NCBI RefSeq assembly: GCF_963675165.1
Contig: NC_087377.1
Coordinates: 6,403,122 to 6,467,121, forward strand
From: Halichondria panicea
Lineage: Eukaryota > Porifera > Demospongiae > Suberitida > Halichondriidae
DNA length: 64,000 nt
Direction: 5' to 3'
Below, in pieces: positions 1 through 64,000 of the stretch (the first letter of the stretch is position 1; each line of letters begins with the position of its first letter). The position numbers and the translations under genes are program-made. Under the pieces are notes generated by a model, which saw only the letters and a program-made list of their open reading frames with translations, had not been told where the DNA came from and ran no database searches.

Positions 1-3000
1 ATTGGTAATCCGTAAAGTGGATGCGGTGGCTCCTTCGATCTCTCCATCAGGACCAAACCACTGGTAGCTCAGTCCCTCTCCGGTTGCCACCACACTGAGC
101 GTGGCATTCCCACCCCGCTCAACGTCCACATTCTCTGGTTGGGTCCCAATCACGGGGGCTTCGCCTGAAACCGACATGCACACGAGTAATAATACCTGAG
201 CCGAACAAATACGCATGTTTCAATTAATCTCACCGATAGACAGGGTTGCAGCATCAGAGATGACTGATCCCGCACTGTTGGTCACAACGACTGTGTAGTC
301 TCCAGCATCGCCAGACTCAACATTGATGATTTGCAGGGTGGATGAATTGGATCCTTCGATGTCTCCGTCAACGTCAGTGAGAGCGTCCCCGCCAGGACCA
401 AACCACTGGTAGCTCAACAGTCCTTCACCAGAGGCTTCCACGGTGAATGTGGCAGTCCCACCCGCTTCCGCAGCATTCACATCGCTCGGCTGTACGTCAA
501 TTGCAGGACCTGTACACAAAGGCAAGTAAAGCATGAACATGCACGCCCGCCACACAGACACAAACTGAGCCGTAAGAATATAGGCATGTTTTAAATCTCA
601 CCAATAGACAGACTTGCAGCATCAGAGGTGACTGATCCCGCACTGTTGGTCACAACGACCGTGTAGTCTCCCGCATCGCCAGGCTCAGCGTTGAAAACTG
701 TCAACGTTCCTGAAGTGGACCCCTCAATCTCTCCGTCACTGTCAGTCAGAGCCACTCCGCCAGGACCAAACCACTGGTAGGTCAGTCCTGCACCAGAGGC
801 CTCCACGGTGAATGAGGCACTTCCGCCTTGCTCGACACCCACACTCTCTGGTTGGGTCTCAATTTCAGGGGCTACATAGAGTGAGTAGTGAAACGATCAG
901 CACTGAACTCAGCATTGCTTGTTTGGCACGAACAATGGAAGGGATTCACCACCGAGTCGACCATAATCAACTGGACCGCTCACCCACTTTTTAGAGGCTC
1001 AACGTGCTATGCTGCTATCAGCGGTGCACACACATGCAGTTACGTTGAGGAGGATCGAGCTTAGTTTACACTCTATAATTGTAGTTTACACGGCCATGAC
1101 GTACGTACTACGATAAACACAAACAAGGGGAACGACACTTTCACCATAATATACTAAAAAGTTTAACGCATGCTGCCCACACGCACTCAATTCGGTACGA
1201 ACTCAAGAAACGGCTCGGCCAGGGTGAATATACATTTACCTGTGGTTGTGATTGTAATGGTTGACGTGAAACCAGCTCCATCCGCTGGATCGGTTGCACT
1301 GATGACAATGGTCTGGCTTCCTGAAGCTCCAGCGACAGACACAAAGAACGGGAATTGTCCACCTGCATGCAAACAGAAACAATGCGTCAATCACACGAGA
1401 CCAACAAACGATGGATGAATTAAGGCATGCAGCAGAGACACCAAAACTCACATCCTTCTGTTACTGATGAATCATTGAAGCTGCACTCAAAGTCCAAGCC
1501 GTCGAGGTCCCTACTTGACGTGCAGCTCACACTCACTTGCTGAGACTCAGCGAGGAACTCGGCACTGCAGTTCAGGATCAGAGGAGCAAGTGTGGGACCT
1601 TGGGTAGGTTGAGCTGCATGTGTGGAATGGGGAACGTTTGACTAGCACACACTGACTATTATTATATCCTTCCGAAAACCACACGTATAATTACACATGC
1701 ACTAGCAAGAATAATTATAATTGCACTTGAACCGGAAAAATAGGCATGTTTCAATCTCTCACCAATAGACAGAGTTGCAGCATCAGAGACGACTGATCCC
1801 GCACTGTTGGTCACAACGACTGTGTAATCTCCAGCATCTCCAGACTCAGCATTGATAATTTGCAGGGTGGATGAATTGGATCCTTCGATGTCTCCGTCGA
1901 CGTCAGTGAGAGCGTTCCCGCCAGGACCAAACCACTGGTAGCTCAATCCTTCACCAGAGGCTTCCACGGTGAGTGTGGCAGTTCCACCCGCTTCCGCATT
2001 CACATCGCTCGGTTGTACGTCAATTGCAGGACCTGTACACAAAGACGAGTAAAGCATGGACATGCCCGCCACACATGCAGACACAAATCAGATGAACTCA
2101 CCGACGGAGAGTGAGACAGTGTCAGAATCGACAATTCCTCCATTGACAGTTGTAATTCGCACTCTATAGTCGCCAGCGTCATCTGGTCCAGCATTGGTAA
2201 TCCGTAAAGTGGATGCGGTGGCTCCTTCGATCTCTCCATCAGGACCAAACCACTGGTAGCTCAGTCCCTCTCCGGTTGCCACCACACTGAGCGTGGCATT
2301 CCCACCCCGCTCAACGTCCACATTCTCTGGTTGGGTCCCAATCACGGGGGCTTCGCCTGAAACCGACATGCACACGAGTAATAATACCTGAGCCGAACAA
2401 ATACGCATGTTTCAATTAATCTCACCGATAGACAGGGTTGCAGCATCAGAGATGACTGATCCCGCACTGTTGGTCACAACGACTGTGTAGTCTCCAGCAT
2501 CGCCAGACTCAACATTGATGATTTGCAGGGTGGATGAATTGGATCCTTCGATGTCTCCGTCAACGTTAGTGAGAGCGTCCCCGCCAGGACCAAACCACTG
2601 GTAGCTCAACAGTCCTTCACCAGAGGCGTCCACGGTGAATGTGGCAGTCCCACCCGCTTCCGCAGCATTCACATCGCTCGGCTGTACGTCAATTGCAGGA
2701 CCTGCACACAAAGGCAAGTAAAGCATGAACATGCACGCCCGCCACACAGACACAAACTGAGCCGTAAGAATATAGGCATGTTTCAAATCTCACCAATAGA
2801 CAGACTTGCAGCATCAGAGGTGACTGATCCCGCACTGTTGGTCACAACGACCGTGTAGTCTCCCGCATCGCCAGGCTCAGCGTTGAAAACTGTCAACGTT
2901 CCTGAAGTGGACCCCTCAATCTCTCCGTCACTGTCAGTCAGAGCCACTCCGCCAGGACCAAACCACTGGTAGGTCAGTCCTGCACCAGAGGCCTCCACGG

Positions 3001-5613
3001 TGAATGAGGCACTTCCGCCTTGCTCGACACCCACACTCTCTGGTTGGGTCTCAATTTCAGGGGCTACATAGAGTGAGTAGTGAAACGATCAGCACTGAAC
3101 TCAGCATTGCTTGTTTGGCACGAACAATGGAAGGGATTCACCACCGAGTCGACCATAATCAACTGGACCGCTCACCCACTTTTTAGAAGCTCAACGTGCT
3201 ATGCTGCTATCAGCGGTGCACACACATGCAGTTACGTTGAGGAGGATCGAGCTTAGTTTACACTCTATAATTGTAGTTTACACGGCCATGACGTACGTAC
3301 TACGATAAACACAAACAAGGGGAACGACACTTTCACCATAATATACTAAAAAGTTTAACGCATGCTGCCCACACGCACTCAATTCGGTACGAACTCAAGA
3401 AACGGTTCGGCCAGGGTGAATATACATTTACCTGTGGTTGTGATTGTAATGGTTGACGTGAAACCAGCTCCATCCGCTTGATCGGTTGCACTGATGACAA
3501 TGGTCTGGCTTCCTGAAGCTCCAGCGACAGACACAAAGAACGGGAATTGTCCACCTGCATGCAAACAGAAACAATGCGTCAATCACACGAGACCAACAAA
3601 CGATGGATGAATTAAGGCATGCAGCAGAGACACCAAAACTCACATCCTTCTGTTACTGATGAATCATTGAAGCTGCACTCAAAGTCCAAGCCGTCGAGGT
3701 CCCTACTTGACGTGCAGCTCACACTCACTTGCTGAGACTCAGCGAGGAACTCGGCACTGCAGTTCAGGATCAGAGGAGCAAGTGTGGGACCTTGGGTAGG
3801 TTGAGCTGCATGTGTGGAATGGGGAACGTTTGACTAGCACACACTGACTATTATTATATCCTTCCGAAAACCACACGTATAATTACACATGCACTAGCAA
3901 GAATAATTATAATTGCACTTGAACCAGAAAAATAGGCATGTTTCAATCTCTCACCAATAGACAGAGTTGCAGCATCAGAGACGACTGATCCCGTACTGTT
4001 GGTCACAACGACCGTGTAATCTCCAGCATCGCCAGACTCAACATTGATAATTTGCAGGGTGGATGAATTGGATCCTTCGATGTTTCCGTCGACGTCAGTG
4101 AGAGCGTTCCCGCCAGGACCAAACCACTGGTAGCTCAATCCTTCACCAGAGGCTTTCACGGTGAATGTAGCATTTCCACCAACTCCAACTTCTATATCAC
4201 TAGGCTGACTTGTAATGACTGGTGGTTGAGTAGCTGCAGCTGCACCAGAAAACGATCTTGATATAGCTAGGAGGTTACATCTAGAACTTACCAATGTATA
4301 ATATGGCCTCTTCAGAATCTACTGATCCACCAAGATTGGACGCACGGACACTGTAGTTTCCAGCATCACCAGACTGAGCAAAAACGATCTGCAAAGTAGT
4401 TGTAGTGGATCCCTCAATCCTTCCATTACTGTCTGTGAGAGCCCCTCCATTGGCACCAAACCATTGGTAGGTCAGTCCTGCACCAGAGGCTTCCACGGTG
4501 AATGTGGCATTGGCACCAATAGTAACTCTAACACTGATTGGCTGTCTTGTAATTACTGGTTCAGTGACTGTAGCAAAGCAGATTGTGAAGCATCAAGCAC
4601 TATCGCACACCACTTATCTTTTTGACTCACCTATAGTTAGCGTGGCCTCCTCAGAATCCACTGACCCACCAATATTGGATACAAGAACTGTGTAGTTTCC
4701 AGCATCACCAGATTGAGCAGCAACTATCTGCAATGTAGCTGCAGTGGATCCTTCAATCCTTCCATCACTGTCTGTGAGAGACTCTCCGTCAGGACCAAAC
4801 CATTGGTAGGTCAGTCCTTCACCAAATGCCTCCACCGTAAATGTGGCAGTTGAACCTGCAGCAGCTTCAACATCGTTTGGCTGTCTTGTAATTACGGGTG
4901 GATCAACTGTGGAAGAACAATCATAATTATATCGACTCTGTTCACCATTATTGATGAAACGTCAATCAAAGGGCAGTATATCATCGCACCATATAAATAT
5001 ATACAACATACCTATGGTTAGCGTGACCTCCTCAGAATCCACTAATCCAGCAACATTGGATACACTAACTCCGTAGTTTCCAGCATCACCAGACTGAGCA
5101 TCAACGATCCGCAATGTGTCTGTAATAGATCCCTCAATCTCACCGGTGTTGTCGGTCAGAGCTTCTCCGTCGAGGCCATACCACTGGTAGCTCAGTCCTT
5201 CACCAGAAGCCTCCACAATAAATGTGGCAGTTGAACCAGCAGCAACTTCAACATTGCTTGGTTGCCTTGTAATTTCAGGTGGAGAGACTGAAAGAATAAA
5301 AAATCAAAAAATGAATGTCATGGAGGTTATCTCTGTTCAACTTCACCAATTGTCAAAGTTGCTTCATTTGAAAATATGTATCCGCCAGTAGCGAACACTT
5401 GAACACGGTAGTTTCCAACATCATCTGATTGAGCACTGACAATCCGCAAGGTAGCTGTAGTGGATCCCTCAATATCTCCTTCACTGTCCGTGAGAGCTTC
5501 ACCATTAGGACCAAACCACTGGTAGCTCAGATCTGTCCCAGAGGCCACAACAGAAAACGTGGAGGTTCCACCAGTGGCCACTCCACTACTTCTTGGCTGG
5601 TTAACAATGAACA
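1..5613 (-). CDS. Ig array 3 (runs off the left edge)
   Basis: Exons 5347-5613, 5012-5287, 4631-4906, 4292-4567, 3955-4239 (Ig), 3644-3805 and 3432-3554 (C-domain), 2794-3063, 2426-2701, 2102-2356, 1763-2032 (Ig), 1452-1613 and 1240-1362 (C-domain), 602-871, 234-509 (Ig) and 1-164 (partial B-type Ig). The first five Ig exons are the 36,370-bp-distant twins of array 1. The last part contains two copies of the 2.19-kb cassette. No terminal exon, transmembrane anchor or stop is in the window, so the C-terminus of the protein is unknown. Confidence 0.84.
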
Positions 5614-8600
5614 CTGCATGAGCAAGAAAGTGTAACTAACAATCATGACATTACAAGTAACGTACATTCAGCGATGAGAATGAAGCTAGATGAAAACAGA
5701 GCACCAGATGTAGGGGGTAGAAAAGGTGGACCAGAAAAGTCAGTACGGATCCTACGAACTTGAAACGCCTCCAGGCTCTCTGTGATATTGTCTGGATAGA
5801 GTGTAAATTCAAAGTCTACCGTCTGATCGTCCGGACCAAATACTAGCAGGACAGTATTCTCCCCTTGAGCTGATATAGAGTAGTCATTGTTACTAACACT
5901 TCCATCTCCATTCAATGTAGATATCGTGGCTGGTGAAATACTGGCATTTGGTGTGTTAGAGCTGGCTTCAATAGTAACAAGGAAGGTCTGTTCTGATATG
6001 CGCCCATCTTGCTTTTCAAGAGTAACAGTGACGTTCCGTGCCTCCTGAGGCTCAACAAAGGTGTATGATGCATTCTCAAACCCAATACGTATATCTGTAA
6101 TGGTAATTAAAGCCTCACAAACAATATTTAACATAAATGTTACAAACCATCGTCATCTTGAATGATGCAGAGTGATGAGCGTCTGCCTGAACTCTCGTCA
6201 TTGCTTCCTTGAACTGAGACAACAAGTATGAACACTTCCTCATCAGCTTCATCGAATTCATCATTTACGATAGGTATTTGGACGTCAACATCATTTTTCT
6301 GGGATCCGTCCTCGTCAGCCTCTACAGTTACAGCAATTGCATCTGGTGAGAAGTCTTGAAGGCTCTCAGGAAAACCTAAAAAGAGAATTCAAAAATAGTC
6401 ACTGATCATAACGAGTGTTGCAAACTGCGCTGTGCTAATGCCTCTCACCATGTTTTGCTTTCGTTCAAAAGTATCAGAGTGTTGGAAGAAAGTGTGTATA
6501 ATTATCTAACTGAGAATAACTGAGAAGAAAAGACTTGCATCTATTGTATTATAATTGACTTGTGTACATCCATCAGTGTTTTGTGGCTTCCAGACCTGAA
6601 GTATTTTGCCAGGATCTGGGGTTCAAAATTGCCAGAGGAGGTAGGACATGCATCACGTGCGCCTCAATTAATTAACAATCCAGGTTTAACAGCAAAAATT
6701 TGGACAAGGATTTGTGCATGAAAAGTAAGGATCTTCAAGCAGCCAAAACAGCAGCAATCCCAGGGTAATTTTCTCTAAAATTTAGCTATCATGTAGTGAA
6801 AGGATAGCAGTACTAACTTGTGGATTAGCAATCCCAGTGGGATCCCGGCTCAATAGCTTGAAATTCACCATCAAACCTACTGTACATAAGCTACTACGGA
6901 GAGCAGTCTATGGAGATTCATTCCATTGCCATGTGATTGATGACACATGTCCCACCTCCTCTGGCTAGCTGTTTAACAGCTCTTTTTCTGACTCTTGTAG
7001 CTATTAAACAAAAAGCTAGCGCTTCAGTGCAAGGCTGTGTTGAATAGAAAGTTTGTGCGAACAGATGATGCTATGAAAGATTCTAAAGAGACTGCAACAG
7101 CCTTCACTGTATAAAGTAAAATTAGCCATTAAACTACCGGTAGAAAACAAAGCTTTAGTTTGCAAATCCACGAATCAAAATCCAAGAGAACTTGGCAAGC
7201 CTATAGAAGCTGTTAGTTTTCATCGCATAGCAACCGTTGAGCAGTTATGGCTGAAATATGGAATACACACACACACACGTAGACGTACGTCTAGACATAG
7301 ACACACACACAGTCAGCTTTACAGTATCCCTCGAGGCATAATAACAAAAACTTACATCTAGCACGATTCGGAGAGTATGGATTGTCATCATCTGGGATAC
7401 CATCAGGTATTGGTTGACCCAATCTGATAGCATCTTCGACAGCGTACGGGGTCAGCAGTGCAGTAACCCTATTGGCCAGTCTTAAGTTCTTCCTGATGGT
7501 AACTTCTATAAATCCAGTTCTCTCAGAAGCACTGTAATCGTTTTCTTCCAACTCAAAGTTTACAACTAAAGAGAAAGTATGGTTTTCAAAAACAAGCAAG
7601 TAGCTATATAATAGCGTCGATTCTAGGCCGCAGGGAAGCAGCTTGGTATACTTTGCATGCACATGCATGCAAAGTATATTTCACAAATTTCACGATACAA
7701 ATTGTATAAACAGATTCACACAGATTATTTCAAACAGAACAAGGGTAACCTCAGATCAAACTCACATAATCTTGCATTTAGATACTCCTACTTTGTTATT
7801 GCCACCCATGTGTATGGAATAGGTTACCAACTTCAGTTGTGCAATCAACGGGGGACCTACCTTTAAACAATTTATTAGGTCACCTGTCATATTATATCCT
7901 TTTAATCCCAGTATTAAATCTTTTTTCCCCCCTCTTAGTTCTGTTTGTTTTGTTCGTTGTGTGCGTGTATATGTTTTGGGAAGCACCTAGATAGGATTAC
8001 CTTTTGTGCGACGCGTTCCATGCATGTATATGTATTGGATAATTATTTCACAAAGGAAGAATTTTTGTTGATCTATGGTGGTAAAATGTTCATGTTGAAT
8101 AATTGTGCTGCAGCAGTGTTGCATCTTCTAGCTCTGTTTAGCAAAGACTTTAAGAGGAGACCTTCCTGGCAGCTCTAGCTGTAGTTAGTAAGAGTGATGG
8201 ACTCTTCTTACACATTATTTTGTAGAGGTTGAATGAATAACTTCCTGAGTGTCGAGTCTAAAAGCTTTTAGGAGGATCGTTATATAGCTCTTTATCTTCA
8301 GAAATAACTTCTTGTCAAACATAAAAGGTAGCGCATAATTATTTGAAAGGCCATATCCAAAATTTGGTAGCAGATAGATCGACTTGCCTGGTCCGTAATC
8401 AAGGAACAATAAAGGGCGTAAACCAAAGCAGGACTCAGTTATCTTTGCACAATACTTATGTAGTGAGTGTACTAACTTCAGATTACAAAATAGTGTATAA
8501 TACTGTACCAGGCCGCTCCTCCGAGTTTCGAGGGCGGCCTGGAATCGAATGTATTCAGCACGTACAATATTTCATTTGTGATAGCTCACCGTCACTGTCT

Positions 8601-11600
8601 ATAATCACAACTGTTAGACTGTTTAGAAACAATGCGTTGGGAGATGGTGGGGTGGATATTAGAGTCAGCTCAAACAGGAGCGTTTCATCATCCTCTGCAG
8701 CAATACTGTCAGCTCTCAGAGTGAACTGGTAGATAGCATTCCTAGTTGTAAATACTCTAAATCTAGGATTTCCCAAAGAGTAGTCTCTGGTGGGACCTGC
8801 ATATATAGCAGGTGGGAAATTGTTGTGACTTTGCTTGTCACACATCAAATTAACATACTTGCAGTTCCAGCAGGGTCTACTGCAACGTTTCCTAGAAGGA
8901 TGGTAGTGGTGGTACTAGGACGCTTCAGATATCCAATCTCAATCTCATAAGCAGAAAAACGCTCAGGTAGAACAAGACGATTCTCCAGGAATCCATACAC
9001 TACATACAGCAAAAATAACTCGTTCCTTAGAAAATTGATCAGAGTAAATAAACATACCTATACAATCAAAGCATTGGTCCGATGTTGTGTATGATAGTGC
9101 CTCTGTATTGACACAGCACTCTCTTCTCTCAATCTCTTCTGAACCCGTAGCTCCCAGCCCAATAGTGTCACCAGAACATTGGTAGTCAAGAAAACACCCA
9201 CGGATAAAGCTAGGATCTGCAGAAATATATACATCATAATTTACGAATTAGCAATACTGATTGAAACTTGTTTCTTTTCATGTATAATTATGGGCATGGT
9301 GACTTTATCCCGAGACACGTGGTGGTTGCGGGTTTTAGTAGTTGGACAAGGACAGTGTATTTGCTTGTTATAATTTGTGTGTCACGGTATTCTGAGCCTG
9401 CATTCCCACCTGGATGTCAAAGTACTGTGTTCTTACAGCATGGATATGCAGCCTCAACATAACTAAAACTTTTAGTTGTATAACTGCGAGCAAAAGCTAA
9501 GAAGCTTAAGCTTGGGTGTGGTTTCCTGGCATTGAAACGCGAATATTAGACCCATAAAATTTTCTGCTGAGGGCTCTGGAGCCAGAACACGTACCACAGC
9601 AGTAATGATATTCTCAAAGCCTTACCAGAGCTTAGGGCATAATAATTATATTATGTACATGAGGTTTATATTTCAAAAACACGTATTTTAATCGGCCTGC
9701 ATTCGAGGCTAGATCTTTTAAAATACTCTTCTGCACTTTTTCTGCAATTTTATAGATCTACAACTACCGACGATTAATTTTAAGCAATTTGTGCTCTTTG
9801 TTTCATACTGTAGGTGACAAATATAGGTGTCTCTACAACAAACAAAAGGTTTAATCTCTCTTACTAAAATAATGGTTTAAAGCCTGACTAATTTATTGTA
9901 GCCAAACTATGTCGCCTATTATCTCATCATGTCCTACAGTATAAAAGCTATATTAATTTTGTCAATTAAGAAACTTACTGAACGTCAAAAAGGCACGATC
10001 AGAAATGACAGATCCATCAGAGTTTGACACTACACAACTATAGCCTCCAGCATTACTCAGTTGCACATTTAAGATCTGCAGAGTGGGTGTATTTGACCCT
10101 TCAATCTCTCCAGCTTGGTCTGAAAGGGGCTCTCCATCCGGGCCAAACCACTCGTAGCTCAATCCTTCACCAGAGGCTTCCACGGTGAATGTCGCAGTTC
10201 CACCCACTTCCGCATTCACATCGCTCGGTTGTACGTCAATTGCAGGACCTGTACACAAAGACGAGTAAAGCATGGACATGCCCGCCACACATGCATGCAG
10301 ACACAAATCAGATAAACTCACCGACGGAAAGTGAGACAATGTCAGAATCAATAATTCCTCCATTGGCAGTTGTAATTCGCACTCTATACTCTCCAGCGGC
10401 ATCTGATCCAGAGTTGATAATCCGTAGAGTGGATGTGGTGGCTCCTTCAATCGCCCCATCACTATCGAAGAGTGGTTCTCCATCAGGACCAAACCACTGG
10501 TAGCTCAGTCCCTCTCCGGTTGCCACCACACTGAGCGTGGCATTCCCACCCCCTTCAACGTTCACATTCTCTGGTTGAGTCCCAATCACGGGACTTTCAC
10601 CTGAAAACGCCATACAAGCAAGTAATAAACTTGAATGGTGAAAGTACGCAGCTCACCAATAGATAGAGTTGCTGCATCAGAGACGACTGATCCCGCACTG
10701 TTGGTCACAACGACTGTGTAATCTCCAGCATCGCCAGACTCAACATCGATAATTTGCAGGGTGGATGAATTGGATCCTTCGATGTCTCCGTCGACGTCAG
10801 TGAGAGCGTTCCCGCCAGGACCAAACCACTGGTAGCTCAATCCTTCACCAGAGGCTTCCACGGTGAGTGTGGCAGTTCCACCCGCTTCCGCATTCACATC
10901 GCTCGGTTGTACGTCAATTGCAGGACCTGTACACAAAGACGAGTAAAGCATGGACATGCCCGCCACACATGCAGACACAAATCAGATGAACTCACCGACG
11001 GAAAGTGAGACAGTGTCAGAATCGACAATTCCTCTATTGACAGTTGTAATTCGCACTCTATAGTCGCCAGCGTCATCTGGTCCAGCATTGGTAATCTGTA
11101 AAGTGGATGCGGTGGCTCCTTCAATCTCTCCATCAGGACCAAACCACTGGTAGCTCAGTCCCTCTCCGGTTGCCACCACACTGAGCGTGGCATTCCCACC
11201 CCGCTCAACGTCCACATTCTCTGGTTGGGTCCCAATCACGGGGGCTTCGCCTGAAACCGACATGCACACGAGTAATAATGCCTGAGCCGCATGTTTCAAT
11301 TAATCTCACCGATAGACAGGGTTGCAGCATCAGAGGTGACTGATCCCGCACTGTTGGTCACAACGACTGTGTAGTCTCCAGCATCGCCAGGCTCAGCGTT
11401 GAAAACAGTCAACGTTCCTGAAGTGGACCCCTCAATCTCTCCGTCACTGTCAGTCAGAGCCACTCCGCCAGGACCAAACCACTGGTAGGTCAGTCCTGCA
11501 CCAGAGGCCTCCACGGTGAATGAGGCACTTCCGCCTTGCTCGACACCCACACTCTCTGGTTGGGTCTCAATTTCAGGGGCTACATAGAGTGAGTAATGAA

Positions 11601-14600
11601 ACGATCAGCACTGAACTCGGCATTGCTTGTTTGGCACGAACAACGGAAGGGATTCACCACCGAGTCGACCATAATCAACTGGACCGCTCACCCACTTTTC
11701 AGAGGCTCAACGTGCTATGCTGCTATCAGCGGTGCACACACATGCAGTTACGTTGAGGAGGATCGAGCTTAGTTTACACTCTATAATTGTAGTTTACACG
11801 GCCATGACGTACGTACTACGATAAACACAAATAAGGGGAATGACACTTTCACTATAATATACTAAAAAGTTTAACGCATGCTGCCCACACGCACTCAATT
11901 TGGTACGAACTCAAGAAACGGCTCGGCCAGGGTGAATATACATTTACCTGTGGTTGTGATTGTAATGGTTGACGTGAAACCAGCTCCATCCGCTGGATCG
12001 GTTGCACTGATGACAATGGTCTGGCTTCCTGAAGCTCCAGCGACAGACACAAAGAACGGGAATTGTCCACCTGCATGCAAACAGAAACAATGCGTCAATC
12101 ACACGAGACCAACAAACGATGGATGAAGGCATGCAGCAGAGACACCAAAACTCACATCCTTCTGTTACTGATGAATCATTGAAGCTGCACTCAAAGTCCA
12201 AGCCGTCGAGGTCCCTACTTGACGTGCAGCTCACACTCACTTGCTGAGACTCAGCGAGGAACTCGGCACTGCAGTTCAGGATCAGAGGAGCAAGTGTGGG
12301 ACCTTGGGTAGGTTGAGCTGCATGTGTGGAATGGGGAACGTTTGACTAGCACACACTGACTATTATTATATCCTTCCGAAAACCACACGTATAATTACAC
12401 ATGCTAGTACTAGCAAGAATATAATTGCACTTGAACCGGAAAAATAGGCATGTTTCAATCTCTCACCAATAGACAGAGTTGCCGCATCAGAGACGACTGA
12501 TCCCGCACTGTTGGTCACAACGACTGTGTAATCTCCAGCATCGCCAGACTCAACATTGATAATTTGCAGGTTGGATGTATTGGATCCTTTGATGTCTCCG
12601 TCGACGTCAGTGAGAGCGTTCCCGCCAGGACCAAACCACTGGTAGCACAGTCTACGACCGGAGGTTACCACCGTTAATGTGGCAATTTCTCCGGTGCTGA
12701 TAGTAACGTCACTTGGTTGTACTTCGATAATAGGAAGACACACTTGCTCAAAGGTTAGCAGGCAACTATCTTTCTTCGGACGGTCTCCGTTGTTTAATTC
12801 ACATAATCTGATGCGCTGACAGAATGGTCGCTGGGTTTCTACGTACACCTTACACTCATATCCAAGTGCACAGTCAAACGCAGCACAGGGATCATCTACA
12901 CATCACACAAAATATTATGTAAACCTTAAGAAATTGTGTGGACACAAGCATTGTGTTCAACATTATGCGAACATGTACACTCACAAAACTCACTGATGTA
13001 GATATCTGCGTCAGAGGCCAGTCTTGCACCAGAGGCCTCCACGCTGAATGAGGCATTTCCGGTTTGCTCGTCAAGTTCAGTGGCTACATAGAGTGCGTAG
13101 TAAAACGATCAGCACTGCCCTCAACGTTACTTTGCACAATATGGACTTTCAAACTCACCAATGAACAGTTCAGCACCATTCGAATCCACACATCCAGCAG
13201 CACTGGACACTCGGACAAAGTAGTCTCCAGCATCGCCAGACTGAGCATTGAAAATTTCCAGACTAGCTGTTCTAGATCCTCTGATCCCCCTGGAACTGAC
13301 TGAAAGAGCCTCTCCTATAGGACCAAACCACTGGTAGCTCAGTCCACGACCGGAGGCTACCACCGTCAATGTGGCACTTCCTCCGGTGCTGATAGTAACG
13401 TCACTTGGTTGTACTTCGATAACAGGTAAACATACTTGCACCGAAATTAGCAGGCAAACTCTGCAGTCTCTGTTGCACTTACAGAATGGTAGCTTGGTTT
13501 CTACGTCTACCGCACACTCATGTCCAAATACACAGTCAACAACAGCACAGGCAGCACCTATACATAGGCAATAGATTTTGGAAGGCCATACTGATCGAGT
13601 CACAAAACGTTTCACAGACATATGCAGACTCATGGAATTATTACACAACAATGTCATAAGTTGCTGTGGTGTTGCTATATGCAGCAAGCTGCGCTGTGCT
13701 AATGCCTCTCGCCATGTTATACTTTCGCTCAAAAGTATTAGAGTGTAGGGGTAGTAGGTTAGTAGGGGTAGTAGGGGGAATCATAGATACAAGAGGAAGA
13801 GAATTGGAAACGAGGTCACGTGAACTCAATTAGCATAGACTATCCTCGTTAGACGGAATAATGTGGGCGTGGTTTACACTAATAGTGTACACACAGACCA
13901 CAAATGGCACGAATAAAGATCTAGCGTTGTATCTATGGTGCTAGTAAGGCACACAGTCATACATCATACTAGTATTGGTATTCTTTCTCAGCACAGGTTT
14001 TTGCTCTCTTCTCCCTCCACCCATGCCGCAGCAGATCTGTATGGACAGAAATAGCATAAAATATCACACCATTCAGATTGGGAAAAACAGCACCACAAGA
14101 CTAGTTAAAAAATGTTATGAACATTTGCAGTATAAGATACCTACATTGTAAGTCAGCACAACAAAGCCATCTTTTCCTTTTATTTCATGTAACTACGGAT
14201 CAACGGTAGGCTTTTACATTTTAAAAACTAGCCGATGCAGTGCAGCAGAATTAGGGAAAGTGTTAGTTGTAGCAGTTTTCAAGTCCTATAATAGTACTGT
14301 ATAAGTGAGTTACTACCCACAAAGTGTAATAAATGGGTCTATCTCTTCAACTTTGTGTGCTTACTATCTCATACGAAAATAATTGATGCATGCAGTGACG
14401 CTCTTAAATCAACTTAGCTTATCTTGGTAGTCCGAAGAATCGCTCCAAATACGTTCTTTGCCACAACATTTTGCTCGCTTACAATAAAACGCGGATCAAT
14501 TCTGGGGCTTACTGTAGGATTGATAGCGCACGTGATCTCATTTCCAATTATTTTCCTCTTGTATCTATGGGGGAATAAGCTTCTTTCTATAATGAATTTG

Positions 14601-17600
14601 ACATTAAATTTGCATTTGAACTTCATACAACGAAAGTGATTATATCTATCTATATAAGAAAATACTTGTGTGTACATGCATCTATTGTACATGGTATCAT
14701 TGTAGTGTTTTGTGGCTTACCAGGACCTAGGACCTCAAGAAAGATGAAAAATGATTATGCTCGGATCTGGATTGTCTCACACGTGGGGATGGTGCGCATG
14801 CGCATTAGGTATACAGGAATAAGGGGTGTGTCTGCAAGAAGTCAAGTTCACAAACTTAATGGCTAGTAAATGCTTTAGCAACTCTTTTCTGACTCTTAAT
14901 TGTAGCTAATAAAAAAGACTGGCGCTTTAGTGCAACAGCCTTCAATGTGAGTCAAACTAACCATAACTTGAGAAAGAAGCTTTAGTTTGCTAATCCACTA
15001 ATCAAAATCCAAGAGAACGTGGCTAGAAGACTATAAAAGCTGCTAGTTTTCGTCACATTGCAACCGTTGAGCAGTTACAGCTGGAACAGACACACACACA
15101 CACACGTAAAGCATGAACATGCCCGCCACACATGCAGACACAAATCAGATGAACTCACCGACGGAAAGTGACACAATGTCAGAATCGACAATTCCTCCGG
15201 TGACAGTTGTAATTCGCACTCTATAGTCGCCAGCGTCATCTGGTCCAGCATTGATAATCCGTAAAGTGGATGCGGTGGCTCCTCCAATCGCCCCATCACT
15301 GTCGGAGAGTGGTTCTCCATCAGGACCAAACCACTGGTAGCTCAGTTCCTCTCCGGTTGCCACCACACTGAGCGTGGCATTCCCACCCCGCTCAACGTCC
15401 ACATTCTCTGGTTGGGTCACAATCACGGGGGCTTCGCCTGAAACCGACATGCACACGAATAATAATACCTGAGCCGAACAAATACGCATGTTTCAATTAA
15501 TCTCACCGATAGACAGGGTTGCAGCATCAGAGATGACTGATCCCGCACTGTTGGTCACAACGACTGTGTAGTCTCCAGCATCTCCAGACTCAACATTGAT
15601 GATTTGCAGGGTGGATGAATTGGATCCTTCGATGTCTCCGTCAACGTCAGTGAGAGCGTCCCCGCCAGGACCAAACCACTGGTAGCTCAACAGTCCTTCA
15701 CCGGAGGCTTCCACGGTGAATGTGGCACTTCCACCCGCTTCCGCAGCATTCACATCGCTCGGCTGTACGTCAATTGCAGGACCTGTACACAAAGGCAAGT
15801 AAAGCATGAACATGCACGCCCGCCACACAGACACAAACTGAGCCGTAAGAGTATAGGCATGTTTCAAATCTCACCAATAGACAGACTTGCAGCATCAGAG
15901 GTGACTGATCCCGCACTGTTGGTCACAACGACCGTGTAGTCTCCCGCATCGCCAGGCTCAGCATTGAAAACTGTCAACGTTCCTGAAGTGGACCCCTCAA
16001 TCTCTCCGTCACTGTCAGTCAGAGCCACTCCGCCAGGACCAAACCACTGGTAGGTCAGTCCTGCACCAGAGGCCTCCACGGTGAATGAGGCACTTCCGCC
16101 TTGCTCGACACCCACACTCTCTGGTTGGGTCTCAATTTCAGGGGCTACATAGAGTGAGTAGTGAAACGATCAGCACTGAACTCAGCATTGCTTGTTTGGC
16201 ACGAACAATGGAAGGGATTCACCACCGAGTCGACCATAATCAACTGGACCGCTCACCCACTTTTTAGAGGCTCAACGTGCTATGCTGCTATCAGCGGTGC
16301 ACACACATGCAGTTACGTTGAGGAGGATCGAGCTTAGTTTACACTCTATAATTGTAGTTTACACAGCCATGACGTACGTACTACGATAAACACAAACAAG
16401 GGGAACGACACTTTCACCATAATATACTAAAAAGTTGAACGCATGCTGCCCACACGCACTCAATTCGGTACGAACTCAAGAAACGGCTCGGCCAGGGTGA
16501 ATATACAATTACCTGTGGTTGTGATTGCAATGGTTGACGTGAAACCAGCTCCATCCGCTGGATCGGTTGCACTGATGACAATGGTCTGGCTTCCTGAAGC
16601 TCCAGCGACAGACACAAAGAACGGGAATTGTCCACCTGCATGCAAACAGAAACAATGCGTCAATCACACGAGACCAACAAACAATGGATGAATTAAGGCA
16701 TGCAGCAGAGACACCAAAACTCACATCCTTCTGTTACTGATGAATCATTGAAGCTGCACTCAAAGTCCAAGCCGTCGAGGTCCCTACTTGACGTGCAGCT
16801 CACACTCACTTGCTGAGACTCAGCGAGGAACTCGGCACTGCAGTTCAGGATCAGAGGAGCAAGTGTGGGACCTTGGGTAGGTTGAGCTGCATGTGTGGAA
16901 TGGGGAACGTTTGACTAGCACACACTGACTATTATTATATCCTTCCGAAAACCACACGTATAATTACACATGCACTAGCAAGAATAATTATAATTGCACT
17001 TGAACCGGAAAAATAGGCATGTTTCAATCTCTCACCAATAGACAGAGTTGCAGCATCAGAGACGACTGATCCCGCACTGTTGGTCACAACGACTGTGTAA
17101 TCTCCAGCATCGCCAGACTCAACATTGATAATTTGCAGGGTGGATGAATTGGATCCTTCGATGTCTCCGTCGACGTCAGTGAGAGCGTTCCCGCCAGGAC
17201 CAAACCACTGGTAGCTCAATCCTTCACCAGAGGCTTCCACGGTGAGTGTGGCAGTTCCACCCGCTTCCGCATTCACATCGCTCGGTTGTACGTCAATTGC
17301 AGGACCTGTACACAAAGACGAGTAAAGCATGGACATGCCTGCCACACATGCAGACACAAATCAGATGAACTCACCGACGGAAAGTGAGACAGTGTCAGAA
17401 TCGACAATTCCTCCATTGACAGTTGTAATTCGCACTCTATAGTCGCCAGCGTCATCTCGTCCAGCATTGGTAATCCGTAAAGTGGATGCGGTGGCTCCTT
17501 CGATCTCTCCATCAGGACCAAACCACTGGTAGCTCAGTCCCTCTCCGGTTGCCACCACACTGAGCGTGGCATTCCCACCCCGCTCAACGTCCACATTCTC

Positions 17601-20600
17601 TGGTTGGGTCCCAATCACGGGGGCTTCGCCTGAAACCGACATGCACACGAGTAATAATGCCTGAGCCGCATGTTTCAATTAATCTCACCGATAGACAGGG
17701 TTGCAGCATCAGAGGTGACTGATCCCGCACTGTTGGTCACAACGACTGTGTAGTCTCCAGCATCGCCAGGCTCAGCGTTGAAAACAGTCAACGTTCCTGA
17801 AGTGGACCCCTCAATCTCTCCGTCACTGTCAGTCAGAGCCACTCCGCCAGGACCAAACCACTGGTAGGTCAGTCCTGCACCAGAGGCCTCCACGGTGAAT
17901 GAGGCACTTCCGCCTTGCTCGACACCCACACTCTCTGGTTGGGTCTCAATTTCAGGGGCTACATAGAGTGAGTAGTGAAACGATCAGCACTGAACTCAGC
18001 ATTGCTTGTTTGGCACGAACAATGGAAGGGATTCACCACCGAGTCGACCATAATCAACTGGACCGCTCACCCACTTTTCAGAGGCTCAACGTGCTATGCT
18101 GCTATCAGCGGTGCACACACATGCAGTTACGTTGAGGAGGATCGAGCTTAGTTTACACTCTATAATTGTAGTTTACACGGCCATGACGTACGTACTACGA
18201 TAAACACAAATAAGGGGAATGACACTTTCACTATAATATACTAAAAAGTTTAACGCATGCTGCCCACACGCACTCAATTTGGTACGAACTCAAGAAACGG
18301 CTCGGCCAGGGTGAATATACATTTACCTGTGGTTGTGATTGTAATGGTTGACGTGAAACCAGCTCCATCCGCTGGATCGGTTGCACTGATGACAATGGTC
18401 TGGCTTCCTGAAGCTCCAGCGACAGACACAAAGAACGGGAATTGTCCACCTGCATGCAAACAGAAACAATGCGTCAATCACACGAGACCAACAAACGATG
18501 GATGAAGGCATGCAGCAGAGACACCAAAACTCACATCCTTCTGTTACTGATGAATCATTGAAGCTGCACTCAAAGTCCAAGCCGTCGAGGTCCCTACTTG
18601 ACGTGCAGCTCACACTCACTTGCTGAGACTCAGCGAGGAACTCGGCACTGCAGTTCAGGGTCAGAGGAGCAAGTGTGGGACCTTGGGTAGGTTGAGCTGC
18701 ATGTGTGGAATGGGGAACGTTTGACTAGCACACACTGACTATTATTATATCCTTCCGAAAACCACACGTATAATTACACATGCTAGTACTAGCAAGAATA
18801 TAATTGCACTTGAACCGGAAAAATAGGCATGTTTCAATCTCTCACCAATAGACAGAGTTGCAGCATCAGAGACGACTGATCCCGCACTGTTGGTCACAAC
18901 GACTGTGTAATCTCCAGCATCGCCAGACTCAACATTGATAATTTGCAGGGTGGATGAATTGGATCCTTTGATGTCTCCGTCGACGTCAGTGAGAGCGTTC
19001 CCGCCAGGACCAAACCACTGGTAGCACAGTCTACGACCGGAGGTTACCACCGTTAATGTGGCAATTTCTCCGGTGCTGATAGTAACGTCACTTGGTTGTA
19101 CTTCGATAATAGGAAGACACACTTGCTCAAAGGTTAGCAGGCAACTATCTTTCTTCGGACGGTCTCCGTTGTTTAATTCACATAATCTGATGCGCTGACA
19201 GAATGGTCGCTGGGTTTCTACGTACACCTTACACTCATATCCAAGTGCACAGTCAAACGCAGCACAGGGATCATCTACACATCACACAAAATATTATGTA
19301 AACCTTAAGAAATTGTGTGGACACAAGCATTGTGTTCAACATTATGCGAACATGTACACTCACAAAACTCACTGATGTAGATATCTGCGTCAGAGGCCAG
19401 TCTTGCACCAGAGGCCTCCACGCTGAATGAGGCATTTCCGGTTTGCTCGTCAAGTTCAGTGGCTACATAGAGTGCGTAGTAAAACGATCAGCACTGCCCT
19501 CAACGTTACTTTGCACAATATGGACTTTCAAACTCACCAATGAACAGTTCAGCACCATTCGAATCCACACATCCAGCAGCACTGGACACTCGGACAAAGT
19601 AGTCTCCAGCATCGCCAGACTGAGCATTGAAAATTTCCAGACTAGCTGTTCTAGATCCTCTGATCCCCCTGGAACTGACTGAAAGAGCCTCTCCTATAGG
19701 ACCAAACCACTGGTAGCTCAGTCCACGACCGGAGGCTACCACCGTCAATGTGGCACTTCCTCCGGTGCTGATAGTAACGTCACTTGGTTGTACTTCGATA
19801 ACAGGTAAACATACTTGCACCGAAATTAGCAGGCAAACTCTGCAGTCTCTGTTGCACTTACAGAATGGTAGCTTGGTTTCTACGTCTACCGCACACTCAT
19901 GTCCAAATACACAGTCAACAACAGCACAGGCAGCACCTATACATAGGCAATAGATTTTGGAAGGCCATACTGATCGAGTCACAAAACGTTTCACAGACAT
20001 ATGCAGACTCATGGAATTATTACACAACAATGTCATAAGTTGCTGTGGTGTTGCTATATGCAGCAAGCTGCGCTGTGCTAATGCCTCTCGCCATGTTATA
20101 CTTTCGCTCAAAAGTATTAGAGTGTAGGGGTAGTAGGTTAGTAGGGGTAGTAGGGGGAATCATAGATACAAGAGGAAGAGAATTGGAAACGAGGTCACGT
20201 GAACTCAATTAGCATAGACTATCCTCGTTAGACGGAATAATGTGGGCATGGTTTACACTAATAGTGTACACACAGACCACAAATGGCACGAATAAAGATC
20301 TAGCGTTGTATCTATGGTGCTAGTAAGGCACACAGTCATACATCATACTAGTATTGGTATTCTTTCTTAGCACAGGTTTTTGCTCTCTTCTCCCTCCACC
20401 CATGCCGCAGCAGATCTGTATGGACAGAAATAGCATAAAATATCACACCATTCAGATTGGGAAAAACAGCACCACAAGACTAGTTAAAAAATGTTATGAA
20501 TATTTGATGCAGTATAAGATACCTACATTGTAAGTCAGCACAACAAAGCCATCTTTTCCTTTTATTTCATGTAACTACGGATCAACGGTAGGCTTTTACA

Positions 20601-23600
20601 TTTTAAAAACTAGCCGATGTAGTGCAGCAGAATTAGGGAAAGTGTTAGTTGTAGCAGTTTTCAAGTCCTATAATAGTACTGTATAAGTGAGTTACTACCC
20701 ACAAAGTGTAATAAATGGGTCTATCTCTTCAACTTTGTGTGCTTACTATCTCATACGAAAATAATTGATGCATGCAGTGACGCTCTTAAATCAACTTAGC
20801 TTATCTTGGTAGTCCGAAGAATCGCTCCAAATACGTTCTTTGCCACAACATTTTGCTCGCTTACAATAAAACGCGGATCAATTCTGGGGCTTACTGTAGG
20901 ATTGATAGCGCACGTGATCTCATTTCCAATTATTTTCCTCTTGTATCTATGGGGGAATAAGCTTCTTTCTATAATGAATTTGACATTAAATTTGCATTTG
21001 AACTTCATACAACGAAAGTGATTATATCTATCTATATAAGAAAATACTTGTGTGTACATGCATCTATTGTACATGGTATCATTGTAGTGTTTTGTGGCTT
21101 ACCAGGACCTAGGACCTCAAGAAAGATGAAAAATGATTATGCTCGGATCTGGATTGTCTCACACGTGGGGATGGTGTGCATGCGCATTAGATATACAGGA
21201 ATAAGGGGTGTGTCTGCAAGAAGTCAAGTTCACAAACTTAATGGCTAGTAAATGCTTTAGCAACTCTTTTCTGACTCTTAATTGTAGCTAATAAAAAAGA
21301 CTGGCGCTTTAGTGCAACAGCCTTCAATGTGAGTCAAACTAACCATAACTTGAGAAAGAAGCTTTAGTTTGCTAATCCACTAATCAAAATCCAAGAGAAC
21401 GTGGCTAGAAGACTATAAAAGCTGCTAGTTTTCGTCACATTGCAACCGTTGAGCAGTTACAGCTGGAACAGACACACACACACACACGTAAAGCATGGAC
21501 ATGCCCGCCACACATGCAGACACAAATCAGATGAACTCACCGACGGAAAGTGACACAATGTCAGAATCGACAATTCCTCCGGTGACAGTTGTAATTCGCA
21601 CTCTATAGTCGCCAGCGTCATCTGGTCCAGCATTGATAATCCGTAAAGTGGATGCGGTGGCTCCTCCAATCGCCCCATCACTGTCGGAGAGTGGTTCTCC
21701 ATCAGGACCAAACCACTGGTAGCTCAGTTCCTCTCCGGTTGCCACCACACTGAGCGTGGCATTCCCACCCCGCTCAACGTCCACATTCTCTGGTTGGGTC
21801 ACAATCACGGGGGCTTCGCCTGAAACCGACATGCACACGAATAATAATACCTGAGCCGAACAAATACGCATGTTTCAATTAATCTCACCGATAGACAGGG
21901 TTGCAGCATCAGAGATGACTGATCCCGCACTGTTGGTCACAACGACTGTGTAGTCTCCAGCATCTCCAGACTCAACATTGATGATTTGCAGGGTGGATGA
22001 ATTGGATCCTTCGATGTCTCCGTCAACGTCAGTGAGAGCGTCCCCGCCAGGACCAAACCACTGGTAGCTCAACAGTCCTTCACCGGAGGCTTCCACGGTG
22101 AATGTGGCACTTCCACCCGCTTCCGCAGCATTCACATCGCTCGGCTGTACGTCAATTGCAGGACCTGTACACAAAGGCAAGTAAAGCATGAACATGCACG
22201 CCCGCCACACAGACACAAACTGAGCCGTAAGAGTATAGGCATGTTTCAAATCTCACCAATAGACAGACTTGCAGCATCAGAGGTGACTGATCCCGCACTG
22301 TTGGTCACAACGACCGTGTAGTCTCCCGCATCGCCAGGCTCAGCGTTGAAAACTGTCAACGTTCCTGAAGTGGACCCCTCAATCTCTCCGTCACTGTCAG
22401 TCAGAGCCACTCCGCCAGGACCAAACCACTGGTAGGTCAGTCCTGCACCAGAGGCCTCCACGGTGAATGAGGCACTTCCGCCTTGCTCGACACCCACACT
22501 CTCTGGTTGGGTCTCAATTTCAGGGGCTACATAGAGTGAGTAGTGAAACGATCAGCACTGAACTCAGCATTGCTTGTTTGGCACGAACAATGGAAGGGAT
22601 TCACCACCGAGTCGACCATAATCAACTGGACCGCTCACCCACTTTTTAGAGGCTCAACGTGCTATGCTGCTATCAGCGGTGCACACACATGCAGTTACGT
22701 TGAGGAGGATCGAGCTTAGTTTACACTCTATAATTGTAGTTTACACGGCCATGACGTACGTACTACGATAAACACAAACAAGGGGAACGACACTTTCACC
22801 ATAATATACTAAAAAGTTTAACGCATGCTGCCCACACGCACTCAATTCGGTACGAACTCAAGAAACGGCTCGGCCAGGGTGAATATACAATTACCTGTGG
22901 TTGTGATTGCAATGGTTGACGTGAAACCAGCTCCATCCGCTGGATCGGTTGCACTGATGACAATGGTCTGGCTTCCTGAAGCTCCAGCGACAGACACAAA
23001 GAACGGGAATTGTCCACCTGCATGCAAACAGAAACAATGCGTCAATCACACGAGACCAACAAACAATGGATGAATTAAGGCATGCAGCAGAGACACCAAA
23101 ACTCACATCCTTCTGTTACTGATGAATCATTGAAGCTGCACTCAAAGTCCAAGCCGTCGAGGTCCCTACTTGACGTGCAGCTCACACTCACTTGCTGAGA
23201 CTCAGCGAGGAACTCGGCACTGCAGTTCAGGATCAGAGGAGCAAGTGTGGGACCTTGGGTAGGTTGAGCTGCATGTGTGGAATGGGGAACGTTTGACTAG
23301 CACACACTGACTATTATTATATCCTTCCGAAAACCACACGTATAATTACACATGCACTAGCAAGAATAATTATAATTGCACTTGAACCGGAAAAATAGGC
23401 ATGTTTCAATCTCTCACCAATAGACAGAGTTGCAGCATCAGAGACGACTGATCCCGCACTGTTGGTCACAACGACTGTGTAATCTCCAGCATCGCCAGAC
23501 TCAACATTGATAATTTGCAGGGTGGATGAATTGGATCCTTCGATGTCTCCGTCGACGTCAGTGAGAGCGTTCCCGCCAGGACCAAACCACTGGTAGCTCA

Positions 23601-26600
23601 ATCCTTCACCAGAGGCTTCCACGGTGAGTGTGGCAGTTCCACCCGCTTCCGCATTCACATCGCTCGGTTGTACGTCAATTGCAGGACCTGTACACAAAGA
23701 CGAGTAAAGCATGGACATGCCTGCCACACATGCAGACACAAATCAGATGAACTCACCGACGGAAAGTGAGACAGTGTCAGAATCGACAATTCCTCCATTG
23801 ACAGTTGTAATTCGCACTCTATAGTCGCCAGCGTCATCTCGTCCAGCATTGGTAATCCGTAAAGTGGATGCGGTGGCTCCTTCGATCTCTCCATCAGGAC
23901 CAAACCACTGGTAGCTCAGTCCCTCTCCGGTTGCCACCACACTGAGCGTGGCATTCCCACCCCGCTCAACGTCCACATTCTCTGGTTGGGTCCCAATCAC
24001 GGGGGCTTCGCCTGAAACCGACATGCACACGAGTAATAATGCCTGAGCCGCATGTTTCAATTAATCTCACCGATAGACAGGGTTGCAGCATCAGAGGTGA
24101 CTGATCCCGCACTGTTGGTCACAACGACTGTGTAGTCTCCAGCATCGCCAGGCTCAGCGTTGAAAACAGTCAACGTTCCTGAAGTGGACCCCTCAATCTC
24201 TCCGTCACTGTCAGTCAGAGCCACTCCGCCAGGACCAAACCACTGGTAGGTCAGTCCTGCACCAGAGGCCTCCACGGTGAATGAGGCACTTCCGCCTTGC
24301 TCGACACCCACACTCTCTGGTTGGGTCTCAATTTCAGGGGCTACATAGAGTGAGTAGTGAAACGATCAGCACTGAACTCAGCATTGCTTGTTTGGCACGA
24401 ACAACGGAAGGGATTCACCACCGAGTCGACCATAATCAACTGGACCGCTCACCCACTTTTCAGAGGCTCAACGTGCTATGCTGCTATCAGCGGTGCACAC
24501 ACATGCAGTTACGTTGAGGAGGATCGAGCTTAGTTTACACTCTATAATTGTAGTTTACACGGCCATGACGTACGTACTACGATAAACACAAATAAGGGGA
24601 ATGACACTTTCACTATAATATACTAAAAAGTTTAACGCATGCTGCCCACACGCACTCAATTTGGTACGAACTCAAGAAACGGCTCGGCCAGGGTGAATAT
24701 ACATTTACCTGTGGTTGTGATTGTAATGGTTGACGTGAAACCAGCTCCATCCGCTGGATCGGTTGCACTGATGACAATGGTCTGGCTTCCTGAAGCTCCA
24801 GCGACAGACACAAAGAACGGGAATTGTCCACCTGCATGCAAACAGAAACAATGCGTCAATCACACGAGACCAACAAACGATGGATGAAGGCATGCAGCAG
24901 AGACACCAAAACTCACATCCTTCTGTTACTGATGAATCATTGAAGCTGCACTCAAAGTCCAAGCCGTCGAGGTCCCTACTTGACGTGCAGCTCACACTCA
25001 CTTGCTGAGACTCAGCGAGGAACTCGGCACTGCAGTTCAGGATCAGAGGAGCAAGTGTGGGACCTTGGGTAGGTTGAGCTGCATGTGTGGAATGGGGAAC
25101 GTTTGACTAGCACACACTGACTATTATTATATCCTTCCGAAAACCACACGTATAATTACACATGCTAGTACTAGCAAGAATATAATTGCACTTGAACCGG
25201 AAAAATAGGCATGTTTCAATCTCTCACCAATAGACAGAGTTGCAGCATCAGAGACGACTGATCCCGCACTGTTGGTCACAACGACTGTGTAATCTCCAGC
25301 ATCGCCAGACTCAACATTGATAATTTGCAGGGTGGATGAATTGGATCCTTTGATGTCTCCGTCGACGTCAGTGAGAGCGTTCCCGCCAGGACCAAACCAC
25401 TGGTAGCACAGTCTACGACCGGAGGTTACCACCGTTAATGTGGCAATTTCTCCGGTGCTGATAGTAACGTCACTTGGTTGTACTTCGATAATAGGAAGAC
25501 ACACTTGCTCAAAGGTTAGCAGGCAACTATCTTTCTTCGGACGGTCTCCGTTGTTTAATTCACATAATCTGATGCGCTGACAGAATGGTCGCTGGGTTTC
25601 TACGTACACCTTACACTCATATCCAAGTGCACAGTCAAACGCAGCACAGGGATCATCTACACATCACACAAAATATTATGTAAACCTTAAGAAATTGTGT
25701 GGACACAAGCATTGTGTTCAACATTATGCGAACATGTACACTCACAAAACTCACTGATGTAGATATCTGCGTCAGAGGCCAGTCTTGCACCAGAGGCCTC
25801 CACGCTGAATGAGGCATTTCCGGTTTGCTCGTCAAGTTCAGTGGCTACATAGAGTGCGTAGTAAAACGATCAGCACTGCCCTCAACGTTACTTTGCACAA
25901 TATGGACTTTCAAACTCACCAATGAACAGTTCAGCACCATTCGAATCCACACATCCAGCAGCACTGGACACTCGGACAAAGTAGTCTCCAGCATCGCCAG
26001 ACTGAGCATTGAAAATTTCCAGACTAGCTGTTCTAGATCCTCTGATCCCCCTGGAACTGACTGAAAGAGCCTCTCCTATAGGACCAAACCACTGGTAGCT
26101 CAGTCCACGACCGGAGGCTACCACCGTCAATGTGGCACTTCCTCCGGTGCTGATAGTAACGTCACTTGGTTGTACTTCGATAACAGGTAAACATACTTGC
26201 ACCGAAATTAGCAGGCAAACTCTGCAGTCTCTGTTGCACTTACAGAATGGTAGCTTGGTTTCTACGTCTACCGCACACTCATGTCCAAATACACAGTCAA
26301 CAACAGCACAGGCAGCACCTATACATAGGCAATAGATTTTGGAAGGCCATACTGATCGAGTCACAAAACGTTTCACAGACATATGCAGACTCATGGAATT
26401 ATTACACAACAATGTCATAAGTTGCTGTGGTGTTGCTATATGCAGCAAGCTGCGCTGTGCTAATGCCTCTCGCCATGTTATACTTTCGCTCAAAAGTATT
26501 AGAGTGTAGGGGTAGTAGGTTAGTAGGGGTAGTAGGGGGAATCATAGATACAAGAGGAAGAGAATTGGAAACGAGGTCACGTGAACTCAATTAGCATAGA

Positions 26601-29600
26601 CTATCCTCGTTAGACGGAATAATGTGGGCGTGGTTTACACTAATAGTGTACACACAGACCACAAATGGCACGAATAAAGATCTAGCGTTGTATCTATGGT
26701 GCTAGTAAGGCACACAGTCATACATCATACTAGTATTGGTATTCTTTCTCAGCACAGGTTTTTGCTCTCTTCTCCCTCCACCCATGCCGCAGCAGATCTG
26801 TATGGACAGAAATAGCATAAAATATCACACCATTCAGATTGGGAAAAACAGCACCACAAGACTAGTTAAAAAATGTTATGAACATTTGCAGTATAAGATA
26901 CCTACATTGTAAGTCAGCACAACAAAGCCATCTTTTCCTTTTATTTCATGTAACTACGGATCAACGGTAGGCTTTTACATTTTAAAAACTAGCCGATGCA
27001 GTGCAGCAGAATTAGGGAAAGTGTTAGTTGTAGCAGTTTTCAAGTCCTATAATAGTACTGTATAAGTGAGTTACTACCCACAAAGTGTAATAAATGGGTC
27101 TATCTCTTCAACTTTGTGTGCTTACTATCTCATACGAAAATAATTGATGCATGCAGTGACGCTCTTAAATCAACTTAGCTTATCTTGGTAGTCCGAAGAA
27201 TCGCTCCAAATACGTTCTTTGCCACAACATTTTGCTCGCTTACAATAAAACGCGGATCAATTCTGGGGCTTACTGTAGGATTGATAGCGCACGTGATCTC
27301 ATTTCCAATTATTTTCCTCTTGTATCTATGGGGGAATAAGCTTCTTTCTATAATGAATTTGACATTAAATTTGCATTTGAACTTCATACAACGAAAGTGA
27401 TTATATCTATCTATATAAGAAAATACTTGTGTGTACATGCATCTATTGTACATGGTATCATTGTAGTGTTTTGTGGCTTACCAGGACCTAGGACCTCAAG
27501 AAAGATGAAAAATGATTATGCTCGGATCTGGATTGTCTCACACGTGGGGATGGTGCGCATGCGCATTAGGTATACAGGAATAAGGGGTGTGTCTGCAAGA
27601 AGTCAAGTTCACAAACTTAATGGCTAGTAAATGCTTTAGCAACTCTTTTCTGACTCTTAATTGTAGCTAATAAAAAAGACTGGCGCTTTAGTGCAACAGC
27701 CTTCAATGTGAGTCAAACTAACCATAACGTGAGAAAGAAGCTTTAGTTTGCTAATCCACTAATTAAAATCCAAGAGAACGTGGCTAGAAGACTATAAAAG
27801 CTGCTAGTTTTCGTCACATTGCAACCGTTGAGCAGTTACAGCTGGAACAGACACACACACACACACGTAAAGCATGGACATGCCCGCCACACATGCAGAC
27901 ACAAATCAGATGAACTCACCGACGGAAAGTGACACAATGTCAGAATCGACAATTCCTCCGGTGACAGTTGTAATTCGCACTCTATAGTCGCCAGCGTCAT
28001 CTGGTCCAGCATTGATAATCCGTAAAGTGGATGCGGTGGCTCCTCCAATCGCCCCATCACTGTCGGAGAGTGGTTCTCCATCAGGACCAAACCACTGGTA
28101 GCTCAGTTCCTCTCCGGTTGCCACCACACTGAGCGTGGCATTCCCACCCCGCTCAACGTCCACATTCTCTGGTTGGGTCACAATCACGGGGGCTTCGCCT
28201 GAAACCGACATGCACACGAATAATAATACCTGAGCCGAACAAATACGCATGTTTCAATTAATCTCACCGATAGACAGGGTTGCAGCATCAGAGATGACTG
28301 ATCCCGCACTGTTGGTCACAACGACTGTGTAGTCTCCAGCATCTCCAGACTCAACATTGATGATTTGCAGGGTGGATGAATTGGATCCTTCGATGTCTCC
28401 GTCAACGTCAGTGAGAGCGTCCCCGCCAGGACCAAACCACTGGTAGCTCAACAGTCCTTCACCGGAGGCTTCCACGGTGAATGTGGCACTTCCACCCGCT
28501 TCCGTAGCATTCACATTGCTCGGCTGTACGTCAATTGCAGGACCTGTACACAAAGGCAAGTAAAGCATGAACATGCACGCCCGCCACACAGACACAAACT
28601 GAGCCGTAAGAATATAGGCATGTTTCAAATCTCACCAATAGACAGACTTGCAGCATCAGAGGTGACTGATCCCGCACTGTTGGTCACAACGACCGTGTAG
28701 TCTCCCGCATCGCCAGGCTCAGCGTTGAAAACTGTCAACGTTCCTGAAGTGGACCCCTCAATCTCTCCGTCACTGTCAGTCAGAGCCACTCCGCCAGGAC
28801 CAAACCACTGGTAGGTCAGTCCTGCACCAGAGGCCTCCACGGTGAATGAGGCACTTCCGCCTTGCTCGACACCCACACTCTCTGGTTGGGTCTCAATTTC
28901 AGGGCCTACATAGAGTGAGTAGTGAAACGATCAGCACTGAACTCAGCATTGCTTGTTTGGCACGAACAATGGAAGGGATTCACCACCGAGTCGACCATAA
29001 TCAACTGGACCGCTAACCCACTTTTTAGTGGCTCAACGTGCTATGCTGCTATCAGCGGTGCACACACATGCAGTTACGTTGAGGAGGATCGAGCTTAGTT
29101 TACACTCTATAATTGTAGTTTACACGGCCATGACGTACGTACTACGATAAACACAAACAAGGGGAACGACACTTTCACCATAATATACTAAAAAGTTTAA
29201 CGCATGCTGCCCACACGCACTCAATTTGGTACGAACTCAAGAAACGGCTCGGCCAGGGTGAATACACATTTACCTGTGGTTGTGATTGTAATGGTTGACG
29301 TGAAACCAGCTCCATCCGCTGGATCGGTTGCACTGATGACAATGGTCTGGCTTCCTGAAGCTCCAGCGACAGACACAAAGAACGGGAATTGTCCACCTGC
29401 ATGCAAACAGAAACAATGCGTCAATCACACGAGACCAACAAACGATGGATGAATTAAGGCATGCAGCAGAGACACCAAAACTCACATCCTTCTGTTACTG
29501 ATGAATCATTGAAGCTGCACTCAAAGTCCAAGCCGTCGAGGTCCCTACTTGACGTGCAGCTCACACTCACTTGCTGAGACTCAGCGAGGAACTCGGCACT

Positions 29601-32600
29601 GCAGTTCAGGATCAGAGGAGCAAGTGTGGGACCTTGGGTAGGTTGAGCTGCATGTGTGGAATGGGGAACGTTTGACTAGCACACACTGACTATTATTATA
29701 TCCTTCCGAAAACCACACGTATAATTACACATGCACTAGCAAGAATAATTATAATTGCACTTGAACCGTAAAAATAGGCATGTTTCAATCTCTCACCAAT
29801 AGACAGAGTTGCAGCATCAGAGACGACTGATCCCGCACTGTTGGTCACAACGACTGTGTAATCTCCAGCATCGCCAGACTCAACATTGATAATTTGCAGG
29901 GTGGATGAATTGGATCCTTCGATGTCTCCGTCGACGTCAGTGAGAGCGTTCCCGCCAGGACCAAACCACTGGTAGCTCAATCCTTCACCAGAGGCTTCCA
30001 CGGTGAATGTGGCAGTTCCACCCGCTTCCGCATTCACATCGCTCGGTTGTACGTCAATTGCAGGACCTGTACACAAGCACGAGTAAAGCATGGACATGCC
30101 CGCCACACATGCATGCAGGCACAAATCAGATGAACTCACCGACGGAAAGTGAGACAGTGTCAGAATCGACAATTCCTCCATTGACAGTTGTAATTCGCAC
30201 TCTATAGTCTCCAACGTCATCTGGTCCAGCATTGGTAATCCGTAAAGTGGATGCGGTGGCTCCTTCAATCTCTCCACCAGGACCAAACCACTGGTAGCTC
30301 AGTCCCTCTCCGGTTGCCACCACACTGAGCGTGGCATTCCCACCCAGCTCAACGTCCACATTCTCTGGTTGGCTGTCAATCACGGGGGCTTCGCCTGAAT
30401 AGTAAACACGCTTAAGATTGGCCTGTTATGAGAACTATTATAATTATCATCTTTACACACGATGTAAATATATCTACATGTATCACTCCTATTTAAGTCA
30501 ATATAATGGTAACTTTTACAGGCCTAAAATGTGTGCAACTTACGTTCATCAATGATAATGAAGCTAGATGAAAACAAAGCACCAGATGTAGGAGGCAGAA
30601 AAGGTGGACCCAAAAAGTTAGTACGTATTCTTTGAATTTGAAACCCCTCTTGGTTCTCTGTAACATTGTCTGGATAAAGTGTAAACTCAAAATCTAACGT
30701 CTGGTTGCCTGGACCAAACACTAGCAGGACAGTATTCTCCCCTGGAGCAGAGATAGAGTAGTCATTGTTACTAATACTTCCATCTCCATTCAATGTAGAT
30801 ATCGTGGCTGGTGAAATACTGGCATTTGGTGTGTTAGAGCTGCCTTCAATAGTAACAAGGAAGGTCTGTTCTGATATGCGCCCATCTTGCTTTTCAAGAG
30901 TAACAGTGACGTTCCGTGCCTCCTGAGGCTCAACAAAGGTGTATGATGCATTCTCAAACCCAATACGTATATCTGTAATGGTAATTAAAGCCTCACAAAC
31001 AATATTTAACATAAATGTTACAAACCATCGTCATCTTGAATGATGCAGAGTGATGAGCGTCTGCCTGAACTCTCGTCATTGCTTCCTTGAACTGAGACAA
31101 CAAGTATGAACACTTCCTCATCAGCTTCATCGAATTCATCATTTACGATAGGTATTTGGACGTCAACATCATTTTTCTGGGATCCGTCCTCATCAGCCTC
31201 TACAGTTACAGCAATTGCATCTGGTGAGAAGTCTTGAAGGCTCTCAGGAAAACCTAAAAAGAGAATTCAAAAATAGTCACTGATGATAACGAGTGTTGCA
31301 AACTGCGCTGTGCTAATGCCTCTCACCATGTTTTGCTTTCGCTCAAAAGTATTAGAGTGTTGGAAGAAAGTGTGTATAATTATCTAACTGAGAATAACTG
31401 AGAAGATGAAAGCACCGCGGGTGCTGATGCCTCGGTGGAGGTGCCAAAGCTACATAACATAAAACTACTAATAGCTAGCTTTTATACACACATTAATTTT
31501 ATCATGATGAACATTTTTGCATGCAATCACAGGGAAACTCAAATAGTGGGTAATGATCGACCGTGATTGTTGTTAAAAACGATCGATGCCAAAAGTTCAA
31601 GTAAAAATTAATGGCTGCAAGTCAGCAGAGCCTTGTAGCTCTTTTCTCACTCTTGCAGCTACCAATAGCTAGCGTTATAGTGCAGAGCTAACTACTAAGT
31701 AGAATAGCAACACTCGGTGAACAAGGTTTGCTACGGACTCTTCTAAAAAGGCTGCAATGGCATTCTAAGTAAGCAAAACTAGGCATAACTCGAGAACGAA
31801 GCTTTATTTTGTAAATCCACAAATAGCATGCCGAGAAAACATGACTAGAAGCCTATAGAAACTCTTACTTGCACTTCATTGATCCTTGAGCAGCTGAAAT
31901 AGTCTACACACACAGACAGACACACAAACACACTACCGTATACCTCGCTTGCGCATGCGCACCGAGGCATAAAAAGACTTGTACATGCATCTATTGTATT
32001 ATAATTGACTTGTGTACATCCATCAGTGTTTTGTGGCTTCCAGACCTGAAGTATTTTCCAGGATCTGGGGTTCAAAATTGCCAGAGGAGGTAGGACATGC
32101 ATCACGTACGCCTCAATTAATTAACAATCCAGATTTAACAGCAAAAATTTGGACAAGGATTTGTGCATGAAAAGTAAGGATCTTCAAGCAGCCAAAACAG
32201 TAGCGATCCCACGGTAATTTTCTCTAAAATTTAGCTATCATGTAGTGAAAGGATAGTAGTACTAACTTGTGGATCAGCAATCCCAGTGGGATCCCGGCTC
32301 AATAGCTTGAAATTCACCATCAAACCTACTGTACATAAGCTACTATGGAGAGCAGTCTATGGAGATTCATTCCATTGCCATGTGATTGATGACACATGTC
32401 CCACCTCCTCTGGCTAGCTGTTTAACAGCTCTTTTTCTGACTCGTGTAGCTATTAAACAAAAAGCTAGCGCTTCAGTGCAAGGCTGTGTTGAATAGAAAG
32501 TTTGTGCGAACAGATGATGCTATGAAAGATTCTAAAGAGACTGCAACAGCCTTCACTGTATAAAGTAAAATTAGCCATTAAACTACCGGTAGAAAACAAA

Positions 32601-35600
32601 GCTTTAGTTTGCAAATCCACAAATCAAAATCCAAGAGAACTTGGCAAGCCTATAGAAGCTGTTAGTTTTCATCGCATAGCAACCGTTGAGCAGTTATGGC
32701 TGGAATATGGAATACACACACACACACGTAGACGTACGTCTAGACATAGACACACACACAGTCAGCTTTACAGTATCCCTCGAGGCATAATAACAAAAAC
32801 TTACATCTAGCACGATTCGGAGAGTATGGATTGTCATCATCTGGAATACCATCAGGTATTGGTTGACCCAATCTGATAGCATCTTCGACAACGTACGGAG
32901 TCAGCAGTGCAGTAACCCTATTGGCCAGTCTTAAGTTCTTCCTGATGGTAACTTCTATAAATCCAGTTCTCTCAGAAGCACTGTAATCGTTTTCTTCCAA
33001 CTCAAAGTTTACAACTGAATGAAGAGAAAGTATGGTTTTCAAAAACAAGCAAGTAGCTATATAATAGCGTTGATTCTAGGCCGCAGGGAGCAGCTTGGTA
33101 TACTTTGCATGCATGTGTATGCAAAGTATATTTCACAAATTTCACGATACAAATTGTAAATAAACAGATTCACGCAGATTATTTCAAACAGAACAAGGGT
33201 AACCTCAGATCAAACTCACATAATCTTGCATTTAGATACTCCTACTTTGTTATTGCCACCCATGTGTATGGAATAGGTTACCAACTTCAGTTGTGCAATC
33301 AACGGGGGACCTACCTTTAAACAATTTATTAGGTCACCTGTCATATTATATCCTTTTAATCCCAGTATTAAATCTTTTTTCCCCCCTCTTAGTTCTGTTT
33401 GTTTTGTTCGTTGTGTGCGTGTATATGTTTTGGGAAGCACCTAGATAGGATTACCTTTTGTGCGACGCGTTCCATGCATGTATATGTATTGGATAATTAT
33501 TTCACAAAGGAAGAATTTTTGTTGATCTATGTGGTAAAATGTTCATGTTGAATAATTGTGCTGCAGCAGTGTTGCATCTTCTAGCTCTGTTTAGCAAAGA
33601 CTTTAAGAGGAGACCTTCCTGGCAGCTCTAGCTGTAGTTAGTAAGAGTGATGGACTCTTCTTACACATTATTTTGTAGAGGTTGAATGAATAACTTCCTG
33701 AGTGTCGAGTCTAAAAGCTTTTAGGAGGATCGTTATATAGCTCTTTATCTTCAGAAATAACTTCTTGTCAAACATAAAAGGTAGCGCATAATTATTTGAA
33801 AGGCCATAACTTTAGTTCCAAAATTTGGTAGTAGATAGATTGACTTGCCTGGTCCATAATCACAGGGGACCAGCAGGAACAAGAAAGGGCGTAAACCAAA
33901 GCAGGACTCAGTTATCTTTGCACAATACTTATGTAATGAGTGTACTAACTTCAGATTACAAAATAGTAGTGTATAATACTGTACCAGGCCGCTCCTCCGA
34001 GTTTCGAGGGCGGCCTGGAATCGAATGTATTCAGCACGTACAATATTTCATTTGTGATAGCTCACCGTCACTGTCTATAATCACAACTGTTAGACTGTTT
34101 AGAAACAATGCGTTGGGTGGTGGGGTGGATGTTAGAGTCAGCTCAAACAGGAGCGTTTCATCATCCTCTGCAGCAATACTGTCAGCTCTCAGAGTGAACT
34201 GGTAGATAGCATTCCTAGTTGTAAATACTCTAAATCTAGGATTTCCCAAAGAGTAGTCTCTGGTGGGACCTGCATATATAGCAGGTGGGAAATTGTTGTG
34301 ACTTTGCTTGTCACACATCAAATTAATTTTAACATACTTGCAGTTCCAGCAGGGTCTACTGCAACGTTTCCTAGAAGGATGGTAGTGGTGGTACTAGGAC
34401 GCTTCAGATATCCAATCTCAATCTCATAAGCAGATAAACGCTCAGGTAGAACAAGACGATTCTCCAGGAATCCATACACTATATACAGCAAAAATAACTC
34501 GTTCCTTAGAAAATTGATCAGAGTAAATAAACATACCTATACAATCAAAGCATTGGTCCGATGTTGTGTATGATAGTGCCTCTGTATTGACACAGCACTC
34601 TCTTCTCTCAATCTCTTCTGAACCCGTAGCTCCCAGCCCAATAGTGTCACCAGAACATTGGTAGTCAAGAAAACACCCACGGATAAAGCTAGGATCTGCA
34701 GAAATATATACATCATAATTTACGAATTAGCAATACCGATTGAAACTTGTTTCTTTTCATGTATAATTATGGGCATGGTGACTTTAACCCGAGACACGTG
34801 GTGGTTGCGGGTTTTAGTAGTTGGACAAGGACAGTGTATTTGCTTGTTATAATTTGTGTGTCACGGTATTCTGAGCCTGCATTCCCACCTGGATGTCAAA
34901 GTACTGTGTTCTTACAGCATGGATATGCAGCCTCAACATAACTAGTTGTATAACTGCGAGCAAAAGCTAAGAAGCTCAAGCTTGGGTGTGGTTTCCTGGC
35001 ATTGAAACGCAAATATTAAACCCATAAATTTTCTGCTGAGGGCTCTGGAGCCAGAACACGTACCACAGCAGTAATGATATTCTCAAAGCCTTACCAGAGC
35101 TTAGGGCATAATAATTATATTATGTACATGAGATTTGTATTTCAAAAACACGTATTTTAATCAGCCTGCATTCGAGGCTAGATCTTTTAAAATACTCTTC
35201 TGCACTTTTTCTGCAATTTTATAGATCTACAACTACCGACGATTAATTTTAAGCAATTTGTGCTCTTTGTTTCATACTGTAGGTGACAAATATAGGTGTC
35301 TCTACAACAAACAAAAGGTTTAATCTCTCTTACTAAAATAATGGTTTAAAGCCTGACTAATTTATTGTAGCCAAACTATGTTGCCTATTATCTCATCATG
35401 TCCTACAGTATAAAAGCTATATTAATTTTGTTAATTAAGAAACTTACTGAACGTCAAAAAGGCACGATCAGAAATGACAGATCCATCAGAGTTTGACACT
35501 ACACAACTATAGCCTCCAGCATTACTCAGTTGCACATTTAAGATCTGCAGAGTGGCTGTATTTGACCCTTCAATCTCTCCAGCTTGGTCTGAAAGGGGCT

Positions 35601-38600
35601 CTCCATCCGGGCCAAACCACTCGTAGCTCAATCCTTCACCAGAGGCTTCCACGGTGAATGTCGCAGTTCCACCCACTTCCGCATTCACATCGCTCGGTTG
35701 TACATCAATTGCAGGACCTGTACACAAAGACGAGTAAAGCATGGACATGCCCGCCACACATGCAGACACAAATCAGATAAACTCACCGACGGAAAGTGAG
35801 ACAATGTCAGAATCGATAATTCCTCCATTGGCTGTTGTAATTCGCACACTATATTCTCCAGCGGCATCTGATCCAGCGTTGATAATCCGTAGAGTAGATG
35901 TGGTGGCTCCTTCAATCACCCCATCACTGTCGAAGAGTGGTTCTCCATCAGGACCAAACCACTGGTAGCTCAGTCCCTCTCCGGTTGCCACCACACTGAG
36001 CGTGGCATTCCCACCCCGCTCAACGTCCACATTCTCTGGTTGGGTCTCAATCACGGGACTTTCACCTGAAAATGCCATACAAGCAAGTAATAAACTAGAA
36101 TGGTGAAAGTACGCAGCTCACCAATAGATAGAGTTGCTGCATCAGAATCGACTGATCCCGCATTATTGGTCACGACGACTGTGTAGTCTCCAGCATCGCC
36201 AGACTCAACATTGATAATTTGCAGAGTGGGTGAATTGGATCCATTGATGTCTCCGTCAACGTCAGTGAGAGCGTTCCCGCCAGGACCATACCACTGGTAG
36301 CTCAACCCTTCACCAGAAGCTTCTACGGTGAATGTGACACTTCCACCTGCTTCTGCATTCACATCGCTTGGTTGTACGTCAATTGCAGGACCTGTTAACA
36401 AAGACAAGTGAAGCATGGACATGTCAGTAAAATAAACAAATTAGATGAACTCACCAACGAAAAGTGCAACAATGTCAGAATCAACAATTCCTCCATTGGC
36501 ATTTGTGATTCGCACTCTATAGTCTCCAGCGTCATCTGGTCCAGCATTGATAATCCGTAAAGTGGACGTGGTAGCTCCTTCAATCTCTCCATCACTGTCA
36601 GAGAGAGGTTCTCCATCAGGACCAAACCACTGGTAGCTCAGTCCCTCTCCGGTTGCCACAACACTGAATGTGGTATTTCCATCCCGCTCAACTTCCACAT
36701 TCTCTGGTTGGGTCTCAATCACGGGACTTTCACCTGAAACCCATCATGCAAGCAAGTAAAACTAGAGTGGTGAAAGTATGCATCTCACCAATAGATAGAG
36801 TTGCTGCATCGGAGTCGACTGATCCTGCACTGTTGGTCACGACGACTGTGTAGTCTCCAGCATCGCCAGACTCAACATTGATGATTTGGAGGGTGGATGA
36901 ATTCGATCCTTCGATGTCTCCGTCAACGTCAGTAAGAGCGTTCCCGCCAGGACCAAACCACTGGTAGCTCAACAATCCTTCACCAGAGGCTTCCACAGTG
37001 AATGTGACAGTTCCACCCGCTTCCGCATTCACATCGCTTGGTTGTACGTCAATTGCAGGACCTATACACAAAGACAAGTAAAGTTTCATGCCCGCCACGC
37101 ATGCAGACACAAATCAATTGAACTCACCGACGGAAAGTGAGACAATGTCAGAATCGACAATTCCTCCATTGGCAGTTGTAATTCGCACTCTATAGTCTCC
37201 AGCGTCATCTGGTCCAGCATTGATAATCCGTAAAGTGGACGTGGTAGCTCCTTCAATCTCTCCATCACTGTCAGAGAGAGGTTCTCCATCAGGACCAAAC
37301 CACTGGTAGCTCAGTCCCTCTCCGGTTGCCACAACACTGAATGTGGTATTTCCATCCCGCTCAACTTCCACATTCTCTGGTTGAGTCTCAATCACGGGAC
37401 TTTCACCTGAAACCCATCATGCAAGCAAGTAAAACTAGAGTGGTGAAAGTATGCATCTCACCAATAGATAGAGTTGCTGCATCGGAGTCGACTGATCCTG
37501 CACTGTTGGTCACGATGACTGTATAGTCTCCAGCATCGCCAGACTCAACATTGATGATTTGCAGGGTGGATGAATTCGATCCTTCGATATGTCCGTCAAC
37601 GTCAGTAAGAGTGTTCCCGCCAGGACCAAACCACTGGTAGCTCAACAATCCTTCACCAGAGGCTTCCACAGTGAATGTGGCAGTTCCACCCGCTTCCGCA
37701 TTCACATCGCTTGGTTGTACGTCAATTGCAGGAGCTGTACACAAAGACAAGTAAAGCTTCATGCCCGCCACGCATGCAGACACAAATCAAATGAACTCAC
37801 CGACGGAAAGTGAGACAATGTCAGAATCGACAATCCCTCCATTGGAAGTTGTAATTCGCACTCTATAGTCTCCAGCGTCATCTGGTCCAGCATTGATAAT
37901 CTGTAAAGTGGATGCGGTGGCTCCATCAATCGCCCCATCACTGTTAGAGAGTGGTTCTCCGTCAGGACCAAACCACTGGTAGCTCAGTCCTTCTCCGGTT
38001 GCCACAACACTGAGCGTGGCATTCCCACCCCCCTCAACGTTCACATTCTCTGGTTGGGTCCCAATCACGGGACTTTCACCTGAAAACGCCATACAAGCAA
38101 GTAATAAACTTGAATGGTGAAAGTACGCAGCTCACCAATAGATAGAGTTGCTGCATCAGAGTCGACCGATCCCGCATTATTGGTCACGACGACCGTGTAG
38201 TCTCCAGCATCGCCAGACTCAACATTGATAATTTGCAGAGTGGGTGAATTAGATCCATTGATGTCTCCATCAACGTCAGTGAGAGCGTTCCCGCCAGGAC
38301 CAAACCACTGGTAGCTCAATCCTTCACCAGAGGCTTCCACGGTGAGTGTGGCAGTTCCGCCCGCTTCCGCATTCACATCGCTCGGTTGTACGTCAATTGC
38401 AGGACCTGTACACAAAGACGAGTAAAGCATGGACATGCCCGCCACACATGCAGACACAAATCAGATGAACTCACCGACGGAAAGTGAGACAGTGTCAGAA
38501 TCGACAATTCCTCCATTGACAGTTGTAATTCGCACTCTATAGTCGCCAGCGTCATCTGGTCCAGCATTGGTAATCCGTAAAGTGGATGCGGTGGCTCCTT

Positions 38601-41600
38601 CGATCTCTCCATCAGGACCAAACCACTGGTAGCTCAGTCCCTCTCCGGTTGCCACCACACTGAGCGTGGCATTCCCACCCCGCTCAACGTCCACATTCTC
38701 TGGTTGGGTCCCAATCACGGGGGCTTCGCCTGAAACTGACATGCACACGAGTAATAATACCTGAGCCGAACAAATACGCATGTTTCAATTAATCTCACCG
38801 ATAGACAGGGTTGCAGCATCAGAGATGACTGATCCCGCACTGTTGGTCACAACGACTGTGTAGTCTCCAACATCGCCAGACTCAACATTAATGATTTGCA
38901 GGGTGGATGAATTGGATCCTTCGATGTCTCCGTCAACGTCAGTGAGAGCGTCCCCGCCAGGACCAAACCACTGGTAGCTCAACAGTCCTTCACCAGAGGC
39001 TTCCACGATGAATGTTGCAGTTCCACCCGCTTCCGCATTCACATCGCTCGGTTGTACGTCAATTGCAGGACCTGTACACAAAGGCAAGTAAAGCATGAAC
39101 ATGCATGCCCGCCACACAGACACAAACTGAGCCGTAAAAATATAGGCATGTTTAAAATCTCACCAATAGACAGACTTGCAGCATCAGAGGTGACTGATCC
39201 CGCACTGTTGGTCACAACGACCGTGTAGTTTCCCGCATCGTCAGGCTCAGCGTTGAAAACTGTCAACGTTCCTGAAGTGGACCCCTCAATCTCTCCGTCA
39301 CTGTCAGTCAGAGCCACTCCGTCAGGACCAAACCACAGGTAGGTCAGTCCTGCACCAGAGGCCTCCACGGTGAATGAGGCACTTCCGCCTTGCTCGACAC
39401 CCACACTTTCTGGTTGGGTCTCAATTTCAGGGGCTACATAGAGTGAGTAGTAAAACGATCAGCACTGTGAACCCAGCATTATTTTTTTGGCACGAAAGGG
39501 ATTCCCACCACCGAGTCTACCAATATCCAATAATCAACTGGATCGACTGCTCACCCACTTTTTAGAGGTTCAAGAAAAACTAATGTGCTATGCTGCTTTC
39601 AGCTGTGCACATACATGCAGTTACGTTGAGGAGGATCGAGCTTAGTTTACACTCTATAATTGTAGTTTACATGCCCATGACGTAGTACTACGATAAACAC
39701 AAACAAGGGGAACGACACTTTCACTATACTAAAAAGTTTAACACATGCCCACACGCACTCAATTTGGTACAAACTCAAGAAACGGCTCGGCCAGGGTGAA
39801 TATACATTTACCTGTGGTTGTGATTGTAATGGTTGACGTGAAACCAGCTCCATCCGCTGGATCGGTTGCACTGATGACAATGGTCTGGCTTCCTGAAGCT
39901 CCAGTGATAGACACAAAGAACATGAATTGTCCACCTGCAAACAGAATCAATGCGTCAATCACACGAGACCAACAAACGATGGATGAAGGCATGCAGCAGA
40001 GACACCAAAACTCACATCCTTCTGTTACTGATTGATCATTGAAGCTGCACTCAAAGTCTAAGCCGTCGAGGTCCCTACTTGACGTGCAGCTCACACTCAC
40101 TTGCTGAGACTCAGCGAGGAACTCGGCACTGCAGTTCAGGATCAGAGGAGTAAGTGTGGGACCTTGGGTAGGTTGAGCTGCATGTGTGGAATGGGGAACG
40201 TTTGACTAGCACACTGACTATTATTATATCCTTCCGAAAACCACACGTATAATTACACATGCACTAGCAAGAATAATTATAATTGCACTTGAACCATAAA
40301 AATAGGCATGTTTCAATCTCTCACCAATAGACAGAGTTGCAGCATCAGAGACGACTGATCCCGTACTGTTGGTCACAACGACCGTGTAATCTCCAGCATC
40401 GCCAGACTCAACATTGATAATTTGCAGGGTGGATGAATTGGATCCTTCGATGTTTCCGTCGACATCAGTGAGAGCGTTCCCGCCAGGACCAAACCACTGG
40501 TAGCTCAATCCTTCACCAGAGGCTTTCACGGTGAATGTAGCATTTCCACCAACTCCAACTTCTATATCACTAGGCTGACTTGTAATGACTGGTGGTTGAG
40601 TAGCTGCAGCTGCACCAGAAAACGATCTTGATATAGCTAGGAGGTTACATCTAGAACTTACCAATGTATAATATGGCCTCTTCAGAATCTACTGATCCAC
40701 CAAGATTGGACGCACGGACACTGTAGTTTCCAGCATCACCAGACTGAGCAAAAACGATCTGCAAAGTAGTTGTAGTGGATCCCTCAATCCTTCCATTACT
40801 GTCTGTGAGAGCCCCTCCATTGGCACCAAACCATTGGTAGGTCAGTCCTGCACCAGAGGCTTCCACGGTGAATGTGGCATTGGCACCAATAGTAACTCTA
40901 ACACTGATTGGCTGTCTTGTAATTACTGGTTCAGTGACTGTAGCAAAGCAGATTGTGAAGCATCAAGCACTATCGCACACCACTTATCTTTTTGACTCAC
41001 CTATAGTTAGCGTGGCCTCCTCAGAATCCACTGACCCACCAATATTGGATACAAGAACTGTGTAGTTTCCAGCATCACCAGATTGAGCAGCAACTATCTG
41101 CAATGTAGCTGCAGTGGATCCTTCAATCCTTCCATCACTGTCTGTGAGAGACTCTCCGTCAGGACCAAACCATTGGTAGGTCAGTCCTTCACCAAATGCC
41201 TCCACCGTAAATGTGGCAGTTGAACCTGCAGCAGCTTCAACATCGTTTGGCTGTCTTGTAATTACGGGTGGATCAACTGTGGAAGAACAATCATAATTAT
41301 ATCGACTCTGTTCACCATTATTGATGAAACGTCAATCAAAGGGCAGTATATCATCGCACCATATAAATATATACAACATACCTATGGTTAGCGTGACCTC
41401 CTCAGAATCCACTAATCCAGCAACATTGGATACACTAACTCCGTAGTTTCCAGCATCACCAGACTGAGCATCAACGATCCGCAATGTGTCTGTAATAGAT
41501 CCCTCAATCTCACCGGTGTTGTCGGTCAGAGCTTCTCCGTCGAGGCCATACCACTGGTAGCTCAGTCCTTCACCAGAAGCCTCCACAATAAATGTGGCAG

Positions 41601-44600
41601 TTGAACCAGCAGCAACTTCAACATTGCTTGGTTGCCTTGTAATTTCAGGTGGAGAGACTGAAAGAATAAAAAATCAAAAAATGAATGTCATGGAGGTTAT
41701 CTCTGTTCAACTTCACCAATTGTCAAAGTTGCTTCATTTGAAAATATGTATCCGCCAGTAGCGAACACTTGAACACGGTAGTTTCCAACATCATCTGATT
41801 GAGCACTGACAATCCGCAAGGTAGCTGTAGTGGATCCCTCAATATCTCCTTCACTGTCCGTGAGAGCTTCACCATTAGGACCAAACCACTGGTAGCTCAG
41901 ATCTGTCCCAGAGGCCACAACAGAAAACGTGGAGGTTCCACCAGTGGCCACTCCACTACTTCTTGGCTGGTTAACAATGAACACTGCATGAGCAAGAAAG
42001 TGTAACTAACAATCATGACATTACAAGTAACGTACATTCAGCGATGAGAATGAAGCTAGATGAAAACAGAGCACCAGATGTAGGGGGTAGAAAAGGTGGA
42101 CCAGAAAAGTCAGTACGGATCCTACGAACTTGAAACGCCTCCAGGCTCTCTGTGATATTGTCTGGATAGAGTGTAAATTCAAAGTCTACCGTCTGATCGT
42201 CCGGACCAAATACTAGCAGGACAGTATTCTCCCCTTGAGCTGATATAGAGTAGTCATTGTTACTAACACTTCCATCTCCATTCAATGTAGATATCGTGGC
42301 TGGTGAAATACTGGCATTTGGTGTGTTAGAGCTGGCTTCAATAGTAACCAGGAAGGTCTGTTCTGATATGCGTCCATCTTGCTTTTCAAGGGTAACAGTG
42401 ACGTTCTTTGTCTTTTGAGGCTCAATGAAGGTGTAAGATGCATTTAGGAACCCAATACGAATATCTGCATAGAATTAGTCTCACAAGCTTACAATCACCG
42501 AAGATGACTTACCATCATTATCCTGTATAATACAAAGGGATGTTTGCCTCTGTAGCCGAGCAGTGTTGGTGTCAGCTACAAGACTGTTGTTATCGACTGT
42601 CAGAACAATGATAAAAACTTCCTCATCAGCTTCATCAAAGATATCATCAAAGACACGCACAGGAACTAGAATATCGTTTTTCTGACTTCCACTCTCATCA
42701 GCTTCGAATATTACAGGAACAACATCTGGTGAAAAGTCGCGACGATCTTCAGGGACAGCTGTAAGAAAACAAAATGAAGTGGTACAACCACTTACATCAC
42801 ACACTACTTACATCTTGCATAGTTTTGCAATAGATTGTCTTCGGTTGGGATATCATCTGGTAAAGGTTGCCGGGATTCAATTGCCACTGAGATACTATAC
42901 GGTGTCAGCAACAGAGTCACAGGATTGGCCAGGCGAACGTTCTTGTTAATTGTTGCAACGATGAAACCATCATCTTCCGCACCACTGTAGTCATTCTCAT
43001 TCAGCTCGAACGTGACAACTATATTATTAAGAATGCAGATAAACAAAATGCAAAAAATCCAGTAAGAAAACCTACCAGTTCGATCTTGAATGGCAACAGT
43101 GATAGTGTTCACAAAAAAGCCAGGTGGAGACGCTCCAATAGGCTGAAGCTCCAGCCCAAAAGTTTCATCAGATTCTTGAGCAATATTGTCAAAATTGAGA
43201 GAAATGGAGATGACTGCAGGAGCACCAACTCGTGCAATGTAAGTGTTTCTGAGTAACCGGTAGTCACTTTGAGGGGCTGGAAGACAACCAAACAAAGATG
43301 TCAATCACCAACTACAAAAATACCAAAAAGCTTACTTGCAGTCCCTCCAACTTCAGTGATACGTCCTCTAATTAATGCAGATGTGCCACCCCCTTCCTTT
43401 CTGTATCCAATTTGTATATTGTAAAGCTGAGTTCTTTCTGGTGCTTCAAAGAGATCCTCCAGAAAACCATAAACTAACACATCACATTGATGAATATTGA
43501 ACCATAGAATATACGTATCATACGCATCATAAAATTAATCTTTAATGATCATCATACGTAGTGAACATACCGACACACTGTACACATTGTCCAGAGAGAC
43601 TATACGACAGTGCTGGGGTATTGACACAGCACTCTCTAGTTTCAATCTCCTCTGTTCCAATATCTCGCAGTGCAACAGTCTCACCAGCACAGGTAGCACT
43701 GACATAGCAGCCATTGAGGATGACAGGATCTACGAATTGATTGAAACAATGTTGCTTATTAGCAAACTGCTTAATTGCTGTGCCAGTGCCATCTGTTCGT
43801 ACAAACATGTTAATTTTGTGTTGACTACCGTAAATTTAGCAGATCAAATAACTATTTTACTGCACGGCTGCTCAAATTAAAAACATTTCACGCATTGCAG
43901 ATAGAGGTCAACGAATAAGTCACAGTATCAGAAGTAATTAAAACACTGATTCCATGTTCTCATGCCACCATTGAGTCAATTATCCACGAATTTTTTGAAC
44001 ATTGATTTTGACGCAAAAAAAAAAGTTGGAAGCAGCTCTGAACAGTGGCAGTAAAATGAATAGTAGTTAGGATACCACCAAAAAAAACCATTAACATCTG
44101 TTGTGGTATCATATCTGTTGCAGCACAGGCTAGTATGGGTTCTGCTTACATAATTCACTCACCAAGAAGTTGTGGAGGACAGAAATCTGGACTAGGAGAC
44201 TGTTCAGAAAAAGACCGGGTAATAAGGATCACATTATAGTTGAAACATAATATCTTACCAGATCTAGTCCTCGCAGTTGAGTATGGAATATAGAAAACAC
44301 TCTCGTGACAGAGAACCTATAAAAACATACGGACTTAGTTTACTTAGCATCCTTTATATTCGATCCTACCAAAAAGTGACACCAATAGGTGTTGGTGGAG
44401 CAACCCAGTCGAAGCACACTTCAGTTTTATCGGATCTATCCGTGTGTGTCACTCCCTGGTGTTAATAAATTAATTATTGTGGTAAGAACTATGATTTCAT
44501 GAGCTCACTGCAATAGGACAGTCCCACTGTTGAACAGTGGAAGTAGGCAGATTGATAAACTCTCCAACACTGATTTGCTCAGGAGACACTGAGAACTCAG

Positions 44601-45056
44601 TAGTGGACTCCCGAGGCTGGACAACAAATCCTCTGAACTGAGCCCCAGCACTTGCTCTCAGGCAAACTATGGAACGATAGAGGTAGTGTCATTATCACAT
44701 AGAGCTATGTACATCCTATAGCTACATGCATGCGTGCTGTTAAAGTATTAACAATCCCAATGAGACCATGCTGGAGAATAAAATAGTTTACGTCTGTGCA
44801 CAGCTCCACATCTGTAGAAGTTTTCTTGTCCTGCTAGCACCTGGCCACTATCAATGGAATCAACAATCAGGCTGAATTCACAAGAAGCAGGTAGGCACGG
44901 CTGTGCTACATTCTCGAGATGTTGTGGAGTCAAGTCACTGCACACACTTGGATATAAATCTAAATTTGTTGGAGCACCATCAGGTAGGCCTGAAACTAGG
45001 TTAATGCTATAGCTGCTTAGCAGAGCAGCTGAAACGAATAGCAAACAAATCACCAT
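1..45056 (-). CDS. Giant Reeler / Calx-beta / Ig-repeat secreted protein gene (partial, 3' end off window)
   Basis: Seen: 99 coding exons can be chained on the minus strand from an ATG at 45056 to the left edge with consensus GT-AG boundaries and no in-frame stop. All junctions are phase 1 except one phase-0 junction between the exons at 44509-44666 and 44163-44199. Domain order is signal peptide, Reeler, then three rounds of cysteine-rich module + three Calx-beta-like domains + Ig-like array. Summed coding length is about 23.6 kb (about 7,900 residues). No transmembrane segment lies in annotated exons. Known: Reeler, Calx-beta and Ig domains are extracellular adhesion/matrix modules, and Calx-beta domains bind calcium in several families. 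Inferred: a calcium-dependent secreted adhesion or recognition protein. Whether this is one gene or three tandem genes is unsettled: only the first round has a visible signal peptide and start, and I found no terminal exon between rounds, which favours one gene. Near-identical repeats also make assembly error possible. Confidence 0.75.
164..4240 (-). repeat. 2.19-kb tandem repeat (two copies)
   Basis: Exons at 234, 602, 1240 and 1452 recur at 2426, 2794, 3432 and 3644, offset 2,192 bp, with introns included. Cassette order is PEIET Ig, A2 Ig, B Ig, A Ig, C-domain; the same cassette is embedded in the 6.38-kb repeat. Confidence 0.9.
5666..9216 (-). CDS. Calx block 3: cysteine-rich module and three Calx-beta-like domains
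   Basis: Exons 9058-9216 (cysteine-rich module), 8859-8999 plus 8590-8796 (domain 1), 7356-7565 plus 6148-6375 (domain 2) and 5666-6094 (domain 3). All borders are phase 1. Upstream of about 5979 the sequence follows block 2 almost exactly; downstream of about 5965 it follows block 1, so the last exon is a recombinant. Domain 1 has one more codon than in block 2 (extra Ser/Pro near TSTPP). The intron 6376-7355 lacks the about 570-bp insertion present in block 2. Confidence 0.8.
6376..7355. other. Calx block 3 intron with transposon-derived sequence
   Basis: No exon seen. About 6540-7345 resembles the interior and 3' end of the GCCTCGGTG-family element (shared AAGCTTTAGTTTGCAAATCC stretch, CA run and a terminal CGAGGCATAA). 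Equivalent sequence lies at about 31990-32787 in block 2. Confidence 0.6.
9979..13557 (-). CDS. Ig array 2, 6.38-kb repeat copy 3 (incomplete) and array end
   Basis: Exons 13159-13557 (follistatin-like + Ig), 12994-13083 (miniature Ig), 12467-12895 (follistatin-like + Ig), 12156-12317 and 11948-12070 (C-domain), 11310-11579 (PEIET-type with A2-like end), 10996-11250 (B Ig), then 10657-10926 (A Ig followed by a different intron), 10322-10600 (B-type Ig) and 9979-10248 (the distinctive last Ig with GGYSCVVSN). The repeat is left around 10.9 kb, after which the sequence follows the end of Ig array 1 (35448-36065) instead. All borders are phase 1. Confidence 0.84.
12994..13083 (-). CDS. Miniature Ig exon, copy 3
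   Basis: Same 90-bp internally deleted Ig exon, in 6.38-kb repeat copy 3. Splice borders and frame intact. Confidence 0.58.
13558..15158. other. Long intron of the 6.38-kb repeat (copies at 19937-21540 and 26319-27919)
   Basis: No coding exon supported. It holds a GTAGGGGTAGTAGG-rich stretch (about 13742-13780), a diverged member of the GCCTCGGTG-ended element family (about 14870-15095) with a CA run, and a segment (13684-13745) resembling the Calx-block intron at 6418-6482. Confidence 0.7.
15159..19936 (-). CDS. Ig array 2, 6.38-kb repeat copy 2 (exons)
   Basis: Same thirteen exons as copy 1, each 6,382 bp to the left: 19538-19936, 19373-19462, 18846-19274, 18535-18696, 18327-18449, 17689-17958, 17375-17629, 17036-17305, 16725-16886, 16513-16635, 15875-16144, 15507-15782, 15159-15437. 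No exon is broken. Observed differences from copy 1 are scattered single bases plus one 3-bp intron indel near 20510 (explaining 6,382 versus 6,379 bp spacing). Confidence 0.85.
19373..19462 (-). CDS. Miniature Ig exon, copy 2
   Basis: Same 90-bp internally deleted Ig exon as at 25755-25844, with intact splice borders and frame; part of 6.38-kb repeat copy 2. Confidence 0.58.
21541..26318 (-). CDS. Ig array 2, 6.38-kb repeat copy 1 (exons)
   Basis: Exons in transcription order: 25920-26318 (follistatin-like + Ig), 25755-25844 (miniature Ig), 25228-25656 (follistatin-like + Ig), 24917-25078 and 24709-24831 (C-domain), 24071-24340 (PEIET-type Ig with an A2-like end), 23757-24011 (B Ig), 23418-23687 (A Ig), 23107-23268 and 22895-23017 (C-domain), 22257-22526 (PEIET Ig), 21889-22164 (A2 Ig) and 21541-21819 (B' Ig). 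All are phase 1-1 and total 3,108 bp of coding per repeat. It is nearly identical to copies 2 and 3, so this is recent or gene-converted sequence. Confidence 0.85.
25228..25656 (-). CDS. Follistatin-like + Ig fused exon (FOLN-Ig1), copy 1
   Basis: A 429-bp phase 1-1 exon opening with DDPCAAFDCALGYEC and a second cysteine pair (FCQRIRLC), then an Ig domain whose C strand reads LCYQWFGP, so an extra cysteine sits beside the core tryptophan. The 3' half is nearly identical to the A-type Ig exons, showing a conversion or crossover inside the exon. Copies at 18846-19274 and 12467-12895. Confidence 0.7.
25755..25844 (-). CDS. Miniature (internally deleted) Ig exon, copy 1
   Basis: A 90-bp exon with acceptor tgtag and donor GTGAG kept. 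It starts like the PEIET-type Ig (ATELDEQTGNASFSVEASGA) and ends like the G strand (ASDADIYIS), with the middle of the Ig fold (C to F strands) missing. Length is 30 codons and phase is 1-1, so splicing it in would not shift the frame. It cannot form a complete Ig fold. Confidence 0.6.
25920..26318 (-). CDS. Follistatin-like + Ig fused exon (FOLN-Ig2), copy 1
   Basis: A 399-bp phase 1-1 exon. Residues about 3-35 have the follistatin N-type spacing C-x4-C-x5-C...C-x-C-x3-C (CAVVDCVFGHEC, then FCKCNRDC), followed after a short cysteine-containing linker by an Ig domain starting LPVIEVQPSD. Copies at 19538-19936 and 13159-13557. Known: FOLN modules precede Kazal/EF-hand domains in SPARC and follistatin; fusion directly to an Ig in one exon is unusual. 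Confidence 0.7.
27920..30394 (-). CDS. Ig array 2, leading segment
   Basis: Exons 30140-30394 (B-type Ig), 29797-30066 (A-type Ig), 29486-29647 and 29274-29396 (C-domain), 28636-28905 (PEIETQPESV Ig), 28268-28543 (A2-type Ig, with the extra LLSYQW residue) and 27920-28198 (B'-type Ig with EPLSDSDG). All have phase-1 borders. This segment is the same order of cassettes as in the 2.19-kb and 6.38-kb repeats. The acceptor of the exon at 28636-28905 has a base change relative to other copies (reads agggcct rather than aggggct on the plus strand), which changes the first residue from Ala to Gly but keeps the AG. Confidence 0.85.
30544..34695 (-). CDS. Calx block 2: cysteine-rich module and three Calx-beta-like domains
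   Basis: Exons 34537-34695 (cysteine-rich module, CCVNTEALSY core), 34338-34478 plus 34066-34269 (domain 1; acidic turn AAEDDETLLFELTL), 32805-33014 plus 31026-31253 (domain 2; DEADEEVFILVV, closing IQDDDG) and 30544-30972 (domain 3). Exon borders are phase 1, and block order and exon sizes match blocks 1 and 3. The intron at 31254-32804 carries an inserted repeat element absent from the block 3 copy. No signal peptide or promoter-like start precedes the cysteine-rich exon; it joins in frame to the last Ig exon of array 1, so I treat it as internal to the same gene. Confidence 0.8.
30870..36065 (-). repeat. Long duplication matching 5980-10600 (about 25-kb spacing)
   Basis: Calx block 2 and the end of Ig array 1 match Calx block 3 and the end of Ig array 2, including introns (for example 33216 with 7762, 34658 with 9179, 35448 with 9979). 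Interrupted by one element insertion near 31406-31973 and small indels. Confidence 0.9.
31406..31973. mobile_element. About 570-bp MITE-like element, GCCTCGGTG family (Calx block 2 intron)
   Basis: Present in the Calx block 2 intron but absent from the otherwise matching block 3 intron (empty site at 6527/6528), so it inserted after the block duplicated, or was lost from the other copy. Ends ATGAAAGCACCGCGG and CACCGAGGCATAA. Confidence 0.8.
35448..39433 (-). CDS. Ig array 1, twelve homogenised Ig-like exons
   Basis: Exons 39164-39433, 38799-39071, 38475-38729, 38136-38405, 37801-38079, 37462-37734, 37128-37406, 36789-37061, 36455-36733, 36122-36391, 35787-36065 and 35448-35717. All are phase 1-1 (85-93 codons) with introns of roughly 65-70 bp for most pairs. 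Two main flavours alternate: A type (PAIDVQPSDVNAEAGG) and B type (PVIGTQPENVDVE or PVIETQPENVEVE), repeating about every 673 bp. The core YQWFGP and DAGDY motifs are kept. The last exon differs: its F strand has a cysteine (GGYSCVVSN) and it ends TFSK. The sequon NSS in IEGSNSSTLQ is a repeated potential N-glycosylation site. Confidence 0.87.
35787..38729 (-). repeat. About 673-bp tandem repeat of two-exon Ig pairs
   Basis: B-type plus A-type exon pairs start at 35787, 36455, 37128, 37801 and 38475 (steps 668, 673, 673, 674). The pairs at 36455 and 37128 are nearly identical including introns, so this is the smallest clear duplication scale in the locus. Confidence 0.88.
39812..40177 (-). 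CDS. Two-exon unrecognised beta-rich domain (C-domain), copy in array 1
   Basis: Exons 40016-40177 and 39812-39934. The joined product is about 95 residues: a first half with LILNCSAEFLAES and a second cysteine cluster (SCTSSRDL, FECSFN), then a second half ending in GASGSQTIVISATD and the threonine-rich STITITTT. Both exons are multiples of three with phase-1 borders, so the pair behaves as another shufflable cassette. I do not recognise the family. It resembles bacterial and invertebrate Ig/FN3-like or cadherin-like beta-sandwich tails only in composition. Nine copies occur in the window, always between an A-type Ig exon and the Ig exon starting APEIETQPESV. Confidence 0.7.
40325..41983 (-). 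CDS. Ig array 1, first five Ig-like exons (divergent set)
   Basis: Single-exon Ig-like domains at 41717-41983, 41382-41657, 41001-41276, 40662-40937 and 40325-40609 (an alternative acceptor gives 40603). Each is phase 1-1 and 89-95 codons long. Seen in each: a QP-containing A strand, the core tryptophan in YQWFG or YQWYG, a DGxIEGS turn and a DAGNY or DVGNY F strand followed by N or A at the G-strand turn. The canonical B- and F-strand cysteines are absent. These five are distinct from each other in sequence, unlike the homogenised exons further downstream, and are repeated almost base for base 36,370 bp away in Ig array 3. Confidence 0.85.
42036..43729 (-). CDS. Calx block 1: cysteine-rich module and three Calx-beta-like domains
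   Basis: Exons 43571-43729 (53-residue cysteine-rich module with the CCVNTPALSY core), 43336-43473 plus 43076-43276 (Calx-beta-like domain 1), 42812-43018 plus 42513-42758 (domain 2) and 42036-42464 (domain 3). Every exon is a multiple of three with phase-1 borders. Calx-beta features seen: SDY or RDFSPD strands, acidic turns such as DEADEEVFIIVL and ESDETFGLEL, and closing strands ending IQDNDG or IQDRTG. The acidic residues at those turns are the usual calcium ligands of the fold. This is the most diverged of the three blocks in its 5' two thirds, while its 3' portion (42036 to about 42350) is almost identical to block 3. Role inferred: extracellular calcium-binding spacer ahead of the Ig array. 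Confidence 0.8.
44163..45056 (-). CDS. Signal peptide and Reeler domain exons (exons 1-3)
   Basis: Exons 44792-45056, 44509-44666 and 44163-44199. The open frame extends upstream to 45089 but only through a TTG; the first ATG is at 45056 in a good context (A at -3, G at +4) and is followed at once by a hydrophobic signal segment (MVICLLFVSAALLSS). The mature part matches the Reeler pattern: GLPDGAP near the start, VCSDLTPQH, a spaced C...C pair, and the diagnostic FRGFVVQPRE after the splice to the second exon. A short linker (SPSPDFCPPQLL) in the third exon leads to the cysteine-rich module. Known: Reeler domains occur at the N-terminus of secreted matrix and defence proteins such as reelin, spondin and insect defense proteins. 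Exon 1 ends in phase 1, exon 2 in phase 0, exon 3 in phase 1, and the frame is kept throughout. Confidence 0.82.
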
Positions 45057-45259
45057 TTCTTGTATTTCACATAGCTCAAGCGAAAACAAGTTAGATCTAG
45101 AAGTGTAGATAAACTCTGGTATGATCGATAATTCAATGTGCTCAGCAAATTGATGATTCTACTGCACATGCGCAGACATCTGCTGGAACCACCCGTACCA
45201 GATGCATGTGCTTTTCAAGGTGGCCACATCATCTTCTCCTCCTTGTCCAGATTGAAAAG
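45057..45259. promoter_or_regulatory. Bidirectional promoter region between the Ig gene and TMEM147
   Basis: The start codons of the minus-strand Ig gene (45056) and plus-strand TMEM147 (45260) are only 203 bp apart, so both 5' UTRs and core promoters must lie in or overlap this stretch. It contains TGCGCAGACATCTGC-like GC-richer sequence and no obvious TATA box for TMEM147. Sharing of elements is inferred from spacing alone. Confidence 0.7.
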
Positions 45260-48200
45260 ATGACTCTTTTCCATTTCGTGAATTGTATTGGAGCTGCCTA
45301 CGCTCCCTACTTCATCACCTATCGATTTTGTGGACTGTAAGTAAGCTTAACAATCCAGTCAAAATGTTAGTCTCAGTATTGATTTCTTGTTGTACAGATC
45401 CGAGTACAGCTCTTTCTGGAAGTGTGTGCGAGCTGGCACAGCTTACATTGTCACTCAGCTTGTGAAGGTAAGGTCTAAACCTGCGGTGTGACCACACGTA
45501 CACGTACATGTAGGGAAAAAAGAAGTGTTTGGAAGTGGTGTGACCATTCACATTTTATTACACGTGAAGCCATCCTAAATGTCCTTTGGGTAAACTCACT
45601 CAACATATGAAAGTTGTTTTTCGAGACATCACCTCTCCAGCAATTGTGACATACCCATTCAGTCAGCCATTGTGAAATGACAAAGCATCTCTTAAACTAC
45701 TATTTTAGGTGTTCAACATTAGCGAACTTAGTAGCCATGCAGGTACATATCTTTAAATAGAATTGGGCTGCCCCTAAAATGAGGAAGTCTTTAACTCATT
45801 TGAAATATTTGATTTTATTACATTGGCTACAGCTCTTATCAATAGTCATGAAACTTCTTCGAGCATCTGAGAAAGCTGTCATGTCGCAAATTAAAATGTT
45901 GTGTATCGCACACACAGCTTTTATTCGAGGCCTGTACAATTAAAATCGCGACGTTTAATCAAGGAAATAAGTTAAACGCATAACTAAATTTGGCCAAAAC
46001 ACGTAATTAATTTTTATGCTTGCATGATTTATTTCTAGCGCCTACGGTACAGCCCCTAAATATTGTTTTCTCCTCGCAGATGCTGATACTTGCTACCCTC
46101 TTCCCATTGAATGCTGCTGAAGAACATGGCAACCCTGTTTTAGGAGTACGTTCCTCTTCCTTAGTAACCAGGAGAATATGTTCCTTTTGTGGAATTGTTG
46201 GTCTTTATAATAAGCATTCAACTTACAGTGTAGTTCTATCTTTCACTGTGAACTAAAACTAACGTCTTTTTGCGAAACATCTCTGAATATAACTTTGGGG
46301 ACACACAGTTTCTTCTTATAGAGGTGGCGTATGTTGAGGCAGGGAGAGTTTTAACCAGGGGGCGAAGTTTAGCATTTCACTGAGCACATGTCACGTAGGA
46401 TATGCAAAGGCCCCCTATTACATTTGTGGCCTGTCCATGACCTATATTATTATGGCCTCTCTTAATTGAGGTATGCCTGTTATAAAGTGGGATTCTGCTA
46501 TACATAGTGCCTGCATCAAAAGTTCATCAAACAGCTGTGTTGTCTTCGTCTGTGTACGTTTGTTCTCTTATTTTTCCCAGGAAGCTCTCAAGTCGACAGT
46601 GGATCTGTTGGACATGCTTGGAATGTACTTGGTGATCACCAGACTACTGGGAAGGTCAGAGCAGAAGGTTCTAGTGACAGCTGTGGGTAAGTTGAGAAGA
46701 CTCACATTGTCTTGTTATAGTTATTGTAAACTACATTAGAATTTATAGCAATTAGCCTCTGAGGCTGAGGGTTGTATACCCATGCACTGGAATGAAATGC
46801 TTGCTATGTAAGCTACCTCATCTTAGATACAACTAGCTACCAGCTCAAAAACGAACGACAAGCTTGCATGCATATGACCCACCCATCTACTTGTCCATGT
46901 TCAGTGAGCCCCACCCTTTTATCCTGCTTTCCTTGTGTTTAGCATGCCCTTGCCAACGTGGTGTCTAGCGAGCACTGCCCTTTTGTGAAGTACTAACATC
47001 TTTTAAAAATCAGTGCGCCTTCAAGGCAAGGGTTTATGGTAGTTAAACCCCACCCATGCAGTTGCTACTCTAAGTTGGGTATATACCGTATAACTCATCA
47101 AATTAAAGTTTTCCGATGTCATTGCTGTAGTAGCCGCCACGCCTGAGACGCCAAATTAAAAATCCAAATGACTTGTTCGCCAAATATAATACCCACTAAA
47201 TGTTCCAGTTATACGATACGTCACAATCCAGGCTAGCTATAATAATTATACCTTAATTATGGTGCACCGTATTACTTGAATATTTTGCTGGTGAAGAACC
47301 TTTACGAATGAGCCAAATCAGCAGAAAAATTGACCCTCACTATAATTGCGTTTCTGGCAAGGATCATATGACAGTGTATATGTATACCGTATATGCTCGA
47401 TCAGAGGCCGCTCTTGTATAAAGGCCGCACTCAAATAGTAGCCTCCCTTGCTAGCAAAATGAAACATTTAGTAGGCGCTCTCAAATAGTAGCCTCAGTGA
47501 ACTTTGACTCTAGCATTTCTGCACGTGGCAGCCAAAAAAATTATTACTAGCAGCTAGCTACATGTACGTACGTAGCTACAAGTAGCAGCTTGTTAGTGCT
47601 TCACAAAGACTTTCTCATGGCAGAGTTCAAGTTTATGCAGGTGAAAACAACTTTTGATGACAAACTAAATTATCTGGAGCTAATAAACGCCGCTCTTGAA
47701 CAGTGGCCTCTCTTGAATTGTAGCCTCCTCTTCCAGCAAAATGAAACATTTAGTAGCCGCGGCTCCTGATCAAGCATATACGGTAGTTACTGGTAATTAC
47801 ACAATTACCAGTAACTAGCGAATTGATCAAAGTTCGCATAATTTTTTTTTATGTTTGATGCTTGCAAAGCATTCTAGTAATACGATATCCACTTTCTAAT
47901 TGGTTCTCCTTAGCATGCTTCTCAGCTAGATTTTTTCGGGGAATCAACTAATTTTGTTTTTGATTATCCATGACCTTCATTGTATTCTGTTTGTGGTGGT
48001 GGTGGTGGTGGTGGTGGTGGTGGTACTGACGGGGTTAAGTATTCAGTTGTAACTTGTAGAATATCGCTATAGAATTGTTCATCAAAAGAACACATTTCCT
48101 TTGTTCAACAGTGATGTGCGTTTCAACACCTTCCTCTATACTATTCATATAATAATCAGCTTCCAGTATCTCATAACTAGAGCACTTCCAGTGCTAAACT

Positions 48201-49333
48201 CTGGCCTGAGGTTCGATCTACATGTATTATGGCTTTTGAGAGCAATATTGCTACTGCAACAGTTATTTGTGTATATTTAGCCAACGTGCAAGTTAAATTT
48301 CTTGACTTGCTCACTTTTATTCAACCATGAAGCCTTTATAATACTATTGAAGTTAATGACTTGTTGTATGTTAAGGCTATAATTGTATCCATGCTGTATA
48401 AATGCATCTTTTAAGCGCAGTCAGGTGTGCAGACTCAGAATATACCGACAGGCCACCGTATAACCGGCAGCTGCCTGCGTGAATATGTGACGTACATGTA
48501 TCTGCATACTTGCATTATTTTACTGTACAGTCATGTTATTGTATATAACATGTAGCCATTGCTAGCTGGCACCCAATGTTTCTCTGGTTGTGAACTAGAT
48601 ATCGCTCTTTTACAGGCTGGGGCACTGCTGAGATGGTGATGACCAAGGTGTTGCCACTGTGGGTGGGAGCAAGAGGGGTGGAGTTTGAATGGACAAACTT
48701 GCAGAGTGCACTTGATTCCAACCTCAATCTGGTAAGTGCTGTGTACTAGCTATGATATTATCTACAGTCTACTTTGAAAGGTTATTGTGCAATGATCGAG
48801 TCTCAAACGTTTGAGTTCTAACTCGTGACAGATCTTGCACCATTACAATTATGAAAGCACCGCGGCTGCTGATGCCTCGGTGGAGGTTCCGGCCAAAGCT
48901 ACATAACATAAAGCTACTATACACACATTATAATAATATCATGATGAACATTTTTGCATAATTAATGTGCTGCATGCAAAGGGAAACTCGAAGAGTGGGT
49001 AATGATCGACCACGATTGTTGTTAAAAACAATCGATGCCAAAAATTTTAAGTCTAAAATTGATGGGTGCATCAGCAGAGCCTTGTAGCTCTCTTCTCACT
49101 CTTGCAGCTACCAATAGCTAGCGTTCTAGTGCAGAGCTAACTACTAAGTGGAGTAGCAACACTCGGTGAACAAGTTTGCTACGCACTCTTCTGAAAAGGC
49201 TGCAATGGCATTCCAAATAAGTAAAACTAGGCATTATTTTGCAAATCCACAAATTAAAATCCAAGAAAACATGACTAGAAGCCTATAGAAACTCTTACTT
49301 GCACTTCAATGATCCTTGAGCAGCTGTAGCAGT

Positions 49334-49381
<48 letters not shown>

Positions 49382-52300
49382 GCACACACTACTGTATACC
49401 TCGCTTGCGCATGCGCACCAAGGCATAAAAATGTTTGTGGAGGCATAGTATGCCACATGCATAACTATATTTTGTGGCCCACACAGTTGTGTCTGTTGTA
49501 AGGTTTGTGAATCCTGGTAAATGTAACCCCCTATTGACTTTGGGTCAATTGTTGTGTAATTGTATTGCAGAGACTGGTCAGTGTAATTGTGAGAAAAAGT
49601 ACTTAAAAGGGCAACCACTGAAGTCTACTATTGGTGTAGTGAGGTTGATTTAATTGCCTGTCATGAGAGCTGATTTTAGCAACCATGTCAACCGAGTCTC
49701 CAAGCAGTTCGTATCTCCAAGCAGTTGGTATTTCCTTTCCACTGAAGTCTACTATTGGTGTAGTGAGGTTGATTTAATTGCCTGTCATGAGAGCTGATTT
49801 TAGCAACCATGTCAACCAGTCTCCAAGCAGTTTGTATCTCCAAGCAGTTGGTATTTCCTTTCAGAAGCCACCATAATTAGTACGCCTTGATCCACCCACT
49901 TTATTAACAGCAGTGCCACATGGTTGTCTGCGCATGCGCAGACTATAAGCAGGCATGTCTCCATGGTAACAACTGCAACGCGCATGCGCATTTAAGGGAC
50001 ACGCCCATTTTCTAAATCTGATAAAAAGAAACTGCCAAGCCGGATAATCGAGGTTCCGGATAATGGAGGGCCGGATAATCGAGGTTCTACTGTACCGTAT
50101 AGCGGGCAATAATTATTCTTGGGGTAAAAAGTTTTTTATTGTACTTCAGTGCATGCGTTCGGGTAAACCATGCACGCTTAGGTTTTCTTGGGGAAATTTT
50201 TGTGGTGGTCAGATTGCCCAAGAAATTTCAAAATGACCCGGTATATGGTATTGCTAGAATTGCATGGTTGACGAATATAAATAAATACTACTCAGCCTCC
50301 TACACAGAAATCCTGCTACTGACTGTTTGCTCGTATTCAAAATTCCTTCCCACAATTATTAACAATAATATGCAGGCGATGAATACATAGTAGGCACTGG
50401 AGATGCATTATACCATTTACTGTACTGAAGGCGAGTCTTGAGCATCATAATTATATAATCTGTTGTGTTGTGATTGTGACTACGGCAAGCATCTCCATCC
50501 TGCGATTGATATTACTCTCTAAACAGTGCGTTACGGTTCAATGCTCGCCTATTGCTATATGAACCCAGAGGAGGTTGGACATGCGTCATCATTTATGTGA
50601 CATTCTTAACGTTACCATAGATACTGTAAAAAAGCTACTGCTATGTTCGACTGTACTGAACCTGACTAGCTGTATCTGTTGCCTGGTTGGGGAGCAGGAT
50701 TAGCTAGACTATAGGGTAGAGTATAGTTCAACGGTGTTGTATATAGCTTGCATTGTACAGGCTGGCAGGAATCTAGTAAACACTCTGTGCACTGATAACT
50801 GGTCAGAATGAAGAGGATATTTGGGGATAATTGAATGTCAGGGTAGCTATACACCCAAGGAGCCAGGAAGTCCAAAATAGTCAGCTCTCAGTTGCTAAGA
50901 AATCAAGCTAGAACTTTACATAGTCAAGAATGTGAGCCAGCTCACAGCAAAAGTTTGTTGCACGTGATCGTGTCCAACTTCCTCTCATAATTATGAATCA
51001 TAACTATTGCATCTACATCAGCACAGTGCAATACGTGATGTATTCCCTTTGAACCGCCCACGCAAGTCGCACTACAAATTCAGTCAGTGTACACATAATT
51101 ATATAGATGGCTAGGTGACGTGTGCAAAAGGTTGTTTGAGCTAGCTAGCTCGTACTACAATGAATATCTACAGCTGGTTATATCCACCTGGACTTTTTGA
51201 TATGTCTTGTCTGATCACATGAGGAAATGTAACTGATATATAGATGTTTAGTAGCTAAAGATCAACCAAGATTGCTAAAAAGGATGCCAAAAGTTCAAAG
51301 TCCATAATTAATGGCTGCTGCTCTCGTCTCAGTGCAGCATGCAGGTTCGCAGCTCTTTTCTCACTCTTGTTCTAGTGGAGAGCTAACTACTAGCAACACT
51401 CTATGGGCAGTTGTTGCTACACACTATTCTGAAAAAGATGCAATGCATTTCAAGTAAGCAAAAGTATAACTTGAGAACGAAGCATTATTTTGCAAATCCA
51501 CATAAATTATTTAAATCCACTTTTTTACTTGCGATCCCTTAGCAGCCTAGACAGACACACACACAAACACACTTACCATACACCTCGCTTGCGCATGCGC
51601 AGCACACCGAGGCATAACAACGTTTGTTACCTCCTCTCCTCTGAGAGGTAGTAACAAAATTAATACGTCATTCCTTTATTTTAGTGCGAGTTCGGGTGAT
51701 TTTTCACCCACTTGTGCAAAATCCTAAAGGAAACCCTGAATTCAACATTGGATATAAGTATCTGAGTTATTTGACGCATACCCATTTGTACTAATTCTAT
51801 TGTGGGGCAATGAACGGTTTAGTGTTCACGGTGTGGTTCTGAGCGTTTTTGCGCAAGAGAAAATAAGAGCTCGTTACTAGGCTTGAATGTAATGTTGGGA
51901 TCAAAGGTCGTGCATGGGTAGCTCTTCTTATATTCACAACTCGCTTCGAGATCCGGAAGTGGCTAATGCGGTAATTAAAGCCAACATGCTCGGTTAAGTG
52001 TACAACGTTAATTAAAATTAATCAAGCAATAATATATCATAATCCCCCTAGCGTTACCTCTCCGGCCTCTTTGTTAGAGGGAGACTCACTGCTAGGGGCT
52101 GGTAGATTATGCTCAAGGCATTGCCTATTCTATTATTTTTGTTGTGCTTACAATTCAATGCAAGTATGTGTGTTTACATTTCACAGCTATTCCTGATTGT
52201 TGTCAACATGTTGCTGTGGCTATGGAACAGAAAGGACCTCAACAAAAGTCTCCTCCCACTTTTGGCAACATTCCTCCTGGTCATCTACTATCGACCCGTG

Positions 52301-52432
52301 CTGCTGGAGATTGTTCAGCTCTACTATGGGATGGATCCATGGGGCCTTATTATAGCTAAGCTGTTGTTCGTCACTGTCACTGGTGTTGTCACTCTTAGGA
52401 TGTATGGCTCCATGTCCAATCTCAGTCATTAA
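45260..52432 (+). CDS. TMEM147: TMEM147, ER multi-pass membrane protein (complete, six exons)
   Basis: Exons 45260-45336, 45398-45467, 46080-46145, 46581-46686, 48616-48731 and 52187-52432 (stop at 52430-52432) join in frame to 226 codons, against about 224 in vertebrate TMEM147. Recognised stretches: MTLFHFVNCIGAAYAPYFIT at the N-terminus, SEYSSFWKCVRAGTAY, MLILATLFP, the GWGTAEMVM segment and PLWVGARGVEFEW, all at the family's usual places; the remainder is hydrophobic helices (LLPLLATFLLVIYY near the C-terminus). Known: TMEM147 is an ER membrane protein found with the translocon (multipass translocon partner of NICALIN/NOMO-type complexes). Boundaries have GT-AG ends. The last intron (48732-52186, 3.46 kb) is far longer than the others and filled with repeats. 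It is head-to-head with the Ig gene. Confidence 0.95.
47265..47885. mobile_element. MITE-like element in a TMEM147 intron, split by a younger MITE
   Basis: The left part (47265-47345) and right part (about 47815-47885) match the continuous element at 55558-55771: shared GAATGAGCCAAATCAGCAGA and GCGAATTGATCAA...TTTGATGCTTGCAAA stretches. The middle is occupied by a different inverted-repeat element (47385-47785). Confidence 0.65.
47385..47785. mobile_element. 401-bp MITE with TACCGTATATGC terminal inverted repeats
   Basis: Left end TACCGTATATGCTCGATCAG, right end the reverse complement (CTGATCAAGCATATACGGTA). The TA at each edge would be the target duplication of a Tc1/mariner-type element. 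Interior has repeated AATAGTAGCCTC and AAAATGAAACATTTAGTAG motifs. No coding capacity. Confidence 0.7.
47993..48023. repeat. (GGT)n microsatellite
   Basis: About ten GTG/GGT triplets in a row within a TMEM147 intron. Confidence 0.9.
48851..49430. mobile_element. About 580-bp MITE-like element, GCCTCGGTG family (TMEM147 intron)
   Basis: Starts ATGAAAGCACCGCGG...TGCCTCGGTG and ends GCGCATGCGCACCAAGGCATAA; the 5' TGCCTCGGTG and 3' CACC(G/A)AGGCA are inverted repeats. The interior matches the element at 31406-31973 along its length. A long CA run (49335-49386) lies near the 3' end. Non-coding. Confidence 0.75.
49335..49386. repeat. (CA)n microsatellite
   Basis: Long CA dinucleotide run inside the 48851-49430 element; length likely variable. 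Confidence 0.9.
49621..49861. repeat. Tandem duplication of about 124 bp
   Basis: The stretch beginning AAGTCTACTATTGGTGTAGT occurs at 49621 and again at 49745, nearly identical through TTGGTATTTCCTTTC. Within each copy TCTCCAAGCAGT is itself repeated. Function unknown; lies in the TMEM147 last intron. Confidence 0.85.
50033..50097. mobile_element. Possible right end of a pogo/Tigger-like element
   Basis: GCCGGATAATCGAGGTTCC, then a second GGATAATCGAGG and TTCTACTG before TA resemble the terminal sequence class of pogo/Tigger elements (CAGTA-starting repeats in reverse). A matching left end was not found. Confidence 0.35.
51256..51615. mobile_element. 5'-truncated GCCTCGGTG-family element
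   Basis: Matches the 3' two thirds of the elements at 31406 and 48851 (GATGCCAAAAGTTCAA, GCATTATTTTGCAAATCCAC, terminal GCGCATGCGCAGCACACCGAGGCATAA split here by a small insertion). The 5' end is missing. Confidence 0.65.
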
Positions 52433-52664
52433 GTCCAATTTCCGTTTCATTGTAGCTTCAATTTACATTTATAGTATTGTTATTATTATAATGATGTGTC
52501 CCACCTGTACAATTTGGTTCAATAGTGTTATTGTAGTGTGTCTCCAGACTTGTGTGTTATTGGTCAACTTTGAATGTGTTCTGGGATTGGAAATTCAAAT
52601 GTTTTGCAATAGAGAGTGCAATCCTGCATGCGCAATTTATTTTTAATATTCAGGCATCGTTATT

Positions 52665-52670
52665 AATAAA
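52665..52670 (+). terminator. Polyadenylation signal for TMEM147
   Basis: AATAAA 233 bp downstream of the stop codon, in an AT-rich stretch; a probable 3' end signal. Confidence 0.55.
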
Positions 52671-52881
52671 TAATTTTTATTATTTGGATTGCTTTTGGCT
52701 ACATTTGTGCAGTTAATCTCTCTGCTCTCTGCATCAGTTGAGTTGCTTGTGCACATACGCTTTCCAATGCCAGTGATGCATGGTGTTTTTCTACCTTGAA
52801 GATTATGGTAAGAGTTGTTTGCAGAAGATAGTATACCAAAAGTACATAAGCGAATATTCTTCTGACATTAATATAGCTATA

Positions 52882-53123
52882 AGGCCACTCCAAGTGATAC
52901 TCTGGTTTCTGGTCCACCGCCCGCATCAGATTTTATTCTTGGATTTCTATCTCCTACGCATGCGCAGAATGGTCCATGTGGTACAAAATAGTGTGATATA
53001 ATGATATTCATTTGAAAAATAATGAGATTCATGAGGTGAAATTGATAATGACATAATGAGAAAAGCCGCCCGCCCGCATGCAATTAGCAGGACCAGAAAC
53101 CAGAGTATCACTTGGAGTGGCCT
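52882..53123. mobile_element. About 242-bp MITE with 34-36-bp terminal inverted repeats
   Basis: Left AGGCCACTCCAAGTGATACT... through CTGGTCC (to about 52917) is repeated inverted at about 53088-53123 (...AGTATCACTTGGAGTGGCCT). Target duplication not clear. No coding capacity. Confidence 0.75.
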
Positions 53124-54792
53124 AAGGTGATGTGTGGTATATAAAAATAGGCCCTGATAAATTATGATTTTTTTCACCCATTGTTCTATCTTTATTTTTG
53201 AAAAATGTGCCTATTTTTCTCACTGATTCACAAAATAATTATAGAAAAAATTATGACGTAGGCATAAACACAGCATACAACTGACACAAGACATAATTAT
53301 GATTCTCAGTTGTTGACTTGAACTGATCTCACCTTCAGCATTTTTGTCATGAAAATGTCGTTATGCAAAACTTAACGTAATGATCTTTACCAAAAATAGT
53401 CATTGATGCCTTTAGACGCCTGTTATGCTAATGAATTATTCCGAAAATATTCGTGCTCAAGGATCCACCCCCTGAAATTATCCACTATAAAATTATGGTA
53501 TGGTATACTATAATTATAATAAAAATGCAGTACATGCATGATTGTGTATTGATTTGTATGCACGAATATAATGTTATTGTCAAGTGACTTATGTGTGTCT
53601 CCCAAGAATAGAACTAATGGGAAATAATTAATAGGAATAATTCTGAGCAATAGTATTTCGGATATTATGTTTTGAGCACTTCTAATGCTTTTCTAAGTTG
53701 TATCAGGTTGAATGCACTGTATCATCTCATTATAGGAGTCAGGGCGGAGACAATAGTATATAATTATATGCAGTATAATTATGTGTACAAATCAAAATAA
53801 ATCTCTGGTCTCCTGCTATTCATGCAGTTTATATTAATTGTTTTCTCTTTTCAAAACAGCTTACATGATGTTGCCTCACTCTTTGCAATGCGTGATATGC
53901 AGCGGCAATTGCAATAATCAGAGGCCACACAGTATAGCAATCCATTTGTATGTACAATTGGGGATTTGCAGTTAGATATGTAATTATAAGATCTAGCTCT
54001 TCATAATGATAATTATTGGCCATTGAATACGTATCTAACCATAGATACTATTATAAATTACTGTAGTATCTATATATGATCTAACACATCAAAAGAGCAA
54101 TGAATAATCTTGCATATAATATATGGTATGCATGCTCTTCATCTGCGCTTGCTTGCATGGTCATCCGGATCTTAATCTTTACTGTGGATTTATTGTTTGC
54201 ATGTTTGCATCCACACATTTTTCGCTGTATGTGTATGTATACCTATGAGTTGATGAGTTCACATAATAATTATACTCACTTCATGTACTGGCGGCATAAT
54301 TGATTGATTGATGTAACTTAATTGAAGTGCTTGCAAATTTATAGATAATTATAAAATTATACTCGATCGAAATCTTCACGTGCATGTACCAGTGGATGTA
54401 GAACATTATAACCCGCAATGCCTTGCAAAAATGCATAAATATCCCCCCGCCCTCATGTTAATTGTACCACAGAAAAGCACCTTTTTCTGTACTATCATGT
54501 ACTCTTGATACTGTAATTATACATGAATTGTTTGCACCAAGAGTGCAAATGCCTGCAGCCATTACCTCGACTTGAAGGGAAAAAACATTCTATGCAGGGG
54601 GAAAACAATAATTATAATTATATACCAGGTGATTGTTTTGTCTCCCTGGACATAAAATAATTATTCTATACTGCCACATGCCAACACACAGTAGCTAACA
54701 AAATTATTCGATGATGGTAGATCTTTTTGCTGATACATGAATATTGGATTAAAATACGCGATTTACAATGTAGCGGCAAATTTTCGCTCTTT

Positions 54793-54975
54793 GTCCAGAA
54801 CCCTCAGTAGAAATGTTCATGGGTTCTAATATTCACGGTTCAATTCACATGAAACCACACCCACTAATAGCTTTGCATGTGAAATACCAGTGCGTGGGAG
54901 TTTATACTAGTTTTTAATATTCGCGTTAGCTGCTCTGCCCTCGAAATTTTTTGCACCTCACGAAAATATTTAAAG
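54793..54975. repeat. Interspersed non-coding repeat (GGGTGTGGTTT family)
   Basis: Similar sequence lies at about 9511-9593, 34981-35052 and 62748-62893 (opposite orientation to this copy), sharing a GTGTGGTTT...GAATATTAGACCC core or CATGTGAAATACC(A/G)GTGCGTGGGAG. Probably a diverged transposable element. Confidence 0.5.
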
Positions 54976-55557
54976 AAAGGTCAGGTGACTACGCTGATTG
55001 GCTGGAGATGATGTGACAGCACTAATACAGTTACAATACGCAAAATAGATTCATAATTTTGACTCTAACCAGATATGTCTATGTACTCAGGCAGAAATCG
55101 AATTACCGCATTTCTTCTAATTACAGCGCCACAAAAAATTCAATAATGATTTTTCAATGGCACACAAATCAGAGTGGCTCTTAGCAATTGTTTCCACGAG
55201 GCTATCATATCAATTGTACATAATAATTTACTCGATCGATTTAAGGTCACGTTATACTATTAAAGCGGCAGGAATAAATATTTCCAGAATTTACTTGGCG
55301 CTCAATTGGAGTAAAAATATAATAATTATTATTTTGTAGACTTGCATGGCGCTTCTGCTAGTTGTCATTAGAAGAAAATTAATAAGCATAATTATATCCT
55401 ACGTGTACACTTTACAGTGCATCCAATCTATAGAGAGAAGATTAAGAAATTGTGCTGATACCATTGTGTATGTGAAAGAATACTTATTATCTACAATAAT
55501 TAAAATTAAGTATTTCCCCAAAAGTTGTTACATAAAAATTATGATGAGAAATCCATT

Positions 55558-55771
55558 TACCGTATTAATTTACTAGAATATTTTGCGGGTGAAAAACATT
55601 TGCGAATGAGCCAAATCAGCAGAAAATTTGACCTTTGCAATCTAACTATTGCGCTGGCAAGGATCGTGTGTATTTACTAGCAGTTTTGTGGATTTTATTG
55701 TTGCGAATTGATCAACCATGCATCGCAAAGTTCGCAAATGTTTGATGCTTGCAAAACATATTCATACGGTA
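55558..55771. mobile_element. 214-bp palindromic MITE, TACCGTAT ends
   Basis: Left TACCGTATTAATTTACTAGA and right ...TATTCATACGGTA are imperfect inverted repeats extending inward (AAACATTTGCGAA on both arms). TA would be the target duplication. Same family as the split element at 47265-47885. Confidence 0.65.
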
Positions 55772-56087
55772 GGTGAAAACTGGGGTGATTGGAAACGCAT
55801 TTATCTCCAGATTTGTCTTTTCAAAAGTGAGACAAATTATTCATTTTGGACCTTAGCCATTAATTTTGGATCTTCTTCAAATCTCTTCCTAACCGAAACG
55901 ACACTCAAACCTAGCCCTGCGGAGGGTGTGTATAGAGCAACATCGAACCGGTCTAGCCAACTATATAATTATATCTATAGATGTTGTGACAAAGTCCCAG
56001 ACTTTAGCTGGAAACTGTTGGTACGTCTTTTCTCTCTATGACAATAAGTGTATAAACCCTCGCCTTATGTTCCCATGTTGTAGCCTA

Positions 56088-56093
56088 TTTATT
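56088..56093 (-). terminator. Polyadenylation signal for the first RIG-I-like gene
   Basis: AATAAA on the minus strand, 142 bp past the stop codon of the helicase gene. Confidence 0.5.
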
Positions 56094-56234
56094 CACTTAC
56101 ACAACGGTATGAGTAGAAATTTTAATCATAGTGTAGTAATAATTATTTAAGCTACTCCCTAGACTGGATGCCTGTATAGTCACTCTAAAAACAAAGAATA
56201 AAAAGTTATAAATCTGAATCACAGTTGGCATTAA

Positions 56235-59147
56235 TTAGTCTATATACATCTGGATATCAAATGGAGCGGCAGACCATTTTTTCACAGTTATCGGGTTCCC
56301 TCTTACAATAAAAGTGAAGCTCTTGCAGCTAAGCACTGGGAACTGGTTCCCAGAATGTGGCCAAATGCAACTGTTTCCCCATGAATGACCACATGTCTTG
56401 CAAAGGATCTTGTGTGTTTTGTTCATAGCCAGCTTGTACAGTGGCTTTGGATGCTCGATCTTGTTAATCTTATCTTGAAATTCTTCACTAGGAACCACAT
56501 AACAATTCCCATTGAGTACTCGAATATCAGCAGCACAACAAGCAGGTGTTTTGCAGGTAATACATAGTAGATGTACGTCTTCAACTTTGTAAGTAGACTT
56601 TTTCTCATTTGCCATTGCTCTGTCACGTTCTTCTTTCTTCAGAAGCATTTCTTGCTCCTTTTCGATCTTTATTTGCAATATGCGGCCTGTTGGAAAGTGA
56701 GCATCTAGAAGAATGGTATCGACAAGCGCCAACAGCTCTCCATTCATCACTTCTTGCCTCTGCTTGCTTGTAGACGACAAGATGGTGTAGCCCTCACTCT
56801 TTCCAGTTGCTCGTGCTCGTCCGAGAGTTTGAGCTTTGGCAATTTCATTAGAAACATGTTGGTATCGTATGACAAGATTACAGGCTGGAATATCAATTCC
56901 CTCTTCTCCAATTGAAGTTACCACTAGGAGATTGCTTCTCCCATCACGAAATGATTGGAAAGAGTTTTCCTGTTCGGCTTGAGTCATCCCGTCCCCAGTA
57001 ATTCCAGCTTCCTGCCCAACAACCATGCAAGGGTGGATTCCAAGCTGCTCGGCAGTGGGTAAAGATTTGATCCAGTTGAAAATGGAGGATGCATGTTTTT
57101 TTGTTCTCACAAATAACATCACCTTGGATTGGGAATCTGTCACAAACTGTTCTTTAAGAATACTCTTGACTTTCAAAAGGTGAGGATTTTCTACTCGAAC
57201 AATGCCCTTCAATTCTGCTAGAAGGCTATTAAGGCTGGCACATAATTTTGTCTCGAATTCGTTTGCCACGTCAAGTTTGCGTATACTTGAGCTGTCTAAA
57301 ACACTCATAGCATCTTCGTACTGTAACTCCATGTAAACGTCTAATGCCCGGCTGAGACAGCGTAGAAGCTCCCAAATTCGAATCAAATCTCGAGATGTGG
57401 GATTAGCACTTCTTTCTAGAGCAAACTTTTTCTGCTGAACTTGCGTTTCATACTTTTGGCTCCACCGATTGAATGGGCATGTAAAACTAACCCTCCTCTC
57501 AAGTTCTTGCATGAGTGCCACAACGTTGACAATGAATGGCTCATTTGATTCTCTATCTTTGGAATTCTCTACATTGTAGTCGGGCTTGTTAGTGTGTTCT
57601 TCCAGCTCTCTTTTATTCATTCGAACCATTTTGATACCACTTGTGGCATCCATGAGTGCACAGAGTTTGACTAAGTGGTCAATGGTAACTGTCTTTTCAA
57701 GATTAGGATTATCTCCAGCTCCTGGTGATGCTGTCAAGCCCATGACTTGCGGCAAAGTTGCCTTTTCTGATTTCATCTGTATGTATCGGATCATGAGTCC
57801 TGCATATGGAGAATTCTTTCGAGTATGATGACATTCATCAAAGACAACAAGACTAAAATCGGACAGTGAAACTCTTCCACACTTCTGATCATCAAGAAGC
57901 TTGCCAGCAGTACACACAATGATGTGATGGCCGTCATCAATTGAAGTTTTGATAGAGTTGTTCGTATCGTCTCCAATACAACAAGACACTTGCGCAGCCG
58001 GGATGAATCTTTGCAACTCTTTGGTTTGCTGCTGGGCAAGTGGCCTCTTCTCTACAATAAAGACAACCTTCCTCATCTCGTCTTTCTCTTTTCCAGTTTG
58101 AAGATGGTGTGAAATCACAAGAGCAGCCACAAGAGTTTTTCCACTTCCAGTGGGGGCCACAACAATATAATTTTTTCCTTCAATACCGGGCTGAGCTAAC
58201 TCTGTTTGATAGCCTCGAATAGATTTTCCTTTATCAAGAGCTAAGGTGTAATCAATAGGTAGGAATTCAGTGGGGGTTTCGTCAGGAAGAGGAGGCCCGT
58301 CCACGGCAATTGGAAGATCATTCGTACCACCTCGTGGTTTGAGTTGTACTTCACTCACATCGCCATCGCAGTACAATTGTTCAGTGGCAATTGTAGTTGT
58401 TGTGAAAGCAAGTTCAGCCGATTGTACATTGTAGATTGTCTTTTGTGGTTTATGTTGTAAGTTGTCGGCGTGGGAAATGCAAGTTGGGCCTTCAGTTGTG
58501 GAAGTATTTTGATCTTCACTACCAGATTTTCTTCCTGTGTCGTGAGCCAGTGAAACAGTAGCTGCACAGTACAAAATATTTAATAACTTAGATTCTGTAT
58601 AATTATTACTTATGTCAACATCATTGTGTCAACATTAGTGATGCCGTTTATTTTCCAGTGTGGGCTAGAATCGAGGCTAGGGTGTGGCTACAATAAAAAC
58701 GAAGTTGGTTAATTTTAATACCTCCAAAGACGTTCTCTTGTATAGCTTTCACTGCTTCGTCCAGTTGAAGACCACTCGAGCTCAGGCAATCAATGAGTGT
58801 TTGCCAGGTTAGTTGAGAAGGGTCAGCCTCCTTAAACCACTTGCCTATCATGCAGTCAAAGCAATCTCCTTTGTCGGCTCGATACTTTTCTCGGATTTCA
58901 TCAAGAGCAATACCATCCTCATCTCCGACATTCAGTTCCAGCCCCAGATCGTACCATTTGTGAGTAGCGTGAGGTTTTACATACTTATTGATGTCTTTTC
59001 TCTTAGGTTTCTGAGCTGCAAAACATTGACATTGCTTTTATATATCTAGATCTATAGGTAAAAATATCTCGATATAGAATTTCTACTTGTGACATCAAAA
59101 TTCTTACATCACACATGCACAGATTGTTTTCAAGAGCACTCACCCAT
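56235..59147 (-). CDS. RIG-I-like receptor with N-terminal Death-fold domain (complete)
   Basis: Three coding exons: 59144-59147 (just ATG plus one base, then GTGAGT), 58722-59015 (294 bp) and 56235-58561 (2,327 bp); total 2,625 bp, 874 aa. Residues about 2-98 form a Death-type fold; a linker follows; the DExD/H helicase has motif I APTGSGKT (235-242), motif II DECH (341-344), motif III TAS (376-378), an RLR-type helical insertion (ELERRVSF...LSRALDVY), motif V region TSIGEEGIDIPACN and motif VI QTLGRARA. The C-terminal regulatory domain has the zinc pattern C766-x2-C769 and C820-x2-C823 with HSWGNSC. Known: RLRs sense non-self RNA in the cytosol and signal through N-terminal death-fold domains (CARDs in vertebrates). 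Here a Death-like domain takes that place. The whole helicase and regulatory domain lie in one exon. A tandem paralogue lies upstream. Confidence 0.94.
58722..59015 (-). CDS. Death-fold domain exon of the RIG-I-like receptor
   Basis: A 98-codon phase 1-1 exon. Death-domain hallmarks: WYDLGLELNVGDED in helix 1-2, LDEIREKYRADKGD, CMIGKWFKE, and the late TWQTLIDCLSSSG with tryptophan ahead of the leucine-rich helix. I prefer Death over CARD because of the paired W...TW pattern; both belong to the same superfamily. Acceptor tgcag, donor GTATTA (non-optimal). Confidence 0.8.
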
Positions 59148-59292
59148 ACTACACTAGCTGTACTGTTGAGTTTATCTTGTTTCTCTGCCTATGAAAGTCA
59201 CAGTCTAGTCAAGGGTAGTGTTTATAATAATCTCGGTGTTTATATAGACAGGCGTCGCCGCCCTCGTGTTTATATAGCTTCCAACAGCAAAA

Positions 59293-59472
59293 CACCTGGG
59301 AATATCCCCATGGACATCATTACCAGCATTCCTGATTCCCAGAACTATATCTACATTGTACATGCATGTAGTATACATGTACATAGAATAAACACCAGGG
59401 AATTTCCCCATCATTATTTGTGTTGACAAAATTATCATGCATGTGGGCGAGCACATTCCTGATTCCCAGAAC
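59293..59472. promoter_or_regulatory. Upstream region of the RIG-I-like gene with a kappaB-type site
   Basis: GGGAATTTCC at 59398-59407, 251 bp upstream of the start codon, fits the NF-kappaB consensus GGGRNWYYCC exactly and is nearly palindromic with the flanking C. A related GGGAATATCC is at 59298-59307. Both belong to a short repeated motif (59293-59345, 59392-59472) that ends TTCCTGATTCCCAGAAC, with a third copy at 62968-63032. Regulatory role is inferred. Confidence 0.4.
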
Positions 59473-60585
59473 AATAATAATATTAGATCTACATCGTATA
59501 ACCGTATTATGGGGTGTTATCTGTGTCAAAATGACTATGACAATGTACACACGCGTGCATTCATATGCACATTACAATATGCATGCCAACATGCATATGC
59601 ACGTTACAATATGCATGCCAACATGCATATGCACATTATACAACATGCATATAATTTTTATACACATTTACAGTATTATGCTGCATGCATGGGATGTCAA
59701 TAATTATGACCTCCGGCAGCATAATTATACACTTATACACCCAATACATGTCCATATAATATAGACTTGTTGGCACATACAACATTAATTGTGGATGACT
59801 CCTCCACAAGACTCCAATTTGAGCTGGAAAAGACGCCGCAATAATTAGTTTGTTAGTAGGTGTGACATCTTGACTTGATTGTACATGCGCGGTAAAAATA
59901 TAAGCCCACTCCACATGTACCGACACGTGGAGAGTGGGCTTCTAAATATAATCTGCCCTCGTTGGCTACTCTCCAAATCTGGAGGCGAGAAAAATAAGGA
60001 AGAAGAAGAAGTACCGACAGTGTATCAGACTCTAGCTAGCTAGTTAGCTGTGATATAAATGGCTGACAAGATTACTCGCGCCAACGAGATAATATAAATT
60101 TATTGTGCTAGTCCTATTATGAGCACTTACACTTTGACCCAATGACCATGGACATAATCTAGACTCCACCCTTTCTGCCTACAAAATTACAGTGTAATTA
60201 CTCTCAATATCCGGATACATGCATATTGTGTAATGTGTAAGTATACATGACATGCACATGCATACCATGCATGTATAATTATTATTGACTGATAATTGTG
60301 TAACGACTAACGTGTATATGCATGTTGTAATGTGTATATATTATGTTGACATGCATGTTGCATGCATGCTGTTGAGTTCGTGCACCGAGCAGCGTGCGGC
60401 AGTTCAAGATAAGATTTAACATTCAACCATGGATCAACTGACAGTATGCACAAAACATAGACGGTAAATACTAAGACAACAAAGACAGTGGAGCAGAGGC
60501 TCCCATACACAAAGGGCGCCGCTAGGAGCAGGCCGCCGGGCTAGAGCACAAAGCAATAAGATAGACCTATACAAAAGAAGTGTTA

Positions 60586-62449
60586 ACTAGTAACAGAGAT
60601 ACAAAAGAAAGGGGATTGGAAACGACCGCCCACGCCCTATGTAAAAGGACTGACATCCGGTGAAGCACTCCGTGTAATTATTGCGCTCGCAAATAATTAC
60701 ATGGAAAAGTTTTATATCCCTGGTTTCTAGCTCTCCTATCCACTAGAGATCACTCAGGGCCTGGGAGATACTTGAGAGAAGTAAGCTTATACCACTGACA
60801 AGCTCTAAGTCCGTTGTCTTTACTCTGTTTCCAATTTTTTTGAGTTTAGCTTGAATTACTCTATGTCAACTTTTCTCTGTCCCTCCTGTGAAGTCAAAAC
60901 AGCAAAGGACATTGCTTGACTTGGTTATTATGTATCTAAGTGCTACATAGAATGGCTTCATGCTATAAATAAGCTGTACTGTTCATAAACGTTTGCAGTA
61001 TAGTCCTTCAAACTGCTTTAGTATACTTTTAGACACGCCACGGGCCTGTCCCTCCTTAGCCTCGATCCCAGGCCGAGTTTTCGCTTTTATAACGGTTAGG
61101 CGAACAACTGGGCCTGGTACTAGTTGTCTGCGCATGTCAATCGTTCGTCAGATTCTGACGAATGGATATTCTCGTTCACTTTCGTGACATTTATATTCGT
61201 GTACTAGAAGTCAGTTCCCGTTTTATCATTATTGGAATCGATTGGAATGGCTCTTAGCTGAAGCTTCTCTCTTCTCTGAAGCTTATTCTGAAGACTGAAC
61301 AACAAGGGAAGAGGTATAAAGCTTTGTCAAGCTTGTTAAGGTCAGATATTTTTGTGTGGGCCCTATGGCCGGCTATGCTATCAAGTCTTGTTCATGTTTG
61401 GCAAGAATGTAGGTAGACTATAGTTTCATCATTAATATGGTGGATCAAGTGAAGAGTGTGAGCTAGAGAACTTGGTGCTGCCATCATCAGCTCGTCGACA
61501 ATGACACTATAACCGAGAAATTTAATATGTATAGATCTACACGTATTTAAAATGTCTACTTCTCTGTACAGGAGCAATGGCTAATATCCAGCTATCCCAA
61601 CAGTGCTCCTCTTGGCTATACTAACGGACGAGACTGGACAGTTTGAGGTAAGGGTTTAATCGTCTTTGGTTTCTTTTAATATTGTCCTATACTCACAGAC
61701 ACAGGACTGGAGTATGACCTGCTCATTCGAGCGTTGCTGGGTAGCTCAGAGACATCAAGAGAATCTACGTTTTCTCAAGCAATGAGTTACGAGTTGGGGC
61801 CTAGAATCAGAGAAGTCCAGCAGCCTGCTAAATCTTTTTGAAACGTAATTTGAAGGCATTCAATCATCCTGAAGTTGCCCTGGGTCACTGTAATTGTGCT
61901 GCAGCACAACTGGCAACTCCCCAGGCCTTTGTGAAGCAGCTCCCTATGTGCATCTTTTGTGTACTCACTCTGTGCATTTTCTGTGTACAAATTTCCATTA
62001 TTGATTTGTTAAATATTTTTGCCGACCACAAATATACAATGAAAATTTGACGCATGCGCAGACAACTAGTACCAGGCCCAGTTGTTCGCCTAACCGTTAT
62101 AAAAGCGAAAACTCGGCCTGGGATCGAGGCTAGTCCCTCCTACGACTTCATAGTAAAGGCTATTTCTTCTTGCATAGCATTTATTTGTCTAGTAATAGTG
62201 GCTGCATGGCTTAGTCGACTTTTTAGAGTTAAATTCTCTTTACTTTTTAGAAAAATCAACATTAAAAATGATCAATTTCACTGTTTCTATGTACAGCACA
62301 TTGTAGAGCAGTCAAGACTGGTAATGAGCATGCTGACTATAAATATAATCCTTTGTAGTTTTAGCCACGCCCTATAACGCGGAATGCTTCACGCAAAAAT
62401 TTCGTAAAAATTTCGTTTCCAATCCCCTTTCTTTTGTATCTCTGCTAGT
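60586..62449. mobile_element. Middle inverted-repeat element (about 1.86 kb)
   Basis: Left arm 60586-60625 (ACTAG...CAGAGATACAAAAGAAAGG) and right arm 62413-62449 are inverted copies; weaker similarity extends inward (CACGCCCTAT, GTGAAGCA(C/T)TCCG) to about 60672 and 62366. Inserted inside the outer element, or an internal part of it. Confidence 0.65.
61057..62132. mobile_element. Innermost element: 1,076-bp Mutator-like (MULE) non-autonomous transposon
   Basis: Two perfect 80-bp terminal inverted repeats (61057-61136 and 62053-62132, starting TAGCCTCGATCCCAGGCCGA) are flanked on both sides by the 9-bp direct repeat GTCCCTCCT (61048-61056 and 62133-62141). Known: long terminal inverted repeats with 9-bp target duplications are typical of Mutator-like elements. 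The interior has no transposase frame; it contains a GTAAGG donor and CACAG acceptor flanking short open stretches, so it could hold a captured gene fragment (weak). Confidence 0.88.
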
Positions 62450-63100
62450 AATAAGAACTCATGCGCATGTACAATTAAACAGTAAACATTACAACACAGG
62501 AAACATTAAGAACAGGAAATGACTAAGTGAATAACTAACTAGCAAAGTCATTACACATGCACATTGTAATGTGCATGCATATGCATTTTGACATGCATAT
62601 TGTAACGTGCATATGCATGTTGGCATGCATATTGTAACGTGCAATATGCATGTTGGCATGCATATTGTAATGTGCATATGAATGCACGCGTGTGTACATT
62701 GTCATAGTCATTTTGACACAGATAACACCCCATACCGTATATGTGAAATTCGAGGCGAGCTAGCAGGGCAGAGCAGTTAAAGCGAAAATTAAAACTGGGA
62801 GAAACTCCCACGCACCGGTATTTCACATGCAAAGCTCTAGCTTGGTGGATGTGGTTTAATAACGCAAACATTTAATCTGGGCTCTCGAGCCAAATAGTGA
62901 ACATTTCGATCTAATTCCCGGGTACATGTACACACAAATTATAGAGTCTACCAATTAATGGAATAAACACCAGGGAATTTCCCAGCATAATTATCATAAA
63001 TTTGGGCACGTCACATTCCTTATTCCCAGAACACAATAGGATCTCATTACATGCACAAAACACACAAACCGTGCAATATTAGAGTCTACCACTAATACGA

Positions 63101-63106
63101 TTTATT
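63101..63106 (-). terminator. Polyadenylation signal for the second RIG-I-like gene
   Basis: AATAAA on the minus strand, 86 bp after the stop codon. Confidence 0.5.
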
Positions 63107-63191
63107 TTCCTGACTCAGGCAAATTCTAGTTAACAAATTAAAAGATCGAGACACTAATTGTCTGTCACTAGCAACGCTAAATACCTACGTA

Positions 63192-64000
63192 TTAGTCAGT
63201 GTCGGAATCGGGGCTCGGAAAATGTTCAGCAATCCATACGTCAAGAGGCAATGGCTCAAATGGGGCTTTGGACCATTGTGCAACAGGGAACAAGCTACCT
63301 GTGGTTCCATTTTGGAACACAAAGCTTTTACATTTCAAGACTGGAAACTCAAACCCTTCTACTGGCCAAATGCACATTATTCCCCAGTCAGCATCACAAG
63401 CCTTGCAGTAGATCTTGTGTGTTTTGATCACAGATTCATCGAGTTTGCCAGGCTTGTGATGTGGTTTCTTGACCAGCTTATCTTTTATTTCTTCACCTGG
63501 AACAACGTGGTGTGATGAGCCTTCAGCTGTATATATGTCTGAACCAAAGCAAGCTATTGTTTTGCACTTCCTGCACCGCAACTTGATTCGTTCCCTATCA
63601 CCAGATCGACTTTGCAGACGTTGTTGACGTAAAAGTTTTTTTATGTTCATTTGGCGCATTACGAGTGTCTGTTGCGTTCTTAGCTTCTCATGAAGTATTT
63701 TGCCTTTTGGGAACCAATTGTTTGTAATGATTTTGTTGACAAGCTCGAGGCGCTCTGAATTCTGAATTTCCTTCATGTTCATTGATGAATCACTTGACAG
63801 AATAGTAATCACCTCACTTTCTTCGGCCCGAGCTCGCCCCTGAGTTTGGGCTGTAGCAATTTCATTGGAGACATGTTGAAATCGGATGACAAAATTACAC
63901 GCAGGAACGTCTAGTCCTTCTTCAGCAACTGAAGTTGCCACTAAGATGTTGCTATCTCCACTCCGGAAATTTTCCATGGCAACATGTTGATCAGCTTGTG
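63192..64000 (-). CDS. Second RIG-I-like receptor, C-terminal part (5' end off window)
   Basis: An open frame from the right edge to the stop at 63192-63194, so the visible part is 269 residues with the start beyond the window (the first Met at 63977 is internal). Seen: helicase motif V ATSVAEEGLDVPACN, motif VI TQGRARAEESE, the bridging helices, then the zinc-binding regulatory domain with CRKCK, CKACDADWG and IWPVEGFEFPVLKCKSFVF. The layout matches the 56-59 kb gene but the sequence is clearly diverged, so this is an older tandem duplicate on the same strand. No intron in the visible part. It ends in an acidic tail (SPDSDTD) that the other paralogue lacks. Confidence 0.93.
   Translation of the reverse strand, partial: QADQHVAMENFRSGDSNILVATSVAEEGLDVPACNFVIRFQHVSNEIATAQTQGRARAEESEVITILSSDSSMNMKEIQNSERLELVNKIITNNWFPKGKILHEKLRTQQTLVMRQMNIKKLLRQQRLQSRSGDRERIKLRCRKCKTIACFGSDIYTAEGSSHHVVPGEEIKDKLVKKPHHKPGKLDESVIKTHKIYCKACDADWGIMCIWPVEGFEFPVLKCKSFVFQNGTTGSLFPVAQWSKAPFEPLPLDVWIAEHFPSPDSDTD

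Follow-up and report, generated by a model that had tools for sequence, protein, structure and literature searches.

The genes of self-recognition in sponges are still few and debated. The aggregation factor genes, which are reportedly the subject of Grice et al. in 2017, form a family characterized by Calx-beta domains and by Wreath, VWA or VWD domains. Aggregation factors have roles in both adhesion and allorecognition (PMC10815962, accessible part), and sponge genes for Reeler, Calx-beta and Ig proteins are described, as separate genes, to change with microbial cues (PMC6208332, accessible part). In the limited open literature, no paper was found on a Reeler/Calx-beta/Ig exon array in sponges. 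Outside sponges, three systems are relevant for comparison. Exons bounded by phase 1 introns on both sides (class 1-1) are the general rule for the shuffled extracellular modules of animals, including the Ig modules of titin (PMC8001218, available text). The coding VNTR of human LPA consists of kringle IV-2 (KIV-2) units, the exons of which are 98-100% identical to one another (PMC7613587, available text). Finally, in the hypervariable Dscam genes of arthropods (Dscam-hv), adjacent alternative exons encode the same domain and one of them is used (PMC3364881, in the part available).

The locus described here was analyzed in a window of 64,000 nucleotides (C1:6403122-6467121) of a sponge genome of 131 Mb in 39 contigs; negative coordinates denote positions beyond window base 1, such that -29084 corresponds to C1:6374037. 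On the minus strand of the window, 100 complete coding exons (23,575 nt) and one exon that straddles the window edge were modelled, in agreement with the 99 exons and about 24 kb of coding sequence of an earlier interpretation made from the letters alone (hereinafter, the sequence-only reading), and the 57 Ig exons of that count correspond to 56 complete exons plus the one across base 1. Open reading frames of at least 110 codons number 53 on the minus strand of the window, against 7 on its plus strand. The gene end that the sequence-only reading placed at window base 1 was apparent, because the window ends there: the Ig cassettes reach -24137, and beyond them lie tail exons that end in a stop codon near -29084, with AATAAA after it at -29159. 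The gene extends about 29 kb past window base 1 and includes 101 Ig exons altogether.

The gene model comprises 163 exons that were placed by homology, with AG/GT and phase 1 boundaries required, three exons in which Ig is fused to a Cys-rich segment, and five head exons. Among the 163 boundary pairs, 158 lie at the exact position predicted by homology, although 24 of these are the query exons themselves; in the head exons, the first donor and some of the acceptors have poor scores and were chosen by homology to a neighboring gene and by frame. When concatenated, these 171 exons on the minus strand yield a single stop-free open frame of 39,247 nt (~13,080 residues). The addition of about 14 tail exons (~800 residues), the placement of which is less certain than that of the other exons, gives a predicted transcription unit of roughly 74 kb (C1 ~6374037-6448177, minus strand), with an estimated ~185 exons and ~13,900 residues. 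The statements on a single gene, on splicing and on copy number derive from one assembly and a model built by homology. The features of the gene within the window are listed in Table 1.

Table 1. Features of the modelled gene in the window, in the direction of the gene.
Feature	Window positions	Strand	Remarks
Signal peptide and Reeler, five head exons	44163..45056	-	mixed phases; Reeler 53.5 bits
Head exons 1-5	45056-44792, 44666-44509, 44455-44370, 44316-44259, 44199-44163	-	
Round 1 head: Cys-rich H1, H2 and Calx-beta-like exons	42075..43792	-	phase 1-1
Round 1 Ig run, including one mA/mB two-exon minidomain	35448..41983	-	
Round 2 head: H1b, H2b and Calx-beta-like exons	30583..34695	-	homologous to round 1 head
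Round 2 Ig array with tripled 6.38-kb unit	10652..30399	-	self-alignment
Final two Ig exons ahead of round 3 head	9979..10600	-	homology-placed exons
Round 3 head	5705..9216	-	per-exon difference of H1b to C2b from round 2, 0-1.4%
Crossover interval within exon C4 (6094-5705)	5965..5979	-	diagnostic sites
Round 3 Ig run	1..5613	-	extends past the window in 1632-2196-nt units as far as -24137, with the tail after it

Phase 1-1 exons account for 166 of the 171 modelled exons, that is, every exon from the sixth on, whereas the Reeler exons 1-5 have the phases 0-1, 1-0, 0-2, 2-0 and 0-1. The almost uniform phase seen in the sequence-only reading thus holds, but the regularity starts only after exon 5, not after the third exon. 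This regularity is partly built into the model, given that only AG/GT and phase 1 boundaries were accepted at placement. An all-phase splice search in five sampled regions assigned phase 1-1 to 44 of 47 exons, in a setting that penalized the other phases, used signals trained on phase 1-1 exons and yielded some boundaries different from those of the final model. For the same reason, the presence of GT and AG, both required at placement, is no test of the model; among the 166 placed exons, 58 donors read GTGAGT and 56 read GTGAGA. The introns are short, with a median of 89 nt (n = 165). It follows from the phases, as the sequence-only reading proposed, that any of these exons could be lost or duplicated in frame, yet this property is the general rule for extracellular modules of animals (PMC8001218, available text). 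Phase 1-1 allows skipping as well as duplication and is not evidence of splice diversity. The domain-sized exons between phase 1 introns (166 of 171) resemble the class 1-1 Ig modules of titin (PMC8001218, available text), but, unlike in typical class 1-1 shuffling, the copying at this locus is recent enough to leave readable breakpoints and a crossover product.

The Reeler domain (PF02014) noted in the sequence-only reading is firm after splicing: the spliced product aligns with positions 1-130 of 131 at 53.5 bits (cut-off 21). The search of the unspliced genome with this family listed seven matches, none of them inside the window. The Calx-beta domains of the same reading survive as a likeness only, with scores of 16.9 and 21.3 bits, below the curated cut-off of 27, and no locus of the window is among the matches listed in the genome-wide Calx-beta search (150 of 645 candidates scored). 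No Pfam family matches the H1 and H2 exons or the mA/mB minidomain, and the NCBIfam search produced three weak matches, each in one of nine sequences. The hydropathy scan of the tail region reveals five hydrophobic stretches, of which four are located outside the modelled exons or past the stop. The fifth (~-25183 to -25245) overlaps the modelled start of a tail exon (-25229); this start is doubtful because the preceding exon ends at -25227, too close for an intron to fit between them, and a later acceptor at -25322 would leave the hydrophobic stretch out of the tail exon. The protein is probably extracellular and secreted.

Each Ig exon encodes one Ig domain, and a two-domain query scores well above the cut-offs of Ig_3 and I-set (77.8 and 73.4 bits). 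A single-sequence structure model of an Ig exon (pLDDT 72) matches the folds of Ig domains of NCAM, sDscam and titin, with animal Ig entries ranking first; in the sequence search of solved entries, the top two matches are an ‘Immunoglobulin-like domain protein’ and a ‘tail protein’, and titin is third. In 93 of the 101 Ig exons, cysteine is lacking altogether, and with it the B-F strand cysteine pair that is canonical for animal I-set domains. Bacterial Ig loci match at 35-53% identity (best 80 of at least 375 confirmed matches to one pattern). For 13 Ig exon types, identity is 42-53% to the best bacterial matches and 38-49% to more distant Ig exons from the host genome, in a comparison made without animal proteomes, in which the bacterial side is the best 80 of at least 375 matches to a single pattern and the host side consists of three small loci. 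The bacterial domains thus match about as well as the distant host Ig exons, and with sets of this scope a bacterial origin of this Ig type was set aside and no direction is claimed. The Ig exons of the gene and of loci L094-L096 are mostly Cys-less and about as near to bacterial and phage Ig domains as to distant host Ig exons. Related, mostly Cys-less Ig exons are also present in the three small pieces examined of the C1 region at 15.1-16.5 Mb.

The proposal of the sequence-only reading that this is an expanding gene is strongly supported by near-identical repeats, by a crossover within an exon and by cassettes on a second chromosome. The round 2 array consists of Ig exons, Ig exons fused to a Cys-rich segment, a 90-nt Ig-remnant exon and mA/mB minidomains. 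In this array, a 6.38-kb multi-exon unit is present in three copies (self-alignment offsets of 6379 and 12761, with 99.5% and 99.3% identity), and the divergence between successive units is similar in exons and introns (0.2-0.5%). The left array comprises 14 units of 1632-2196 nt, and eight neighboring pairs of these differ by 0-1%. The H1 exons of the round 1 and round 2 heads are 53% identical. Round 3 is the product of an intragenic crossover: in its exon C4, all 30 diagnostic sites of one flank are of the round 1 type and all 16 of the other flank are of the round 2 type, with the round 1 type at lower and the round 2 type at higher coordinates (Table 1). From the crossover through four Ig exons and their introns, round 3 is identical to round 1, which lies 36 kb away. 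Between rounds 3 and 2, exons seemed to have changed more than introns (5.8% vs 2.1%), but this difference was discarded as an artefact of non-equivalent exon pairing. The high values at the end of the alignment (0.107 for intron 7355-6376 and 0.571 for C3b) are taken as alignment-edge artefacts, in the case of C3b because its protein match is 100%. The 90-nt exon, found at 13083-12994, 19462-19373 and 25844-25755, resembles an internally deleted Ig exon with the frame and splice sites kept.

This organization is similar to that of the LPA KIV-2 VNTR, in which near-identical multi-exon units encoding an extracellular module are likewise repeated in frame (PMC7613587, available text). Unlike KIV-2, the sponge array is built of Ig and minidomain cassettes with short introns, includes several array types and has cassettes on a second chromosome as well; its copy-number polymorphism would be an extrapolation from one assembly.

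The cassettes on the second chromosome belong to two paralogous loci of contig C5 (1978001-1998000 and 2054001-2094000) that contain Sushi arrays, C1-type Ig cassettes, an IgGFc-binding exon and Calx-beta exons, with the Ig cassettes located between the Sushi exons and the IgGFc-binding exon. In the larger locus, Sushi and IgGFc-binding score 48.3 and 190.7 bits, respectively. A 99.7% identical counterpart of the chimeric C4 exon is present in this locus too, differing at one of the 46 diagnostic sites (5979), and the exons that surround C4 (H1b to IgT) are 98.9-100% identical to those on C1. The homology between C5 and C1 ends 2 nt downstream of a donor and ~27 nt upstream of an acceptor; the C5 breakpoints are located near 1985312, 1988647, 2062210 and 2080623. 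At the break, the C5 exon runs on into Gly-stop, and therefore a C5 gene may end there. In the tree of 29 mA-to-IgPE blocks, in which 4 of the 24 inner branches are well supported, the C1 and C5 copies are mostly apart.

The tandem neighbor of the gene, located on the same strand (C1:6353424-6372010; window ~-49.7 kb to -31.1 kb), has a Reeler head (exon 1, 44% identical; Reeler, 36.1 bits), a middle part of 27 two-exon minidomain units of 408-412 bp, and a tail that has seven exons in common with the gene (43-85%) and the same end point in the last exon. To judge from sequence comparison, this repetition of the plan of head, expandable array and tail in a shorter gene argues for one gene, not three. 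Three or more separate tandem genes, one per round, would explain why a similar head opens each round and why the introns that precede rounds 2 and 3 are 752 and 762 nt long (compared with the median of 89 nt) and contain three AATAAA/ATTAAA hexamers each. Such a subdivision nevertheless appears rather unlikely. Exon 1, with the signal peptide and Reeler, has three matches genome-wide, namely itself, the neighbor gene and one on contig C4, and no match to it lies in round 2 or round 3; the conserved tail exon is matched twice genome-wide, once within this gene; the frame and phase run unbroken through 171 exons; and the neighbor gene has a single head and a single tail. A diverged alternative first exon may be present at rounds 2 and 3, where the scan for signal-peptide exons was uninformative, both positive controls being negative, and premature polyadenylation in the 752- and 762-nt introns is possible. 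It is quite unlikely that the length of the array is in part an artefact of assembly, whether by spurious expansion or by the joining of haplotypes. Assembly of long tandem arrays with near-identical units is difficult, but there is no N in the window or in four 10-kb pieces to the left of it, the units range from 1632 to 2196 nt and are set apart by discrete changes, and the related C5 arrays carry variants of their own.

The sequence-only reading also saw in the locus a candidate for Dscam-like splice diversity. On such a view, combinatorial or mutually exclusive use of Ig exons in a recognition gene would give many isoforms per animal. Dscam-hv proteins are transmembrane receptors; in the scanned tail region here, the one hydrophobic stretch that touches a modelled exon is that at the doubtful tail-exon start. 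Many tandem Ig-coding exons are indeed shared with arthropod Dscam-hv (PMC3364881, in the part available), and the skipping of any modelled exon after the fifth would leave the reading frame intact. Translation of the 101 Ig exons gives 43 different sequences, which form 18 clusters at 95% identity and, by single linkage, 10 at 80% and 6 at 70%; in the fold search with one Ig exon, the sDscam Ig chains rank 6, 9 and 17, after NCAM. However, by its genomic exon organization the locus does not belong with Dscam: Dscam-hv has side-by-side alternatives of which one is used (PMC3364881, in the part available), whereas here multi-exon cassettes of differing types follow one another in fixed order, with many near-identical copies, short introns and no cluster of alternatives for one domain. 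A Dscam-like mode of exon use is accordingly improbable. Short introns are linked to intron definition, not to exon skipping. Given the fixed order of the cassettes, the 43 distinct proteins among 101 Ig exons and the short introns, the inclusion of exons is most likely to be mainly constitutive. With respect to selection, pN/pS is 0.14-0.46 in Ig comparisons with dS >0.05 and 0.38-0.99 among the closest copies (dS <=0.05), and reaches 3.1, with very few changes, in close copies of the mB exon (40 residues); these pairs are not independent, and one class consists of 3 pairs. Purifying selection fits most of these data and, in the diverged copies, also speaks against Dscam-like splice diversity; local relaxed or diversifying change may have occurred among the closest copies. 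Diversifying selection on the Ig exons was rejected, as it is not seen in the more diverged pairs.

We therefore consider it probable that the locus is a single ~74-kb unit with constitutive splicing that grows and shrinks by germline recombination of cassettes and encodes an adhesion or matrix scaffold. The transcription unit would encode, in succession, a signal peptide, Reeler, three rounds that each consist of a Cys-rich/Calx-beta-like head and an Ig run, a long Ig/minidomain array and a conserved tail. The class 1-1 modules would keep the frame with any number of whole cassettes, and unequal crossing-over and non-allelic copying between near-identical cassettes would cause growth and shrinkage in the germline, with cassettes also being copied between chromosomes. 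Because the exons would be spliced in constitutively, individuals would be expected to differ mainly in cassette number (length alleles); the protein would be likely to function in adhesion or as a matrix scaffold and possibly also in self-recognition. Rather than a splice-diversity system, the locus looks like a VNTR-like array of class 1-1 exons in which exon shuffling is under way. Class 1-1 exon shuffling is credited with the origin of extracellular proteins of animals, mostly from ancient traces, whereas here the steps are recent and readable: tandem growth of cassettes, crossover within an exon, cassettes in unrelated genes of a second chromosome, and breakpoints beside splice sites. For length variation between individuals of a sponge, the gene is also a specific candidate.

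Like the sponge aggregation factor genes, the gene encodes a large extracellular protein with Calx-beta-like exons (16.9 and 21.3 bits; cut-off 27), but differs from them in the presence of Reeler and ~100 Ig domains and in Calx-beta scores below the cut-off. A more far-reaching and unlikely possibility is a sponge allorecognition or aggregation system in which individual diversity would stem from germline cassette dynamics, not from splicing, and in which a common pool of Cys-less, bacterial-type Ig cassettes would circulate among giant extracellular genes on at least two chromosomes; each animal would then have its own length and composition alleles.

Several other loci were noticed in the course of the analysis. 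On the minus strand of the window, a frame for a RIG-I-like helicase (DEAD, Helicase_C and RIG-I C-terminal domain) is located at 56238-58628, and a second, partial one (Helicase_C and RIG-I C-terminal domain) at 63195-63998, at the window edge. A possible Death-domain exon at 58651-59037 scores 16.6 bits (cut-off 22.6). Among seven cysteine-protease-like loci that were looked at, four have silicatein-type exons in which Ser replaces the catalytic Cys, one has the ordinary Cys form and two gave no motif; the Ser form is a mark of siliceous sponges and supports a sponge origin of the assembly. Finally, a dozen tandem Calx-beta exons of very similar score, mostly spaced by ~405 bp, at C2:269229-278225 represent another candidate exon array.
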